Below, one piece after another: positions 1 through 64,000 of a stretch of DNA of 64,000 nt; the stretch's first letter is position 1; each line of letters begins with the position of its first letter. The translations under genes were made by a program, and so were the position numbers. Source of the DNA: Liolophura sinensis (lineage: Eukaryota; Mollusca; Polyplacophora; Chitonida; Chitonidae); assembly GCF_032854445.1 (NCBI RefSeq), contig NC_088303.1, positions 12,841,501 through 12,905,500 on the forward strand, read 5' to 3'. Below the pieces are notes generated by a model. The model had not been told where the DNA came from. It worked only from the letters and a program-made list of their open reading frames with translations, and searched no databases.

Positions 1-99
1 CATAAGTCAAATTTCGGTGATTGGTGTCATAGTCATTTTGGTGTCACATCAGTCATGGTTCAGTGTCACTTCAAACATATTTCAAGACGGCTCAAAGTT

Positions 100-325
100 G
101 AGTTTAACTATTTATTTCATCGATGTTTTATGCCCGTACTCAAGAATCTTTCACTTACGATGCTTATACAAATGTGGCCAGCATTATGGTGGGAGGAAAC
201 TAGGCAGAGCCTGAAGAAACTCTTGACCACCTGCAGGTTGCTGCAAGATCTTCCCATGTGCATGTGTATGACTGGAGAGGACGCCAGCATGAGCTAGACT
301 TGAACTCACACTGACTGCATTGGTG
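100..325 (-). mobile_element. SINE remnant, 'cataatgctgg' type
   Basis: The stretch reads 'gccagcattatggtgggagga', 'ctgcaggttgctg', 'gaggacgccagcatgagctagacttgaactcaca' and 'tgcattggtgaaa'. This is the reverse complement of the element seen more completely at about 39.69-39.90 kb. Diverged and without an intact tail. No gene was seen from 1 to 540. Confidence 0.6.
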
Positions 326-579
326 AAAAAGGTTGAGTTTAAAGAATCCTAAACATACACCTATCTATGTACAAGAAGTGTTTATATCAACAAGGGTTGC
401 TTGTTAATTTCCTTGCATTGACTGAAGTGTCACTTTCAGCCATGTTTTGGTTATATATGAAGTATAAGAGCATTCTATTGTACATATGTATGCTAGGGTT
501 TTTAAATCATACTGGACAAGTTTTTAGTCATATGATGAAGAGTCATTAGGTGCATGTACATATACTGTGTCTTCTTGTG

Positions 580-780
580 GCTGGCCGAGTGCATTCGGCC
601 AAAGTACCCGCTCACATTATATTGACACCAGACGAACCAGTCCTGTTTCACTGCTCTAACCTCTCGGTGCTGACTGCCTAGCGAGGCAGCAGCAAGTACC
701 ATTTTTGAAGTCACGTGTATGACCCGACCCAGGTTTGATCTTCAACTTAGAGGCGGATGCTCTCATCAATAGGCTACCAA
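580..780 (-). mobile_element. tRNA-derived SINE fragment
   Basis: Contains 'gctgactgcctagcgaggcagc', 'gacccgacccaggtttgatctt' and 'aggcggatgctctcatcaataggctacc'. Read on the minus strand the end resembles a tRNA head (A-box-like near 770, B-box-like 'gatcaaacc' near 735). It resembles the better copies at 2290-2580 and 5330-5675. Confidence 0.5.
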
Positions 781-975
781 AGCGACTCGTTTTCTTGTAG
801 CAGGATAGTCTCAACACTGACAATAATTTAAGTTTTGCAAAACTGGAACAGCAGGGATCAAACAGTGATTGGCCTGTTATACAACCTTGCCAATCTCCAA
901 TTCTTAGACAACAACAGGTCATGTCCTGCCTACAGCAGGTAGGATGACTGAGCACTATTGCACTCATTCTTAACT

Positions 976-2289
976 TTACAGGTTGAATATATTTTCTAAA
1001 ACAGGGTTGACTTGAATGATGAAAATGTGACTTTGACTATAAAAGAGTCTGACGTCCACAACTTTCATGAGATATGCAAAGGTGACAGGAAGATAACATT
1101 TAAAGTGAACATAAAGTCAGCCAATAAATCTGAAATAATTAATAAAGCAGTATTCCAAAAATGTTCTAAAAATATTTCCAAAAATTCTACACCCCTTATC
1201 AACACAATAAATAGCAAACAATCGCCAGCACCCAGTCACTTACTTGGTGACGACATTTTGCTATGTTATAGCCATGTACAGTGACGTCACGCAGCTAGGA
1301 GCCCTTCCATACCGTCGGTATTAGACAATGTGAGCATGAGAAAATACAAACAAAAACGCATTGTACCCAACCCAAAGTCTCACCTCTACTCCGTGTTCAA
1401 AGTGCCAATGATTCTTTTAGTTTGGCCCTTGGTCATGGCAATGTTCGACACAAGCGTTATACACGTATTTTAGCGGTCCTGCTAGTCCTCGTCCTGCACG
1501 GGTGTAAACATTAGACCTAGCTGGCTGTACCAACTTCAGGGAATTTACCCAATATATCAGGGCTTTCTGATTTATAACACGTTCATTCTCTTTCAATGAA
1601 TCTCTCATTTAGATTTTGGGAAGACATTTTAGTAACAAATCTGACTCTGCTATGGAAAAATTATGCAAAGTCACAATATTTTTCTTCCAGCAATGACTCT
1701 TCCCAGGCAGTTTCCTTGCTGGCTCACCTGCCCAACATGTACACACGTGACGCGGGTAGGTGTTCTCAGTTCCCTGCTTATAAATATGTGGTCCAAAATG
1801 CATTAGCTTAACACATCAACTAACTACAAAATCAAATTTATTGCATCGACATCTGTCTATCAACCATAAGAAACCACACTGACAATCGAGAGGTAATAGC
1901 TTTTTTGACGTGACAGTTGATTATCATGTGAGGCTTTCAGTGAAAAAGATTGGGCTTCTACAACATGGCTACTCTGAGTGAATTGTCTATCAGTGTCATA
2001 TCTGCAATGCTGAACTTCATCTTCTTGGCTTTCAAAACTTAATAAAATTTGTTACATATTTTTCTGCAATAACTGTGCCCTATATCTTTTTTTCTACGTA
2101 TATATAGTGGCAGACTTTATGTTCACTATAAAATCGGGGCCAGTATCAGTATATATAGATCTTCTGATTTAGCCCCATAGACAACTGTATCCATAGCTTG
2201 TAATGGTAGTGAGGACCTGTCAAACACCTCGCATTCATTTTATTGATATCATATGTTTACTTCCCAGCTCACAATTATGACATTGCAAC
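976..2289. other. Stretch without recognised gene; one palindromic CRE-like site
   Basis: No ORF here can be tied to a family. A 90-codon open frame at 1012-1284 is lysine/asparagine-rich and of low complexity. A perfect TGACGTCA palindrome lies at 1282-1289, a sequence bound by CREB/ATF factors in animals, but with no gene start nearby its role is unclear. The remainder is AT-rich sequence without visible structure. Confidence 0.4.
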
Positions 2290-2580
2290 AAAGAGTGAGT
2301 GAGTGAGTGTTTGGGGTTTAACGTCCTACTTAACAATTTTATAGTCATATGACGATGAAGGAGACAACTTACTTACTTACTTAAGGTAAGTAAGCCATCC
2401 TACTCGAACCATTATACTGATACGAGTCCACCAGTCGTTGCACTATCCCCTTAACGGTGAATGCCAAGCAAGGAAGTTACAACTTTTAAGGTCTTTTAAG
2501 GCGTGACCTGACCTAGGTTTGATCCTGGAACTACCGCCCCAAAAGCAGACGCTTTACCAACTGAGCCAGCCTCAGATCCA
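2290..2580 (-). mobile_element. tRNA-derived SINE (ggtttaacgtc type)
   Basis: Starts with a (gagt)n run and 'ggggtttaacgtcctac', has the body 'agtcatatgacgatgaagga', 'ccattatactgatacgagtccaccagtcgttgcac' and 'gccaagcaaggaagttacaactt', and ends 'gcagacgctttaccaactgagccagcc'. On the minus strand that end is a tRNA-like head with A box (tggctcagttggtaaagcg) and B box (ggatcaaacc), so the element is transcribed leftward. An internal 'acttacttacttacttaaggtaagtaag' is a small palindrome specific to this copy. It lies downstream of the MPV17-like gene. Confidence 0.8.
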
Positions 2581-2868
2581 GCCTCACGGCAAGGACAGAT
2601 CAACATCACATCAGACAGTAATACCTTGTAACACTGTTGACAGTGCCTTTCAATCAATGTCTGACGTAACAATGCAGTAAGTTCCTGCTTCACATTAGCC
2701 CCACCTAACCGGATTAAAAAAATATGTTGCCGTCCCATTACAGAACATCACAAACAACTTTTCTTTACACATATTGCACTTTTAATGTATACTTACGTAT
2801 TATTATAACATAAAACTAATGAGTTCATAAAAGATTTTACCTAACAAAATTTCCTAACAAAAGCATTG

Positions 2869-3747
2869 TCAAGCAAATGAACAACAACTAAGTATATCCT
2901 GTAATCCTATAGATGATGTTATGGATGCTGTATTCTGGGTACTAAGGCCTGATGTCTCCAGGTCACCCTCCTCATGGATAGAATCTGGTTTACAACAAAT
3001 GTCCTTCTTTTTCACACTGTTCAACTCTTTTTTGTCTTGCTTATAGCTGACGTAAGGATAATAACAGTCAAATCCTAATGAAATGGCACTGTCATAAAGC
3101 ACTCTGAACCTAGTGGGCAGAAACAGAAAGTTGATGAACTGGGCTGGTGGCCAAATAAGCCACTCAGCAGTATACAGGGTAGATCCCTTCGCCCACAGGC
3201 TCCTGGCAACTGATTGAGCAGATGTGTGCTCCAGGGCTCCCAGGGTGACAAGAAATATTGCTATAACAATAGGAGAACAGACAAGCTGATCCAGCAGTAT
3301 CTTCTTGGCCACAGTTTTAAATGTGCGCCCAGGTAAGCATCTGTCTAGGTGGATGTACCAGTAATGACAGGCTGCACCAATTGGCACGCCAGTCAAAGCA
3401 ATATTCCGTGTGCGCACAAAGTTTTGAGCCTCCATTCTGCGACAGGTAAGTTCATATTGCTGCTGAAGAGAGTCTCCAAGGCCAGATGAGCAGGCAGATA
3501 TCACTGTATTTGTCACCAACAGGTACCTGGTAAACATCACATGTTTGCCTCTCCGTACCGACTTCGTCACGATCTTGTAGGACAGAGTGGCTACATTTCG
3601 AAACTGCTTCCATACAACATTCACAGCCCTGAAAAGATATACACACAGGAACCATTCAATTTGCTGTAGTTCAACAAAGTGTCCTGTGTACAATCTAGTA
3701 CGTGTACATGTACATGTTGTATTTGCATTGGACTTGCCACCGCACAT
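2869..3747 (-). CDS. MPV17L2: MPV17/PMP22-family membrane protein, MPV17L2-like (5' end uncertain)
   Basis: The open frame encodes an MPV17/PMP22-family protein. These are small multi-span proteins, mostly of the mitochondrial inner membrane; vertebrate MPV17L2 is linked to mitochondrial ribosome assembly. Family features visible in order are RYLLVTNT near the start, a GD/DSLQQ segment, HYWYIHLDR, a KKILLDQL..SP segment, and the C-terminal signature WPPAQFINFLF-P-RFRVLYDS followed by G-D-YYPYVSYK. The last is the strongest evidence. Length from RYLLV to the stop (2869) suits the family, apart from a longer polar C-terminal tail. A good acceptor (tcttttcag on the minus strand) ends at 3629, so the true exon is probably 2869-3628, with codons before AVNVVWKQF in an upstream exon I could not locate. 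The frame stays open to an ATG at 3747, but residues above 3628 (Thr/Cys-rich, unlike the family) are probably intronic. A first in-frame ATG inside the exon lies at 3537. A possible ATTAAA poly(A) signal lies at 2781-2786. Confidence 0.85.
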   Translation of the reverse strand: MCGGKSNANTTCTCTRTRLYTGHFVELQQIEWFLCVYLFRAVNVVWKQFRNVATLSYKIVTKSVRRGKHVMFTRYLLVTNTVISACSSGLGDSLQQQYELTCRRMEAQNFVRTRNIALTGVPIGAACHYWYIHLDRCLPGRTFKTVAKKILLDQLVCSPIVIAIFLVTLGALEHTSAQSVARSLWAKGSTLYTAEWLIWPPAQFINFLFLPTRFRVLYDSAISLGFDCYYPYVSYKQDKKELNSVKKKDICCKPDSIHEEGDLETSGLSTQNTASITSSIGLQDILSCCSFA

Positions 3748-3749
3748 TG

Positions 3750-4485
3750 TGTCTTATTTTGCAAATTTGCCTTTGCCAGGGGAATGCCTTAGCCTGCATT
3801 AGTGTGTCAGACAGCAACTTTACAGAATGTTGATCACGGATTTGGAGGAATTTTGTGCAAAATTTCTCCTTGGGTAGAGCCCCAGTTTTTGGTTAAGATT
3901 AAAATTTTGTTTGATTTTTAATGACTTTTTTTTAACACAGATATTTAGGACAGAGTATTGTCCCTTAATTATTCTGTAGCACAGGAATTTGTACATTTTG
4001 CTGTGGCAGAGGTTGGCGTTCTTCGAATGCCATTTAGTTATTTGGTGTTTGTTTAATGCCATACTCAAGAATTTATGACTTGCATGCTGGTGATCAGTTT
4101 TATGGGTGGAGGAAACTGGAGTGTTCAGCATAAACCACAGACCTTTGGCGAGTTAACATTTTAGGAACATCCTCACCTGATACATTATGCACAGATATGC
4201 CCACCATACTGGTGGAAGCAAAATAGTCTTCAATGAACACTAAACTGTGGAAGTGGCGACACAAGTGCTTCCGACAATTTAATGCCACCTAGACCCTTAA
4301 ACAGTGACATCTGGTATATGTAAATATGACAACTTGTCCATGGCACCTAGTGGACGCTTTCATTGCTGTAATACATCTATACTTAAAGGAAGTACTGGCA
4401 TACACATTAGGACAGAGTGGTCAGCGGAGGTGGGGAGAAAGCAGTAGCTTTTACATCGCTATCTTTTATTTACACTAGTCCTAGA
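3750..4485. other. Upstream of MPV17-like gene; SINE remnant at about 4035-4290
   Basis: From 4040 to 4290 the sequence carries 'gtttaatgccatactcaagaattt', 'gtgggaggaaactgga', 'gcacagatatgcccaccatactggtgg' and 'cttcaatgaacactaaactgtgg'. Similar phrases recur at 63.48-63.61 kb and 25.14-25.21 kb, so this is a dispersed repeat. The missing first exon of the MPV17-like gene may lie in this stretch or further right, but I could not place it. Confidence 0.45.
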
Positions 4486-4493
4486 TGGACTAG

Positions 4494-5284
4494 GTGCTTG
4501 AACAGTGTTAAGTTTGACATTTTGTGTTCACAATTGTTTAAGCCAGTTGTTTTTGTAATTGAACAAGTCTTGTGTAAATGATAGTCCATCTAAATGGACT
4601 CAGTGTGCTATTTAAAAATTCTGAAATTCTTCGTAACATCCATGAATGACTCTGAAAAAGCATGACATGGATTTAAAAACTCCGATCTCCTTCCAACTTA
4701 AGGTAATCCAACTCACTTCCTCTGTCCATTTATATATAATTTTCCGGTGGAATCTCTAATGCTATCCTCTTAATTTACTACCCACATCAATGGAACTAAT
4801 TCACTTGCTACCTTGTGGTCACACTGACCGCTGGAGCTTCAGCGGTACTGATTGCCTTGCCGCAAACAGCCATTTTGAAGTGTCACATGACCTATTTCGG
4901 GGTTTAACATGCAACTGAGTTTAGGCATTGGCATCCTCAAGAAAACTATTTTATTTCCATTGTCATTTGCAAGAACAATTTTAATCTTTGTAATTTAAAC
5001 CAAACAGGCATAAAAAGAACGTGTACTTTTAGTGCAGGTTAGTTTGTGTGCAGTTATGCAGACTTCATTGAAATCGGCCCCAATGAGTTGGAGTGCGCAG
5101 ATCTGCAGCGACTTGTTTGAAAGATGGTGATGGACTCAGTGTTATGATGAATCTCAGAATATTAAAATAGCACAATGAGTCGATTTAGATGGACTATCAC
5201 TTACACAAGACTTGTTCAATAACAAAGACAGGTGGCCTAAACAATGGTGAACACAAAATGTCAAACTTAACACTGTTCAAGCAC
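4494..5284. mobile_element. Foldback element with long terminal inverted repeats (~800 bp)
   Basis: The left arm begins 'gtgcttgaacagtgttaag' at 4494 and continues through 'tttgacattttgtgttcac', 'gaacaagtcttgtgtaa' and 'gatagtccatctaaatgga'. The right arm, ending at 5284, is the reverse complement of these in reverse order, over about 125-150 bases each with some mismatches. The centre (about 4640-5120) has no ORF. It contains a SINE-like fragment around 4800-4910. This is the architecture of a non-autonomous foldback DNA transposon or long-arm MITE. No clear target-site duplication was seen. Confidence 0.75.
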
Positions 5285-5324
5285 TGAGACAGCTCAAAGA
5301 GACTGCTCATAGGCCAGTATACTG

Positions 5325-5675
5325 ACAGGGTGAGCGCTTGGGGTTTAACGTCGTACTCAACAATTTTTCAGTCATGTGACGACAAAGGAATCCTTAGGGT
5401 GTATGTAACGTGCCTCCATGTCGCAGGACGGATTTCCACCACTCTTTTATCTAGTGCTGCTTCACTGAGATGACTTACCAGAGGCAAGTAGGCCGCTCCG
5501 CCCGAGCCATTATACTGATACGGGTCAATCAGTCGTTGCACTATCCGCTTTATGCTGAATGCCAAGCGAGGAAGTTACAACTTCCTCTTTTAAAGTCTTA
5601 GGTGTGACTTGACCCTGGATTGATCCTGTATCTACTGCTCCCGAAGCAGACGCTCTACCAACTATGCTATCCGGA
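5325..5675 (-). mobile_element. tRNA-derived SINE, near full length
   Basis: Runs from 'gcttggggtttaacgtcgtac' through 'cagtcatgtgacgacaaagg', 'gtatgtaacgtgcctccatgtcgcagg', 'cgagccattatactgatacgggtcaatcagtcgttgcac' and 'gccaagcgaggaagttac' to 'ggattgatcctgtatctactgctcccgaagcagacgctctaccaactatgctatccgg'. The right end, read on the minus strand, is a tRNA-like head with recognisable A and B boxes. This is the most complete copy of this family in the window. Confidence 0.85.
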
Positions 5676-5743
5676 CCAGTATATAGGCCAGTATAAGTAA
5701 GGAAGTAAGGGAGTGAGAATGAGACTGACCTAACTGGGCACAG

Positions 5744-6185
5744 GTCAAAACGCCCTCTGGCAAGAACGCTCTCTACCTAAACACCCTCTACCTAAATGTC
5801 ATGGGTCCAACGTGTGCACGGTTGACGGTGTACAACAATAACATTGGTCAGTCCTTGAGCATCTCTGTAAGCCTAGGTATTTTTGGAAGTACACAACAAA
5901 CATCAGTAGGCCTGTGTAATCTTTGTCAGAAATATCATGTCCACAACAGACCGCCGTGTTCATTTCTCTATAAAACAACAATAATATTTACATGCAATCA
6001 GTTTACAAACTTCAACGTCCAGAAATAATGTAAAAAGCTGTATTTAACAATAGCAACATTTAACAACTTTTATAGGCCATATATATACAGGATACAATAT
6101 GATCGCAGACATACATCGAAGCCTATGTTGTTAGCTTGAACATGCATTATATATAGAGGGCGTTCTGGCTTGAGGACGTTCTGAC
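5744..6185. mobile_element. MITE-like element with ~31-bp inverted ends
   Basis: The left end (5744-5774, 'gtcaaaacgccctct...aagaacgctctct') is an imperfect reverse complement of the right end (6155-6185, 'agagggcgttctgg...gaggacgttctgac'). The ~380 bases between have no supported gene. Lacks coding capacity, so it would be non-autonomous. Confidence 0.55.
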
Positions 6186-7599
6186 TGTAATTCACCTAAC
6201 TAACAGTTACTGCGAGTTTGACTGTGAATCACAGTAGCTGGTTGTCATTTCCAACTACAAACTAGTGTAAAAGTAAAACGTCATGTCACTTGACACAAAC
6301 GTACATGTCCTTTCACTTGAAGCCTATCACCAAACGACGAATATATGTGGTGTTTACTGGCCGTGACCATCGGCTGTGACACTGTCTTTCAGACAAATCA
6401 GGTTCCAACTCGCTCATAATATCACGCCATGATCCACGCCGTGTTAATCCTTCTGCGCAAAAGATCAGACCTAAGCTCGTACCTTTCATTTTGGTGTATA
6501 GTGCGGTAAAGGTACAAGTCTAGAGATAAGCAGAGCTTCTGCGACGGAGAGTGGTGCCAAGCACCGCGTAAACAACATGGAGGAACACAGATGAACTCGT
6601 TCCGAAATTGTTACTAACAATTTATTTTTAAAAAGTTTTGCAAAAAAGTGGCTTAAAAAGTAGAAGCAGATGAACAGTTTTATTCCTGCTGCAAAAAGCG
6701 ATTACATATACACGACGCCTAAGATTTGTACTGAAGGCAAAACTGGCAGCGTCAGATTTGGAGTGGAGCATGAATGAACTGGATCTGTGGTTGGCAGAAT
6801 GTTGTGAGTGCATGCACATGTACGTATATGCATTGCCTACCATTTTAGATTTTAAAACCAAATTTCTTTGGTAATGTTAATGCAAGATTTATGTTTAATT
6901 TTTGACATGAAGTTCTTACATTTGTTCTCACATTTGGCTTGCGGGAACCCTATATCAGTGTGTCTTTCATCATGAGTTTTTTTTATCAAATTTTCCCAAA
7001 AGGAAAGGTTGTTGCAAAGGCAGGGTTGCTGCATTTTTTGGTTACTGGCGTGCTCTATAGATGTTTATTGTAAAAAGTAGAATCTTCAATCATGTGATGC
7101 CGTAAGTACCACGCAACAGCAACTTCGACTTTACAAATCCTTAAAGAATTAATGTGCAGTATTTTGTCCTGTCAGTATTTCCCAAGGTTACTGTTGGAAG
7201 TACGAATTATACAGAAGCTCACAGTGTCACGTTATATAGTTAGATAGGTCACTCTCTGGTATGTAAATCTGTTAAAAGCAGTATGTATATATACATAAAT
7301 ATATATATATATATACACACACACATGAAGGGATGTAAATGTAAAATTTATGAGGTCTGCCTCTCTTTTTCATCCCAGTGTCTATGTCATAACAAGGCAC
7401 ATGTAATTTAGGGTAAAAGTAAGTGTCCGCTGAACCAAATCATGTCTATTGATTAGAAAGGCGGCACCACATGGCTTAGGTTATTCACCCTGTGACTTTG
7501 TGCATATGCCTGGATCTAGCTTTTGTACATTCAAGTGGTTTGACCAATATTGCTTTCAATACATACTTTCTGTTAAGCCTTAAATATTTTTGTCTTCAG
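6186..7599. other. Region between MITE and first coding exon of coiled-coil gene
   Basis: No gene recognised. A locally more GC- and CpG-rich patch around 6420-6600 is a plausible promoter or 5' exon for the coiled-coil gene that starts coding at 7667, but no transcription signal can be fixed. An (AT)n/(AC)n microsatellite lies at about 7280-7325. The acceptor 'tgtcttcag' at 7591-7599 shows that a non-coding exon must exist upstream. Confidence 0.4.
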
Positions 7600-10500
7600 G
7601 ATAAGGATTCTGAGATATACAGCAAGTACTCAGCTCAACAATCTGTAGTGAGGGTAGACTGCAGCAATGTCACTTGGCAAGACTGTGTCACCCCCATCCT
7701 GGGTTTCAAATACTGATGATCCGGATACCCTGATTACTGTCATCAAGAAACTGTCCTCAGACCTCAAAAAGAGCCAGGAAGAAACAAAACATGCAGAGGA
7801 TCAAGTAGCATGTTTGGTATCACTCATCAAGCGGTAATAAAACCATGTTTGGCATCAGTAAAATATGAAATGGTAATAAAACCATGTTTGGTATCATTTA
7901 TCACAGTAATATAAATCTTTAGGTAACAGTTTAAGTGATATTGCAGCCATTTGCAATTGCAAGTCTGTAATCTTCAAGGGGCAGTAGGAATTTATCGTGC
8001 AGTAGTGTGGGTATAATATGGCCTTGCTGAATTACCTTTCTCTGTCCCATTTAAGTGGTGCATTTTAGGAGCAAGTTCTGGATGGGTGGGATCTCTGAAA
8101 TCAGAAAATGCCTTCAGTGGGTTAAACACAAGGATATTCATGTATTCTACAGTCCACTACATGTATAACTATTTCTTTTCACTAATACAGATCCTGGCAT
8201 GGAGATAAAACAGCAACGTTACATTTAGCAAATGTTATTGGTAAGTGCATGGATATATATGAAAATGTGAAAGTACTTGCATTATTAAAGAACATTTTGT
8301 GTTACCGGTATACTGTTTGTAGAAAATGTACTAAGCCTGTGTATGCATGTATAGAAGAGAAGTTTCTACATGTAGATGGCCATGTCTCAGTTCAAGTATT
8401 ATTTTTGGCTGGTCATATTGCCTGAGATTTCAGAATTTTAGTGTACAGTTTGCAGTGTCGACTGTTTCATGTTTTGATTATTTGTACCCATCTCATTTGA
8501 TTTAGCTTGAGCATTAAAGAGCTCAGGTACATCTGAGATAATCCTCTGTCCCAGGGGCTGCTCCCACAACCCTCCAAGACATGTTATTTGATAGCTTTCA
8601 AATTTATATCCCTTGTGATGTTTTGTTTGGAATTAAAAACATCCATGTTTGATGCACAGATATTTTCCAATCATGTATAGTTACCATTCTTTTCTTTTCC
8701 TTTCAAAGACAAGACAGCACCTGGCTAAAACATAATTCAATCAAAAGCAGGATACTCAAGCATTTTAAAAAGTATCACACTTTATTATTTTAATGAGATT
8801 TCACCAAATAACATGTAGAACAAAATGACATTACTGCACAAGTGACAGGTGTGAGTCAAGGCAGCCATCTTGAGAATTTTATCCAATCAAACACGTTGCT
8901 ATCAGGTCGCGCTGCCTAAGCTGTGACGTAACCTTTACCCATTCAGTCCATGAAGTGACATATCATAACACAAAACTACTGCATAAGATATCATCTTGAG
9001 AACCTTTACAACAATTTAGTTTCGTGTGGCTGAAGAGCCATTTCGCAAAATGTTGTGGGGCAGGTCTGTATCACTTACAGACCATGACAGATGTAAAATC
9101 AGTTGATTTACAAGCCATGTAATATTCATCAGTGGTATCACAAATTATGTCAAACAGTAGCATACCGTAGACCCAAACCACTTTTGTCTCCCCAAATATG
9201 TTTCTTGTCATTCATTTTAGCATTTAGTCAGCAGTTTCTAAATAACAAATATTAGAGACAGTGCAAAATCCATTAGGGATGCCAAAGATTTATGAGAGTG
9301 AGAAGAAGGCAAAATTCTTACCGGACAACGCTTAAATTTATTAAAAATCTTAAGTAATATAATTTTTTTCTCTGAATTCATTAAAACTGAAGAATTTAAA
9401 TTTTTCTCCTGTGTCTTTCTTTCTTACAAGGGATGTGTTTTTTTCTGTTTTATTTCATATAATATAGTAAAATTGTTGAAACGCCATGTTTAAGCCGAGG
9501 TGCTTTCTCTGACGTTCGCGGTAACTTGCTCAGCACTCCTCTTCTCTTATAAGCCACCGCTACAAAATTAAGCATAAAATCCAGCGACAGTTGAAGGCCT
9601 AGATCTGCCTCAGTGGTACTTAGATTTATTTCCATTTGTTTCAGAATTGATCATGAAGCTAGTTGTACAACAATCCTATCATAATTTTGTAAATATTTAA
9701 CAGAGGTCAAAATCACCAGCACAACCCCTCCGGAGGCTACAACCTGAACCAGGAATAATTTGGCCATGCATCTGCAGCTAGACTATTGAAACAGGGTTGC
9801 TGGAGTTCCTTGTAAATGATATAGTAGGCCTGCTGAAATATTCTTCCAGTATGTCCAGTTTCTGAGAAAACTCTATTTATCACTTGGGCCTTCATTTTTG
9901 AAGTTAACAACTTTGATCTGTCATAGACTGCTGCTTAGACTATTCTACGGAAAATACCTTCGCCGTTAGAGAGCCAGAGTAAACGCTACGTCACCTTGCC
10001 CTCGATAATGGAGATGTGCTGAAGCTGTGTCATGACGAAGTTTCACTAAACTTTTACTGAGTTGAAAATATCTAAAAAAATATTTAATGCCGATTGCAGA
10101 TACTTTGAATGGTAGTCTTTTAGTTGACATAAACTTTAGTCAGGTGCTGTCTTTCACTTTAATTGTTGTAACTGCAATCTGTACAGTATGCTGCGAGACT
10201 TACAGAAGATTTTTCTTGTTTTGTTATTCATTGTAAAGTACATTTACATGTATCCTCATGAAGTTATGTGACACATACATATAGATTATTGTCTTATAGG
10301 TGTTTCTTCACCAAAGAATCACGTTGAGTCCAATGGCTACATGCAGCCGGTGAGTACAATCATTGCAGCTGTATTGTATCATCCTGATAACTTATGGGAT
10401 AAAATAAACAAAGTAATTTATTTTTACATCTGTGTTGCCTGTCGTCTAGCTTTTACTGTTGGCAATATTTTTTAAAGGAAATCATTACCCAACAGAAGTC

Positions 10501-13500
10501 TTGTGTTCGTCTTTGTTGCAGTCCAAAGCTGTACGAAGTTGGGAACGACTGTGTCTGAAAGTTTTGGAACAAGAGTATGTGCGCCTGGAAAATGAGATCA
10601 AAACAAAACAGAGTTTACACTTACGAAATCGTGAGTTGTACATGGAGGAAATACTGAGCAGCCATCAAGATGACATGTCACGAATTCCTTTTCATCGAAA
10701 CAACTCAATGCAGTCTGTAGGACACTGAAGACCAGTCCCTTCATGTACATCGGCCACATAATACTAAGGTAAGTTTGATTTGTGAGGCTGTGTATACGCA
10801 AACACATGCACCATGGAACATAAAAGTAACATTTAAATAAGATTTGCACCATTGTTAAATATATTCCCCAATGAAGAATATAATTCTGACTGTACGTCAG
10901 CTCTGTAGATGATATTTGATGGTAAAGCAAGCAGTTCAGTCACAATATGCTTCGATCTGAGAATCTTATGGCTCTTTTTTTTTAAAGAAAAGATAACACC
11001 AGACCAAAAGTATTTATGCATCGGTAAAGTGTCTCACGTAAAGTTTGCATAACCAAGATATTGCATATCTTGTAAGGTAAGAGTTACACACTGATAAAGT
11101 CCAAAACATTACCTGTTTCTGCTGACATCACATGAACATTGTTTTACCCTTCAGCCACTTGAACATGGAATACGAACCATGTGAAATTGTGTTTCTGGTT
11201 TCTCTAACATGGGTAATCCCATGGCTGTAAGAATTCTAAATTTAAAGTTGAATAAAAGAGTTTCCAAGTTTTGTCAACAAAATGGCTGTGGCATTTTTCA
11301 CCCCTCTTGTGGATTAACTGAGTTAATATTACTTGTTCTCTTTAAAAAAGGAAAAATAACCTCATCCTCAAACTGTGCTGACTTTCAGTCAATAATCTGA
11401 GGTTTCTGTAATGGTGATTTCCATTATTTGTTTTTCAATGAGTATTAAAGTGTTTCTCAAAGTCTGTCATGTTGATTTGAAACCTACAAGCTAGTCATGT
11501 GTGACCTTGCAGAGATCTTCAGTCAAGTCAGGGCCTGGAGGTAATATTGTAGTCTTCATTTAAGACCTACAACTTGGTCAGTGTTCCACATTTCAGGCAG
11601 TTGGTCCTGTGTGATTTGCGTGCACAATCAAACCAGTGATGTAAGGTATCAGCTTCCCATTGGCTAGCACACTACAGCACAGCAATCCTGAAAGACGCAC
11701 AGTTTTTGGTTGTTTTCTGTCTTTGAAGCCGTATACTTTGTTCACAAAAAGTGACCAAAACATTGGAGTTTTGTCCTATATAGGAACTATGATGAACTTT
11801 TCATTTCCAGTATAACCAATCTGAACTGATCTGAGAATTTTTCATTCATATATACTTAAAAGTCATTAACCCTTGGCATCCAAGCGACATTCTTTTTGTT
11901 CAACAAGGTTTACAATTTGCACCTACTAGTATTTGCTTTTACACAAATATTCAGAACAAAGTAGCAAAAAAAAAAAAAAATGAAACCTCAAAAACCATGT
12001 ACACCAGATGAAATGACAATGTAGACTGTTTTAAAATTTCCTATGACAGTTTCATTGATACATCTTCATTCTGTTAAATCTTTGACAGCTGAAAATTTTA
12101 GTTGAATATGGCAATCCATCTTATAATGAGTTTGACATTCACTTGCTGTGCTTGTGTATCATGCATTCACATTTGGTTTCAAGCATAAAACTTAGCATCT
12201 GTTTGATCTGGTCTTAGACAGACTGCTGTCATCTGAGTATATATTGATAAGGTATTTGTTGAAATAGGGTTCTCTGGGTTCAGAATGCTCCAAATTAACC
12301 TTTCATTTCTGAAATTCAATTTCTATCACAAAACTGTTCGAATATGAAGAGAAAATATAGGAAGAGTACTGAACAGAAGTACTTACGTACAACAAGTAGT
12401 TTCAGTATTTCCAAATTGTGAAACGCACAAGTTTATGCTTAAGAGGAAGCCAGCTGTTATTTTAAGAATATGCAGTGCATGTTAATATCACTGAGCTGCC
12501 TGCATGCACATTCTTAAGGTGTTTTATTCAATCAATATATAGACAGTTGCATCTTACACTTAAGTAAAGCCTCAGTCTTTCACCATGTTTGCACTATGGC
12601 TTTATGTTGGACTTTAATATGTGAAATTCGCCCTAATGTTTCAGTCCCTTGTATACTATATTTGAGGTGCATTATTACATCAATTATTTTCTGTCTTTAC
12701 GATATTTTGTATCCATTAATTCATGCACTTGGAGTATATAATGTCCATTATTTGTTGCATGTGTATTGGGGCATATTAGTTACTTGTTTACTCAGTGATA
12801 GGATACGCAAATATGTAGTGCCAATGAACCTCATATTCTATTTGCATATCCTATCACTGATTCACCATGTAACAAATTTATCCTGCAAAAACTCATCAGG
12901 TGAGTGCTGAAGACCGATGTATAGGCGAATTGCTTCAGCGATGTGACTGTGGTTGGACCGCAACAAATAAAGATAACCTACTCAGCAGGCACATTTGACG
13001 TCATCTGCAGGATTCGAGAATATATAAGTACCTCATGTGACTGTTGTTGTCCAATGAAAAGCAGAAATTTGCTGTGTTTGGGGTATACATACATCACACC
13101 TATTATTCCAATTTGACACATAATTATTTAATTTAATTCATTGATTCATGTTCATTATCATAATTAGCATAATTTGACACCTATTATTTGCTGTCTATGG
13201 AGATGTAGGTGTGTAGCCTGCATCAGTTATTTGCTGTCTTTCGGGTACACTGCATATTTTATTTACTCTCTTTTTGGGACTAGCTTCATTGAAGTTCTGA
13301 TAATTAGAATAGAGAACTGCTTTTTATTTTTCAGATCACATGCGTGTAAGTACTTCTAGGTTGTCCTGATTTGAACATTTTACACGCTATATGTAGCATT
13401 ATATAGTGAGTAATCTCAGTAGTTGTCTGCATGCAGGTTAACGTTTAAAGTGAAACTGTCAAACAGGCAATCGGAAAATACCTAACTTCTGTAAGCCGCA

Positions 13501-16500
13501 TTAAGTTTATATCTTTTTTATTTTAAAAGATTTTGAAAAAAATGGGTTGGTTTATTATTGTTTGATTTTCTTGTTTATATTATAGTCGAGTACAGCATGT
13601 CGGTCCAGCAGTGCCAACAGGTTGCGACAACGCCGCCAGCTGCCGAAGGGCCCTCGTGAGGTTGTCAAGCCTGCTGAGGTTCATGTTTCAGACTTTTTCA
13701 TGCAGAATGGACCGACAGATGGAAGTAGCGCTGCTTCTAATAATGTGAATAAAGTAAGTATCAGTTGGCTATGATCATTAAGTACAGACCGTATTGGTTA
13801 ACTGTACATGTAGTGTCTTTATTTAGGATTTTGAATTGAACTCCTATATAAGTAACAAACCAATTAATAAATTAACCAGTGAAATTAGAATGAAGGTTCT
13901 GTGTATCTGTAATTACAGGGAATCACAGGTCTATATCAGTTCAGCAAGGAAAAGCAAAGTCAGAGACCAGAATCTGGGCAATCAGCACTCAGCTATGATG
14001 ACCCCAACAGATATAATCAGGTAAAAATTAAATATAATATTGTGAAAAGTGAAAATTAAATACCATAAGTAGATGGAAGTGATATCCCACCTCTCACTTG
14101 TCTGTATCTGCTACGACTCTTTTGTAGGGGACTTGCTGGCTAGCTCTGACTATATATCAAGCCCATGACCAGTGAGGTCGCATGTTCAAATCCACCTCTC
14201 ACTGATTCGGCTGGGCTTTAATTTCAGAGGTTTGTCAGCTGTGACTGTTGGTTTACTCCCTCGTCATTTGTCTCCTCCACCCTTAAACTTGCCTGCCCTC
14301 ATATATAAATTAATCATTTCTTGAGCTTGGCATTAAACACCATTCAGTCAGATCATAAAATATCTTTTTATTTTGAAATGTTTTTGTTTAATTTTTTATT
14401 TCGAATTTAAAGATGAGTTTGTGTAAACTTATTGTATCCACAGCTTATCACATGTAACAGAGCAGTATTGTGGGCAAAAATTTGGTCAGCGCACCTTAAC
14501 AGCCTGGACAGAGAGAGACTATTTTCATATATTAAATTCAAACTATAATCAGAGACACCAGATGGTAGCTGTTGAGGACAGTGCTTCTGCTGTAAAGCAG
14601 GAGGTGTGTCAGGTAGCTGTTGAGGGACAGTGGTTGTGCTGTAAGTCAGGAGGTGTGTAAGGTAGCTGTTGAGAGACAGTGGTTGTGCTGTAAGTCAGGA
14701 GGTGTATCTGGTAGCTGTTGAGGGCAGTGCTTATGCTGTAAGTCAGGAGGTATGTAAGGTAGCTGTTGAGGGACATTGATAGTGCTGCAAGTCAGGAGGT
14801 GTGTCAGGCATCTCTTGAGAGACAGTGGTTGTGCTGTAAGTCAGGAGGTTTGTCATGTATATGCAGCTGTTCTGTATCCAGGCTTTAGCTCCCCTGCACA
14901 GATCGTGTAAATTGATTCACATTGGGGGATTCCTGGTGAAACCTTCTGCCTTCCAAGTCGAGTCAACAAAGAATATCATATACCAATGTTTCCGCTATAT
15001 GATAGTCTGAACTGATGAACATCATATAGAAGGTTTGTTCATGTTAAGTTCTTGTATTTAACACATTACAAAGAAAAGATTTCAAGCTGTGTTATGTAGT
15101 ATAGCCACAGATATATCTGTGTTTGTTTTCAGCCGAAGCTGTTTGACACTCGCCAGGTGGTCCAGCAAACAGCACAGAGAAAATCCCGGCCTTTGAGTGC
15201 AGCCATTCCCAGAGAGCGTGGCAGACTCAACATGCGGCCCAAAAGTGCAGGTAGTTCTATTCTCTACACAAACCTACCACCTGACCTACACAAACTACAA
15301 CCTGACCTTCACAAGCTACCACCTGACCTACACAAACTACAACCTGACCTTCACAAGCTACCACCTGACCTACACAGCTCACCAGCTGACCTACACACAC
15401 TACGTGAACTACACAGACTAATCTGTGACCTACACATACCACCACAGAGAGTGTGACAGATTCAGCATTTGGCCCAGAAGTGCAGGTAGTTCTATTCTCT
15501 ACACAAACCTACCACCTGACCTACACAAACTACCACCTAGCCTGCGCAAACTACCACCTGACCTACACAGAGAACCACCTGATCTACACAAACTACAACC
15601 TGACCTTTACAAGCTACCACCTGACCTACACAGCCCACCAGCTGACCTACACACAATACCTGAACTACACAGACTAATCTGTGACCTACACATACCACCA
15701 CAGAGAGTGTGGCAGGCTCAGCATGCGTCCCAGAAGTGCAGGTAGTTCTATTCTCTACACAAACCTACCACCTGACCTACACAAACTACCACCTAGCCTG
15801 CGCAAACTACCACCTGACCTACACAGAGAACCACCTGACCTACACAAACTACAACCTGACCTTCACAAGATACCACCTGACCTACACAGCTCACCAGCTG
15901 ACCTACACACAATACCTGAACTACACAGACTAATCTGTGACCTACACATACCATCACAGAGAGTGTGGCAGACTCAGCATGCGTCCCAGAAGTGCAGGTA
16001 GTTCTATTCTCTACACAAACCTACCACCTGACCTACACAAACTACCACCTAGCCTGCGCAAAGTACCACCTGACCTACACAGACAACCAGCTGACCAACA
16101 CACACTCCCTGAACTACACAGACTAACCTGTGACCTACACATACGACTACCTGACCTACACACACTCCCTGAACTACACAGACTAACCTGTGACCTACAC
16201 ATACGACTACCTAACCTACACACACTCCCTGGACTACACAGACTAACCTGTGACCTACACATACGACTACCTGACCTACACATGCGACTACCTGACCTAC
16301 ACAGGCTAACCTGATCTACACAAACTATCACTTGACCTACACAGACTAACCCCTGACCTACAAAAACTATCACCTCACCTACACAGACTATCACTTGACC
16401 TACACAGACTAACCCCTGACCTACACATACCATAACCTAACCTACACAGACTACGATTTGACCTAGACAGGCTACCTCCCGACCTACATAGGCTACCACC

Positions 16501-18841
16501 TTATCTACACATTCCACCACCTAACCTATACAGACTACCACTGGACCTACACAGACTGCCACCTGACCTAGACAGGCTACTACTTGACCTAAACAGGCTA
16601 TCTCCCGACCTACATAGGATACCACCTGACGTATACAAACTAACCCCTTACCTACACATACCACCACCTACCCTATACAAACTACCACTGGACCTGCGCA
16701 GACCACCATCTGACCTACACAGACTACCACTGGACCATGCAGACCACCACCTAACCTACACACTTGACCTAGACAGGGCTACCTCCCGACCCTCCTAGAC
16801 TACCATCTGACCTACCCAAACTAACCCCTTACCTACACATACCACCACCTGACCTACACATACCACCACCTGACCTACACAGACTACCACTGGACGTACA
16901 CAGGCTACCACATGACCTGCACAGACTGCCAGCTGACCTACACAGACTACCACTGGACCATGCAGACCACCACCTAACCTACACAGACTACCACTTAACC
17001 TAGACAGGCTACCTCCCGACCTACCTAGACTACCATCTGACCTACACAAACTAACCCCTTACCTACACATACCACCACCTAACCTACACAGGCTACCACT
17101 GGACGTACACAGGCTACCACATGACCTGCACAGGCTACCACATGACCTGCACAGACTACCAACTGACCTACACAGACTAACCTTTGACCTACACAGACTA
17201 ACTCCTGACCTACACAGACTAACTCCTGACCTATATATTCTAACCGCTGACCCACCAAGGCCTAGGTCACCAGCTGACCGACACAGATTAACCCCAACCT
17301 ACACAGACCAACCCCCGAGCTAGAGAGTCTACCACCTACCCAACACAGACTACCACTTGACATAGACAGACTGCCACTTGACCTAGATAGGCTACCACGT
17401 GACGTACACAGACTACCACTTTGCCTACACAGGCTACCAGCTGACCAGCACAGACCACCCTCTGACCTACACAAACTAACCCCGTACCTACACATACCAC
17501 CACCTGACCTACACAGACTACCACTGGACATACACAGGCTACCACATGACCTGCACAGATTAACCCCTGACCTACACAGACTAACCCCTGACCTACAAAG
17601 ACTAACCCCTGACGGACAGAGATTAACCCCGACCTACACAGACCAAACCCCGACCTACAGATCTACCACCTGACCTACACAGACTACCACTTGACCTAGA
17701 CAGACTGCCACTTGAGCTAGATAGGCTACCACATGACATATACAGACTACCGCTTGGCCTACACAGGCTACCACCTGGCCTACATAGACCACCCTCTGAC
17801 CTACATAGGCTAACCCCTGACCTACACAGGGTAACCCCTGACCTACACAGACTAACCACTGACCACCCAAGGCCACCATCTAACATACCAAGGCCACCAG
17901 CTCATCGACGCAAATTAACGCCTGACCTACACAGACTAACCTACGACCCACAAAGACTACCACCTGACCGCTGACCTACACACTAGACTGACCTTTAACT
18001 AAGAGCTTATAACAGCTTCTCAACTTTATGCCCAGTGCTTGGAAAGAGAGACTTCATGCACATCATTCAGTTGACCACATGGTGGATCATTTGGTGGGTT
18101 GCCTAGTGGGTCATTCCAGTAGGTCATTCAACAAGTCACTTGGCAGGTCAAATGGTGGGTCAACTGGTGGGTCACTGATTACATGGTTCTCCAGGTGATT
18201 GACCTTTGACTTACTATCTTAGGTCAAAGTTCATATTTGAATTTTCGGTTTATGTGAGCATATTGGTTTTCAAAATGTCTTGGCTTATGACTTACACAAT
18301 ACTGGTGACTAGTGTAATGTGCCCAAAGCAGAGCCAAGCGGGTCTTGCTAACGTAGCTTTGTGCTTCACTTTTTGTGATGTTTATTCTTTTTTTGGCATT
18401 TATTCAGGAATGCAACGTCCTGCGGAAGAAAAACAAGTAAATGCACAGGAAGCGACAAAGTTTTGGGTAAAAACAACAAGAATGCGCCCGCCAGTTCCCA
18501 GACTGAACCTGGAGGACACACAACCTCAGCCGACCTCAACCACAACGTTTACAATGCCCCGGGAGGACAAGGTCACCTACCTGCAAAACCCCACTGCAGG
18601 AAGCATACACTGCAGCCGTCAGAGCACAATGAGTGACACAGACAATAAAGACCGTTTCACAGAGGAGTATCAGAAACCATCTATAACAGTTAGGATTCGC
18701 TCGGCGGTCAAGCGACCAGAGTATATCAACACATTTGCAAGGGATGAGCAAAAAATGGCCGACATGGAGGAAGAGTTCAGAAAAACAACACTAAAACTGC
18801 AGAAAAAGTTAGGCATTGAGAACAGTGGACTTATCTATTGA
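7600..18841 (+). CDS. Unrecognised coiled-coil protein, 427 aa, eight coding exons
   Basis: Reconstructed from eight exons with consistent phases: 7667-7833 (5'UTR from an acceptor ending at 7599), 8191-8240, 10300-10349, 10522-10716, 13586-13753, 13919-14020, 15133-15250 and 18408-18841. The ATG at 7667 has an in-frame stop at 7655 upstream. The first ~56 residues form a likely coiled coil (DTLITVIKKLSSDLKKSQEE). A short motif RSWHGDKTATLHLANVIG follows, then a second charged helix (residues ~90-150, EQEYVRLENEIKTKQ). The middle is a basic, Ser/Arg-rich disordered part (RLRQRRQLPKG; RPLSAAIPRERGR). The last exon ends in a conserved-looking helix (YINTFARDEQKMADMEEEFRK) closing with KLGIENSGLIY. 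I do not recognise the family. Composition is reminiscent of centrosomal or ciliary coiled-coil proteins, but that is only an impression. Exon 4 has two possible donors, and the last intron is almost entirely a minisatellite. Confidence 0.75.
8241..10299. other. Intron 2 of coiled-coil gene, no internal gene
   Basis: About 2 kb of AT-rich sequence between coding exons 2 and 3. I see no exon-like segment, no SINE head and no tandem array in it. Confidence 0.5.
10717..13585. other. Intron 4 of coiled-coil gene, with a second strong donor at 10769
   Basis: Two donors compete. 'TCT|gtagga' after 10716 keeps the frame with exon 5, while 'AAG|gtaagt' after 10768 matches the consensus better but retains an in-frame TGA at 10726-10728. 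The rest of the intron holds a poly-A run at about 11970 and AT-rich sequence, with no recognised gene or element. Confidence 0.55.
14110..14350 (+). mobile_element. tRNA-derived SINE in intron 6 of coiled-coil gene
   Basis: 'ccagtgaggtcgcatgttcaaatccacctctcact' carries a B-box-like GTTCAAATCC. It is followed by 'tttgtcagctgtgactg', 'gtctcctccaccc' and a 3' end 'atttcttgagcttggcattaaacacc', typical of the 'cttgag...aaaacacc' SINE tail seen elsewhere in the window. Diverged copy. Confidence 0.6.
14571..14870. repeat. Minisatellite, ~50-bp unit, ~6 copies
   Basis: The unit reads roughly 'gtagctgttgagggacagtg' followed by 'gttgtgctgtaagtcaggaggtgtgtcag'. It lies within intron 6 of the coiled-coil gene. 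Each unit contains 'gctgtaagt', which looks like a splice donor, but the unit does not match the neighbouring exon. Confidence 0.85.
15205..16001 (+). repeat. Three extra copies of exon 7 3' end plus donor, ~256-bp higher-order repeat
   Basis: The last ~40 bases of exon 7 and its donor ('...aaaagtgcag|gtagttctattctc', exon end 15250) recur with exon-like ends at 15485, 15741 and 15997, that is at spacings of 235, 256 and 256. Each copy is preceded by 'cacag' and followed by a block of the 21-bp minisatellite. Translation of the copies keeps 'RPRSAG' at the end, close to exon 7's 'RPKSAG'. The duplicated unit is therefore an exon-intron junction plus repeat block. Confidence 0.9.
15251..17995. 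repeat. Large 21-bp minisatellite filling intron 7 of coiled-coil gene
   Basis: About 2.7 kb of degenerate 21-bp units of the type 'ccacctgacctacacaaacta'. Because 21 is a multiple of three, long open frames occur on both strands (for example repeats of Pro-Pro-Asp-Leu-His-Lys-Leu on the plus strand and Gly/Ser/Cys/Val-rich ones on the minus). They are by-products of the array. The frame of exon 7 itself continues open from 15250 to a TGA at 15454-15456. Confidence 0.93.
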
Positions 18842-19105
18842 TCCAAGCTGGATGAAAATCTGAATCGAGATGTCAACATGATACACTGTTTTAAACTCCT
18901 AGTCTTATAAATGGCATCAGTGACAGTGAAGAAGTAAAGGCCTTTGCATGCAATTTTAACTGTTTACACTTATAACTGTTTAACTTTCTATCCTCATGCC
19001 GGGACCTTTATCTTGATGAAAAGTTAAAATTTTACATAAATACCTTTACTTCATAATTATTAAGATGTCAGCTGACCTATTTTAATTCACACATTCATTT
19101 CATAA
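18842..19105. other. 3' UTR of coiled-coil gene
   Basis: AT-rich sequence after the TGA at 18839-18841. No gene. No clear AATAAA occurs before the following tandem array; the nearest is around 19755. Confidence 0.4.
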
Positions 19106-19740
19106 CAGCAGATGTGAACAATACAGTGTTGTCATGGTAGCCTCAGGTGATATTGGCCAGAAGCATGAGTTGAGTAGAGAGAAGTTGTTCATTGTGAAGT
19201 GTCAGGCCAGAACAATACAGTGTTGTCATGGTAGCCTTGTGATATTGTCCAGATGCACAAGTTGAGTAGGAAGAAGCTGTTCATTGTGAAGTGTCAGGCC
19301 AGAACAATGTAGTGTTGTCATGGTAACATCATGTGATACTGCCCAGAAGCAGGAATGGGGTAGAGAGAGACTGTTCATTGTGAAGTGTCAGACTGGAACA
19401 ATACAGTGTTGTCATGGTAACATCATGTGATATTGTCCAGAAGCATGAGTTGAGTAGAGAGAGACTGTTCATTGTGAAGTGTCAGGCCAGAACAATATAG
19501 TGTTGTCATGGTAACATCATGTGATACTGTCCAGAAGCAGGAATGGGGTAGAGAGACTGTTCATTGTAAAAAGCCAGGCCAGAACAATACAGTGTTGTCA
19601 TGGTAACATCATGTGATACCGTCCAGAAGCAGGAATGGGGTAGAGAGACTGTTCATTATAAAAAGCCAGGCCAGAACAATACAGTGTTGTCATGGTAACA
19701 TCATGTGATATTGTCCAGAAGCAGGAGTCATGTAGAAAGA
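19105..19740. repeat. Minisatellite, ~95-bp unit, ~7 copies
   Basis: The unit contains 'gaacaatacagtgttgtcatgg', 'taacatcatgtgatattgtccagaagcag' and 'gactgttcattgtgaagtgtcaggcca'. The later copies are more alike than the first two, suggesting recent expansion at the right side. It lies just downstream of the coiled-coil gene. Confidence 0.9.
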
Positions 19741-21336
19741 TACTGGAAATTGAAAATAAATTTTTCCATACATTGAAAACTCTGGAAAATCAAGTTTTTT
19801 TGCTTTTTGGTCATAGTGCCTTGATAAGCCTTGAAACTGAGAACTAACTTGGCACTCATACTGTCGGCTGATCTATATATTCTCTGATTTTTCAGCCTTT
19901 TGAACTGCCTCTGCGACCAATATTTTCAAACATTCTGAGAGAGCTATGAGGTGCAGAGAAATAATTTGCACTTTTATGAAGCTTGCAAAGTCTGGCTCAT
20001 GGATCACACAGCTGTCTCAGATTTAGTCTTAATAAATTTGTCGTATAGGTACAACAGAATCAACCTGATCTTAGACTGTGTATGTACATGTAGAATGCAG
20101 CATGTTTCCCAGCATGTTTAAACTGCTCCATGCACTGCTGTGTATATGACAAGTTCAGCTAATAGGATGTATAGCTGTAGAATATTTATTCCAAGTAGGT
20201 TTAAAATTTGGGTCTATAAAAAGCCTGAAAATTTGAAATTGCCTTCTTGTATGGATACTGATTATTGTTTAATGATGTCAGTTGATTGAAATACATGCAT
20301 TTATGATACCTGGTCCATTCTAGACACAATATAAGACATCTATTGTCTTCCAAAACTTGCTGACAAGAGCTGTTCTTTACAAATATAGGTTTGTAAAGAA
20401 CACTGGTCCATTTACATACAAGTTGTCAGTTTGTGATTTAGTATAGACAGTTGTACTCAAGTAATCATACTTTTATTGAATTAACTGCCTCATGTTTTGT
20501 ATTACACTACACAGTAGGTGAAGTACGGAAAGTCAGTCAGGGTGCTGGTTTTGTTCTTCACAGTCCCAGTTTACTCAGGTGTCTGTTTGTACTTTTTACA
20601 CAGTACTGTAAAATGCTAGATATTCCCTATTACACTGGAACTTTGATATAAGCTGAAACTTAGTGAAACATATGTGAACAACTTGGTTTAGACTTAAGCG
20701 AAACTGCAGGCCTCAAGTTAAGTTTATTTCATTGCAAAAGTCTATCGATTACTGGCAACTCACAAGGTTTCCAAACCAGTTTGTGCATGGTCACTCATGC
20801 ACTGTCCGTCTGTAAGCAGCATTGTTAAGTGGTGAAGTATTGACTTATCAAACATTATTTAGTGGTTTGAAATGTTTATTATGAACCAGTTGTTATCTGG
20901 ATGCACCCAGAATCTTATTTTTGTGGATAAAGAGGGGATGAGTAGGCCTGTGGATTTTCTTTTATGTATAAACTATTTCACACTGTAAATATACTGGTAT
21001 GTATTTATGTATGTTAACTGGCTGTTGCTTTTCTCATTTCTTATGTGTATACCTTCATATTAAAAACTGTGTGCATTGTTGTATGTTTAATATCAGTGAG
21101 TGTGAATAACAACCATATACATGCATATTGAGGTTTTATATCTAGAGCTGTAGTGTGTGTACGTCGTAATTTATACCATGGCAGTAAAATTGATTGGTGG
21201 AGGAATCAAGACAGAATCTGACTCAGTTGATCAAAGCATGTAGTCACTGTGACTGTCTGTCAGGCCATTGACCAATGAGATCAACTGCTGTCTTCCAGCT
21301 CTTGCTGTTTTGGCAGCAATGTTAAGTAGTTTATCT
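19741..21336. other. Intergenic, no recognised feature
   Basis: AT-rich sequence between the coiled-coil gene and the oxidase gene. It contains AATAAA-type hexamers near 19755 and 20030 that could end transcripts from the left. No protein similarity recognised. Confidence 0.4.
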
Positions 21337-21562
21337 GGCCCTGGGATCACAAAGCGATCTTAAACTTAAGTCAAAATTTCAATCATTACCTTTTGGGTAT
21401 GTTCCATTCTGTTCTTTTAGCTGAAATTTGTCAGACAATAAGTTACGGAAAATATTTGCTGTCAAGCAATATTTTTGTTACTTTGTTACACATCAAGTAA
21501 CAATTTGAAAGTGATTTAAGATTTTGGCTTAAGTCCAAGATCGCTTTGTGATCCCTAGGCCA
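21337..21562. mobile_element. MITE, ~225 bp with ~40-bp inverted ends
   Basis: The left end 'ggatcacaaagcgatctta' (from 21337) and right end 'aagatcgctttgtgatccctaggcc' (to 21562) are near-perfect inverted repeats extending about 40 bases. There is no coding capacity. A diverged relative without a clean right end is at 57075-57275. Confidence 0.8.
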
Positions 21563-21589
21563 GCAGTATCTAGTGAAGATAAGTGGTTT

Positions 21590-21970
21590 TTTCTAGTCAC
21601 AACAGTTTCCTCCAACCAAAAATCTCCCACCACATGAATGAAGATTACTTGAACACGGTGTTAAGCGTCAATCAATCAATCAATCAATCCGGTCCATACT
21701 GTCGCCCAGCTCTGACAAGTACTTGACAAAACTAGCTCCTGACATAAAACTGTAACCTTTGGAAAGGGTCATGGCTGAGTGCTTTAGATTAATTATGGTC
21801 TTTGGGTTTATAGGACACACAAGGTGGAGGTTCAATCCTCAGCCCTGGACAGTGAATTTGTGGATTTCTTTGGTGGTCCCAAAGAAAAAGCACCTGACAC
21901 TTTAGTGGCTGTTAGCACACTTGTCTCCCACCAATATGGTATGACTGTCACACAGGGGAGAGTTTGTTAG
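21590..21970. mobile_element. SINE tail followed by tRNA(Leu/Ser)-like SINE
   Basis: 21600-21690 has 'cagtttcctccaaccaaaaatctcccacca' and 'ttacttgaacacggtgttaag' followed by (tcaa)n, a SINE tail. 21768-21960 begins 'tcatggctgagtgctttag', an A-box-like start typical of Leu/Ser tRNAs, with a B-box-like 'ggaggttcaatcctc' 50-60 bases later. The internal promoter layout supports a separate SINE, not a functional tRNA, since no cloverleaf closes. Confidence 0.55.
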
Positions 21971-24822
21971 TAGCTTGCCAAAGATTGTTGTTTTATTCCA
22001 CGTTCTCCGGTTACCACCACTCAAACAATTGACTGCTATTGTACAATTGAAATAAGTAAATCTGCAGCTGCAGTGTGAGCTGGGTTATGTATACGACTAC
22101 TGCCTGTTACAAGAGCTATGCTGTAGCCAAATGGACCAGTGAGGGCATTTTGGAGTTAGTAATCTTCTGTTTTATTTCACCTGCCAGTTGCAAAGCAAAG
22201 AATCAACAAACCCAGAATTTTATCCCTTTGTTGAACAGCTCATTTATTGTTCTGACTAGAGTTTGATGCTGTCCTTATTTAAAGAATAATTCACTTGTAT
22301 GCCAGCAATCTTTTTCATCGATGGACAACACTGCCCAGAAAGAGACTGAATTAGGCTGTACAAGCTGAAATTACCACCAGTTTTCCAAGCCAACCTTCAA
22401 CAGATCACAGGCCATCAAAAAAAAAAACTAAACAAGATAATTATGAAACGCAAGAAACGTAAGTTTTTTTTTTCAACAAAATATTTTGATTGATATTCTG
22501 GGGTCTGGAAAGCTTGACAGGAGCATGTAAAAGATGACCAGTTAACCATTTCTACAGAAAAAGAAGAAAATTTCAGCTTGCATGAATTATCTCCCGTCAG
22601 TGCGCCTAAAGTTATTCCCCTTGAACCGACCGAAGACTCGCCATACATCATGCACTGTAAGGCAGTGATTGTCATGACGTGAGGAACGTGTACGTTTGCG
22701 TAAGTTTACTTATATCAATATAAAACCTATGGACAGATTGCGTAAGTAATTAACACATCCCAGCGCCTTGAGATATGCTAAAGAACAAGCTAATGATGGG
22801 TAACGCATCGAGTATTTCTTTACAACAACGACATAAATGTCAGCGGAGCACGGTAGCTGCACACGAGGTTGGAGTATTGCGCTGTATAGCTCCACGGGTG
22901 AAGCTGACAGCAGATTTAAAAATGTACTACCGCACCGAGCTGCTAGATAAATAAGTAAAATAAAAAGACAAATATATAAGCAAGTAAATAAATCAAAAGC
23001 ATGTTTTCTGAAACTTTTACATTGTACTATGCGATGCCACCAGCTTTCTTTACATTATTTCAGAAGGTCAACCAAGCATGGCCTTCGTTGTGAACTGTGA
23101 CAAACAGTCAAACTGTATTCATGTACAGAGACAGAAATTTATGTGTTTATCATCCCGAAACACTTGCTGGGGATTGTTGTTATTTCTACGTCTTGCTTGC
23201 ACAAGATGTTTCAATTACTGAAACTGTTCGTATCTCTCTGCTTCATGTTTGTATATATATATATATACAATGTTTTGTGAAATCTATTCTATGAATGAAG
23301 AATCTTTCATCGTTGCCACCTGTGCTTTTGTGCTTCTGACTGACTGTAGCTGCAGAGGGCTAGGCTGGATTCTCTGTGTGTGCTGTCTTAACTGTAGTCG
23401 AGACACCAGTGGCACAGGTAATGAATTCAGGATGATCCTATAATGTAGACCGTGAGCATACTGGTACATGTATTCTATACAGCTGTCTGTGCACCGCATT
23501 CAAGGACATCTGACTGACCTACATGTCCACATATACTGATACACCGGTGTGTCTTATCATTATAAGGAATTTCTGAGAGCATCTATGGTGTACATATACA
23601 GGCAACAGGACATAACCACTGTGCACAATCTTCACTGTATACCGAGTTGACAAGGTGATGAATTTTGCTTTTTAGATTTATCATGCATAGTAACATAACT
23701 CGAAAATATTCTTCAGTATCTGTCAATCAGATGGTGTAGGTAAATAGATTAAATGTATGTATGTGGGTGCATACTGTATGTCACAATGAGGTTTGTTAAA
23801 TTGGCTGTGCTTGGGGAAAGTGTGTACACATGTCAATATGTACATAAGGTTGCTCAAGCTTTATTACAAATGTAAATCCTACCTACCTAGAACAGCAGCT
23901 TATCTGATGAGATTCGTGGATTCATTATGGATAGAAAATATTTTCTGTGTACTTGGTACAAATTACACTGTTACACAGACTCGTCAGCATATATGAAGTA
24001 ACATTTATTAAGTCATGTTTGGCTTGCTGGCACAAAGTATGGTGAGGTGCGTGTATTGAGAGTTAAAGAAAGTGGCATCTATGTTGATGTCTTCATCCAT
24101 ATTTGGGTAATGTCTGCCGCTCACTTTACAGTGATATATATGTATGATTGTTTCCAAATTACCAGGGCATAAAGCAGTATTTATGCCCGTGCTCCCTGAG
24201 TATATGAAGCTTCTTGTTGTTCTAGCTCACAAAAACAAAAGGAGGTGTGACATGCTGTACCCTCACTTACTTCAGGAAACTTAATAGACATGAATTAAAG
24301 ATATACACCTCCAGATTCTGAGATGATATATGTTTGTTTTGTTTTTTCTCGAAGTGACCAGGTTTTTGATTTGGGTCAATGAAAATATGCATCTTTTACT
24401 ATTAAGCATGTTAAATATAAAATAATATATCAGTTTTAGCTAGAGTACCAGGTTTTTTCCTGTTATATGAATCAGTATGAAAGGAGTAGACATCAACACA
24501 GCACGTGGTTGAAGGTTTAATGCAGATATATACATGTATGATGTGGCTACAGGAATCAGATTTCAGGAATCAGAGTCAACTTAGGCCGACATTTAAACTG
24601 AGACATTAATCACTGAGCAGCCAGGTTTCTCATGAATACATCATGAATATATATTCCTGTTCAGAATTAATTCAAAAGCATACAGCTAAACAGAGTACTG
24701 CAAAGTAACAGTGGATGGTGGGGTTCAGGAGTCCATCCACTTCCAGTGTCTTGTCAACATTATGTCCATTGAACCCTTGAAAAGTTTGCTTGATTTTTCT
24801 GTGGTTTGTTGTTTTCCCTCAG
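21971..24822. other. Upstream region of oxidase gene, no recognised gene
   Basis: AT-rich. Small poly-A/poly-T runs lie at 22418-22480 and an (AT)n tract at 23255. The oxidase coding exon begins after an acceptor at 24822, so its promoter and first non-coding exon probably lie in this stretch, but no boundary can be fixed. Confidence 0.35.
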
Positions 24823-27800
24823 GGTTTGATCATGCTTCCTGTGAGGATTGGCGTTGTCGGCGCAGGTGTGGTAGGCCTCTGTACAGCAGTCAATGTTCAG
24901 CAGTTACTACCCCATGCATGGGTGACGATCATTGCCGACAATTTTTCCGAAGAGACCACAAGTGATGGTGCAGGTGGACTCTTCAGACCTACGGCAGAGT
25001 TCATCAAAGGTGTACCTCCTGACACAATCAAGTAGGTGCACTCTGGATTGGGACATGTAGGCATATTTGTTTTTCTTTTTACTCATATGTACATGTAGTA
25101 ATGGTAAAACCACTCACTGCTCGTGTGTTGCTCGCGTGGGCATTTATACTGTCTTTAGTAACGTTTATTGAAGACCACCTATCTTCCACCAATATGGTGT
25201 ACATATCTGTATGTCAGATGTTGGATAATTTTCCAAAACATGCCTTTAATCTGAATGGATTCCTGAAGGTTTGCTTTACTTCTAGAATCTCAGAACTTAT
25301 CAGTCAGAAGTTCAAATCCGGTACCCCAAGCCTGTTGCTCCAAATCCTCCAAATAAGTTTGAATACATGTACAAGTGAACAGATTTGGGGATTTCACAGA
25401 TTTCCATCAAAGGTACAAATGTGATTTCCCGCAAAGATCCAAGGATTATTCCTGACAATTGTTTTCTCCAACTATTAAAAGTGATTGCCATCATACAAGT
25501 GAAGCATTATTGAGTATAGCATCAAGCAGCGATCAAATACATAAATAAAGTAATAATACAATATAATCAGAAATGTTGTTAAGACAATCTTAACAAGTGT
25601 AAAATGAGTGTAAAATCCTAGCATATATAAAGTGTGAAATAAATTTTAAGTACTGAGTAAAAGTCCAGCTATTAAATGAGTTCTGTTTTCAGACAGTGGA
25701 CCAGAGATTCTGCTGAGTATTTCATGAAGATTGCTGCCTCAGCTGATGCGGGGAAGTTTGGGGTATTCCCCATGAGTGGATACCATTTACTTAACAGGGA
25801 AGTGGTCAGTATACCAACAAATACTATAATGTCTTTACTCCATGATTCCTATGAGTATGTATATATATATAAATATATGTAAATATATCAAATTAGTGTT
25901 CATGGGTTTGCTTTGGCATAGATGGTCATTTGTGTAAATACCAATCATCATTCCTATGAAGAGTCAAGTGAAAGCCAAGGAATGGTGTGTATGCATCCAC
26001 CATGTAAACTGGGAATATTTTAACGGAGGGTAAAGTGAAATGAAATACACATGGCTGTATATTCCATGAAATAGTGCTGAACATAAATTAACTGGCCAAG
26101 GTTTTAATTATTCAGCTTTGCTGTTAATCTCCTAACAGGGAATATTAGCGTAAGTGTTTAGAACATGTAGAGAACAATAGCTAAATTGTTCAAGAACCTC
26201 CACTCGTGAGCATTAACAGATACCTTTTCATGATCTAGTTTTACTTGTTCATTTATTTTTAACTGGTTGTTCAAGGACTCTCATTGGGGACCGTGCACAA
26301 AGCCTCAGAATGTAAAACAGATGCATGGCCATACTGGTTCATTTGGTCTTCACGTATTACTCTTGTTTTTTATTTAGAATCCTGAGTACAAATCTCTGGT
26401 TTATAGTTTCCGACAGTTGACTCCAGAGGAACTTCAAAAACTGGGTACGACTTACAGGTAAAGCATATGTATGAGAATCACATACATGTTCATAGACTTC
26501 TACTGAAGCATGTACATTTTTGTCCTTTATCTTGTAAAATTGAATTGTAATGCAAGGAAAGTAAAACATTACTCCGAATAATGCATATCTTGTTTGTAAT
26601 TATAGCACAAGAATGCTGTAATTATTGTTTTCATTCATCACACATCAACTCCTTTCCCTATATTAAGTTAAGACTTTTTTTTTTCATTTGTTCAATCAGC
26701 AATGGGTATGCCATCACCACACTGATTGTTGAACCGAGGAAATACATGGCTTTTCTGATGACTGAGTAAGTTGTATGAAAACTGTCATGTCAAACAGGGT
26801 ATGTTAACGATATTTAATATCATTCATATCTTTATATCTTAGTGCCACTATGTATTCATATTTAACTTATTTTTACTGCTGGAGTAGTTGGTAGGCAGTT
26901 AATTGCTTTTGCTAAGGATTTTGATGGCATGTGGCGTATGCCCAGGGTTTTCCAAATTAGTGCACAAAAATAAATTGATAAAAGTAGATTTCTCTAAACT
27001 CAAATTTCAGTGCCACCATATTGGTCTTGGTTTTAAAAAGCCGCATGCATACAAAGGACAGAATTGTCATGATTCTCCTTCTCCAGGAAAGATAAATTAC
27101 ATGTATGTGTTGAACTCACAAACGAACCATAAATTATGTATCGAACTCACAAGATAGAGATAAATTATCTTTTGAACTCACAAGATAGAGATAAATTATC
27201 TGTTGAACTCACCAGATAGGGATAAATTGTTTGTGGAACTCACCAGAGAGAGACACATTGCCTGTTAAGATCATCACAGAGATAAATTGTTTGTTGAACT
27301 CACCAGATAGAGATAAATCATTTGTTGAATTCACCAGATAGAAATAAATTGTCTATTGAGCTCACCAGGTAGAGATAAATTCTCTGTTGAAGTCCCCAGT
27401 TCTTTCAGCTCATTAACTTGGTATATATAGGTGAAGGAACAAGCTCATATCTGCCGTGAAGGCAGGTTCTCAACTGATGCGGCTGTGAGTTTCAAAGCTG
27501 TATTTAGTGTGAGCACCTGAGCACAGTGCAGTGCAGTAGCATGCCATGTATGTGAGAGTATGACCTTAAGGGAGTTAATTCAGGTGGGTCATCATCATCG
27601 TAGTGATTTTTTCGGACCTAAGTATTACCAACAGTCCCTTTTGATAGGTTCCGAAAGAATGGAGGTCAATCACAGAAGAGAACTCTTCACAGTTTGGAGG
27701 AGGTATTGTATACACAGCATTGAAACCTCAATGTATTTACATGTACATGCGTATGTAGGTACAAATTGAAATACCCATCTAGACTTGAATTATGTTGATG

Positions 27801-30800
27801 TTGTAAATGAAAAAATGAAAAAAATGCTTAAGCAGTAATGAAATGATGTTTTGCTGGCATAAAATAGTAGTTTCACATAGCTCTGTACAAATCCTAGAGT
27901 AGAACATTGTGATGTGATGAGGTTAAGTTTCGAATATAACAAACCAAAAATCCATTACAGTGAACATGTAGGATGGATGTGGGTGATACACAAACCTACC
28001 AGAACTATAAATACATGTAGGATGGATATGGGTGATACACAAACCTACCAGAACTATAAATACATATAGGATGGGTGTGGGTGATGCACAAACCTACCAG
28101 AACTATAAATACATGTAGGATGAGTGTGGGTGATACACAAACCTACCAGAACTATAAATACATGTAGGATGAGTGTGGGTGATACACAAGCCTACCAGAA
28201 CTATAAATACCTGTAGGATGGGTGTTGGTGATACACAAACCTACCAGACCTATAAATACCTGTAGGATGAGTGTGGGTGATACACAAACCTACCATAACT
28301 ATAAATACATGTAGGATGGATGTGGGTGATACACAAACCTACCAGAACTGTAAATACATGTAGGATGGGTGTGGATGATACACAAACCTACCAGAACTAT
28401 AAATACATGTAGGATGGGTGTGGGTGATACACAAACCTACCAGAACTATAAATACCTGTAGGATTGATGTGGGTGATACACAAACCTACAAGAACTATAA
28501 ATACATGTAGGATGAGTGTGGGTGATACACAAACCTACCAGAACTATAAATACTTGTAGGATGAATGTGGGTGATACACAAACCTACCAGAACTATAAAT
28601 ACCTGTAGGATGGGTGTGGGTGATACACAAACCTACCAGAACTATAAATACATGTAGGATGAATGTGGGTGATACACAAACCTACCATAACTATAAGTAC
28701 ATGTAGGATGAGTCTTGGTGATACACAAACCTACCAGAACTATAAATACCTGTAGGATGGGTGTTGGTGATACACAAACCTACCAGAACTATATATACAT
28801 ATAGGATGAGTGTGGGTGATACCCAAACCAACCAGAACTATAAATACATGTAGGCTGGGTGTGGGTGATACACAAACCTACCAGAACTATATATACATAT
28901 AGGATAAGTCTGGGTGATACACAAACCAACCAGAACTATAAATACATGTAGGATGAGTGTGGGTGATACACAAACTTACCAGAACTATAAATACATGTAG
29001 GATGGATGTGGGTGATACACAAACCTACCAGAACTATAAATACCTGTAGGATGGGTGTTGGTGATACACAAACCTACCAGAACTATAAATACATGTAGGA
29101 TGAATGTGGGTGATACACAAACCTACCAGAACTATAAATACATGTAGGATGGGTGTGGGTGATACACAAACCTACCAGAACTATAAATACATGTAGGATG
29201 AATGTGGGTGATACACAAACCTACCAGAACTATAAATACACGTAGGATGAGTGTGGGTGATACACAAACCTACCAGAACTGTAAATACCTGTAGGATGAG
29301 TGTGGGTGATACACAAACCTACCAGAACTATAAATACATATAGGATGAATGTGGGTGATACACAAACCTACCAGAACTATAAATACATGTAGGATGGGTG
29401 TGGGTGATACATGAACTAACCAGAACTATAAATACATATAGGAGGAGTGTGGGTGATACACATAACCTACCAGAACTATAAATACATGTAGGATGGGTGT
29501 GGGTGATACACAAACCTACCAGAACTATAAATACATGTAGGATGGGTGTGGGTGATACATGAACCAACCAGAACTATAAATACTCGTAGGATGAGTGTGG
29601 GTGATACACAAACCTACCAGAACTATATATACATGTAGGATGGGTGTGGGTGATACACTAACCTACCAGATTTATAAATACATGTAGGATGCGTGTGGGC
29701 GATTCATGAACCAACCAGATTTATAAATACATGTAGGATGGGTGTGGGTGATACATGAACCAACCAGAACCATAAATGCGTGTAGGATGAATGTGGGTGA
29801 TACACATAACCTACCAGAACTATAAATACATGTAGGATGGGTGTGGGCGATTCATGAACCAACCAGAACTATAAATACATATAGGATGAATGTGGGTGAT
29901 ACACAAACCTACCAGAACTATAAATACATGTAGGATGAGTGTGGGTGATACACAAACCTACCAGAACTATAAATACATGTAGGATGCGTATGGGTGATAC
30001 ACTAACCTACCAGATTTATAAATACATGAAGGATGGGTGTGGGTGATACATGAACCAACCAGAACTATAAATGCATGTAGGATGAGTGTGGGCGATTTAT
30101 GAACCAACCAGAACTATAAATACATCCAGGATGAGTGTGGGTGATACATGAATCAACCAGAACTATAAATACATGCAGGATGAGTGTGGGTGATACACAA
30201 ACCTACCAGAACTATAAATACATGTAGGATGAGTGTGGGCGATTCATGAACCAACCAGAACTATAAATACATGTAGGATGCGTATGGGTGATACACTAAC
30301 CTACCAGAACTATAAATACATGTAGGATGGGTGTGGGCGATTTATGAACCAACCAGAACCATAAATACATGTAGGATGAGTGTGGGTGATACACAAACCT
30401 ACCAGAACTATAAATACATGTAGGATGGGTGTGGGTGATACATGAACCAACCAGAACTATAAATACATGTAGGATGGGTGTGTGTGATACACAAACCTAC
30501 CAGAACTATAAATACATGTAGGATGGGTGTGGGTGATACATGAACCAACCAGAACTATAAATGCATGTAGGATGAGTGTGGGTGATACACAAACCTACCC
30601 GAACTATAAATACATGTAGGAAGGGTGTGGGTGATACACAAACCTACTAGAACTATAAATACATGTAGGATGAGTGTGGGTAATACACAAATCTACCAGA
30701 ACTATATATACATGTAGGATGGGTGTGGGTGATACATGAACCAACCAGAACTATAAATGCATGTAGGATGAGCGTGGGTGATACACAAACCTACCCGAAC

Positions 30801-33800
30801 TATAAATACATGTAGGAAGGGTGTGGGTGATACACAAACCTACTAGAACTATAAATACATGTAGGATGAGTGTGGGTAATACACAAACCTACCAGAACTA
30901 TAAATACATGTAGGATGGGTGTGGGTGATACATGAACCAACCAGAACTATATATACGTAGTATGAGTGTGAGTGATACACAAACCTACCAGAACTATAAA
31001 TGCATGTGGGATGAGTGTGGGTGATACACAAACCTACCAGAACTGTAAATACCTGTAGGATGGGTGTTGGTGATACACAAACCTACCAGACCTATAAATA
31101 CATGTAGGATGGATGTGGGTGATACACAAACCTACCAGAACTATAAATACATGTAGGATGGGTGTGGGTGATACACAAACCTACCAGAACTATAAATACA
31201 TGTAGGATGGGTGTTGGTGATACACAAACCTACCAGAACTATAAATACATGTAGGATGAGTGTGGGTGATACACAAACCTACCACAACTGTAAATACCTG
31301 TAGGATGGGTGTTGGTGATACACAAACCTACCAGAACTATAAATACATGTAGGATGGGTGTGGGTGATACATGAACCAACCAGAACTATAAATACACGTA
31401 GGATAGATGTGGGTGATACATGAACCAACCAGAACTATAAATACATGCAGGATGAGTGTGGGTGATACACAAACCTACCAGAACTATATATACATGTAGG
31501 ATGGGTGTGGGTGATACATGAACCAACCAGAACTATAAATGCATGTAGGATGAGTGTGGGTGATACACAAACCTACCCGAACTATAAATACTTGTAGGAT
31601 GGGTGTGGGTGATACACAAACCTACTAGAACTATAAATACATGTAGGATGAGTGTGGGTAATACACAAACCTACCAGAACTATAAATACATGTAGGATGG
31701 GTGTGGGTGATACATGAACCAACCAGAACTATATATACGTAGTATGAGTGTGGGTGATACACAAACCTACCAGAACTATAAATACATGTAGGATGAGTGT
31801 GGGTGATACACAAACCTACCAGAACTATAAATACATGTAGGATGTGTGTGGGTGATACATGAACAAACCAGAACTATAAATACTCGTAGGATGAGTGTGG
31901 GTGATACACAAACCTGCCAGAACTATATATACATGTAGGATGGGTGTGGGTGATACATGAACAAACAAGAACTGTAAATACATGCAGGATGACATAAATA
32001 GATGGACATGTAAGATGAGTACATCGGCATGGTGTGCCCCTGTCTCGCATACAGCACAAAGTGTCCTCTATGTGTTTCAGCTGGTGGGTCAGTTTGATGT
32101 GGTGGTCAACTGTAGTGGGATGAGGAGCAGGTGGCTGGTCAATGACCCTCTGGTCTATCCTGTTAGAGGTCAAATCATCAAGGTGAGCTGCAATTGAGAA
32201 GTTTTTCATATGCGTGCTATCTGTTTCTTGTGCATACTGACTGAAACCTATGCATACTGACTGAAATCTATGCATGTTGACTGATACCTGTGCATGCTGA
32301 CTGATACCTACACATGCTGGCTCTTTCTTATGCATGCTGACTGTTTCTTATGCATGCTGACTGTTTTGTATGCATGCTGACTGTTTCTTATGCATGCTGA
32401 CTGTTTTGTATGCATGCTGACTGTTTCCTATGCATAATGACTGATACCTATGCATGATACCACGTTGAGAGCTGAGAGTTCGTTGATGTATTAAAATGTA
32501 CATGTAATGTACTACTTCATGGTGTGGAGGTATGTTTATTGATTGTTTCTGTGTTGAAAGGTTTATAAAGATAAAGTGATGATAAAGTGTTGCCTTTTCT
32601 TTTTTAGATTAATGCTCCTTGGATTAAGAGTTTTATCTACACAGATGATGATGCTTACATTATTCCACGGTGAGTATGCTTGTTCATATTTCACCCTGAT
32701 GTGTTAGTCATTGTGATGGTGTAACATCTTCATATTGGGATCAACAGTATTCTTTCATGCTTTAATACACTGGTACTTCCTTACCAGTGGCAGTCAGCAT
32801 ATTGGGGGTCAGGACACTATAAAAGTGTCCTTTTCAAGGCATTCCAGTGAGGCATCATGGGAGTCAGTTTATAATGTTAATTAACAAAGTAACATACTTT
32901 ATGTCTTACAGAGGTGAGGATGTGGTGTTGGGTGGAGTGCGTCATACAAATGATTTCAGTACAGAAATCCGAGAACAGGATAAGCAGGGGATTCTGGACA
33001 GGTGTGCCCGACTAATCCCCAGTGTCAAGGTACACATATTTTTCAGTGTCTTCAGTGTCAAGGTATGCCTGTCCTTGCTTCAGGCTAATTCCCAGTGTCC
33101 AGGTACGCATCCTTACTTCAGACTAATCTCCAGTTTGAAGGCACATATTCAGGTGACTCCCCAGTGTCAACGTGTGCCTATCCTTGCTTCAGGCTAATTC
33201 CCAGTGTCAAGGTACTCATCCTTACTTCAGACTAATCTCCAGTTTGAAGGCACATATTCAGGTGACTCCCCAGTGTCAAGGTATGCCTATCCTTGCTTCA
33301 GGCTAATTCCCAGTGTCAAGGTACTCGTATCTTCACTTCAGGCTACTCCCCATTGTCAAGGTTGTTGTACCCTTGCTTCAGGCTACTCCCCAGTGTTACT
33401 AATCCTCAGTCTAAAGGTACTTGTATCATCACTTCAGGCTAATCCCTAGTGTTAAGGTACTCGTATCATCACTTCAGGCTAATACCCAGTGTCAAGGTAC
33501 GTGTATCCTCACTTCAGGCTACTCCCAAGTGTTAAGGTACATATAACCCACTCAAGCTACTCCCCATTGTCAACGTACTTGTGTCCTTGCTTCAGGCTAT
33601 CCGCCTTAAACTGCATTTGTGACGATCTGAGGAAATAAGTTCTAAAGAGATTGGTAAAATTTGCAAGTTAATTGAGATGTTTAAACTTTTTGAGACAATA
33701 CACCGGGAGTATCTTTTGTTGAACAAAAGTCGGAATGGAGTGTGCAAGCCTAATGGAAAGTGAATAATATGTAAAACTCTTTCCTGTAGAGTGAATAAAG

Positions 33801-35750
33801 GTAAGAAATGAGTATCTTGATATACTGACACACCTTATTTACTTCATTGACATTAATTGGTATTAATTATTGTCTTATTGAGCTATACTAATTTTAGTTT
33901 GACTCAGGAGATGATGGGCAAAGTGTTCTGTCTCACCACACCTGATCGACCCCCGTCCACTGATGCTGTAGATTCAATGTGGCACACTAGCTAGGTGTGT
34001 CTCAGGAGATGACGGGCAAAGCGTTGTGTCTCACCACACCTTATTGATCATGTCCACCGAGGCTGTAGATTCAATGTGGCACTCTAGCTAGGGTGTGTCT
34101 CAGGAGATGACGGCAAAGCGTTGTGTCTCACCACACCTTATTGACCCCGTCCACTGAGGCTGCAGATTCAATGTGGCACACTAGCTAGGGTGTGTCTCAG
34201 GAGATGACAGGCAAAGTGTTGTGTCTCACCACACCTTATTGACCCCGTCCACTGAGGCTGTAGATTCAGTGTGGCACACTAGCTAGGGTGTGTCTCAGGA
34301 GATGACGGGCAAAGCATTGTGTCTCACCACACCTTATTGACCCCCGTCCACTGAGGCTGCAGATTCAATGTGGCACACTAGCTAGGGTGTGTCTCAGGAG
34401 ATGACAGGCAAAGTGTTGTGTCTCACCACACCTTATTGACCCCGTCCACTGAGGCTGTAGATTCAGTGTGGCACACTAGCTAGGGGTGTGTCTCAGGAGA
34501 TGACGGGCAAAGCGTTGTGTCTCACCACACCTTATTGACCCCGTCCACTGAGGCTGCAGGCTCAATGTGGCACGCTAGCTTGGTTGTGGACTCAGGAGAT
34601 GATGGGCAAAGCGTTGTCTCACCACGCCTGATCAGCTGGTGTCCACTGAGGCTGCAGGCTCAGTGTGGGTCAACCTAGCTTGGGTGTGACTCAGGAGATG
34701 ATCGGCAAAGCGTTGTCTCACCATGCCTGATCAGCTGGTGTCCACTGAGGCTGCAGGCTCAGTGTGGGTCAACCTAGCTTGGGTTGGGCTCAGGAGATGA
34801 CTGGCAAAGCGTTGTCTCACCACGCCTGATGTTGAGTACCGCATTAAAACCCAAAGCAATAAAAATAATTCATGAACAACCAGTGGAGCAAGTTTCGTAA
34901 GAGACCACTAAGTGTAGACATCTTGCCCCATGGAGATCAGTCAAGTGATACAACTTCTGAATGTCACTTATTACCTTCATGTGTATATTAATGCTGATTG
35001 CTTTACTCTGAACAACTGTAAATGGTGTGTTTTATTTTCTGCATGTGGTCACAGAAGGCAGAAATCGTGAAGGACTGGGCAGGACTTAGGCCACACCGGG
35101 ATCCTGTCAGACTGGAAACAGAAAACATGAAATTTAAGTCTGGTGACCTTCAGGTTAGATTAGCCACATGTTCTGGTTCACATGTTCATGTTAGATGTAC
35201 AAATACTGTGTGTTTGGAGGCAGGTATGCAGTCCAGTGTGGTCAAAACTGAAATTTTTGTGGAATACCTGGATGTTATTTCCTCAGGAATATGCACAATT
35301 ATTCATCAAAAGGATGACAGAGCTGTCTTTAAACCTTAAATCATAATAGCTGTTTTCCCACCAATCAAAAATGGCATGGTAGGATTTCTTTTTATGAACA
35401 CCCCCAATAAAAATATACTCTTTGTTTAATATGTCACATTTTAGACTGTTTTAATCCATAAAAAAAAAGAAAAAAGAAATTTATTGAAAGTTTAGGTTGG
35501 GGTCAGTTGAAATCGTTGATTTTCTGTATCTGGCATCCTTTTATTATTGTATTGTGGATGTTTAGACTGGGAGGTTACAGTGTATAATGACAAGAATAAA
35601 TTGAAGTGTTGGTGTTTCTTTCATCTTCAGGTTGTTCATAACTATGGCCATGGTGGGAACGGCATTGCGCTAAGCTGGGGTGTTGGAGTGCATGCTTCCA
35701 AACTGGTCAAGGATTACCTGGCCAAATCACGACCCATGTCCCGACTGTGA
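24823..35750 (+). CDS. DDO: D-aspartate oxidase (D-amino-acid oxidase family), peroxisomal, complete
   Basis: This FAD-dependent enzyme oxidises D-amino acids to 2-oxo acids, ammonia and hydrogen peroxide. Ten exons with matching phases give 337 residues, close to the usual ~340: 24832-25031, 25693-25804, 26378-26457, 26700-26765, 27648-27702, 32081-32182, 32608-32669, 32912-33029, 35055-35153 and 35631-35750. The ATG at 24832 lies nine bases after the acceptor. Family features are the Rossmann motif VVGAGVVGL (residues ~8-16), DGAGGLFRP (FAD/substrate loop), FDVVVNCSG, GRGQI-type VRGQIIK, APWIKSFIY, LGGVR (Arg236), GLRPHR (Arg277) and HNYGHGGNG. The C-terminus is Ser-Arg-Leu, a canonical PTS1 peroxisomal signal. 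Arg236 matches the arginine characteristic of aspartate oxidases, so DDO is preferred over DAO. The position matching the second acidic-substrate arginine is Tyr216. Molluscs are known to hold much D-aspartate. Introns carry five tandem arrays. AATAAA lies at 36340. Confidence 0.93.
25130..25340. mobile_element. Dispersed repeat fragment in oxidase intron 1
   Basis: 'tttattgaagaccacctatcttccaccaatatggtgtacatatctgtatgtcaga' resembles the inverse of the phrase near 4190-4240 and sequence near 63.55-63.61 kb. This suggests a diverged SINE-related fragment. Confidence 0.4.
27100..27405. repeat. Minisatellite, ~37-bp unit, ~8 copies, oxidase intron 4
   Basis: The unit is approximately 'gaactcaccagatagagata' followed by 'aattgtctgtt'. 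It lies between exons ending at 26765 and starting at 27648. It does not match the adjacent exon sequence. Confidence 0.85.
27965..31995. repeat. Giant minisatellite, 49-bp unit, roughly 80 copies, oxidase intron 5
   Basis: The unit contains 'ggatgggtgtgggtgatacac' split here as 'ggatgggtgtgggtgatac', 'acaaacctaccagaactat' and 'aaatacatgta'. About 4 kb divided by 49 gives about 82 copies. Two main variants alternate in patches: 'acacaaacctacc' and 'acatgaaccaacc'. Every unit contains a TATAAA-like hexamer and a 'tacatgta' palindrome. Blocks of several units are themselves duplicated (for example 30.57-30.95 kb and 31.54-31.75 kb are very alike), indicating unequal exchange. Minus-strand open frames here are array artefacts with a 49-codon period. 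Confidence 0.97.
32220..32455. repeat. Short tandem array, ~20-bp unit, ~12 copies, oxidase intron 6
   Basis: Units of the form 'tatgcatgctgactgtttct' begin about 40 bases after the donor at 32183. No match to the exon was noticed. Confidence 0.85.
33010..33605 (+). repeat. Tandem array built on the exon 8 donor junction of the oxidase gene
   Basis: Exon 8 ends 'gactaatccccagtgtcaag|gtacac' at 33029. The following ~570 bases repeat 'cttcag|gctaattcccagtgtcaag|gtact' and variants about a dozen times at roughly 40-50-base spacing. Each unit preserves the exonic end and a donor GT, and most have a polypyrimidine-like 'ttgcttcag' just before. Each is thus a possible ~19-nt micro-exon. Confidence 0.88.
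33895..34835. repeat. Minisatellite, ~95-bp unit, ~10 copies, oxidase intron 8
   Basis: The unit includes 'tcaggagatgacgggcaaag', 'cgttgtgtctcaccacacct', 'tattgaccccgtccactgagg' and 'tgtggcacactagctagg'. The last three copies form a diverged subfamily ('cctgatcagctggtgtccac'). Confidence 0.9.
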
Positions 35751-37080
35751 TGACAGAAAACAGGGAAATTGTGTATAATCATATTTTTGCCATTTTCTGA
35801 CTGATAGTTTATGTTGTAATCTGAGAATATTAGGTGAGGGCCAGCTTTGTTTGTGGATTTTATAAGTGGAAATAGTTGTTTGAAATTTGATTTCTATTTT
35901 AACAAAATGTACCTATTTTCGAATATTTATGTATAATACTTTAAATAGGATAACATGGAATTTTTTATCAGTTACAGGTATCGTACTGCATAAAAAAATA
36001 TTGTAGTTAAAGTTTCAGTACTAAAATGTTGGTTTTATCTTTTTTAAATTATCAGTTTATTATTTGTTATGTCCAGGCCATATTATGGAAGGTGTTCCCA
36101 TGTGCACAGCTAGGCTGAGATCAATCTCCGGCTTGAGATATCAGCTGCCTAGTACCTACTTGTGCAGATTGTCAGCTTACATGATTGATTGCCTATGAAC
36201 TCCTATATTTATATGACTGCCATATCAACAGCAACATTTTACGTATAATTTGTTTTATTTTATGTGCTAATTATATAAGTGTACAAGATGACCAATTAAT
36301 GGTAAGGGTATATTTCTATGATATATTGTTATTAGGTATAATAAAGACAGAATTATTGATGAATATAAGGTTCTGCATTTAGGCCTACAGTCATACAAAG
36401 ATTAACATGTGCGGTACATTTACCTATTATAATGACTATAAAATTCATAACTTACATGATTAATTTAATTGTGTTCCTTATGAAAGATATGTGGCTTTGT
36501 AATATAAAATACGTCTGTACAGGGTATTAAATTTGTGTTAATCAGTTGATTAGACTTTGTGTACTGTGTCAGTGTATTCCACTACACATACAGTACTATA
36601 CATGAACCTATTCAGCTCTTTCCTGTCATAGTCCTCTGCTAAAAAAAAAGCTTGATTAAACAATTCTGCATATTGGCAAATATTTATTGAGGCAATTCAT
36701 ATCAAAGAGTGTCACATACATGTTCATCTACATGCCCAAACTAGGGTTTCTCCATATCACTGATTGTCGTCATGTACATGTGCACACCTTATAACTGGGT
36801 GGTTTATCCCGAGTGCAGCTGTTTACTCCACCAACAATGCTGTCTTTGTCACGTACATACCCTATAGCAGGGTGGTTTATCCTGGGTACTGCAATGTGCT
36901 CCACCCACAAAGCAGACTGTTCTTTCCTCTCTCTATCTGCTTATCATGATTTAGATACCAAATATCTCTGCAGAAAATCTGTTAACATTCAGATCAGGAA
37001 GTGGGTGAGGTGCACAATAATTCAAAGCCCAACATTCGAACTCGTGTCAGTGTCTGGCTGGTATCCATAACCCCAGGTTG
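35751..37080. other. 3' UTR of oxidase gene and intergenic sequence
   Basis: AT-rich. A candidate poly(A) signal AATAAA occurs at 36340-36345, about 590 bases after the stop. No gene recognised beyond it. Confidence 0.4.
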
Positions 37081-37084
37081 ATAG

Positions 37085-37510
37085 TACCACGTGCCAGTCT
37101 TCGAGCAGGAGATGAACATTCTGTATCCTTATGGCTCCAGAGAAATGGTACCTCAGGGCAGTTGTCCAGCAGGAGTTGGGCACACTGTATCTATGACTCC
37201 AGAGAGATGGTACCAGGTCTCGCACCTCAGAGCAGCTGTCCAGCAGGAGATGGACATGCAATGTCTATGACTCCAGAGAGATGGTACCAGGTCTCAGACC
37301 TCAGAACAGCTGTCCAGTGGGAGATGGACACACTGTATCTATGACTCCAGACAGATGGCACCATGTCTCAGAGATCAGAACAACTGTCCAGCAGGAGACA
37401 GAGTCGCTGTGTCTGTGACTCCAGACAGATGGTACCATGTCTGAGACGTCAGAGCAGCTGTCCAGTAGGAGATGGACTCGCTGTGTCTATGACTCCAGAC
37501 AGATGGTACG
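37085..37510. repeat. Minisatellite, ~73-bp unit, ~6 copies
   Basis: The unit contains 'gactccagacagatggtac', 'cagagcagctgtccagcagg' and 'agatggacacactgtatcta'. Intergenic between the oxidase and TP53INP genes. Open frames over it on both strands are artefacts. Confidence 0.85.
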
Positions 37511-38725
37511 TGAACTATGTAATTTCTAGGCCTCTATAAAGAGTTTATATAGTACCAAATTCTCCAAGGGTACTTGTCCTCGTGACAAATATTATGCTTG
37601 CTAGGTGCGTCAAACTTCAAATTGTGTCATAAATGTTTTTTTCATTTGTTTGATTAATTGGTGGTTTATGAAGCAAATCTAAAGAATATTTTGTCTCTGA
37701 TGACTATCTAAGAATGAACAAGATTCTAAAGCTTCCGCGAGATCCATATTTTCGTCCCAGGTCGGACTTCAATAAGCAGAGCCAGTGAGGGTTGTGCCAA
37801 GCGTGATCTTAGACGAAAACTAGAAATGTAGAATTTCAGGAAGGAAACTGGGTATAGGCCTATCACTGGAAGCCCGAATATTATTGTCTGGATTCACCCA
37901 AAGTTGTCACTTTTCCGTGCTACCGTGTGTATAAACCAATGCATAAAGATCATGTGTGCACAGAAGTAAGCTCTACTTGGTACCGATTGTCCATTCAGAT
38001 CGACAAACCCATGGCAGAAGGCTGCTGGCCATTTTCTATCAGCTATATAAACCTACTGAAATATCTATATGTATTCTTCCTATTCCAGTTTCAATATTCT
38101 CTGACGGTGAGAGCAAATAAATAAGGCTAAAGATTTATTTTCTTTTTATTTTTGGGTGACACAAGTGGATACATATTGTAGCGCATAGATTGGTGAGTAC
38201 AACGATATGCACTAGCAAGGTGGCCTGGTCGGTAAGCCTTGGTAGTACATGACAACCTATGTTTAAAATGTTGCTGTTTCACCAGTTAGCCACGTACCTG
38301 TTAATGTGACTATATACAGTCATGAATTCTAACCAACTGAAGGTAAATCTCCTTTCTTTAGGCTTATATATGCGATGTTATTCCGTCTATGCATTACGTG
38401 TATACTGCAGGGCTTCTTTCACCTGGCACAGCATGATGAGGTATTTTCACTAAATTACTTTTTCTACTTATAAAGTCTGACAGGGGACGTCTGTTGCATC
38501 TAAAAAAAAAAACTTGTGGGTACAGCTCCACACCTATTGAAAAATTACTGCATTGTGCGTCTATCAGGTGTGTTGATAACTAAGGGTGAAAGACAAGTGG
38601 GGCGCTTTGTAGTCTTTACATCGCCTGTACATATGTGTGTAATGGGTGCCGAATGCATGGAGGTATAAATATGAACAGAGAACACATGTATACCTGCTTG
38701 GTTTCATGAGCCACCCATACACTTC
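37511..38725. other. Intergenic, no recognised feature
   Basis: No ORF, SINE or tandem array that I could support in this 1.2 kb. Confidence 0.4.
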
Positions 38726-38734
38726 GTGTCAGTA

Positions 38735-38900
38735 CAATAAACTCCTGTAACTTCGGCGTGCGTGGGAAGATCTGCCAACAACCTGCCGATGATCATGGCT
38801 TTACCTCGAGCTCTGCTCGCTTTCCTCCTACCATAATGCTTGCCGCAGTTATAAGTGACATATCCTTGATTATATGGCGTGAAACCTGTATGCAGGATAT
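38735..38900 (+). mobile_element. SINE copy, 'ccataatgctgg' type
   Basis: 'gcgtgggaagatctgccaacaacctgc', 'tttcctcctaccataatgcttgccgcagttataagtgacatatccttgat' matches the body and tail of the copy at 39.69-39.90 kb. The tail is truncated. Confidence 0.65.
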
Positions 38901-39689
38901 TGCACACTACACATGCAGGCCTAGTTATGACAAAGCTTGAAAGTGTCCGTGTCTGCGGATTGATATCTCCATGATATGTCAGTGGACCCATCCCTCACAG
39001 TTCACGGCTATAAAAGTTGTATAAAACAAACAGGTCTTTCAAGAATTTGAGGGTTCTCGAATGTGATGCAGTGAATGAATGAATGCATGCATGCATGCGT
39101 TTAACGTCACACGGTGGTGATGCAAGACGATCAACCTTTAGCCCGGAGATCCGCTCTATATTCACGTGTGACATCAGCTCACAACGCTTTTATACACAGT
39201 CTTTATTTGTAGATCTTCGCTGTAAGTCGTGAAAACATCACCGATCATCCTCAGTGACCGAATATATAGGCTTACTCAGGTGAGCAAATCTATTTAGTCT
39301 TGCATTACAGTAATCAACATTTTTAGTCACAAAAGATGATGTCTGCCCTCATTTATTCCAAAAATCTGTATACGTACAAGCGCAATTTTTTTTAATTATG
39401 TTATTGGTCTATACTCTTGTAATACACGGGCCCTACAGGCTTATTCCTTCAATAGGACCTGCATGGAGTCTATATATAAACCTGTAATACATGGGTCTAT
39501 ATTCCTTTAACATATGAGGCCTATACTTCACATTCCCAAACACCATGTATAATTCGTATATAGTAGATTCATATATATACCCTGAAGGGGGAGGGGGGCT
39601 TCCGTGCGCGTTTTTTTTTTTTTTTTTTTTAAATTATGTAATTGGCTTAGTAGGTCAATATAAATACCCAGAAGAGAGAGGGGTCCTCG

Positions 39690-39905
39690 ATCCGTGTCCA
39701 AGGTGGTTAGCTCTCCAGCGCGGTGCAGTAACCCAGGAGCCTTTCACCAATGCGGTCTCTTCGGTTGTATATGGGAAGGTCTCTCAGCAGCCCTCAGGCT
39801 GGTCGTGGGTTTCTCCCGGGCACCTCCCACCATAATGCTGGCCTCTGTCATATAAGTGAAATATTCTTGAGAACGGTGTAAAACACCAATTAAATAAATA
39901 AATCA
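39690..39905 (+). mobile_element. SINE copy, most complete of its type
   Basis: Runs from 'ccaaggtggttagctctccagcgcgg' (A-box-like) through 'aacccaggagcctttcaccaatgcgg', 'gggaaggtctctcagcagcc' and 'gggcacctcccaccataatgctggcc' to 'aagtgaaatattcttgagaacggtgtaaaacacc', ending in an AAATAA-rich tail. Useful as reference for the fragments at 0.1, 38.7, 50.3 and 54.8 kb. Confidence 0.8.
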
Positions 39906-40224
39906 ATACCGTTAAATAAATGCAGAGAGCGAGTTTTTTTCGCGTTTGCTATATGCCCATATGCACGTCCATATACATGTTAGGATTAGATTGGCTATAT
40001 ACCGGTATTTAGTTAATGAATCAAACAATGATGTATGTACAGCAAATTAGCTTGAGAATCGGATACACATCCAACAGGGCAGAAATATGGGCCTGTGCAA
40101 GCCTGGGCACTATAATTAGTGCTAGTTTAAGCAGATGCTACATATACAATGTATGTGCCGTATACATATACACATATTATGTCATGTGTGGCCATGCATG
40201 CAGTCAAATCGAGAACAAACTCCC

Positions 40225-40290
40225 CCCTCCCCTCTTGACCCTGGATCTATCGCCCCCGAAGCGGGCGCTCTGCCATGCAACTGATGTTAT
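40225..40290 (-). mobile_element. SINE tRNA-like head fragment
   Basis: 'cttgaccctggatctatcgcccccgaagcgggcgctctgccatgcaac', read on the minus strand, is a tRNA-like head with A box 'atggcagagcg' and a degenerate B box. The rest of the element is missing. Confidence 0.55.
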
Positions 40291-40559
40291 AGAACACAAA
40301 ATATGCTTCTTGCACACGAATACTTCATCCCCAATCGAATGGATGATTGAGGTTTACCGCCACAAATCACAAATTGAATTTAATCAGTTAAAAAAAAAAT
40401 CGACTGTGTAGGTTAAAAGTATTAAAGTTACACTACTCATTGTAAGGTACACGCGGCTAGTGCTTTTTAAATCTGCTATGAATATGTTGTATAAATTAAC
40501 GCGTATGTGGTGTCGTCTGCACACCTAGCTGTACGGTACTTTCAGTCTAGCTGTCTTTC

Positions 40560-40960
40560 AGTCAGTCAGCTTTGAAACCGAGCTATTGTATGTGTGGTGA
40601 AATGGACGTCACCTTTTGTCCGCGCTTAGTTTTGTCATGTTTGCACCACGTGATGTAAACATGACGCCCTGTCAAAGCACGAGTGTCAGATCTAATTTTG
40701 GAACTAACCTATATGAATATTCATGAAGCACGCCATATATAGTTTGACAGTTGTCACGTTGGCCAATCAGAAGAGGCCTCAAACTGACGTAAACAAACGG
40801 GTAGAAAATTTAGCTTCGCTCAGTTGCTCTTACCTGACAGCTGCGCTCAGTTGGATCACAGTGGAAGAATTTTCGTCCCGATTTCTAAATTATTTCGTTT
40901 TAGCTCACTATCCTGATTGCAGTCTTGTTTTTAAGAGGCAACAGAATCGATATCTGGTAA
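40560..40960 (+). promoter_or_regulatory. Candidate promoter / non-coding exon 1 of TP53INP
   Basis: This patch has more CpG than its surroundings. It contains an E-box CACGTG at 40647-40652 ('ccacgtgatg', similar to the site bound by MiT/TFE factors) and CRE-like 'gacgtca' and 'tgacgtaa' sites around 40606 and 40783. A strong donor 'CTG|gtaagt' follows 40956. The first coding exon at 43732 needs an upstream non-coding exon, and this is the best candidate. All of this is inference from sequence. Confidence 0.4.
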
Positions 40961-41121
40961 GTAGCGCGCCTTTGCGTTGGTTCTTGCTGGTAGAATTTGT
41001 TAATATTCGTGATCCTAACCGTCAGAGCTACGATGGCTGCCAAATGGCTGGCTTTATTGTTCGTTTGAGACTACGCTCAGAATGTCGTAATTACGGGATA
41101 ATGAACATGGTACAAGTTTGA

Positions 41122-43240
41122 ATTTAGTGGACACATGAGTGTATTTATTCTTTGAGTTTTGCGTGACCACTTTTCTGTATGTGTTGCGATACAAAAAAGT
41201 GGGTTTTTTTTAGGAAGAGAATCAGCTGAACAAATCATTATGTACCAGCTGCAAAGCCGAGGTCAAGGTCGAAGGGTGAAGTTGACGCTTCAAATGGCAG
41301 TTGTGCTTTTTAATGGAATTTTCCCGGTATTTCTGCTCAAAAAGATATCAAAAAATGACAGATTGATGGTCAACGTAATTTGTTGAATCCTAATGTCGCT
41401 AGACTTCTGTCACAAAATCGTAAAATAAAGGTTTGTTGTGTAGCCTTTGTTGGGCTCGTTCAAAGCAGAAGCCCGCTTGGATTGAGTCTATTCAAAACGG
41501 TTCGTTCCTGCATAGCAACAGTGGTGACCTTTGACCGATCGATTTTATCCCAGTCCTGCAGCATATTACGTAACTTGTTGCCTATTAAATAAAATCTCTT
41601 AAGCGGTGACGTTGATGTAACAGGATTATTGTCCTGTTTGCCAAAAAGAGATTATATGGTGTAGATATAAGGTCTTGTAATGTATGACAGCTTATATAGT
41701 CATTTAACCTGTGCTGCCCTTCAGAGCTTGACACACACTTGGACGACGGTAGATCAGGAAAGCCAGGTTGTATAGTCTGTGTTCATATACTGTATTTTTT
41801 GTTTTTGCTGATGTTATGTTCTCATAGTACCAAGTTGCAAGTAATCAACTATAGCTGGTGTATTACCGTTATTAACTGTCTGTTACTTAGCCTAATGACT
41901 TATGTGTGCTAACAGTATACTCATGGTACTACATTATATATTATCATTTCGTCAAGTCAGACATTTCACATGAGATATAGCTACTGAAGTGGAGCGATAT
42001 AAAAGCATAGCGATACATGCCTTAAGTGTACTTAATACTTGATTTAATGAAGATGATGTGAGTAAGTACATGTATACTTTGTTGGCTCGGGCTATCATTG
42101 ATTATGACATCACACTTTGTACAAGCCAGTTAACCTTAACAATTAAAGTCTTACATATATTGTAAACTTCTATATGGCTCAGATCAGTAGAGAATCAGTT
42201 TGCATGTGTTCATTGATGGCCTGTATTTTATATCAGAAGTGAGTAAATAGAAGGAAGTATAGCCTACGCCAGACTTCCTGTATGTGATTCGCCATCTGTA
42301 CCTAATCCTTAGTCCTATATTGCTGTGATATCAGGTTTGGCAAAATTTTGCAAGGCAATGATGATTCCTAACCGGTTTACAGGGTGCTCCGTTTAAAAAC
42401 CTGATGCAGTTACCTGCCCTTGCTAAATGTTTCAAACCTGGCAGTACAGCTTGTCACTTTGAGCATCACCAAAAATCTTGGACCCAAGTGGTTGAGGAAT
42501 TAACTGAACCACGCTGTGCCTATCTGCAAACTTAAGGTGGGGAAGAGGTATTTGATGAGTAATTTTCCTGTGAAACACCATGACAAGCTACGGCAGCAAA
42601 TGCCTGAGGCTTTTAAGTGGAGACCGCCATGATGTTGATTTGGAGCCATCCTCTGCTGAATAAAGTTTTATGGAACATTCTCAATTCATTCACTAAAAAA
42701 ATAGTTTTCTAGAATTGGATGGTTTCTAGGAACAAAATATGGTGCATTATTTAAATACGGACTTGCATGTATAGCTGAACCTGTAGCCCAGTCAACAGCT
42801 GGAATCTTACGTCTTTAGTGAATGCTGTTGGCTAACAATAACTTGATACAAATTATAAGCTATATACATGTACTGGGAGTGGGGCATAGCTAAGTGCATG
42901 GTTACAGGCACTTATTGTCTTTTACTCGTAAGAACACTCTAGGTGTGTTATTGAAAGAAGCTTTGTATAGGGAATATGTACATTCCACTGCTGTTATTGG
43001 TAGTAGAGCCTTGGTGACAATAAGTGCATATTTGACAGTCTAATGTTAGTTGAAGAACATCAGTCTTCCATAAATAGGGTGTGCATACCCTGGCCACTGT
43101 GTTTTGATATTAATTGGTAAAGACAATTAAAGTTCAAATCAGTTATCTGTTAATTTAAAAAAAAAATGTACATGGCGGTGCAGAAAAATAAAATGTCAGT
43201 AGTTATTCTTAATGGATATCCATACGTAATATAATTGCAT
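41122..43240. other. Probable 5' intron of TP53INP, no internal gene
   Basis: AT-rich sequence without a recognised coding exon or element. The open frames at 41159-41592 show no family resemblance. Confidence 0.35.
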
Positions 43241-43490
43241 CATAAAACTTGTTTGGCTGCATGAGACAAGGGAGCTAACTTCTTTGCCTCATATATTGTA
43301 TAGTTAGTTTGACTTGCACAACAATTGGCAATGTTTCCTTGCTATGCCAGTGTACCCAGAAGCGCCATAAAACTTGTTTGGCTACATGAGACAAGGGAGC
43401 TAACCTTCTTTGCCTCATATATTGTGTAGTTAGTTTCACTTGCACAACAATATGCAATGTTTCCTTGCTATGCCAATGTACCCCAGAAGC
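43241..43490. repeat. Two tandem copies of a 125-bp unit
   Basis: 'cataaaacttgtttggct' begins at 43241 and again at 43366, and the following ~120 bases match with few differences ('gagacaagggagctaac', 'cctcatatattgt', 'cttgcacaacaat', 'gtttccttgctatgcca'). It lies 250 bases upstream of the first TP53INP coding exon. Confidence 0.9.
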
Positions 43491-43731
43491 TGGAAACATA
43501 TAACTTGTAAGTTACTTGTACCTCTGCCTGCAGTGTGTATAGACAGGAATAATTACAGTAATGCACTGATTAGTATCACATTTCGTTATCAGGTATGTAC
43601 CAATCACTATCATGGAAGATAAGTAAGCGATAAATATTTTAATGTAAAAGTAACAGAGGAGGGTGTGATATGATACCAGTGTTAATATATTGTGGCTTTA
43701 CCTTTGAATGAACTTGCTGTTCTGTTTACAG

Positions 43732-46166
43732 TGATAATAATGTTGAGTAGCGTGGCAAACTACCTCTTTGGCTCCTACCCTGCTGAGCAGACAGATGCCG
43801 AAAATGACACGACTCCAAAGGCAGAGAATGTGGAAGGCAAAACAGAGACATTTGACGAGTGTAAGCTGACGACTTCACCGGCTGACCAAGACTGGGAACT
43901 CGTGGACAGAATAGGTTTGTGGGCAGTCTAGTTGAATTAAAGAAAATAATGTAAATTTATACATATATGTACATCATGTACATGAGATTTACAGTGTACG
44001 TTGAACTTGGGGAAGTAACTTACAAATAATGACCACCATAAATTTTTCCCAATTTTAAATCCATTAAGGACAAAAATAATTGACTTTTTAAACTGCACAC
44101 ATTAATTCAAACTTGGCCTATTTTTCTAAATAACATTAAAGTTTAAACATTTAAAAAGCTATGTGTGCTTTTATATGTATGGGCCCAGGCCATTTCTCTG
44201 TATTGTCAGTATTACAGTTCTGTTGTGATATTTGTCTATGTACATGCTGCTACCTGTCCTGACTGTCCAAGTGCATGGGTCTTATTACTGCTTTAAATAC
44301 TTTGGTGTGAGGTTTGAGTGTTTGTTTGAATCTGCATGCTTTAGTTTGTAGCTTTGTGAATAATTTTTAGTTTATGATGTCTTGAATGTTTTGGTAGAAA
44401 TGTTTTGTGATAGGGTTAGATGTTTTGTTTTGCAGCACTTGTAGTTTGGAATGGGAGTCTGACATTCTGTAGTAGAGCTTGACTGGCATACTTTGAGCCT
44501 GTATGCCTGCTGTCAGTTTATACCTGCCACAAACCCCTAGAGCCTTTGCTGTATGTTGTTGTCTCTGTCTCCCACATCAGTACACGCTTCTTCTCTGCAC
44601 AAAGCATTTTTGTACAGCTACATCTATCCCTTGATCACTCTAGCCAGACCTGAGCAAAAACCTACCCTAAATCTGCAATTTTTTCAACTGCCTATGCTAC
44701 AAATATTTTGAATCATTTTGAGAGAACTGTGGAGTGTATAGAAATAATTTGCACATACAGTTTTATGAAGCTTGCATCTTTAATGGCACAAACAAATCAT
44801 TTTCAGCCCCATTTTTGTCATAATTGTTTGCATAAATCCCACTGAAAAAAGTGCTTTAGGGGTTGAAATGGTATAAGATTTACAGTTTTTGTCTTCCTCT
44901 AGATCTCGAGACAATGGGGCCTTAGTTCTCTCTCATAAACAGTCATTCTTGATTCAAAACATGATGGGCATTCATTATCTCACAGTTTGGCATGGACAGA
45001 CATATCAAAAAACATATGCAAATGGCCCTGCTGTTTTGAAAGGTTGCTTTCCTTCAGAGTACCCCTATCTCTAGCACCTGAAGACTTCCTGTCACTGTTG
45101 GTGAAGGCATTGTGTATATAATGTATAGGTTAGTTGTATGCAGACATGACAGAAGAGGTACAAGTTACTTGTATCTTAAATTAGCCTTTACTCACATTCA
45201 TTTGTAGCTCATTAGGTCACAGCTTCTCAGACAGCTGCGACAATGTCCAACAATCCGATATGACATGCTTTTTTGAAAGTGAAACTATAATCCATTCTCA
45301 AACCTCCAACCTCAAATTTAAAAAAAAAAGAAAGAAAAAAAAGGGAAATAAATAAGAAATATCACTTCTGATCCAAACCGAAAAAAACATGGGCACATGG
45401 TAATAAACCAATCTCTCTTTCTTTGCCACTAACATTCATCGAGTGAGACTAGGCCTAGTTTTCAGGTTGTGGTAATGACCTGTCTGGTTTGTTTTCAGGG
45501 GAGTCCCTGCCTGGTAATGTCACTAACCCACCTGGCTGTTATTGTGGCTCTACAGGTGCTAACTCGCCGGGGACCACTGAGTGTAAATTAGTGCGGTGTC
45601 TGGCCGGGCCAAGGCAGGCCGAGTCAAGCCCTAAGTGTATAAGTTCAGACCCCCATTCCTGTAACTCTAGTGCCCCCAGCGAAGGGAGCAGTGACCATGA
45701 AGGTTGGTTAATCACACCTCCACGTTGTTTTACTGCAGGTGGCAGCGCAGAAGATATGGAAGTTAGTCCCCTGGAGAATCTCCTCATAGAACATCCTAGT
45801 ATGTCAGTTTACCATGAGAAATTACATAAAAAGATGAGTAAGGAGGGAAAAGACTCTCCAGATTCAAGGCAGCACCTAACTACAGGCCCCGTCACACGTA
45901 GAAAAAACCGCCTAGTGGTAAAAGCTGCACAGTCGCAGCCGCCACGCCGTCCCACAGCGGTGGCAGCTAGAGCAGGAATTCTGGCCCAAGTGCAATCCAA
46001 CAAGTCGAGCCAGCGTCAGAAGGCAAAAATGAGTGCAAAGAAGAATGCAAAGAAAGTTATTGAGCGTCAGAACAGAACCAGAGAGTACAAGTCTCAAGGA
46101 AAGCACAGGAACTGCACTGATCGCAAGACGAATCCTAGCGGACGAATGAACATTCGCGCCTGTTAG
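43732..46166 (+). CDS. TP53INP: TP53INP1/TP53INP2 (DOR) homologue, autophagy/transcription cofactor
   Basis: Two coding exons, 43740-43914 and 45499-46166, join in phase to give 280 residues. The ATG at 43740 lies eight bases after an acceptor, so a non-coding 5' exon must exist upstream. Vertebrate TP53INP proteins shuttle between nucleus and autophagosomes, bind LC3/GATE-16 and coactivate transcription. Diagnostic segments are an acidic LC3-interacting region DWELVDRI (Trp52, Val55), WLITPPRCFTAGG, and ENLLIEHPSMSVY, the last nearly identical to the vertebrate proteins as I remember them. The C-terminal ~100 residues are strongly basic (RRKNR, KMSAKKNAKK, RTREYKSQGKHR), consistent with a nuclear/nucleolar signal. 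The protein is longer than vertebrate members because of a Ser/Cys/Gly-rich insert after residue 60. Invertebrates usually have one gene, so no paralogue number is assigned. The long 3' region probably reaches the AATAAA at 49569. Confidence 0.92.
43915..45498. other. Intron of TP53INP
   Basis: Bounded by donor 'ATAG|gtttgt' at 43915 and acceptor 'gttttcag' ending at 45498. Contains poly-A rich sequence at about 45320-45350. No gene or clear mobile element. Confidence 0.6.
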
Positions 46167-48154
46167 TGTGGTATAGTGTGAAGCAGGTTTGAATTAACCC
46201 CATGGAAAATCTGCCCAGCCGAAAATGTCATCCATCTGATCAGACAAATTAACATACATGTGAATAATGCTGAATGATACATGTGACCTTCAAAATTCTG
46301 TATTGTTTGACTTGCATAAATGTGCTTATGCCAGCTAGTTTAAGCAGGTGACATTTAGCTTATGTTGGAGCCAATGTATAATTTATCCAGAGTTTATCCC
46401 AAATTTTATCACAAATAATAATATGAGCCAATTTTAGTGTTCTAGCTTTGTCTTTTATGTGACCTAGTACATTTGTAGGATTTTTGTAAATTGTTCTCAG
46501 TAAAAAAAGACAGGAAATTCTGAAATCTGGCTTTTTTGCTATATATTTTCATATAACTTAACTTACAAGTAATTTAACCACTTAAAATTATGTTCATTGC
46601 AATTTCATCATAACTATTTCTGATATACATGTACATGTACTGATATTTGCATATGTGAAGTTAATTTGATGTATTTCTTGACGCTGATGACAAAAAGTTG
46701 AATACCATTTAGCATGTGTTCTTTTCTTACTTGTACATGTATTATAGTAATGAGCACAAAAATGTATAATGGAGCATATCATCTGGGCAGATTTTTTAGG
46801 GTTTAGTTTAATTCTCAAATAAGTGTATGAATGGATGTAACAAAGAAACAATAAAAACAATTTTAAAAAAAACAGCAAAAAATCTTAAAAAATAACTGAA
46901 AAAAAAAGCAACTAAGAAAGTCAAAAACCAAACTAAACTAAAAAAAAAATTAAAAACTACGATAAGAAACATGAAAGCAAGAAAAAAGTAGTGTGTGTAT
47001 TTCAACTTGTTTATGTATAACATAATTGAAGCTGTAACGAGGAATAAGATGTTAAAATGTGGCTGATTCAAGACAGTAGAAAGTAGATGTATGGAAAGTC
47101 CATATCCATTTTTTTCCTTATTCTCTCGTGTATATATATATGTGTGTGTGTATATGTAACTGATATTTCTGTCCTTATTTATTTTCTATTTTTCTCTCTG
47201 TTGTGGTCTAAACTAATGTAGATCTAAGACTACGTGTATTTTGGTTTAAGGAAAGTTAAACTTCAAAGAAAAGCAGAGCATATACTATGCTTTACATGGA
47301 GCTCCTGTGTTTGTATGACTGATTTTCAGCCAGTTCTTCAAAATACTGCTAGATGTACACTGCATCTGCTGCTTTTTGAATCCATTGAAGTAGTGGGTTT
47401 TTTTTATACTTAGTTTTGTATTGAGTATTTTGCCCCCAACTCTCTGTGACACTGAGGGTTTCTCTCTATAATTGACAACAGTGTGATATGTAAGCCTATA
47501 CTGTAGAATATTCTCTTTACACTTTGTCACTGGCTCATCAGGTGGCCACTGAGGTTAACTATTCTCATGGCATGTCATATGCTAGCTTCCATTAAATGGT
47601 TTTGTTTCGTGCATCTACTGTTCATGTTAAAATACAAGTAGTAATTATCCTATTTACAGGACCTCAGTACAAGAAAAGCTGTATTATAACTCTCCATGCA
47701 ATGTATCAGAGATGTATATATATCTTTAATTAGGACAATATAATATATACCTGTTCATGTTTGTAATGAAATCACTCATTTAAGGTGCCAATCTGAGAGA
47801 AAGTGGTTTTTGTTACCTGGAATATAGTCTACACTGACTGCTTGTGATATTTAATCTAGCTAAAGTAGACTAGCCATGAACATAAACAAAGCCATTTAAA
47901 ATCAAAAATATTGTTGTTTGTTAGTATGTATATTTTGGTTCTGGTTCTGTATTACTCTCTGTTGAGTTTTGACTGGCACAGGGCAATCCAGGTTGTTGTA
48001 CCATATACAAGTACTCTGGTAAATAAGTTGCAGCTTAGTAAGCACCATCTGATCCAAATTAGGCTAATAATGACAGTTACCAGATGAACTAAGCCTTGAC
48101 TGTGATTATTGGATGCTGTATTGTCTGCAGTTACAAGCAGTAGTTCAGCTTAGG

Positions 48155-48201
<47 letters not shown>

Positions 48202-49574
48202 GTGTGTGTAATATTATAGATGTTCTACCAGAGCTGTACAGGGACATTAATATAATAAGGGGATCAGAAACAGCAGCTACAACAGTGACAGTATAGAATA
48301 CTGTAAATAATTAACACAAATATATATCTTTTTACCAGTTAATTACTCTTTTAAATTGTTGCTGATTGATATATGATATAGTCATCTGGACTTCAAGGTA
48401 GCCCCTACCATTGTATAGAGTATCGGACTAAATGCCCCTCTAATTCATACAATCCTCTAATGTACATAACACTTACCAATACCAATTATTTCAGGGAATT
48501 CAAGTCAAGTGTATAAATTTTGTATGTAATGGGAGTCATGAAGTGTATAGTATTGATTTATTTCCAGGCTGTATGTATATGGCTATCTAGCTGTCGTTCC
48601 AGGTATTGCAGTACTCAGAAGTGATGTACATGTACAGCATTCTGCTCAGCTGTCTCTCAGTCACAATCTCAGGGAGACAATCTTACAGTCATCGTGTGTG
48701 GATGGAAGTTAGTGTGCTAGCTGGTAGCTTCTTCCTCCACACCATCGTACATGTGTATAGCTTTTATGTGTTACTTTTACATCATCCTGTTATGGCATTT
48801 ATTGTATTTGGTCATTCTGTTTTCATCATTATCTTAATTGTGCATGGTGACTTAAGAACTGCTCAGAATACATGTGTGTGCAGTTTATATAACAGATGTG
48901 AATGCTAGTCTGATCTTACATCTTGATGGCTAGAATAATATAATCATGACAGCATACTGCCATATGAGACCTTCTGTACTTCAAGTTTTGTGGAGTTTAT
49001 ATAGAGATGTACATGTTGCAGATGCAAATTCAGGTATTGGGGAGTTTCTTGTCCAGTGATAGATACCATACTTAGATGATACAACCCCATGTTAAAAGTT
49101 AGACTACCTGATTCTTGCCCGTAAGCAGTACACCCGTAGATTCATTTTTCAGTTACTTTTTACAACTCGTGCCCACAAGCTTGCAATGTAAAAAATTTTT
49201 TCACTTTTGGTCAGTTGTCAGACAACACATTTCTTTGTTATTGAAGGAAGTCATGATAAATTTTGTAACCCATGTTAAAGGTGTTAAACATCTTCTAGTT
49301 GTACGTTAGTTAAGTCAGTGTTTTCTACTCGAGATGTGTGAGCTTATAATGAAAATGAGAGCACAAGATCTGCAATAGTATACTAGTATTGGAGATGTAT
49401 TTATGAGTGTTTAATTATTAAGATAACACCATTGAGGACTGACTCTGGATATAAGCTATTTGCAGTTCCCTGTTACTTGATCCATCCCTATATCTGGCAG
49501 CATTTGAAGTGACCTGCAACCTGAAAAGTGTTGTTAATTATTATGATGTTGATGTGTGAGTGAGAGTCAATAAA
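46167..49574 (+). other. Probable long 3' UTR of TP53INP
   Basis: About 3.4 kb of AT-rich sequence without a gene, ending in AATAAA at 49569-49574, which is followed by a GT-rich stretch ('gtgtgtagtgagc'), the layout of an animal cleavage/polyadenylation site. Contains an A-rich tract at 46850-46950 and an (AT)n microsatellite at 48155-48200. Extent is inferred; earlier cleavage sites are possible. Confidence 0.4.
48153..48202. repeat. (AT)n microsatellite
   Basis: An uninterrupted run of about 24 AT dinucleotides followed by 'gtgtgtgt'. Confidence 0.95.
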
Positions 49575-49624
49575 GTGTGTAGTGAGCATCATATATGAAA
49601 CTGTGTGTTACTGTAGGAGGAGCT

Positions 49625-50100
49625 GTTATCAACCTGAACCACACTTCCCATCTACCTGGTGACAGTTACCATAGCCTATTAATCTTGTATCAAATCGCTG
49701 TACTGCACTGTCCGTCTGCCTGCTGACAGTTACCGTAGCCTGGTCGTGTATCAGATCACTGAAACACACTGTCAAACTACCTCGTGACAGTTACTGTAGC
49801 CTGATATGTATCAGATCACCACACTGCACTATCCATCAACCTGGTAACAGTTACAGTAGCCTGGTCGTCTTATCAGATCACTGTGCCACACTGTCCATCA
49901 ACATGGTGACAGTTACCATAACCTGATCATGTATCAGATTACCATACCACACTGTCCATCAACATGGTGACAGTTACCATAACCTGATCTTGTATCAGAT
50001 TACCATACCACACTGTCCATCTAATTGGTGACAGTTACCGTAGCCTGAGCGTGTATCAGATCCCAATACCACACTATCCGTCTCCTGGGTGACAGTTACT
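49625..50100. repeat. Minisatellite, ~62-bp unit, ~7 copies
   Basis: The unit contains 'gtgacagttaccatagcctg', 'atcatgtatcagattaccat' and 'accacactgtccatcaacat'. It lies just beyond the likely 3' end of TP53INP. Confidence 0.88.
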
Positions 50101-50209
50101 TTAATTAGCATGGCTGTAGGGTTCACCCATGTGTTACCTACTGTAGCTTACTTTTACACTAATAAAACAGGCTGTTAAAAACGTATCATACTGGTCTTGT
50201 TAACTTTGT

Positions 50210-50620
50210 TGATAGTGTTCTGCACAAATAACACCAATGGAGGCCTTTGTGGTTATTGTGCTAATGCAGCACAATGACTCACCAATGTGATCTCTGTGAA
50301 ATAAGTCTAAGTCCTCGACCACCCTTGCTTTCCTTCTGATTGTATGTGGGAGGGTCTTGCAGCAACCTGTGGATGGTTGAGGGTTTTCTCCCACGATCAT
50401 CTTTATGTATTTGTTTGATGCTATACTCAAGAATATTTCCATTAATTATACAACTGCAGCCAGCATTAGGGTGGGATGAAACCCACGGCCATATGCAGGC
50501 TGACAAACCCTTCCATGTTCAACTGGAGCTAGTATTAGCTGGACTTGAATTCACAACCGCAAATGCAGACAAATTCCTGGGTCATGGAGCTACACGAGGC
50601 GCACTAAGCGGCATGGAGGC
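50210..50620. mobile_element. Two SINE copies in inverted orientation
   Basis: The left part (50260-50400) reads 'caccaatgtgatctctgtg', 'ttgtatgtgggagggtcttgcagcaacctgtgg', 'gttttctcccacgatcat' in plus orientation. The right part (50405-50620) reads 'gatgctatactcaagaatatttcc', 'gcagccagcattagggtggga', 'tagtattagctggacttgaattcac' in minus orientation. Together they form a head-out inverted pair. Confidence 0.65.
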
Positions 50621-50639
50621 CTGGACATGACCCTAACTC

Positions 50640-52850
50640 TAAGTTAAAACATACAGGAAAAAAAAGTAAGTCAATAAAGATTATGTACCAGTAGAAAATT
50701 TGTATTGTTTTCAACAAGTTTAAAAAAAATAATGCTACAAAATTGTACTTATACCTTTTCATCAACCACCACATAACTGCATTTTTTACCTGTTTGACAT
50801 ATATAGAAAGAGATCTTAAATAAGAGACTATAACTTGAATGGTGAAAGATCTACAGCTACACTGTTACTCACAAAATAAGATCAGTATGGCCTAGCTTTG
50901 TATTATCCGTTATACAGGCTACATTTATATCACACACATTTCTGGATCCTTTAATATGGCCATACGCATATCTCACCAAGTGTTATGCCTGTTTGGAAGT
51001 GTGAGACAGAAATAAACTGGCACAAATGCAGACAAATTTAGAGCCCATTTTTACATCAGTAAATACCTCAAACAAAATTTTACACACTATATAGCTATAT
51101 TAATACAAATAAGTATCAAAACATCTTAGTCAATCACAGATTGGCATTGAGTCAAAGCTACTTGGTGTGCCTGAAACTAGGGTTGTTTACAATTGAAACA
51201 CTGCTGTCTCAAGTCTGGCCTAGCCAATGGTGTGACATTATTCACCATTACTGTTTAATACGTTATTTGTCTTCATAATCTGGTGACACTGGTGTTTTGA
51301 GGTAATCGTAAGCGCCCTTAATGTTCCATAAATTAAACAAGGGCCATGCATATTTTGGAGGGTGAGAAAAATTTAGGGTTTCAGTTATTACCATGTGAGA
51401 AAAGCCAAAAAAGTTAGAACAATAAAATATTAATATATAACTTTGTGACAAATGTGTTACAAGACTGTTTCAAATATATGGTGTACATGAAACAAGTGCT
51501 TTGGGTTGAGGTTACATTGTAAGTCAGTATTTGGTGAAGGATCAACCATCAATTGTCAATGGTGTAGTGCTGTCCTACTGTGTAAGGTTTCTATCCTTTG
51601 TACAAAAGGTTTATCTAATATCACAAATAAATACACACACCCTATTATTGCTGATTTGTCTGGACACATATCAAAATGTTACCTGCACACCTGTACAGAC
51701 AAAATGGATGATGCGCTGGGTATCATATAGACTGTAGGTCATGTGATCTGACAAATTGTGCACCTCTGTATAATCAGCGACCATCTTCGCTAAAACTTCT
51801 CCTACATTATCCCTGATTTAGGAAACAGTTTCAGCAGTATGTACAACAAATCACTCATGTGTGACATTTACACATATTTATATATATAACCCACAAGAGG
51901 AGCAAAAGAAAACCTGTTCAGCTTTATTACCGTGTGCAGCACAATCACTCACAAATAGGCAACTTTTGTTATCCTAAAATACAAGCAAGACAACTTGCAC
52001 AAACAAATGCAATTTTGCAATTTTTCTCAACTTGAAGGTGCAGACAATTTTGGCAGCTTTTATAGTAGTAGTGCAGAGACAACCATGCAACTCATTTATC
52101 AAAATGTTCAGGATACAATGAAGTCCAGTTCAGTACAACATCTCAGTCATACATCTTAGCTGTACAATATATTAGTCATATAACATTTCAGTTATAAATC
52201 TTATTCCTACATCTTAGTCATACAACATCACAGTGATAACATGAATACATACATTCATAAAAGAGAATGCTATTAACACTTACACAAAACTTGCTTACAA
52301 TGTATATCAATTTTCACAGAAGGAAAATGACTACTTTAAGCTCACATACACTGTACATGTAATTCCATTTATCTACACACAAATTACCCTAAATGGTGTA
52401 CTGAACGGGTTTATGAATACCAGAGAGAAATAGAGCGACATTGTGACACACCCCTGTACTATACCTAAAGTCACACCAACTGACCTTGATGGATTATGTT
52501 ATGTTTTTCCATTCCAGACCACACTCACAAAATTCCCTGTCATTCTGGTTGTAAGCATATGAAAGCCTGGGGAAGGAATAATCTCAAACTGGCTAAATGG
52601 CATTTGATAAATAAGCATACAATAATTACACATCCATCATGCTTTTCATACACATCTGGTATCTACAATAACACATGTACATACTAAATTTTCAAACAAT
52701 TAACCTTCCAGACTCCAGTGATGAAAAAGTGTTTCCATGACAGATTTCATAAAAATTTTGCACACTACAAGTAAACTGCATGTCACACAAAGTCACTGCA
52801 CTTTTCCTGGATATGAGATCAACATAGCAGGCTGCTGTCATAAAAGGCTT
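50640..52850. other. Intergenic between convergent TP53INP and PHKB
   Basis: AT-rich with no recognised gene. A reverse-orientation AATAAA (plus-strand 'tttatt' near 51923) could be a distal poly(A) signal for PHKB, but it is far from the stop codon. Confidence 0.35.
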
Positions 52851-52854
52851 GCTG

Positions 52855-53605
52855 TGTCTTTTAAAGCTGAGAGACAAAATCTGTCCCTGCTGGGTGACAC
52901 AGGGTGGCTTTTTGTGTCTAGGAGAACTGAGAGACAAAATCTGCCTACATCCCGGGAGAATCTTGCTGGTACTGGGTGGTTTGTTGTGTGTTATAAAACT
53001 GAAAGACAAAATCTGCACACATGTTGGGAGAAACTTGTTCGTAGCAGAATTAAGAGACAAAATCTGCATGCATATTGGGAGATGCTTGCACCGGATGGTT
53101 TGTTGCGACTAGCAGGACTGTGAGATAAAATCTGCATGCATGCTGGGAGACTCTTGCTGGTACAGGGTGGTTGTTGTGTCTAGCAGAACAGAGACAAAAT
53201 CTACACGCCTGCTGCGAGACACCTGCTGGTGCTGGATGGTTTGTTGCACCTAGCAGAACTGAGAGACAAAATCTGCATGCATGCTGGGAGACACTTGCTG
53301 GTACTGGATGGCTTGTTGTGTCTAGCAGAACTGAGAGACAAAATCTACACGCATGCTGGGAAACACTTGCTGGCACTGGGTGGTTGCTGCGTCTAGCAGA
53401 ACTGAGAGTCAAAATCTGCACTCATGCTGAGAGACCCTCGCTGGTACTACGTGGTCTGTCCAGCAGAACTGAGAGACAAAATCTGCAGGCATGCTGGAAG
53501 AAACTTCTTGGTACTGGGTGGTTTGTGTCCAACAGAACTGAGAGACAAAATCTGCACTCATGCTGGGAGACCCTCGCTGGTACTGAGTGGTTTCCACTTG
53601 TGGCC
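52855..53605. repeat. Minisatellite, ~70-bp unit, ~10 copies, downstream of PHKB stop
   Basis: The unit contains 'gcagaactgagagacaaaat', 'ctgcatgcatgctgggagac' and 'cttgctggtactggatggt'. It lies within the likely 3' UTR or flank of PHKB. All long open frames over it on both strands are repeats of the same motif. Confidence 0.9.
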
Positions 53606-53620
53606 ATCAACAAGAACAAG

Positions 53621-53655
53621 TACACACGTCCTCTGTTATCAGATGCATCTCTGTC
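53621..53655 (-). repeat. Duplicate of the C-terminal coding end of PHKB in its 3' UTR
   Basis: 'cctctgttatcagatgcatctct' here matches 'cctctgtcatcagatgcatctct' at about 53719-53741, which encodes the Glu-Met-His-Leu-Met-Thr-Glu-Asp stretch before the CVLS box. The offset is exactly 90 bases. The copy lies beyond the TAG stop and would not be translated in the normal protein. Confidence 0.85.
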
Positions 53656-53699
53656 CAGCAAGCCTATCCTGTGGCCATGACATAAGTCATTAATAAGAT

Positions 53700-56600
53700 C
53701 TAAGACAATACACACATGTCCTCTGTCATCAGATGCATCTCTCCATCTAGAAGGTTTCTAACCACAGCCTTGGAGATGTAGGCAGTGGTGCCATGTTTGA
53801 TGTTGGGTGGAGTGTTATAGAAGCGGTTCATGTCATCTTGCTTCTCCTCGCCCTGAAGACGACTTCGGTCTCTCTGAAACTCCTCAAATGCTTCTCCAAT
53901 TATCTGAAATAATGGCACAAAACAAGACATAAATGCTTCCTGAGCATCCTGGTGGCCCATCCACGCACCATGTTCAACATGGGGCTTGGGTTATGTCAGT
54001 GGAGCTTATAGGGTGCATGTGACATATCTGGTGAATGTACATAAGCCAAGGTACTAAACCCATTCATATGAAGTGCCTATCACACAACTTAGTTACTTAA
54101 CTTTCTATTTGTTTTGGCATTTACATATCGATAGAACAATGCAAAAACTTTCCCAATCCTTTCAGATGGAACAATAAATGCCTAAACCTCATTTTAAACC
54201 AATAAATTTATTTATCTATTAGGGTTTTAAACAATACATGCACCTCAATGGATAAGGGGCTGTCAAAGGGATTCAAACACACAACCTTAGTTTTCAAGGA
54301 TTTGTTGTAGGGATTCCAACACAAGCCTCACTGGACAAGGGGCTGTCAGAGAGATTCAAACACACTACCTCATTGGTCAAAGGTCAGCCGTAGGGATTCA
54401 AACACACAACTCCATTAGTCAATGGTGACATAAGGATTCAAACAAGTAACCTCAATGGCCAAGGGTATATCACAGGGCTGTAAACACACAACCTCACTGG
54501 TCAATGGCAAACTCATGTATGTGGGCTTACCAAGGTTTGCTTTTACACTTATGTTTTGATTTTACCTTGTCCATTTCCACTGCCTTCTGGAATTCCAGCT
54601 CAGGATTTCTCCTCAAAATGGTGGACACAACCATGAAAGTCTACCAATGCAGAAAGGAAACTGCATGCGATTATAACAAGAATTCTATCCATATAAACAG
54701 AATACATAGAAGAAATAACATTAAGGAAGAAGTTACAACTGTGGGCCAAATTATAATCCCATACATTTGATTGGTGTTTTTACGCCGCACTCCCAAAATA
54801 TAATTTCGCTTATAAGATGGGGGGCCAACATTATGGTGGGAGAAAACCCACAACCATCCATAGATTGCTGAGGAAGCCAGTGTCAGCTGGACTTGAACTC
54901 ACAGTGACTGCATTGTTTGTGCGTCTGCACAGTGAGGCCACAAAGGCCCCAATTGCATATTTAAGGGACTGAATTAATAATTTAGCATCATATTCAAGAA
55001 CTTTTCACTTTGATGAATTTAGCCAGGTTTATGTTTGAAGAGCCGTGTAAATCAGTGCCTTTTGTTTTGTGCCAGAGAAACCTCGTCATTACGTTCCAGA
55101 GCTGAATTCTAATTATCCTATTAGACGGGGATCATTCAACTATCTTACTGAGCATCTGCTCCATCAACAGTGAGAAGAATAAGTGAACATTGCAACGTAC
55201 CTCAACGACAATCTGCCTGTAGGAAGGGTCAACTATCTTACTGAGCATCTGTTCCACCAACAGTGAGAAGTTCAGCTCATACATTGTCATATCGGACAGA
55301 GTCGGTTGCTGAAAACATAAAATTGACTTTCAATGTAAATGAAACACAGATACAACCTAAAAGGGTTAAAAAAAAAAAAGAAAAAAAAGACTAGGCTTTC
55401 CTTGATGCAGGTTTCTTTTCAGACAATTTTTAATTGAAGAAACCCCAAGTGTGCAAACTGAGGTTTTTTTCAATGGGAAACTGAGCTTTGTGAAGAGAAA
55501 ATGATTTTTATTTCTTTTTTGGAAGGAAATGGGAGAGAAGGGGTTGAAGGAAGGTTAAATATGTGGATTTAATCTCTTTCTTGCACAATTTTTCTACTTG
55601 GTACCCTCAAGACTAGGCATGTGCCACTGCAAGAGCCTGGTAGAAGATCCTCAATAGGAACTTGAGGAAAAATTGCTTAATAAAAAGGGGAGAAACTCAA
55701 AGGATGCCACATGAATGAAAATTCATGAGATTTGTCATTATCAAATAGAGCTTGACAAATCTAAGGTTTTTTGTCCAAACGTACATATTTTGAGACATTC
55801 AGGTCAAAAGCAGAACAATATCTGTTCCATCAGGATAACGCTGTTATCATATTCCCAGAACATCACACAAATTTCTGGCTGATTAATAATGAACCCAAGT
55901 TACAGAACATTACAATACACATTACTCTGTATACTGCATGCTAAAAATGCAGGCCATGAAATTTGGGTGGCTGACGTAACCAAAATATCAATTACGGGTT
56001 TCAAGCCTTGAGTGTTATATTCCTGAGTATTTTTATTTTCTTTTGAAGATTACTAATTACTTATATAGTTAGCTGCTTGTAGTGTGCGTAATATCCAACT
56101 GGTTTATGGAACCCTCGCCATCCCTGTCTGATAAATTTGGTTTCCACAGAGTGAAATGATATAACCAGTGACACGAGGGAATGTCAACAATGACCAGCTC
56201 ATGGAAAGCTGTTGACTGGAGAAAGTTTAACTTCAGTTCAAACTCCGCCCACAGCTAGCTCACCAAGAGCACAAAACATGACTGATGAATGCCGTCAGCT
56301 AGCATATGTTGTGTACATAACAAACAAGACATGTCGTGCAGATGCTCATGGCGGGAAAGGTGAATAGTACTTTCTTAGCCAAAAGTTATAATATTTTGTT
56401 TTAACACAGGAGCTTTCTCTAGGTGGTTTATAAACCTTTCCTGATGGCACAAATAACAGGAGACAGCGCAGATGCATTGACCTGATTAATAAATAGATCA
56501 CGGACCTGAACGAAATTTGGTCAAAGCAGAAAGCTGCCGACTGCATTTTGTGCATAATGGCAATGAGTTCAAGTCCAGCAGAACACTGAGCAGCATCATG

Positions 56601-59600
56601 GCACCAAATGACAGCTTTCGTCTACAGGTGTATTAGCTCATGCGTTTGTCAACGGACAAGTATTAAAGCCTGGAAAGCGGTAGCTGTAACAACTGACGCA
56701 ACTTCTATTTTGTGGTTGCTGTTGTGATATCACACGCTGGATATGGCCGGCAACCTTGTGTGGGTAACTCTGATATACCTGTTGAGCTCTACTCAGTTCA
56801 AGCGCTGCATTTGCAGGAATGTTCCCAGGGACAGATCAGCATAATCAATTTATCAGACTGCGCAATTACACTCCATGTAAACGACACACAAACGATCATT
56901 TTGTTTGAGCCAAATTTCAAGGCCTGAAATGCTCTTCTTGCTCCCTTTGTTGGGCAATCTATTGAAGATGATTATACTCTGCACATTTCCTCACAGGCTA
57001 CTGCAGTTTACATATGTCAAGTAGTATGTTTTTTAAACATGTAGTTTTAAGCTCAAATTTAGTTCAATTGGATCAGGTCCCGTGATTATAAAGTGATCTT
57101 AGATTAAAGTAAAAATTTAAATCATTGAACTTTGTATGTTCCTTCCCACTTATATGTATATTTAAGCTGAAATTTGTTTTACAATAACTCACTCAATATT
57201 TACAATGTCAATACTGACATTGACATTTTTTAAGTTTTAAAGTGGTTTGAAATTGTGACTTATGTGTAAAGGGATACAGAATCGATTCTGATTGGCTGGT
57301 GTGAGTGATGAGCTAATCCAGACTATACTCAGCCTAAGCTGAATTTTAGGTATGGTACATTTATTCAAACGTGACCAAGGCTGCAAGCTTATTGCTTCAA
57401 AATCCCGGGCCGACAGGCGAAATGTGGGACCCCTGTGTCAAGCTAATCAAAACTAAAAATTTTAGGTCTGGAGGCGATTTACGAAAGAAATAAAGCTTTT
57501 TTATAGAATTACTAGAAGCTTTGTAAACTGATGACTGTACATGTAGTGTAACTTAGGTTTGGTGGCAAGGCTACCAAAGAGCTCGCCTGCAGGAGACACA
57601 TGAATGCAAAACTTCAGCTCAATACATAAAGTAATGAAATTGTGAATTTGGTAATTTATGGTAATTAATATGTACACAGAGCATCAGCTCTGATCTCAAT
57701 ACCTGCAGTACTTTTTACGATACCACACCTAATATTTTGTTCAATATTGCTTTCTCTGTTATTGGATGCCGACCCTCAAGGTATGACTTAAGCTACAAAT
57801 GATCTATGTTAATGTCTTCAATGCAGTAATGACACTTTTCAGGAGCCTGTAGACTGACCTGGGGGAGGAGGTAGCCTGCCACTTTGATACCACCAGGGGT
57901 CCTCTCTAATGTCTCCCAAACGTTGTCATAAAAGTCCTTTGGTACTCGATTCAAAGCTCCGTCCAGCTGCCTCTTTCTCAGCGGTGTTCTACAAACATCA
58001 GTTTGACACTATCAATTTTTGCCAAAAATTGTTAACAGGCCTAAAATTTTTTAAGTTTTTATGAAAATAATTTATTTGGTACTTTTAAAATATCTGTAAA
58101 ATGTCCATAAAAATGTGTATGTCTCATTATTTTAAGAACCTCAGAATATCATTGGTTAAAGTTTTAGTGATGCTGTTGACAGGCAGATGGATTAACCAGG
58201 GCCACTTTGATGCCACCATGTTCCAAAATCTAAGGCAAATAAGCCATGGAATTTTGAACAGCTTATAGATTTGTGTGGTTTATTTCTCATGTCAGTCAAA
58301 AATCGCACACCAGTACGCAAAAATAGAAAAATGTATAAACACATCACCATGTATTTGCAATTCACCCTTATGATTTTGGTTGTATCTTTACTTGTATGAT
58401 TACAGAATGTATATTGAAGCACTGCAAAGCTAACAAATCAGAAGCTGCTCTCCATATATAAACCATGTGAAGTTACCACGTCAATTTTTAAATACCTCTT
58501 CAAAAATTGATATGAATGCATTTAAAGACATTAGCCTGCAATGCTATCACTGGGGCTTTACTGGATATTGGAGATCACATTTGCTAGCAATACTGCTACT
58601 GCTACTGTCTTATGTGTTCAGAGATGAAAAGCATAGTGCTGGCAGATCTCGACTTGTTTTCAACAGAACAGAGCATTGGCATCATTTTTATGTCTTCTTC
58701 TCCTTTAAGGGTGCAGGAAACCAGAGTGCCCAAGACAAACCACTGACCTTTGGCAAGTCATCTACAAATTTCTCATTTTGTGATATATAGCTTTGAACCT
58801 GAAGCTTGTGCGTCCTAACAATTCAAAGGCAAACACCTTAACCACTCGCCCAGGGTTCACTTCCATCAGGTTTTTCACATTTTGTTACAATGTGAGACGT
58901 ACCTGGTGTACCCAGACTCTCCTTGGCAGCCTGTGTGAATGCAGTGTATGGCTATGAGGCGACACTTGACATGGTGAGGGGAGAGGTTACTGCTATCTTT
59001 GAACCTCCCCAAATTGACAATGTGAGACGTACCTGATGTCCCTCTCCCTGGCAGTTCGTGTGAGTATGGCTATGACACTTGACATGGTGACAGGAGAGGT
59101 AACTGCTATCTTTGAACCTCCCCAAATTGACAATGTGAGACGTACCTAATGTTGCTCTCCCTGGCAATTCGTGTGAGTATGGCTATGACACTTGACATGG
59201 TGAGGGGAGAGGTAACTGCTATCTTTGAACCTCCCCAAATTGACAATGTGAGACGTACCTGGTGTCCCTCTCCCTGGCAGTCCATGTGAGTATATCTAAG
59301 AGAAGATGCTTGACAGAGTGAGGACAACAAAAGTTACTTATCTCTAAATCTCTCCAAATTGACAATTTGAGACGTACCTGGTGTGCCTCTCAATGCGATT
59401 GGTGTGAGTACGGCTATGAAATGACACTTGATATGGTAAGGGGAGAAGCTACTGCTATCTTTGAATCTCCCCAACTCGACAATGTGAGATGTTCCTGGTG
59501 TCATTCTCCCTGGCAGTCCCTGTATGGCTCTGAGAGGACAATTGACTGGTGAGGGTTACTACTATCTTTGAATCTCCCCAAACTGACAATGTGAGACATA

Positions 59601-62600
59601 CCTGGTGTCACTCTCCCTAGCAGTCCGTGTGAGTATGGCTATGAGGTGACGCTTGACATGGTGAGGGGAGAGGTTACTGATGTCCACATGTCTACCAATC
59701 TCAGCCAGTTCTATCTGCATCGCATGAACAAACCACCTATACAAACATAGAACACTTGCACTGACTCAGAAAACACCAACGTATACATGTACGTGAACTG
59801 AAAAAAACACAAATAACAAGTGCAACTGACGTCACTTTTCTTTATGACACTGCATTCCATTACAGTTTACAGTTTACTGTGATGGCAGCTGACCATATCA
59901 GTGCTGCCTGCCGTAGACATGGTTTATCCTTGCACAGCTTTATATACATGCAGAAGAGTTTTCTTTTTTGCAGGTATGTACGGACAAATCGTTTCTCGCG
60001 TGCTGGTAAGGATATATTGAAGTTCACACCCAGGGTTTAAATGCCCATATGTCCTCAACACATAGATAACTTATACACTGACAGGCTGGGCCAGAAATAG
60101 TAGGAAGGGATCATTATCTCCAATACTTCTGTGAATATTGGGATGATACACTGTCAACAAATGACACAATCGTCAGGATGGTTGGTAGGATGATACAACG
60201 GTGAGTCAGAGGATGGCGTGATGATACAATGGTGAGTTAAAAGATGGTGTGATGATGCAATGGTAAGTCAGAAGCTGGTGGGATGGTGCAATGGTGAGTC
60301 AGAAGATGGCATGATGATACAATGGTGAGTTAAAAGATGGCGTGATGATGCAATGGTAAGTCAGAAGTTGATGTGATGATACAAAAGTGAGTCGTCAAAA
60401 AATGTTATAAAGAAAACCATACCCAATCCTAATTTTGAGAATGCCATCAAAGAGTTCTGGGGCTGTGCCTATGAGTTTGCCAATGTAGATGATTAGCTCT
60501 TGCTGAAGCACGGCCTGGCAGATATCGTATGGTAAGCACTTCCCGTACAGGATGTTCTTGATCTCATTGGGGGAGACAGGTTTGTCTACAACTTCCTCTT
60601 CGTGACCAAACACACCTAATGTCACCTGAACACAAGTTACCAGTAGTTACAGGACAGTCTAAATAACACAGGCTCGAAAACAATACTGTGTCTCAATGTC
60701 AAAAGAAAGTTTACCAGCAATATCACTATGTTGTTTCATCCAGAATTCTAGAATTATGGACGAAATACAGAACTGTCAAAACGATACTTTTTTTATTACT
60801 TTCTTCAGCACAAAAATGGTTTTATCTAAGTAGGTAAAGACCATATACACATGGTAGTGGAGAATCCCTGACTAATCTTCGAGCATTAGGGCTTATCCCA
60901 CTGTACTTACCTGCTTGCCCCTGACCAGGATGGAGGTGATAGAAGGTGCAAGGCTGTCCACCAGCTTACCCAGAAGAGCAGAGCAGAATCGCACAACCCA
61001 CCAGTGACGGTGCAGTCCAGCCTTGTGGGAGAGGGCCTCTAGGCGCTGAGTGATGGTGGAGTCCTCGATCCTGTAGTGCGCACCCTCACGATTCAGCAGG
61101 ATGTGCAGGATCTGAGCCTTCATCTTGTAGCTGTCTGTCATCCGCAGGGCATGGACCAGCTCTACCACAGATCGGTGCTGCATGTCCTGTAGAGGAAGGC
61201 AGAGGACAAGCAACTCATCAATAAGGTAGCTGGAATGCAGGTGACTTGTCAGATGATCACACATGACTAATATCTCACACATGACCAGTATCTCACATGA
61301 CTTGTATGTCACACATGACCTGTATCACAAATACATGCATGACTTACCTGATAGACAATGGACTGCTCTTCCTCTACTTCTCCGTAGTTGGCCACTTCTG
61401 ACAGACTTCTGAATGCGCTTGGTGTTGACTTCTCCTGGAAGCTGATAAAAATACTCGGGTCCTCTACTGAATGGAGGAAGTCCAGGTGTTCCACACAGGC
61501 ACTGGAGATCAGAGACTGTCAACAGAGACCAGAGGTCATCAGCTGAGATCAGAAGCTGTCAACTGAGCTCACAGACTGTCAACAGAGATCAGAGACTAAC
61601 AACAGAGATAAGAGTCACCAGAGATCAGAGATCAGTAGATAATGAAGAGGGAGTTAAACAAGAAGTGACTATCACACACACAATGCTATTGGGTTAATGG
61701 CTTTGTAACTCTGAAATTCTAATTTGCTCTTTTCAGTTGGCTGCTTTAGAAACCAGAAATCTGACCTGTTCCATCTTAAATTTATGTGGGAAGGTAGTTC
61801 ACCTCAATATAAACCCAAATGCCAAACGTGAAATCCTTGTCTGATCAATGTTGCGTTAGCCTTGTTCGTACGGGGTCACAAATCCAAACAACAAATGAAT
61901 GGGTGGTCTGAGGAGATGGACACATTGAGAGATAGACATGCTGATCATACATCCCTCAGTACTATATATCACAGAGATAACAAAACGGAAATTAATGCTA
62001 ACACTTGTTAACACTTCTGCCGAGTGATTCTTAAAGATGATGAGCTTATCAGCAGAATTTTATCTTACACCGAATACTTAATACTGAATGCTTATCTATC
62101 TAGAACTGTTAGCCTAATGATGATGCTTCTTCCAATAACCACTGCCTCTCAACCACCAGGTTGCAAGGTTGTAACTGACCCCCATTATTAATTTTCAAAT
62201 ATTTGTCTATCCTTTATTGAAGCATATTATAGTTCAAAAACCCAAATCTTGACAGTTACAAAATAAACCCTACCAGTGATGACCTGTGAGATGATTGTCC
62301 AGATAAAGGACTGTTGGATGAAGTAAATGAAGAGCTTACCTGTAACCTGGCTGTTCTGACTCGCACACCGTCCACTTCTCCTCTCTTCAGCTGAGACAGC
62401 AGCTCCAAATACTCCCCAAAGTGAGAACCTCTGACAAACAAGTCAAATCTTGTCACATTGATTCCTTTTTACTACAATTTTATACTCAAATAAGCAGTAA
62501 GAAATTAACAAGATTTATGAGCGTACAGAGTTGGGTTCCCGTCAGGTTCTCAGTTCAGATAAAACCACTAGCAGAATGGAATATGTATTCCAAAAATCTG

Positions 62601-64000
62601 CCAAAATAATCCATTCATGTACATTCACACTTTACAACATCCGGTCCAAACAAAAGCACATCAGGGGCGAGTTTCATAAAGTGCATGAAGCGCGGCATGC
62701 ACACAGCTACTATGGCAACATAATACTTACAGTACTGGTTGCAGAGAAAGTTGCATGCTCGCAGCGCTGCACATGCTTTATGAAAGAGGCCCCAGTTCAA
62801 CTCCTCTAGTAGCTGCCATGGCAACAGAATCTTACAGTTCTGGCTGCCATGGAAGCATAGCTAATTAAAGTAATGCCCAGGATATTAGTGTAATCTTAAT
62901 GATGTAACTGGTAAATTTAGACCAATTAGAAAATTCTATCATCTCACACAGTAAGATGTCAGAATTTCTTATAGTAACATTTTTTGTCAAGAACGTCCAT
63001 TTTTATTTTCTCATGAAAGACGAGAAGAATAAAGTACAAGGAGGCCTACATTTACACACTGAATTTAAACTTCAATGGGCAGACCCCTGAAATTCAGGAC
63101 TTCTTCAATAAAGCTTTAATACATACATGTAAATAACTAAATCAACCTGTGGCAATTTTCCTCACCACAAGTGACCTTCCCCAAGAATCATATCAAATAT
63201 GAATTGGCCTAAAAAAGCTTGTGGTTACCGTTCTTACCTCATATTACTCTCCCTGAGAATCATACAGAATGTGGGTCGGCCATCTAGCTTCCAGCATTTC
63301 GACAGGAATGCTAGATCATTCTGAAATATGGCAAGTTAATGTCTTGCAGATAGTGCAATGTTGCAATGATTGTCATTTCCTGACATTCCCACAAAGTTGT
63401 ATACCTATATGTTTATGAAATCATAGTTTTATTCATTTAAATACTTTTTTATTTCATTATTGTTTAATTTTCACTCATACGACGGTGGTCAGTTTTACGA
63501 GTGTTGAAAAAACACTGACCTCTAGCTTTTTATTGACAAACTCACGCAACATTTGACATACAGATATGCACACCCCATCAGTGAAATACAAGCAGTCTTC
63601 AATGAAGATTAGGCCGCACAAACAACGCAGAGACTCAACCTACACACTAAGCACATACCAGTCTCTCGGTAACTCAATTCCCAATTCTCAGTGACTCACC
63701 TGACACACTAATCACATACATGTACCTGTCTCACTGTAACTCACCTCCCAATTCTCAGTGACTCACCTTACACACTAATCACATACCAGTCTCACAGTAA
63801 CTCAATTCCCAATTCCCAGTGACTCCCCTTACACACTAATCACATACATGTACCTGTCTCACTGTAACTCACCTTCCAAGTCTCAGTGACTCACCTTACA
63901 ATTATCAATGACCAGAGAGAGATCCTGTGACAGGTAAAAGTCACTGTCCTCAAACAGCAGAGGATAACAGAGGACGGTTTTCCCACACACTCTGTACACC
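53700..64000 (-). CDS. PHKB: Phosphorylase b kinase regulatory subunit beta, C-terminal half (continues past right edge)
   Basis: Beta subunit of phosphorylase kinase, the (alpha-beta-gamma-delta)4 enzyme that activates glycogen phosphorylase. Eleven exons read leftward with consistent phases: 64000(cut)-63895, 63320-63238, 62430-62340, 61515-61348, 61186-60911, 60625-60423, 59736-59602, 57988-57859, 55308-55201, 54640-54566 and 53903-53700, about 526 residues. Diagnostic segments are [96 protein letters not shown], and FYNTPP near the end. These match beta rather than alpha, which has a different C-terminus (CAMQ). The protein ends Cys-Val-Leu-Ser, a CaaX box fitting farnesylation at the membrane. 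The N-terminal glucoamylase-like domain lies outside the window. Several introns carry copies of the neighbouring exon ends. The stop codon is TAG at 53702-53700. Confidence 0.94.
54240..54500. repeat. Degenerate tandem array, ~40-bp unit, ~6 copies, PHKB last intron
   Basis: Units such as 'attcaaacacacaacctcac' followed by 'tggtcaaggg' and 'ctgtcagagg' lie between the last two coding exons. Confidence 0.75.
54760..54950 (-). mobile_element. SINE fragment in PHKB intron
   Basis: 'ggtgtttttacgccgcactcccaaaata', 'ggggccaacattatggtgggagaaaac', 'gctggacttgaactcacagtgactgcattg' matches the reverse complement of the copy at 39.69-39.90 kb. Confidence 0.7.
55136..55177 (-). repeat. Partial duplicate of the adjacent PHKB exon
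   Basis: The 42-base segment 'tcaactatcttactgagcatctg...caacagtgagaag' is nearly identical to 55229-55270 inside exon 55201-55308 (offset 93), with about two differences. It sits in the intron just past that exon's donor and lacks the exon's own 3' end. Confidence 0.88.
55320..57074. other. PHKB intron sequence, no recognised feature
   Basis: Long AT-rich intron part with a poly-A rich segment at 55370-55390. No exon, SINE head or tandem array found. Short open frames such as 56712-56927 lack support. Confidence 0.45.
57075..57275. mobile_element. Diverged relative of the MITE at 21.34 kb
   Basis: 'cccgtgattataaagtgatctta' and following 'aatttaaatcatt...tatgttcc...aagctgaaatttg...aagtggtttgaaattgtgact' follow the order of the element at 21337-21562. 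The right inverted end is degraded. Confidence 0.6.
57989..58880. other. PHKB intron; possible SINE-related fragment at 58.69-58.86 kb
   Basis: Mostly plain AT-rich intron. 'tttaagggtgcaggaaaccagagtgcccaag' and 'cctttggcaagtcatc' resemble fragments of the repeat near 4.1 kb. No coding exon. Confidence 0.4.
58890..59680 (-). repeat. Tandem array made of the 3' part and donor of PHKB exon 59602-59736
   Basis: Six further copies of the exon's last ~80 bases plus donor ('...caccag|gtacgtctcacattgtc') follow the true donor, at about 115-130-base spacing. The copies still encode variants of '[13 protein letters not shown]' in one frame, and each is preceded on the minus strand by 'caaagatagcag', an acceptor-like AG. 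Plus-strand markers of each unit are 'gacaatgtgagacgtacctgg' and 'cttgacatggtgaggggaga'. Confidence 0.92.
60165..60400. repeat. Minisatellite, ~30-bp unit, ~8 copies, PHKB intron
   Basis: Units such as 'gatggcgtgatgatacaatgg' with 'tgagtcagaa' lie just 3' (minus sense) of exon 60423-60625. No match to the exon itself was noticed. Confidence 0.85.
61516..61640 (-). repeat. Short array derived from the acceptor junction of PHKB exon 61348-61515
   Basis: On the minus strand the exon begins 'gttgacag|TCTCTGATCTC'. The preceding ~120 intron bases repeat 'gttgacag' / 'gttgttag' followed by 'tctctgatctc' or 'tctgtgagctc' about five times at ~22-base spacing. The true acceptor is the copy nearest the coding sequence. 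Confidence 0.8.
61641..62339. other. PHKB intron, no recognised feature
   Basis: AT-rich sequence between exons 62340-62430 and 61348-61515 with nothing further identified. Confidence 0.45.
62431..63237. other. PHKB intron with a short dispersed-repeat-like part
   Basis: 'ggggcgagtttcataaagtgcatgaagc' and 'catgctttatgaaagaggcccc' are an inverted pair about 115 bases apart (62664-62800), compatible with a small non-autonomous element. Otherwise plain intron. Confidence 0.45.
63470..63620. mobile_element. Dispersed repeat fragment
   Basis: 'ttcactcatacgacggtggtcagttttacgagtg', 'acatacagatatgcacaccccatcagtg', 'cagtcttcaatgaagattaggccgcac' resemble the fragment at 4.04-4.29 kb. Confidence 0.5.
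63640..63898 (-). repeat. Tandem array carrying the donor junction of the PHKB exon at the right edge
   Basis: The exon ends 'aattgtaag|gtgagtcactgag' (donor at 63894). The intron then repeats 'gtgtaag|gtgagtcactgag' and 'gtgagttacagtgagac' about three to four times, with units of roughly 80 bases. On the plus strand the markers are 'ctcagtgactcaccttaca' and 'ctgtctcactgtaactcacc'. Only about the last six to nine exon bases plus the donor are shared. Confidence 0.8.

Follow-up and report, generated by a model that had tools for sequence, protein, structure and literature searches.

Tandem arrays spanning splice junctions in the chiton Liolophura sinensis and their resemblance to amphioxus mirages

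Genes and tandem arrays of the window

The window, by which we mean the whole 64,000-nt stretch of DNA that was analysed, comes from the chiton Liolophura sinensis, whose assembly was published under the name Liolophura japonica before the species was corrected (PMC12441733). It carries three genes: an uncharacterised gene, a DAO-type FAD oxidase gene and the gene for phosphorylase kinase beta (PHKB) (Table 1). An initial annotation of this locus had listed seven sites at which tandem repeats were held to derive from exon ends. Our site-by-site check upheld five of the seven (15.2–16.0, 33.0–33.6, 58.9–59.7, 61.5–61.6 and 63.6–63.9 kb) as tandem arrays across an exon/intron boundary, four at donors and one at an acceptor, and it bore out the recurrence of such arrays in three unrelated genes and on both strands. 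Window junctions were called by eye and with a script, and 40-bp windows centred on the junctions were compared with 800 bp on either side. The five confirmed sites scored 23.5, 24.0, 24.5, 32.0 and 36.0, and the cross-gene null quantiles are 19.3 (99.5%) and 26.0 (99.9%).

Table 1. Genes, exons and tandem arrays in the 64,000-nt window
Feature	Position	Strand	Details
Uncharacterised gene	about 15-19 kb	+	predicted
Predicted exon, uncharacterised gene	15133..15250	+	open frame with AG/GT ends; last ~40 nt in repeat unit; no Pfam match
Donor-spanning array	15211..16204	+	256-bp unit, ~3.7 copies by TRF; 3 downstream junction copies aligned
DAO-type FAD oxidase gene	24.8-35.7 kb	+	PF01266 in exon 32081-32182, E 0.0016, below curated cut-off; otherwise by reading
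Array in oxidase gene, no called junction (counter-example)	27964..31991	.	49-bp unit, 82 copies; TRF
DAO-type oxidase exon	32912..33029	+	donor at 33030; no PDB match
Donor-spanning array	33012..33599	+	units ~36-41 bp, 13 copies
Further arrays without called junction, examples	33903-34827, 53042-53593		TRF
PHKB gene	64-53.7 kb	-	5' part beyond window
PHKB exon	63895..64000	-	donor 63894; read as upstream part of PHKB, exon assignment by reading
Donor-spanning array	63628..63912	-	unit ~53-67 bp, donor 63894
Acceptor-spanning array	61505..61631	-	20-bp unit; exon start 61515
Intronic array, not junction-derived (counter-example)	60183..60393	.	31-bp unit; TRF
PHKB exon	59602..59736	-	donor 59601; last ~80 nt in repeat unit; no Pfam match of its own
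Donor-spanning array	58961..59679	-	113-bp unit, 6 copies
Copy of exon-interior sequence	55136..55177	-	42 bp; source about 55229-55270
Last PHKB coding exon	53703..53903	-	ends CVLS then stop; no donor
Tandem copy of PHKB coding end	53620..53660 (approximate ends)	-	3' flank

The unit of the array at 15.2–16.0 kb comprises about 40 nt of exon end together with the donor at 15251. Its start in Table 1 includes the authentic junction copy (the TRF start is 15264), and the 256-bp array is nested in an array of ~21-bp units that reaches 17969. The shorter units at 33.0–33.6 kb take in the donor at 33030 and some 20 nt from the end of its exon.

The remaining two sites on the list proved to be duplications that leave splice junctions out. 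At 55.1–55.3 kb, the 42-bp copy sits 23 nt inside the intron and reproduces the interior of the exon, namely the stretch between 70 and 28 nt upstream of the donor at 55200; the junction is absent from it, and a junction copy is therefore ruled out. The duplication at 53.6–53.7 kb is real, but what it repeats is the coding end of PHKB rather than a splice junction: the last 67 residues of the protein align to residues 1028–1093 of the 1093 in 8jfk_B (phmmer, E 2.9e-17), and the donor that the script had flagged at 53715 was rejected, as no donor lies there. The C-terminus of the chiton protein reads CVLS and that of the solved beta chain CLIS; we take the CVLS end to be CaaX-like.

With 53715 set aside, 4 of 19 donors and 1 of 17 acceptors in the window are spanned. 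TRF reported 70 rows in the window, and 13 further arrays with a TRF score >100 were not seen at any called junction. In the oxidase gene, the 82-copy array occupies the greater part of an interval between called exons.

Anatomy of the junction arrays

Nine junction arrays, from the window and elsewhere, were aligned in a search that ran downstream only, and in each of them 3 to 17 junction copies extend from the authentic one into the intron. When both sides were searched, in the chaperonin and myosin genes described below, the best copy lay downstream at all 8 donors. Both types of boundary, donors and acceptors, are affected, and each of the nine aligned arrays repeats the exon end of the gene in which it lies. 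Although the units contain AG and GT signals, as would those of a mobile, introner-like element that brought splice signals with it and was amplified after insertion, this dependence on the host exon renders such an element extremely unlikely, and the one unit used as a query, a 316-bp piece of the PHKB array with 113-bp units (58961..59679), had all four of its genome matches (4/4) at its own locus. Collapsed or misjoined repeats are a more mundane source of apparent arrays, tandem arrays being error-prone in assemblies. However, the assembly is HiFi-based according to the available part of its report (PMC11068029), the aligned copies differ by substitutions, and equal anatomy is seen at many separate loci, all of which makes an assembly artefact very unlikely indeed.

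In all but one of the 17 donor-spanning arrays we scored the copy donors, 101 altogether, with a generic donor/acceptor matrix rather than one trained on this genome: 50 copies fall below the score of the authentic donor, 39 match it and 12 lie above it. In 15 of these 16 arrays, the authentic donor scores no lower than its copies do on average. The 12 stronger copies are restricted to four arrays, of which three lie in the window, and inner donors of these four arrays might be in use. A function of the repeated donors as redundant or regulated splice sites kept by selection is highly unlikely, given the number of weaker copies and the way in which the units mirror the exon end of whichever gene they lie in. 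GT is kept at 136 of 140 copy positions in the nine arrays, compared with 1921 of 2076 positions in other columns, which is in the direction that selection would produce, but the difference is small, the copies are non-independent, and the donor 9-mer as a whole (558 of 621 positions) is kept no better than the other columns. By eye, the inner copies of three of the nine arrays carry common variants that the authentic copy lacks.

Frequency in sampled genes

Junction arrays are not confined to the locus of the window. The initial annotation had suggested a genome-wide process, and other loci are indeed affected: across four gene families with predicted boundaries, 13 of 207 donors (6.3%, interval 3.7–10.4%) are spanned by a tandem copy. 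This figure becomes 12 of 207 when we leave out L085, a post hoc case: its donor was placed at position 117 by eye in a second reading, with the array already known.

The first part of the sample consists of 9 chaperonin-family and 14 myosin regions. Its 96 donors and 101 acceptors were identified from the reading frame, GT/AG and a consensus score, likewise from a generic matrix, rather than from RNA. The families were chosen regardless of arrays; one repeat of an exon end (C1:72,038 kb) had come to notice before the chaperonin regions were taken. For the chaperonin family (PF00118), we used the 9 regions with at least three exon hits (76 rows) and omitted four loci of one or two rows, and the myosin regions (84 rows) were picked for compactness, with six other loci and the outer exons of several genes omitted. 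Eight of the 96 donors are spanned at a threshold of 18, which a little under 1% of windows pass by chance; one of them, MY_C2 2803, reaches exactly 18.0, which is short of the 99.5% null quantile (19.3), and may be chance. Acceptor arrays were found at MY_C2 2646 and MY_C1_67 852, as well as at 61515 in the window, and the rate in the chaperonin-family and myosin regions is 2 of 101. A third acceptor candidate there, MY_C1_26 6293, probably reflects a pair of alternative exons and was not counted. Two hits in the myosin gene L015 (C1:26.64 Mb), at 5194–5299 and 6290–6386, are two copies of one exon, likely alternative exons and hence a whole-exon tandem duplication.

The second part draws on 118 of 132 kinesin rows (those with several stops or fused exons were dropped) and on 22 of the 30 kinase windows listed among 138 rows. 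Strict rules yielded donor calls in 111 of these 140 exon-end windows and relaxed rules in 134; the denominator of 111 used for the rate is the strict set with L057 added and L129 removed. These windows add five further, separate donors that are spanned (L046, L062, L088, L145 and L085). The hits L046 and L129 fall in a single kinesin array and enter the count once. L057 no longer counts as a junction array: on re-reading, its donor lies at position 30 and the array begins only after it. At L046/L129 (C11:27.413 and 27.415 Mb), the kinesin exon end lies in the array and again ~1.7 kb downstream, which is why the exon shows up as two hits in a domain search.

The donor rate in the window is higher than that in the sample (P 0.04), as is to be expected of a window singled out for such arrays. 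The difference between donors and acceptors is not firm (8/96 vs 2/101, P 0.054; 13/207 vs 2/101, P 0.16). Over 11 gene regions (nine of the chaperonin family and two window genes), tandem copies cover between 0 and 55% of the sequence.

Coverage and founding events

The initial annotation had further proposed that splice junctions are preferred as seeds. This part of the proposal finds partial support at donors, with reservations set out below, and no clear support at acceptors. On the donor side, tandem-copy coverage is 3.8% in the exon, 60–25 nt upstream of the junction, then 8.0% on the donor itself, 10% at +25–50, 13–18% at +55–400 and 31% at +405–800. The same bins, taken outward from the acceptor, give 2.2% in the exon, 3.0% at the acceptor and then 3.3, 5.1–12.6 and 28%. 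Coverage in the sampled introns therefore rises away from donors and acceptors alike; we found no peak at the junctions, where array coverage is lower than in intron interiors.

Counts of founding events give a different picture for donors. The 66 complete introns of the sample (61,943 bp) hold 25 array families, 18 of which touch no junction; 5 families span a donor and 2 an acceptor, and uniformly placed founders would yield 1.89 of each. With a looser threshold, the families number 31, and the same counts of 5 and 2 compare with 2.71 expected each, whereas TRF gives 4 donors and 2 acceptors with 0.67 expected each. Donor-spanning arrays account for 6 TRF rows (5 loci) in 112 kinesin/kinase windows (1.28 expected) and, in 111 windows searched without gaps and with corrected donors, for 4 arrays (1.47 expected, or 1.69 at the looser threshold). 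Pooled, the donor excess is 2.7x (9 vs 3.36, P 0.008), rising to 4.6x with TRF (9 vs 1.95, P 0.0002) and falling to 1.8x (8 vs 4.40, P 0.08) with the looser threshold and MY_C2 2803, the weakest case, removed. For acceptors in the 66 introns, no clear excess over uniform seeding was found (2 vs 0.67–2.71). The size of the donor excess thus depends on the method, and the merging of intronic arrays, together with the longer recognisability expected of the coding edge copy, would inflate the ratio; we therefore treat the excess as suggestive. In the 66 introns, array 5' edges lie near donors oftener than 3' edges lie near acceptors, a pattern that is less clear in the TRF edge bins.

Resemblance to known systems and a possible origin

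No named system matching these arrays had been known to the initial annotation. However, by analogy with what is described in the available parts of two reports on amphioxus, the chiton junction arrays match mirages, which are minisatellite-like tandem duplications of exon/intron boundaries in Adh3, globin, TnC and PGBD5 genes (PMC3087553, PMC3902484). According to the same portions of text, mirages have units of 10–160 bp, involve both boundary types and often keep AG/GT (PMC3087553), the edges of their clusters escape homogenisation, and the authors infer that regular splicing is undisturbed by them (PMC3087553, PMC3902484). Boundary-spanning tandem copies, AG/GT signals and the involvement of donors as well as acceptors are thus shared, as far as the available text goes. 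The chiton arrays, known from sequence alone, differ in that they occur in a mollusc and in many genes, with units of 20 to 256 bp and at ~6% of sampled donors, whereas the amphioxus reports, in their available parts, concern single genes. It is this scale in a mollusc that would be new, and the donor preference as well, if it holds. The titles and abstract openings listed from the open-licence literature yielded nothing on such arrays in chitons or other molluscs, which does not imply their absence from print.

Intron gain by tandem duplication (ATP2A1; potato RdRp), as outlined in the available part of its report (PMC4974935), likewise involves a duplication that carries splice signals, but the chiton arrays sit in existing introns. 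Ordinary intronic minisatellites share their period range and head-to-tail structure with the non-junction arrays of the same introns; the chiton junction units differ from them in including coding sequence and a splice site.

On balance, the arrays are probably best accounted for by the frequent birth of intronic minisatellites combined with tolerance of those duplications that span a donor. The introns of this chiton carry many tandem duplications throughout their length, as the sample shows, and some founders, of about 20–250 bp, cross a splice donor, as the structure of the arrays shows. The arrays may then expand into the intron by slippage or unequal exchange. Such alleles would survive because splicing would keep to the authentic donor, which stands at the array's upstream edge, and the downstream copies, with donors mostly equal or weaker, would be removed with the intron. 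Coding constraint would hold the exonic half of the edge copy, and the array might for that reason be recognisable for longer than purely intronic ones.

The donor event counts, which exceed uniform seeding, speak against this account, as do the four arrays with stronger copy donors. Tolerance alone predicts donors not above expectation and acceptors below it, yet acceptors are at or slightly above expectation, in numbers that are tiny. The constrained edge copy would by itself create some donor excess, and its slower decay could explain part of the apparent donor preference. The excess of 1.8–4.6x is also what would be seen if splice donors were preferred birth sites, whether through transcription, U1 binding, R-loops or the GGTRAGT sequence itself, with the arrays spreading into the intron afterwards. 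We regard this alternative as possible but doubtful, in view of the missing coverage peak at junctions, the lack of a clear excess at acceptors, the predominance of families that touch no junction and the shrinking of the excess under the looser threshold once the weakest case is removed. With such arrays at ~6% of sampled donors, the lengthening of introns, the tolerance of up to 17 decoy donors beside the real one and the possibility that donors are mutational hot spots become questions open to direct counting from an annotated genome and RNA reads.

Recurrence of the donor motif across the genome

We searched the whole genome (609,464,459 bases in 632 contigs) for the donor word MAGGTRAGT and found 33,494 occurrences, with 1,909 tandem pairs at a period of 20–50 (5.7%). 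The corresponding proportions are 2.3% for the reversed word (553/24,251), 2.4% for a composition-matched word (667/27,864) and 3.2% for the reverse of the latter (975/30,714). At a period of 51–81, the donor word forms 2,485 pairs (7.4%) and the reversed word 625 (2.6%). Tandem recurrence of the donor 9-mer per occurrence is 1.8–2.9x that of the control words, which favours preferred birth at donors, but the counts are of matches rather than loci and are not a tally of true donors, and the control words come from all DNA, not from introns alone. For three of the four words, the Markov expectation is greater than the observed count. Sense and antisense occurrences of GTRAGT in introns number 35 and 13 (25 and 12 as clusters), a small set that includes one junction array.

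Among the matches listed, 100 donor pairs resolve into 13 loci in C1:0.5–5.5 Mb, where the matched word has at least 3 loci (P 0.04). At 4 of these 13 loci, the 5' edge is such that the first perfect copy stands at the end of a protein-matching exon, again in keeping with preferred birth at donors. The four exons match ankyrin repeats, a helicase, an iron-hydrogenase-like protein and alpha-L-fucosidase; the closest solved relative of the helicase exon is named 'helicase-like protein', and we presume the gene to be Mot1/BTAF1. A fifth locus has an open frame of 71 residues that hits no family, and the edge is not reached or is ambiguous in the other 8.

That donors are hot spots of minisatellite birth throughout the genome, with founders starting in the last tens of exon bases severalfold oftener than elsewhere in introns, is a tentative proposition that we consider rather improbable. 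If it were true, transcription or splicing would mark gene structure by mutation, and introns would lengthen from their 5' ends.

If the matches are listed in order of position, the density of donor-motif pairs in the first 5.5 Mb of C1 (100/1909) is about six times the genome average, perhaps a chromosome-end effect.
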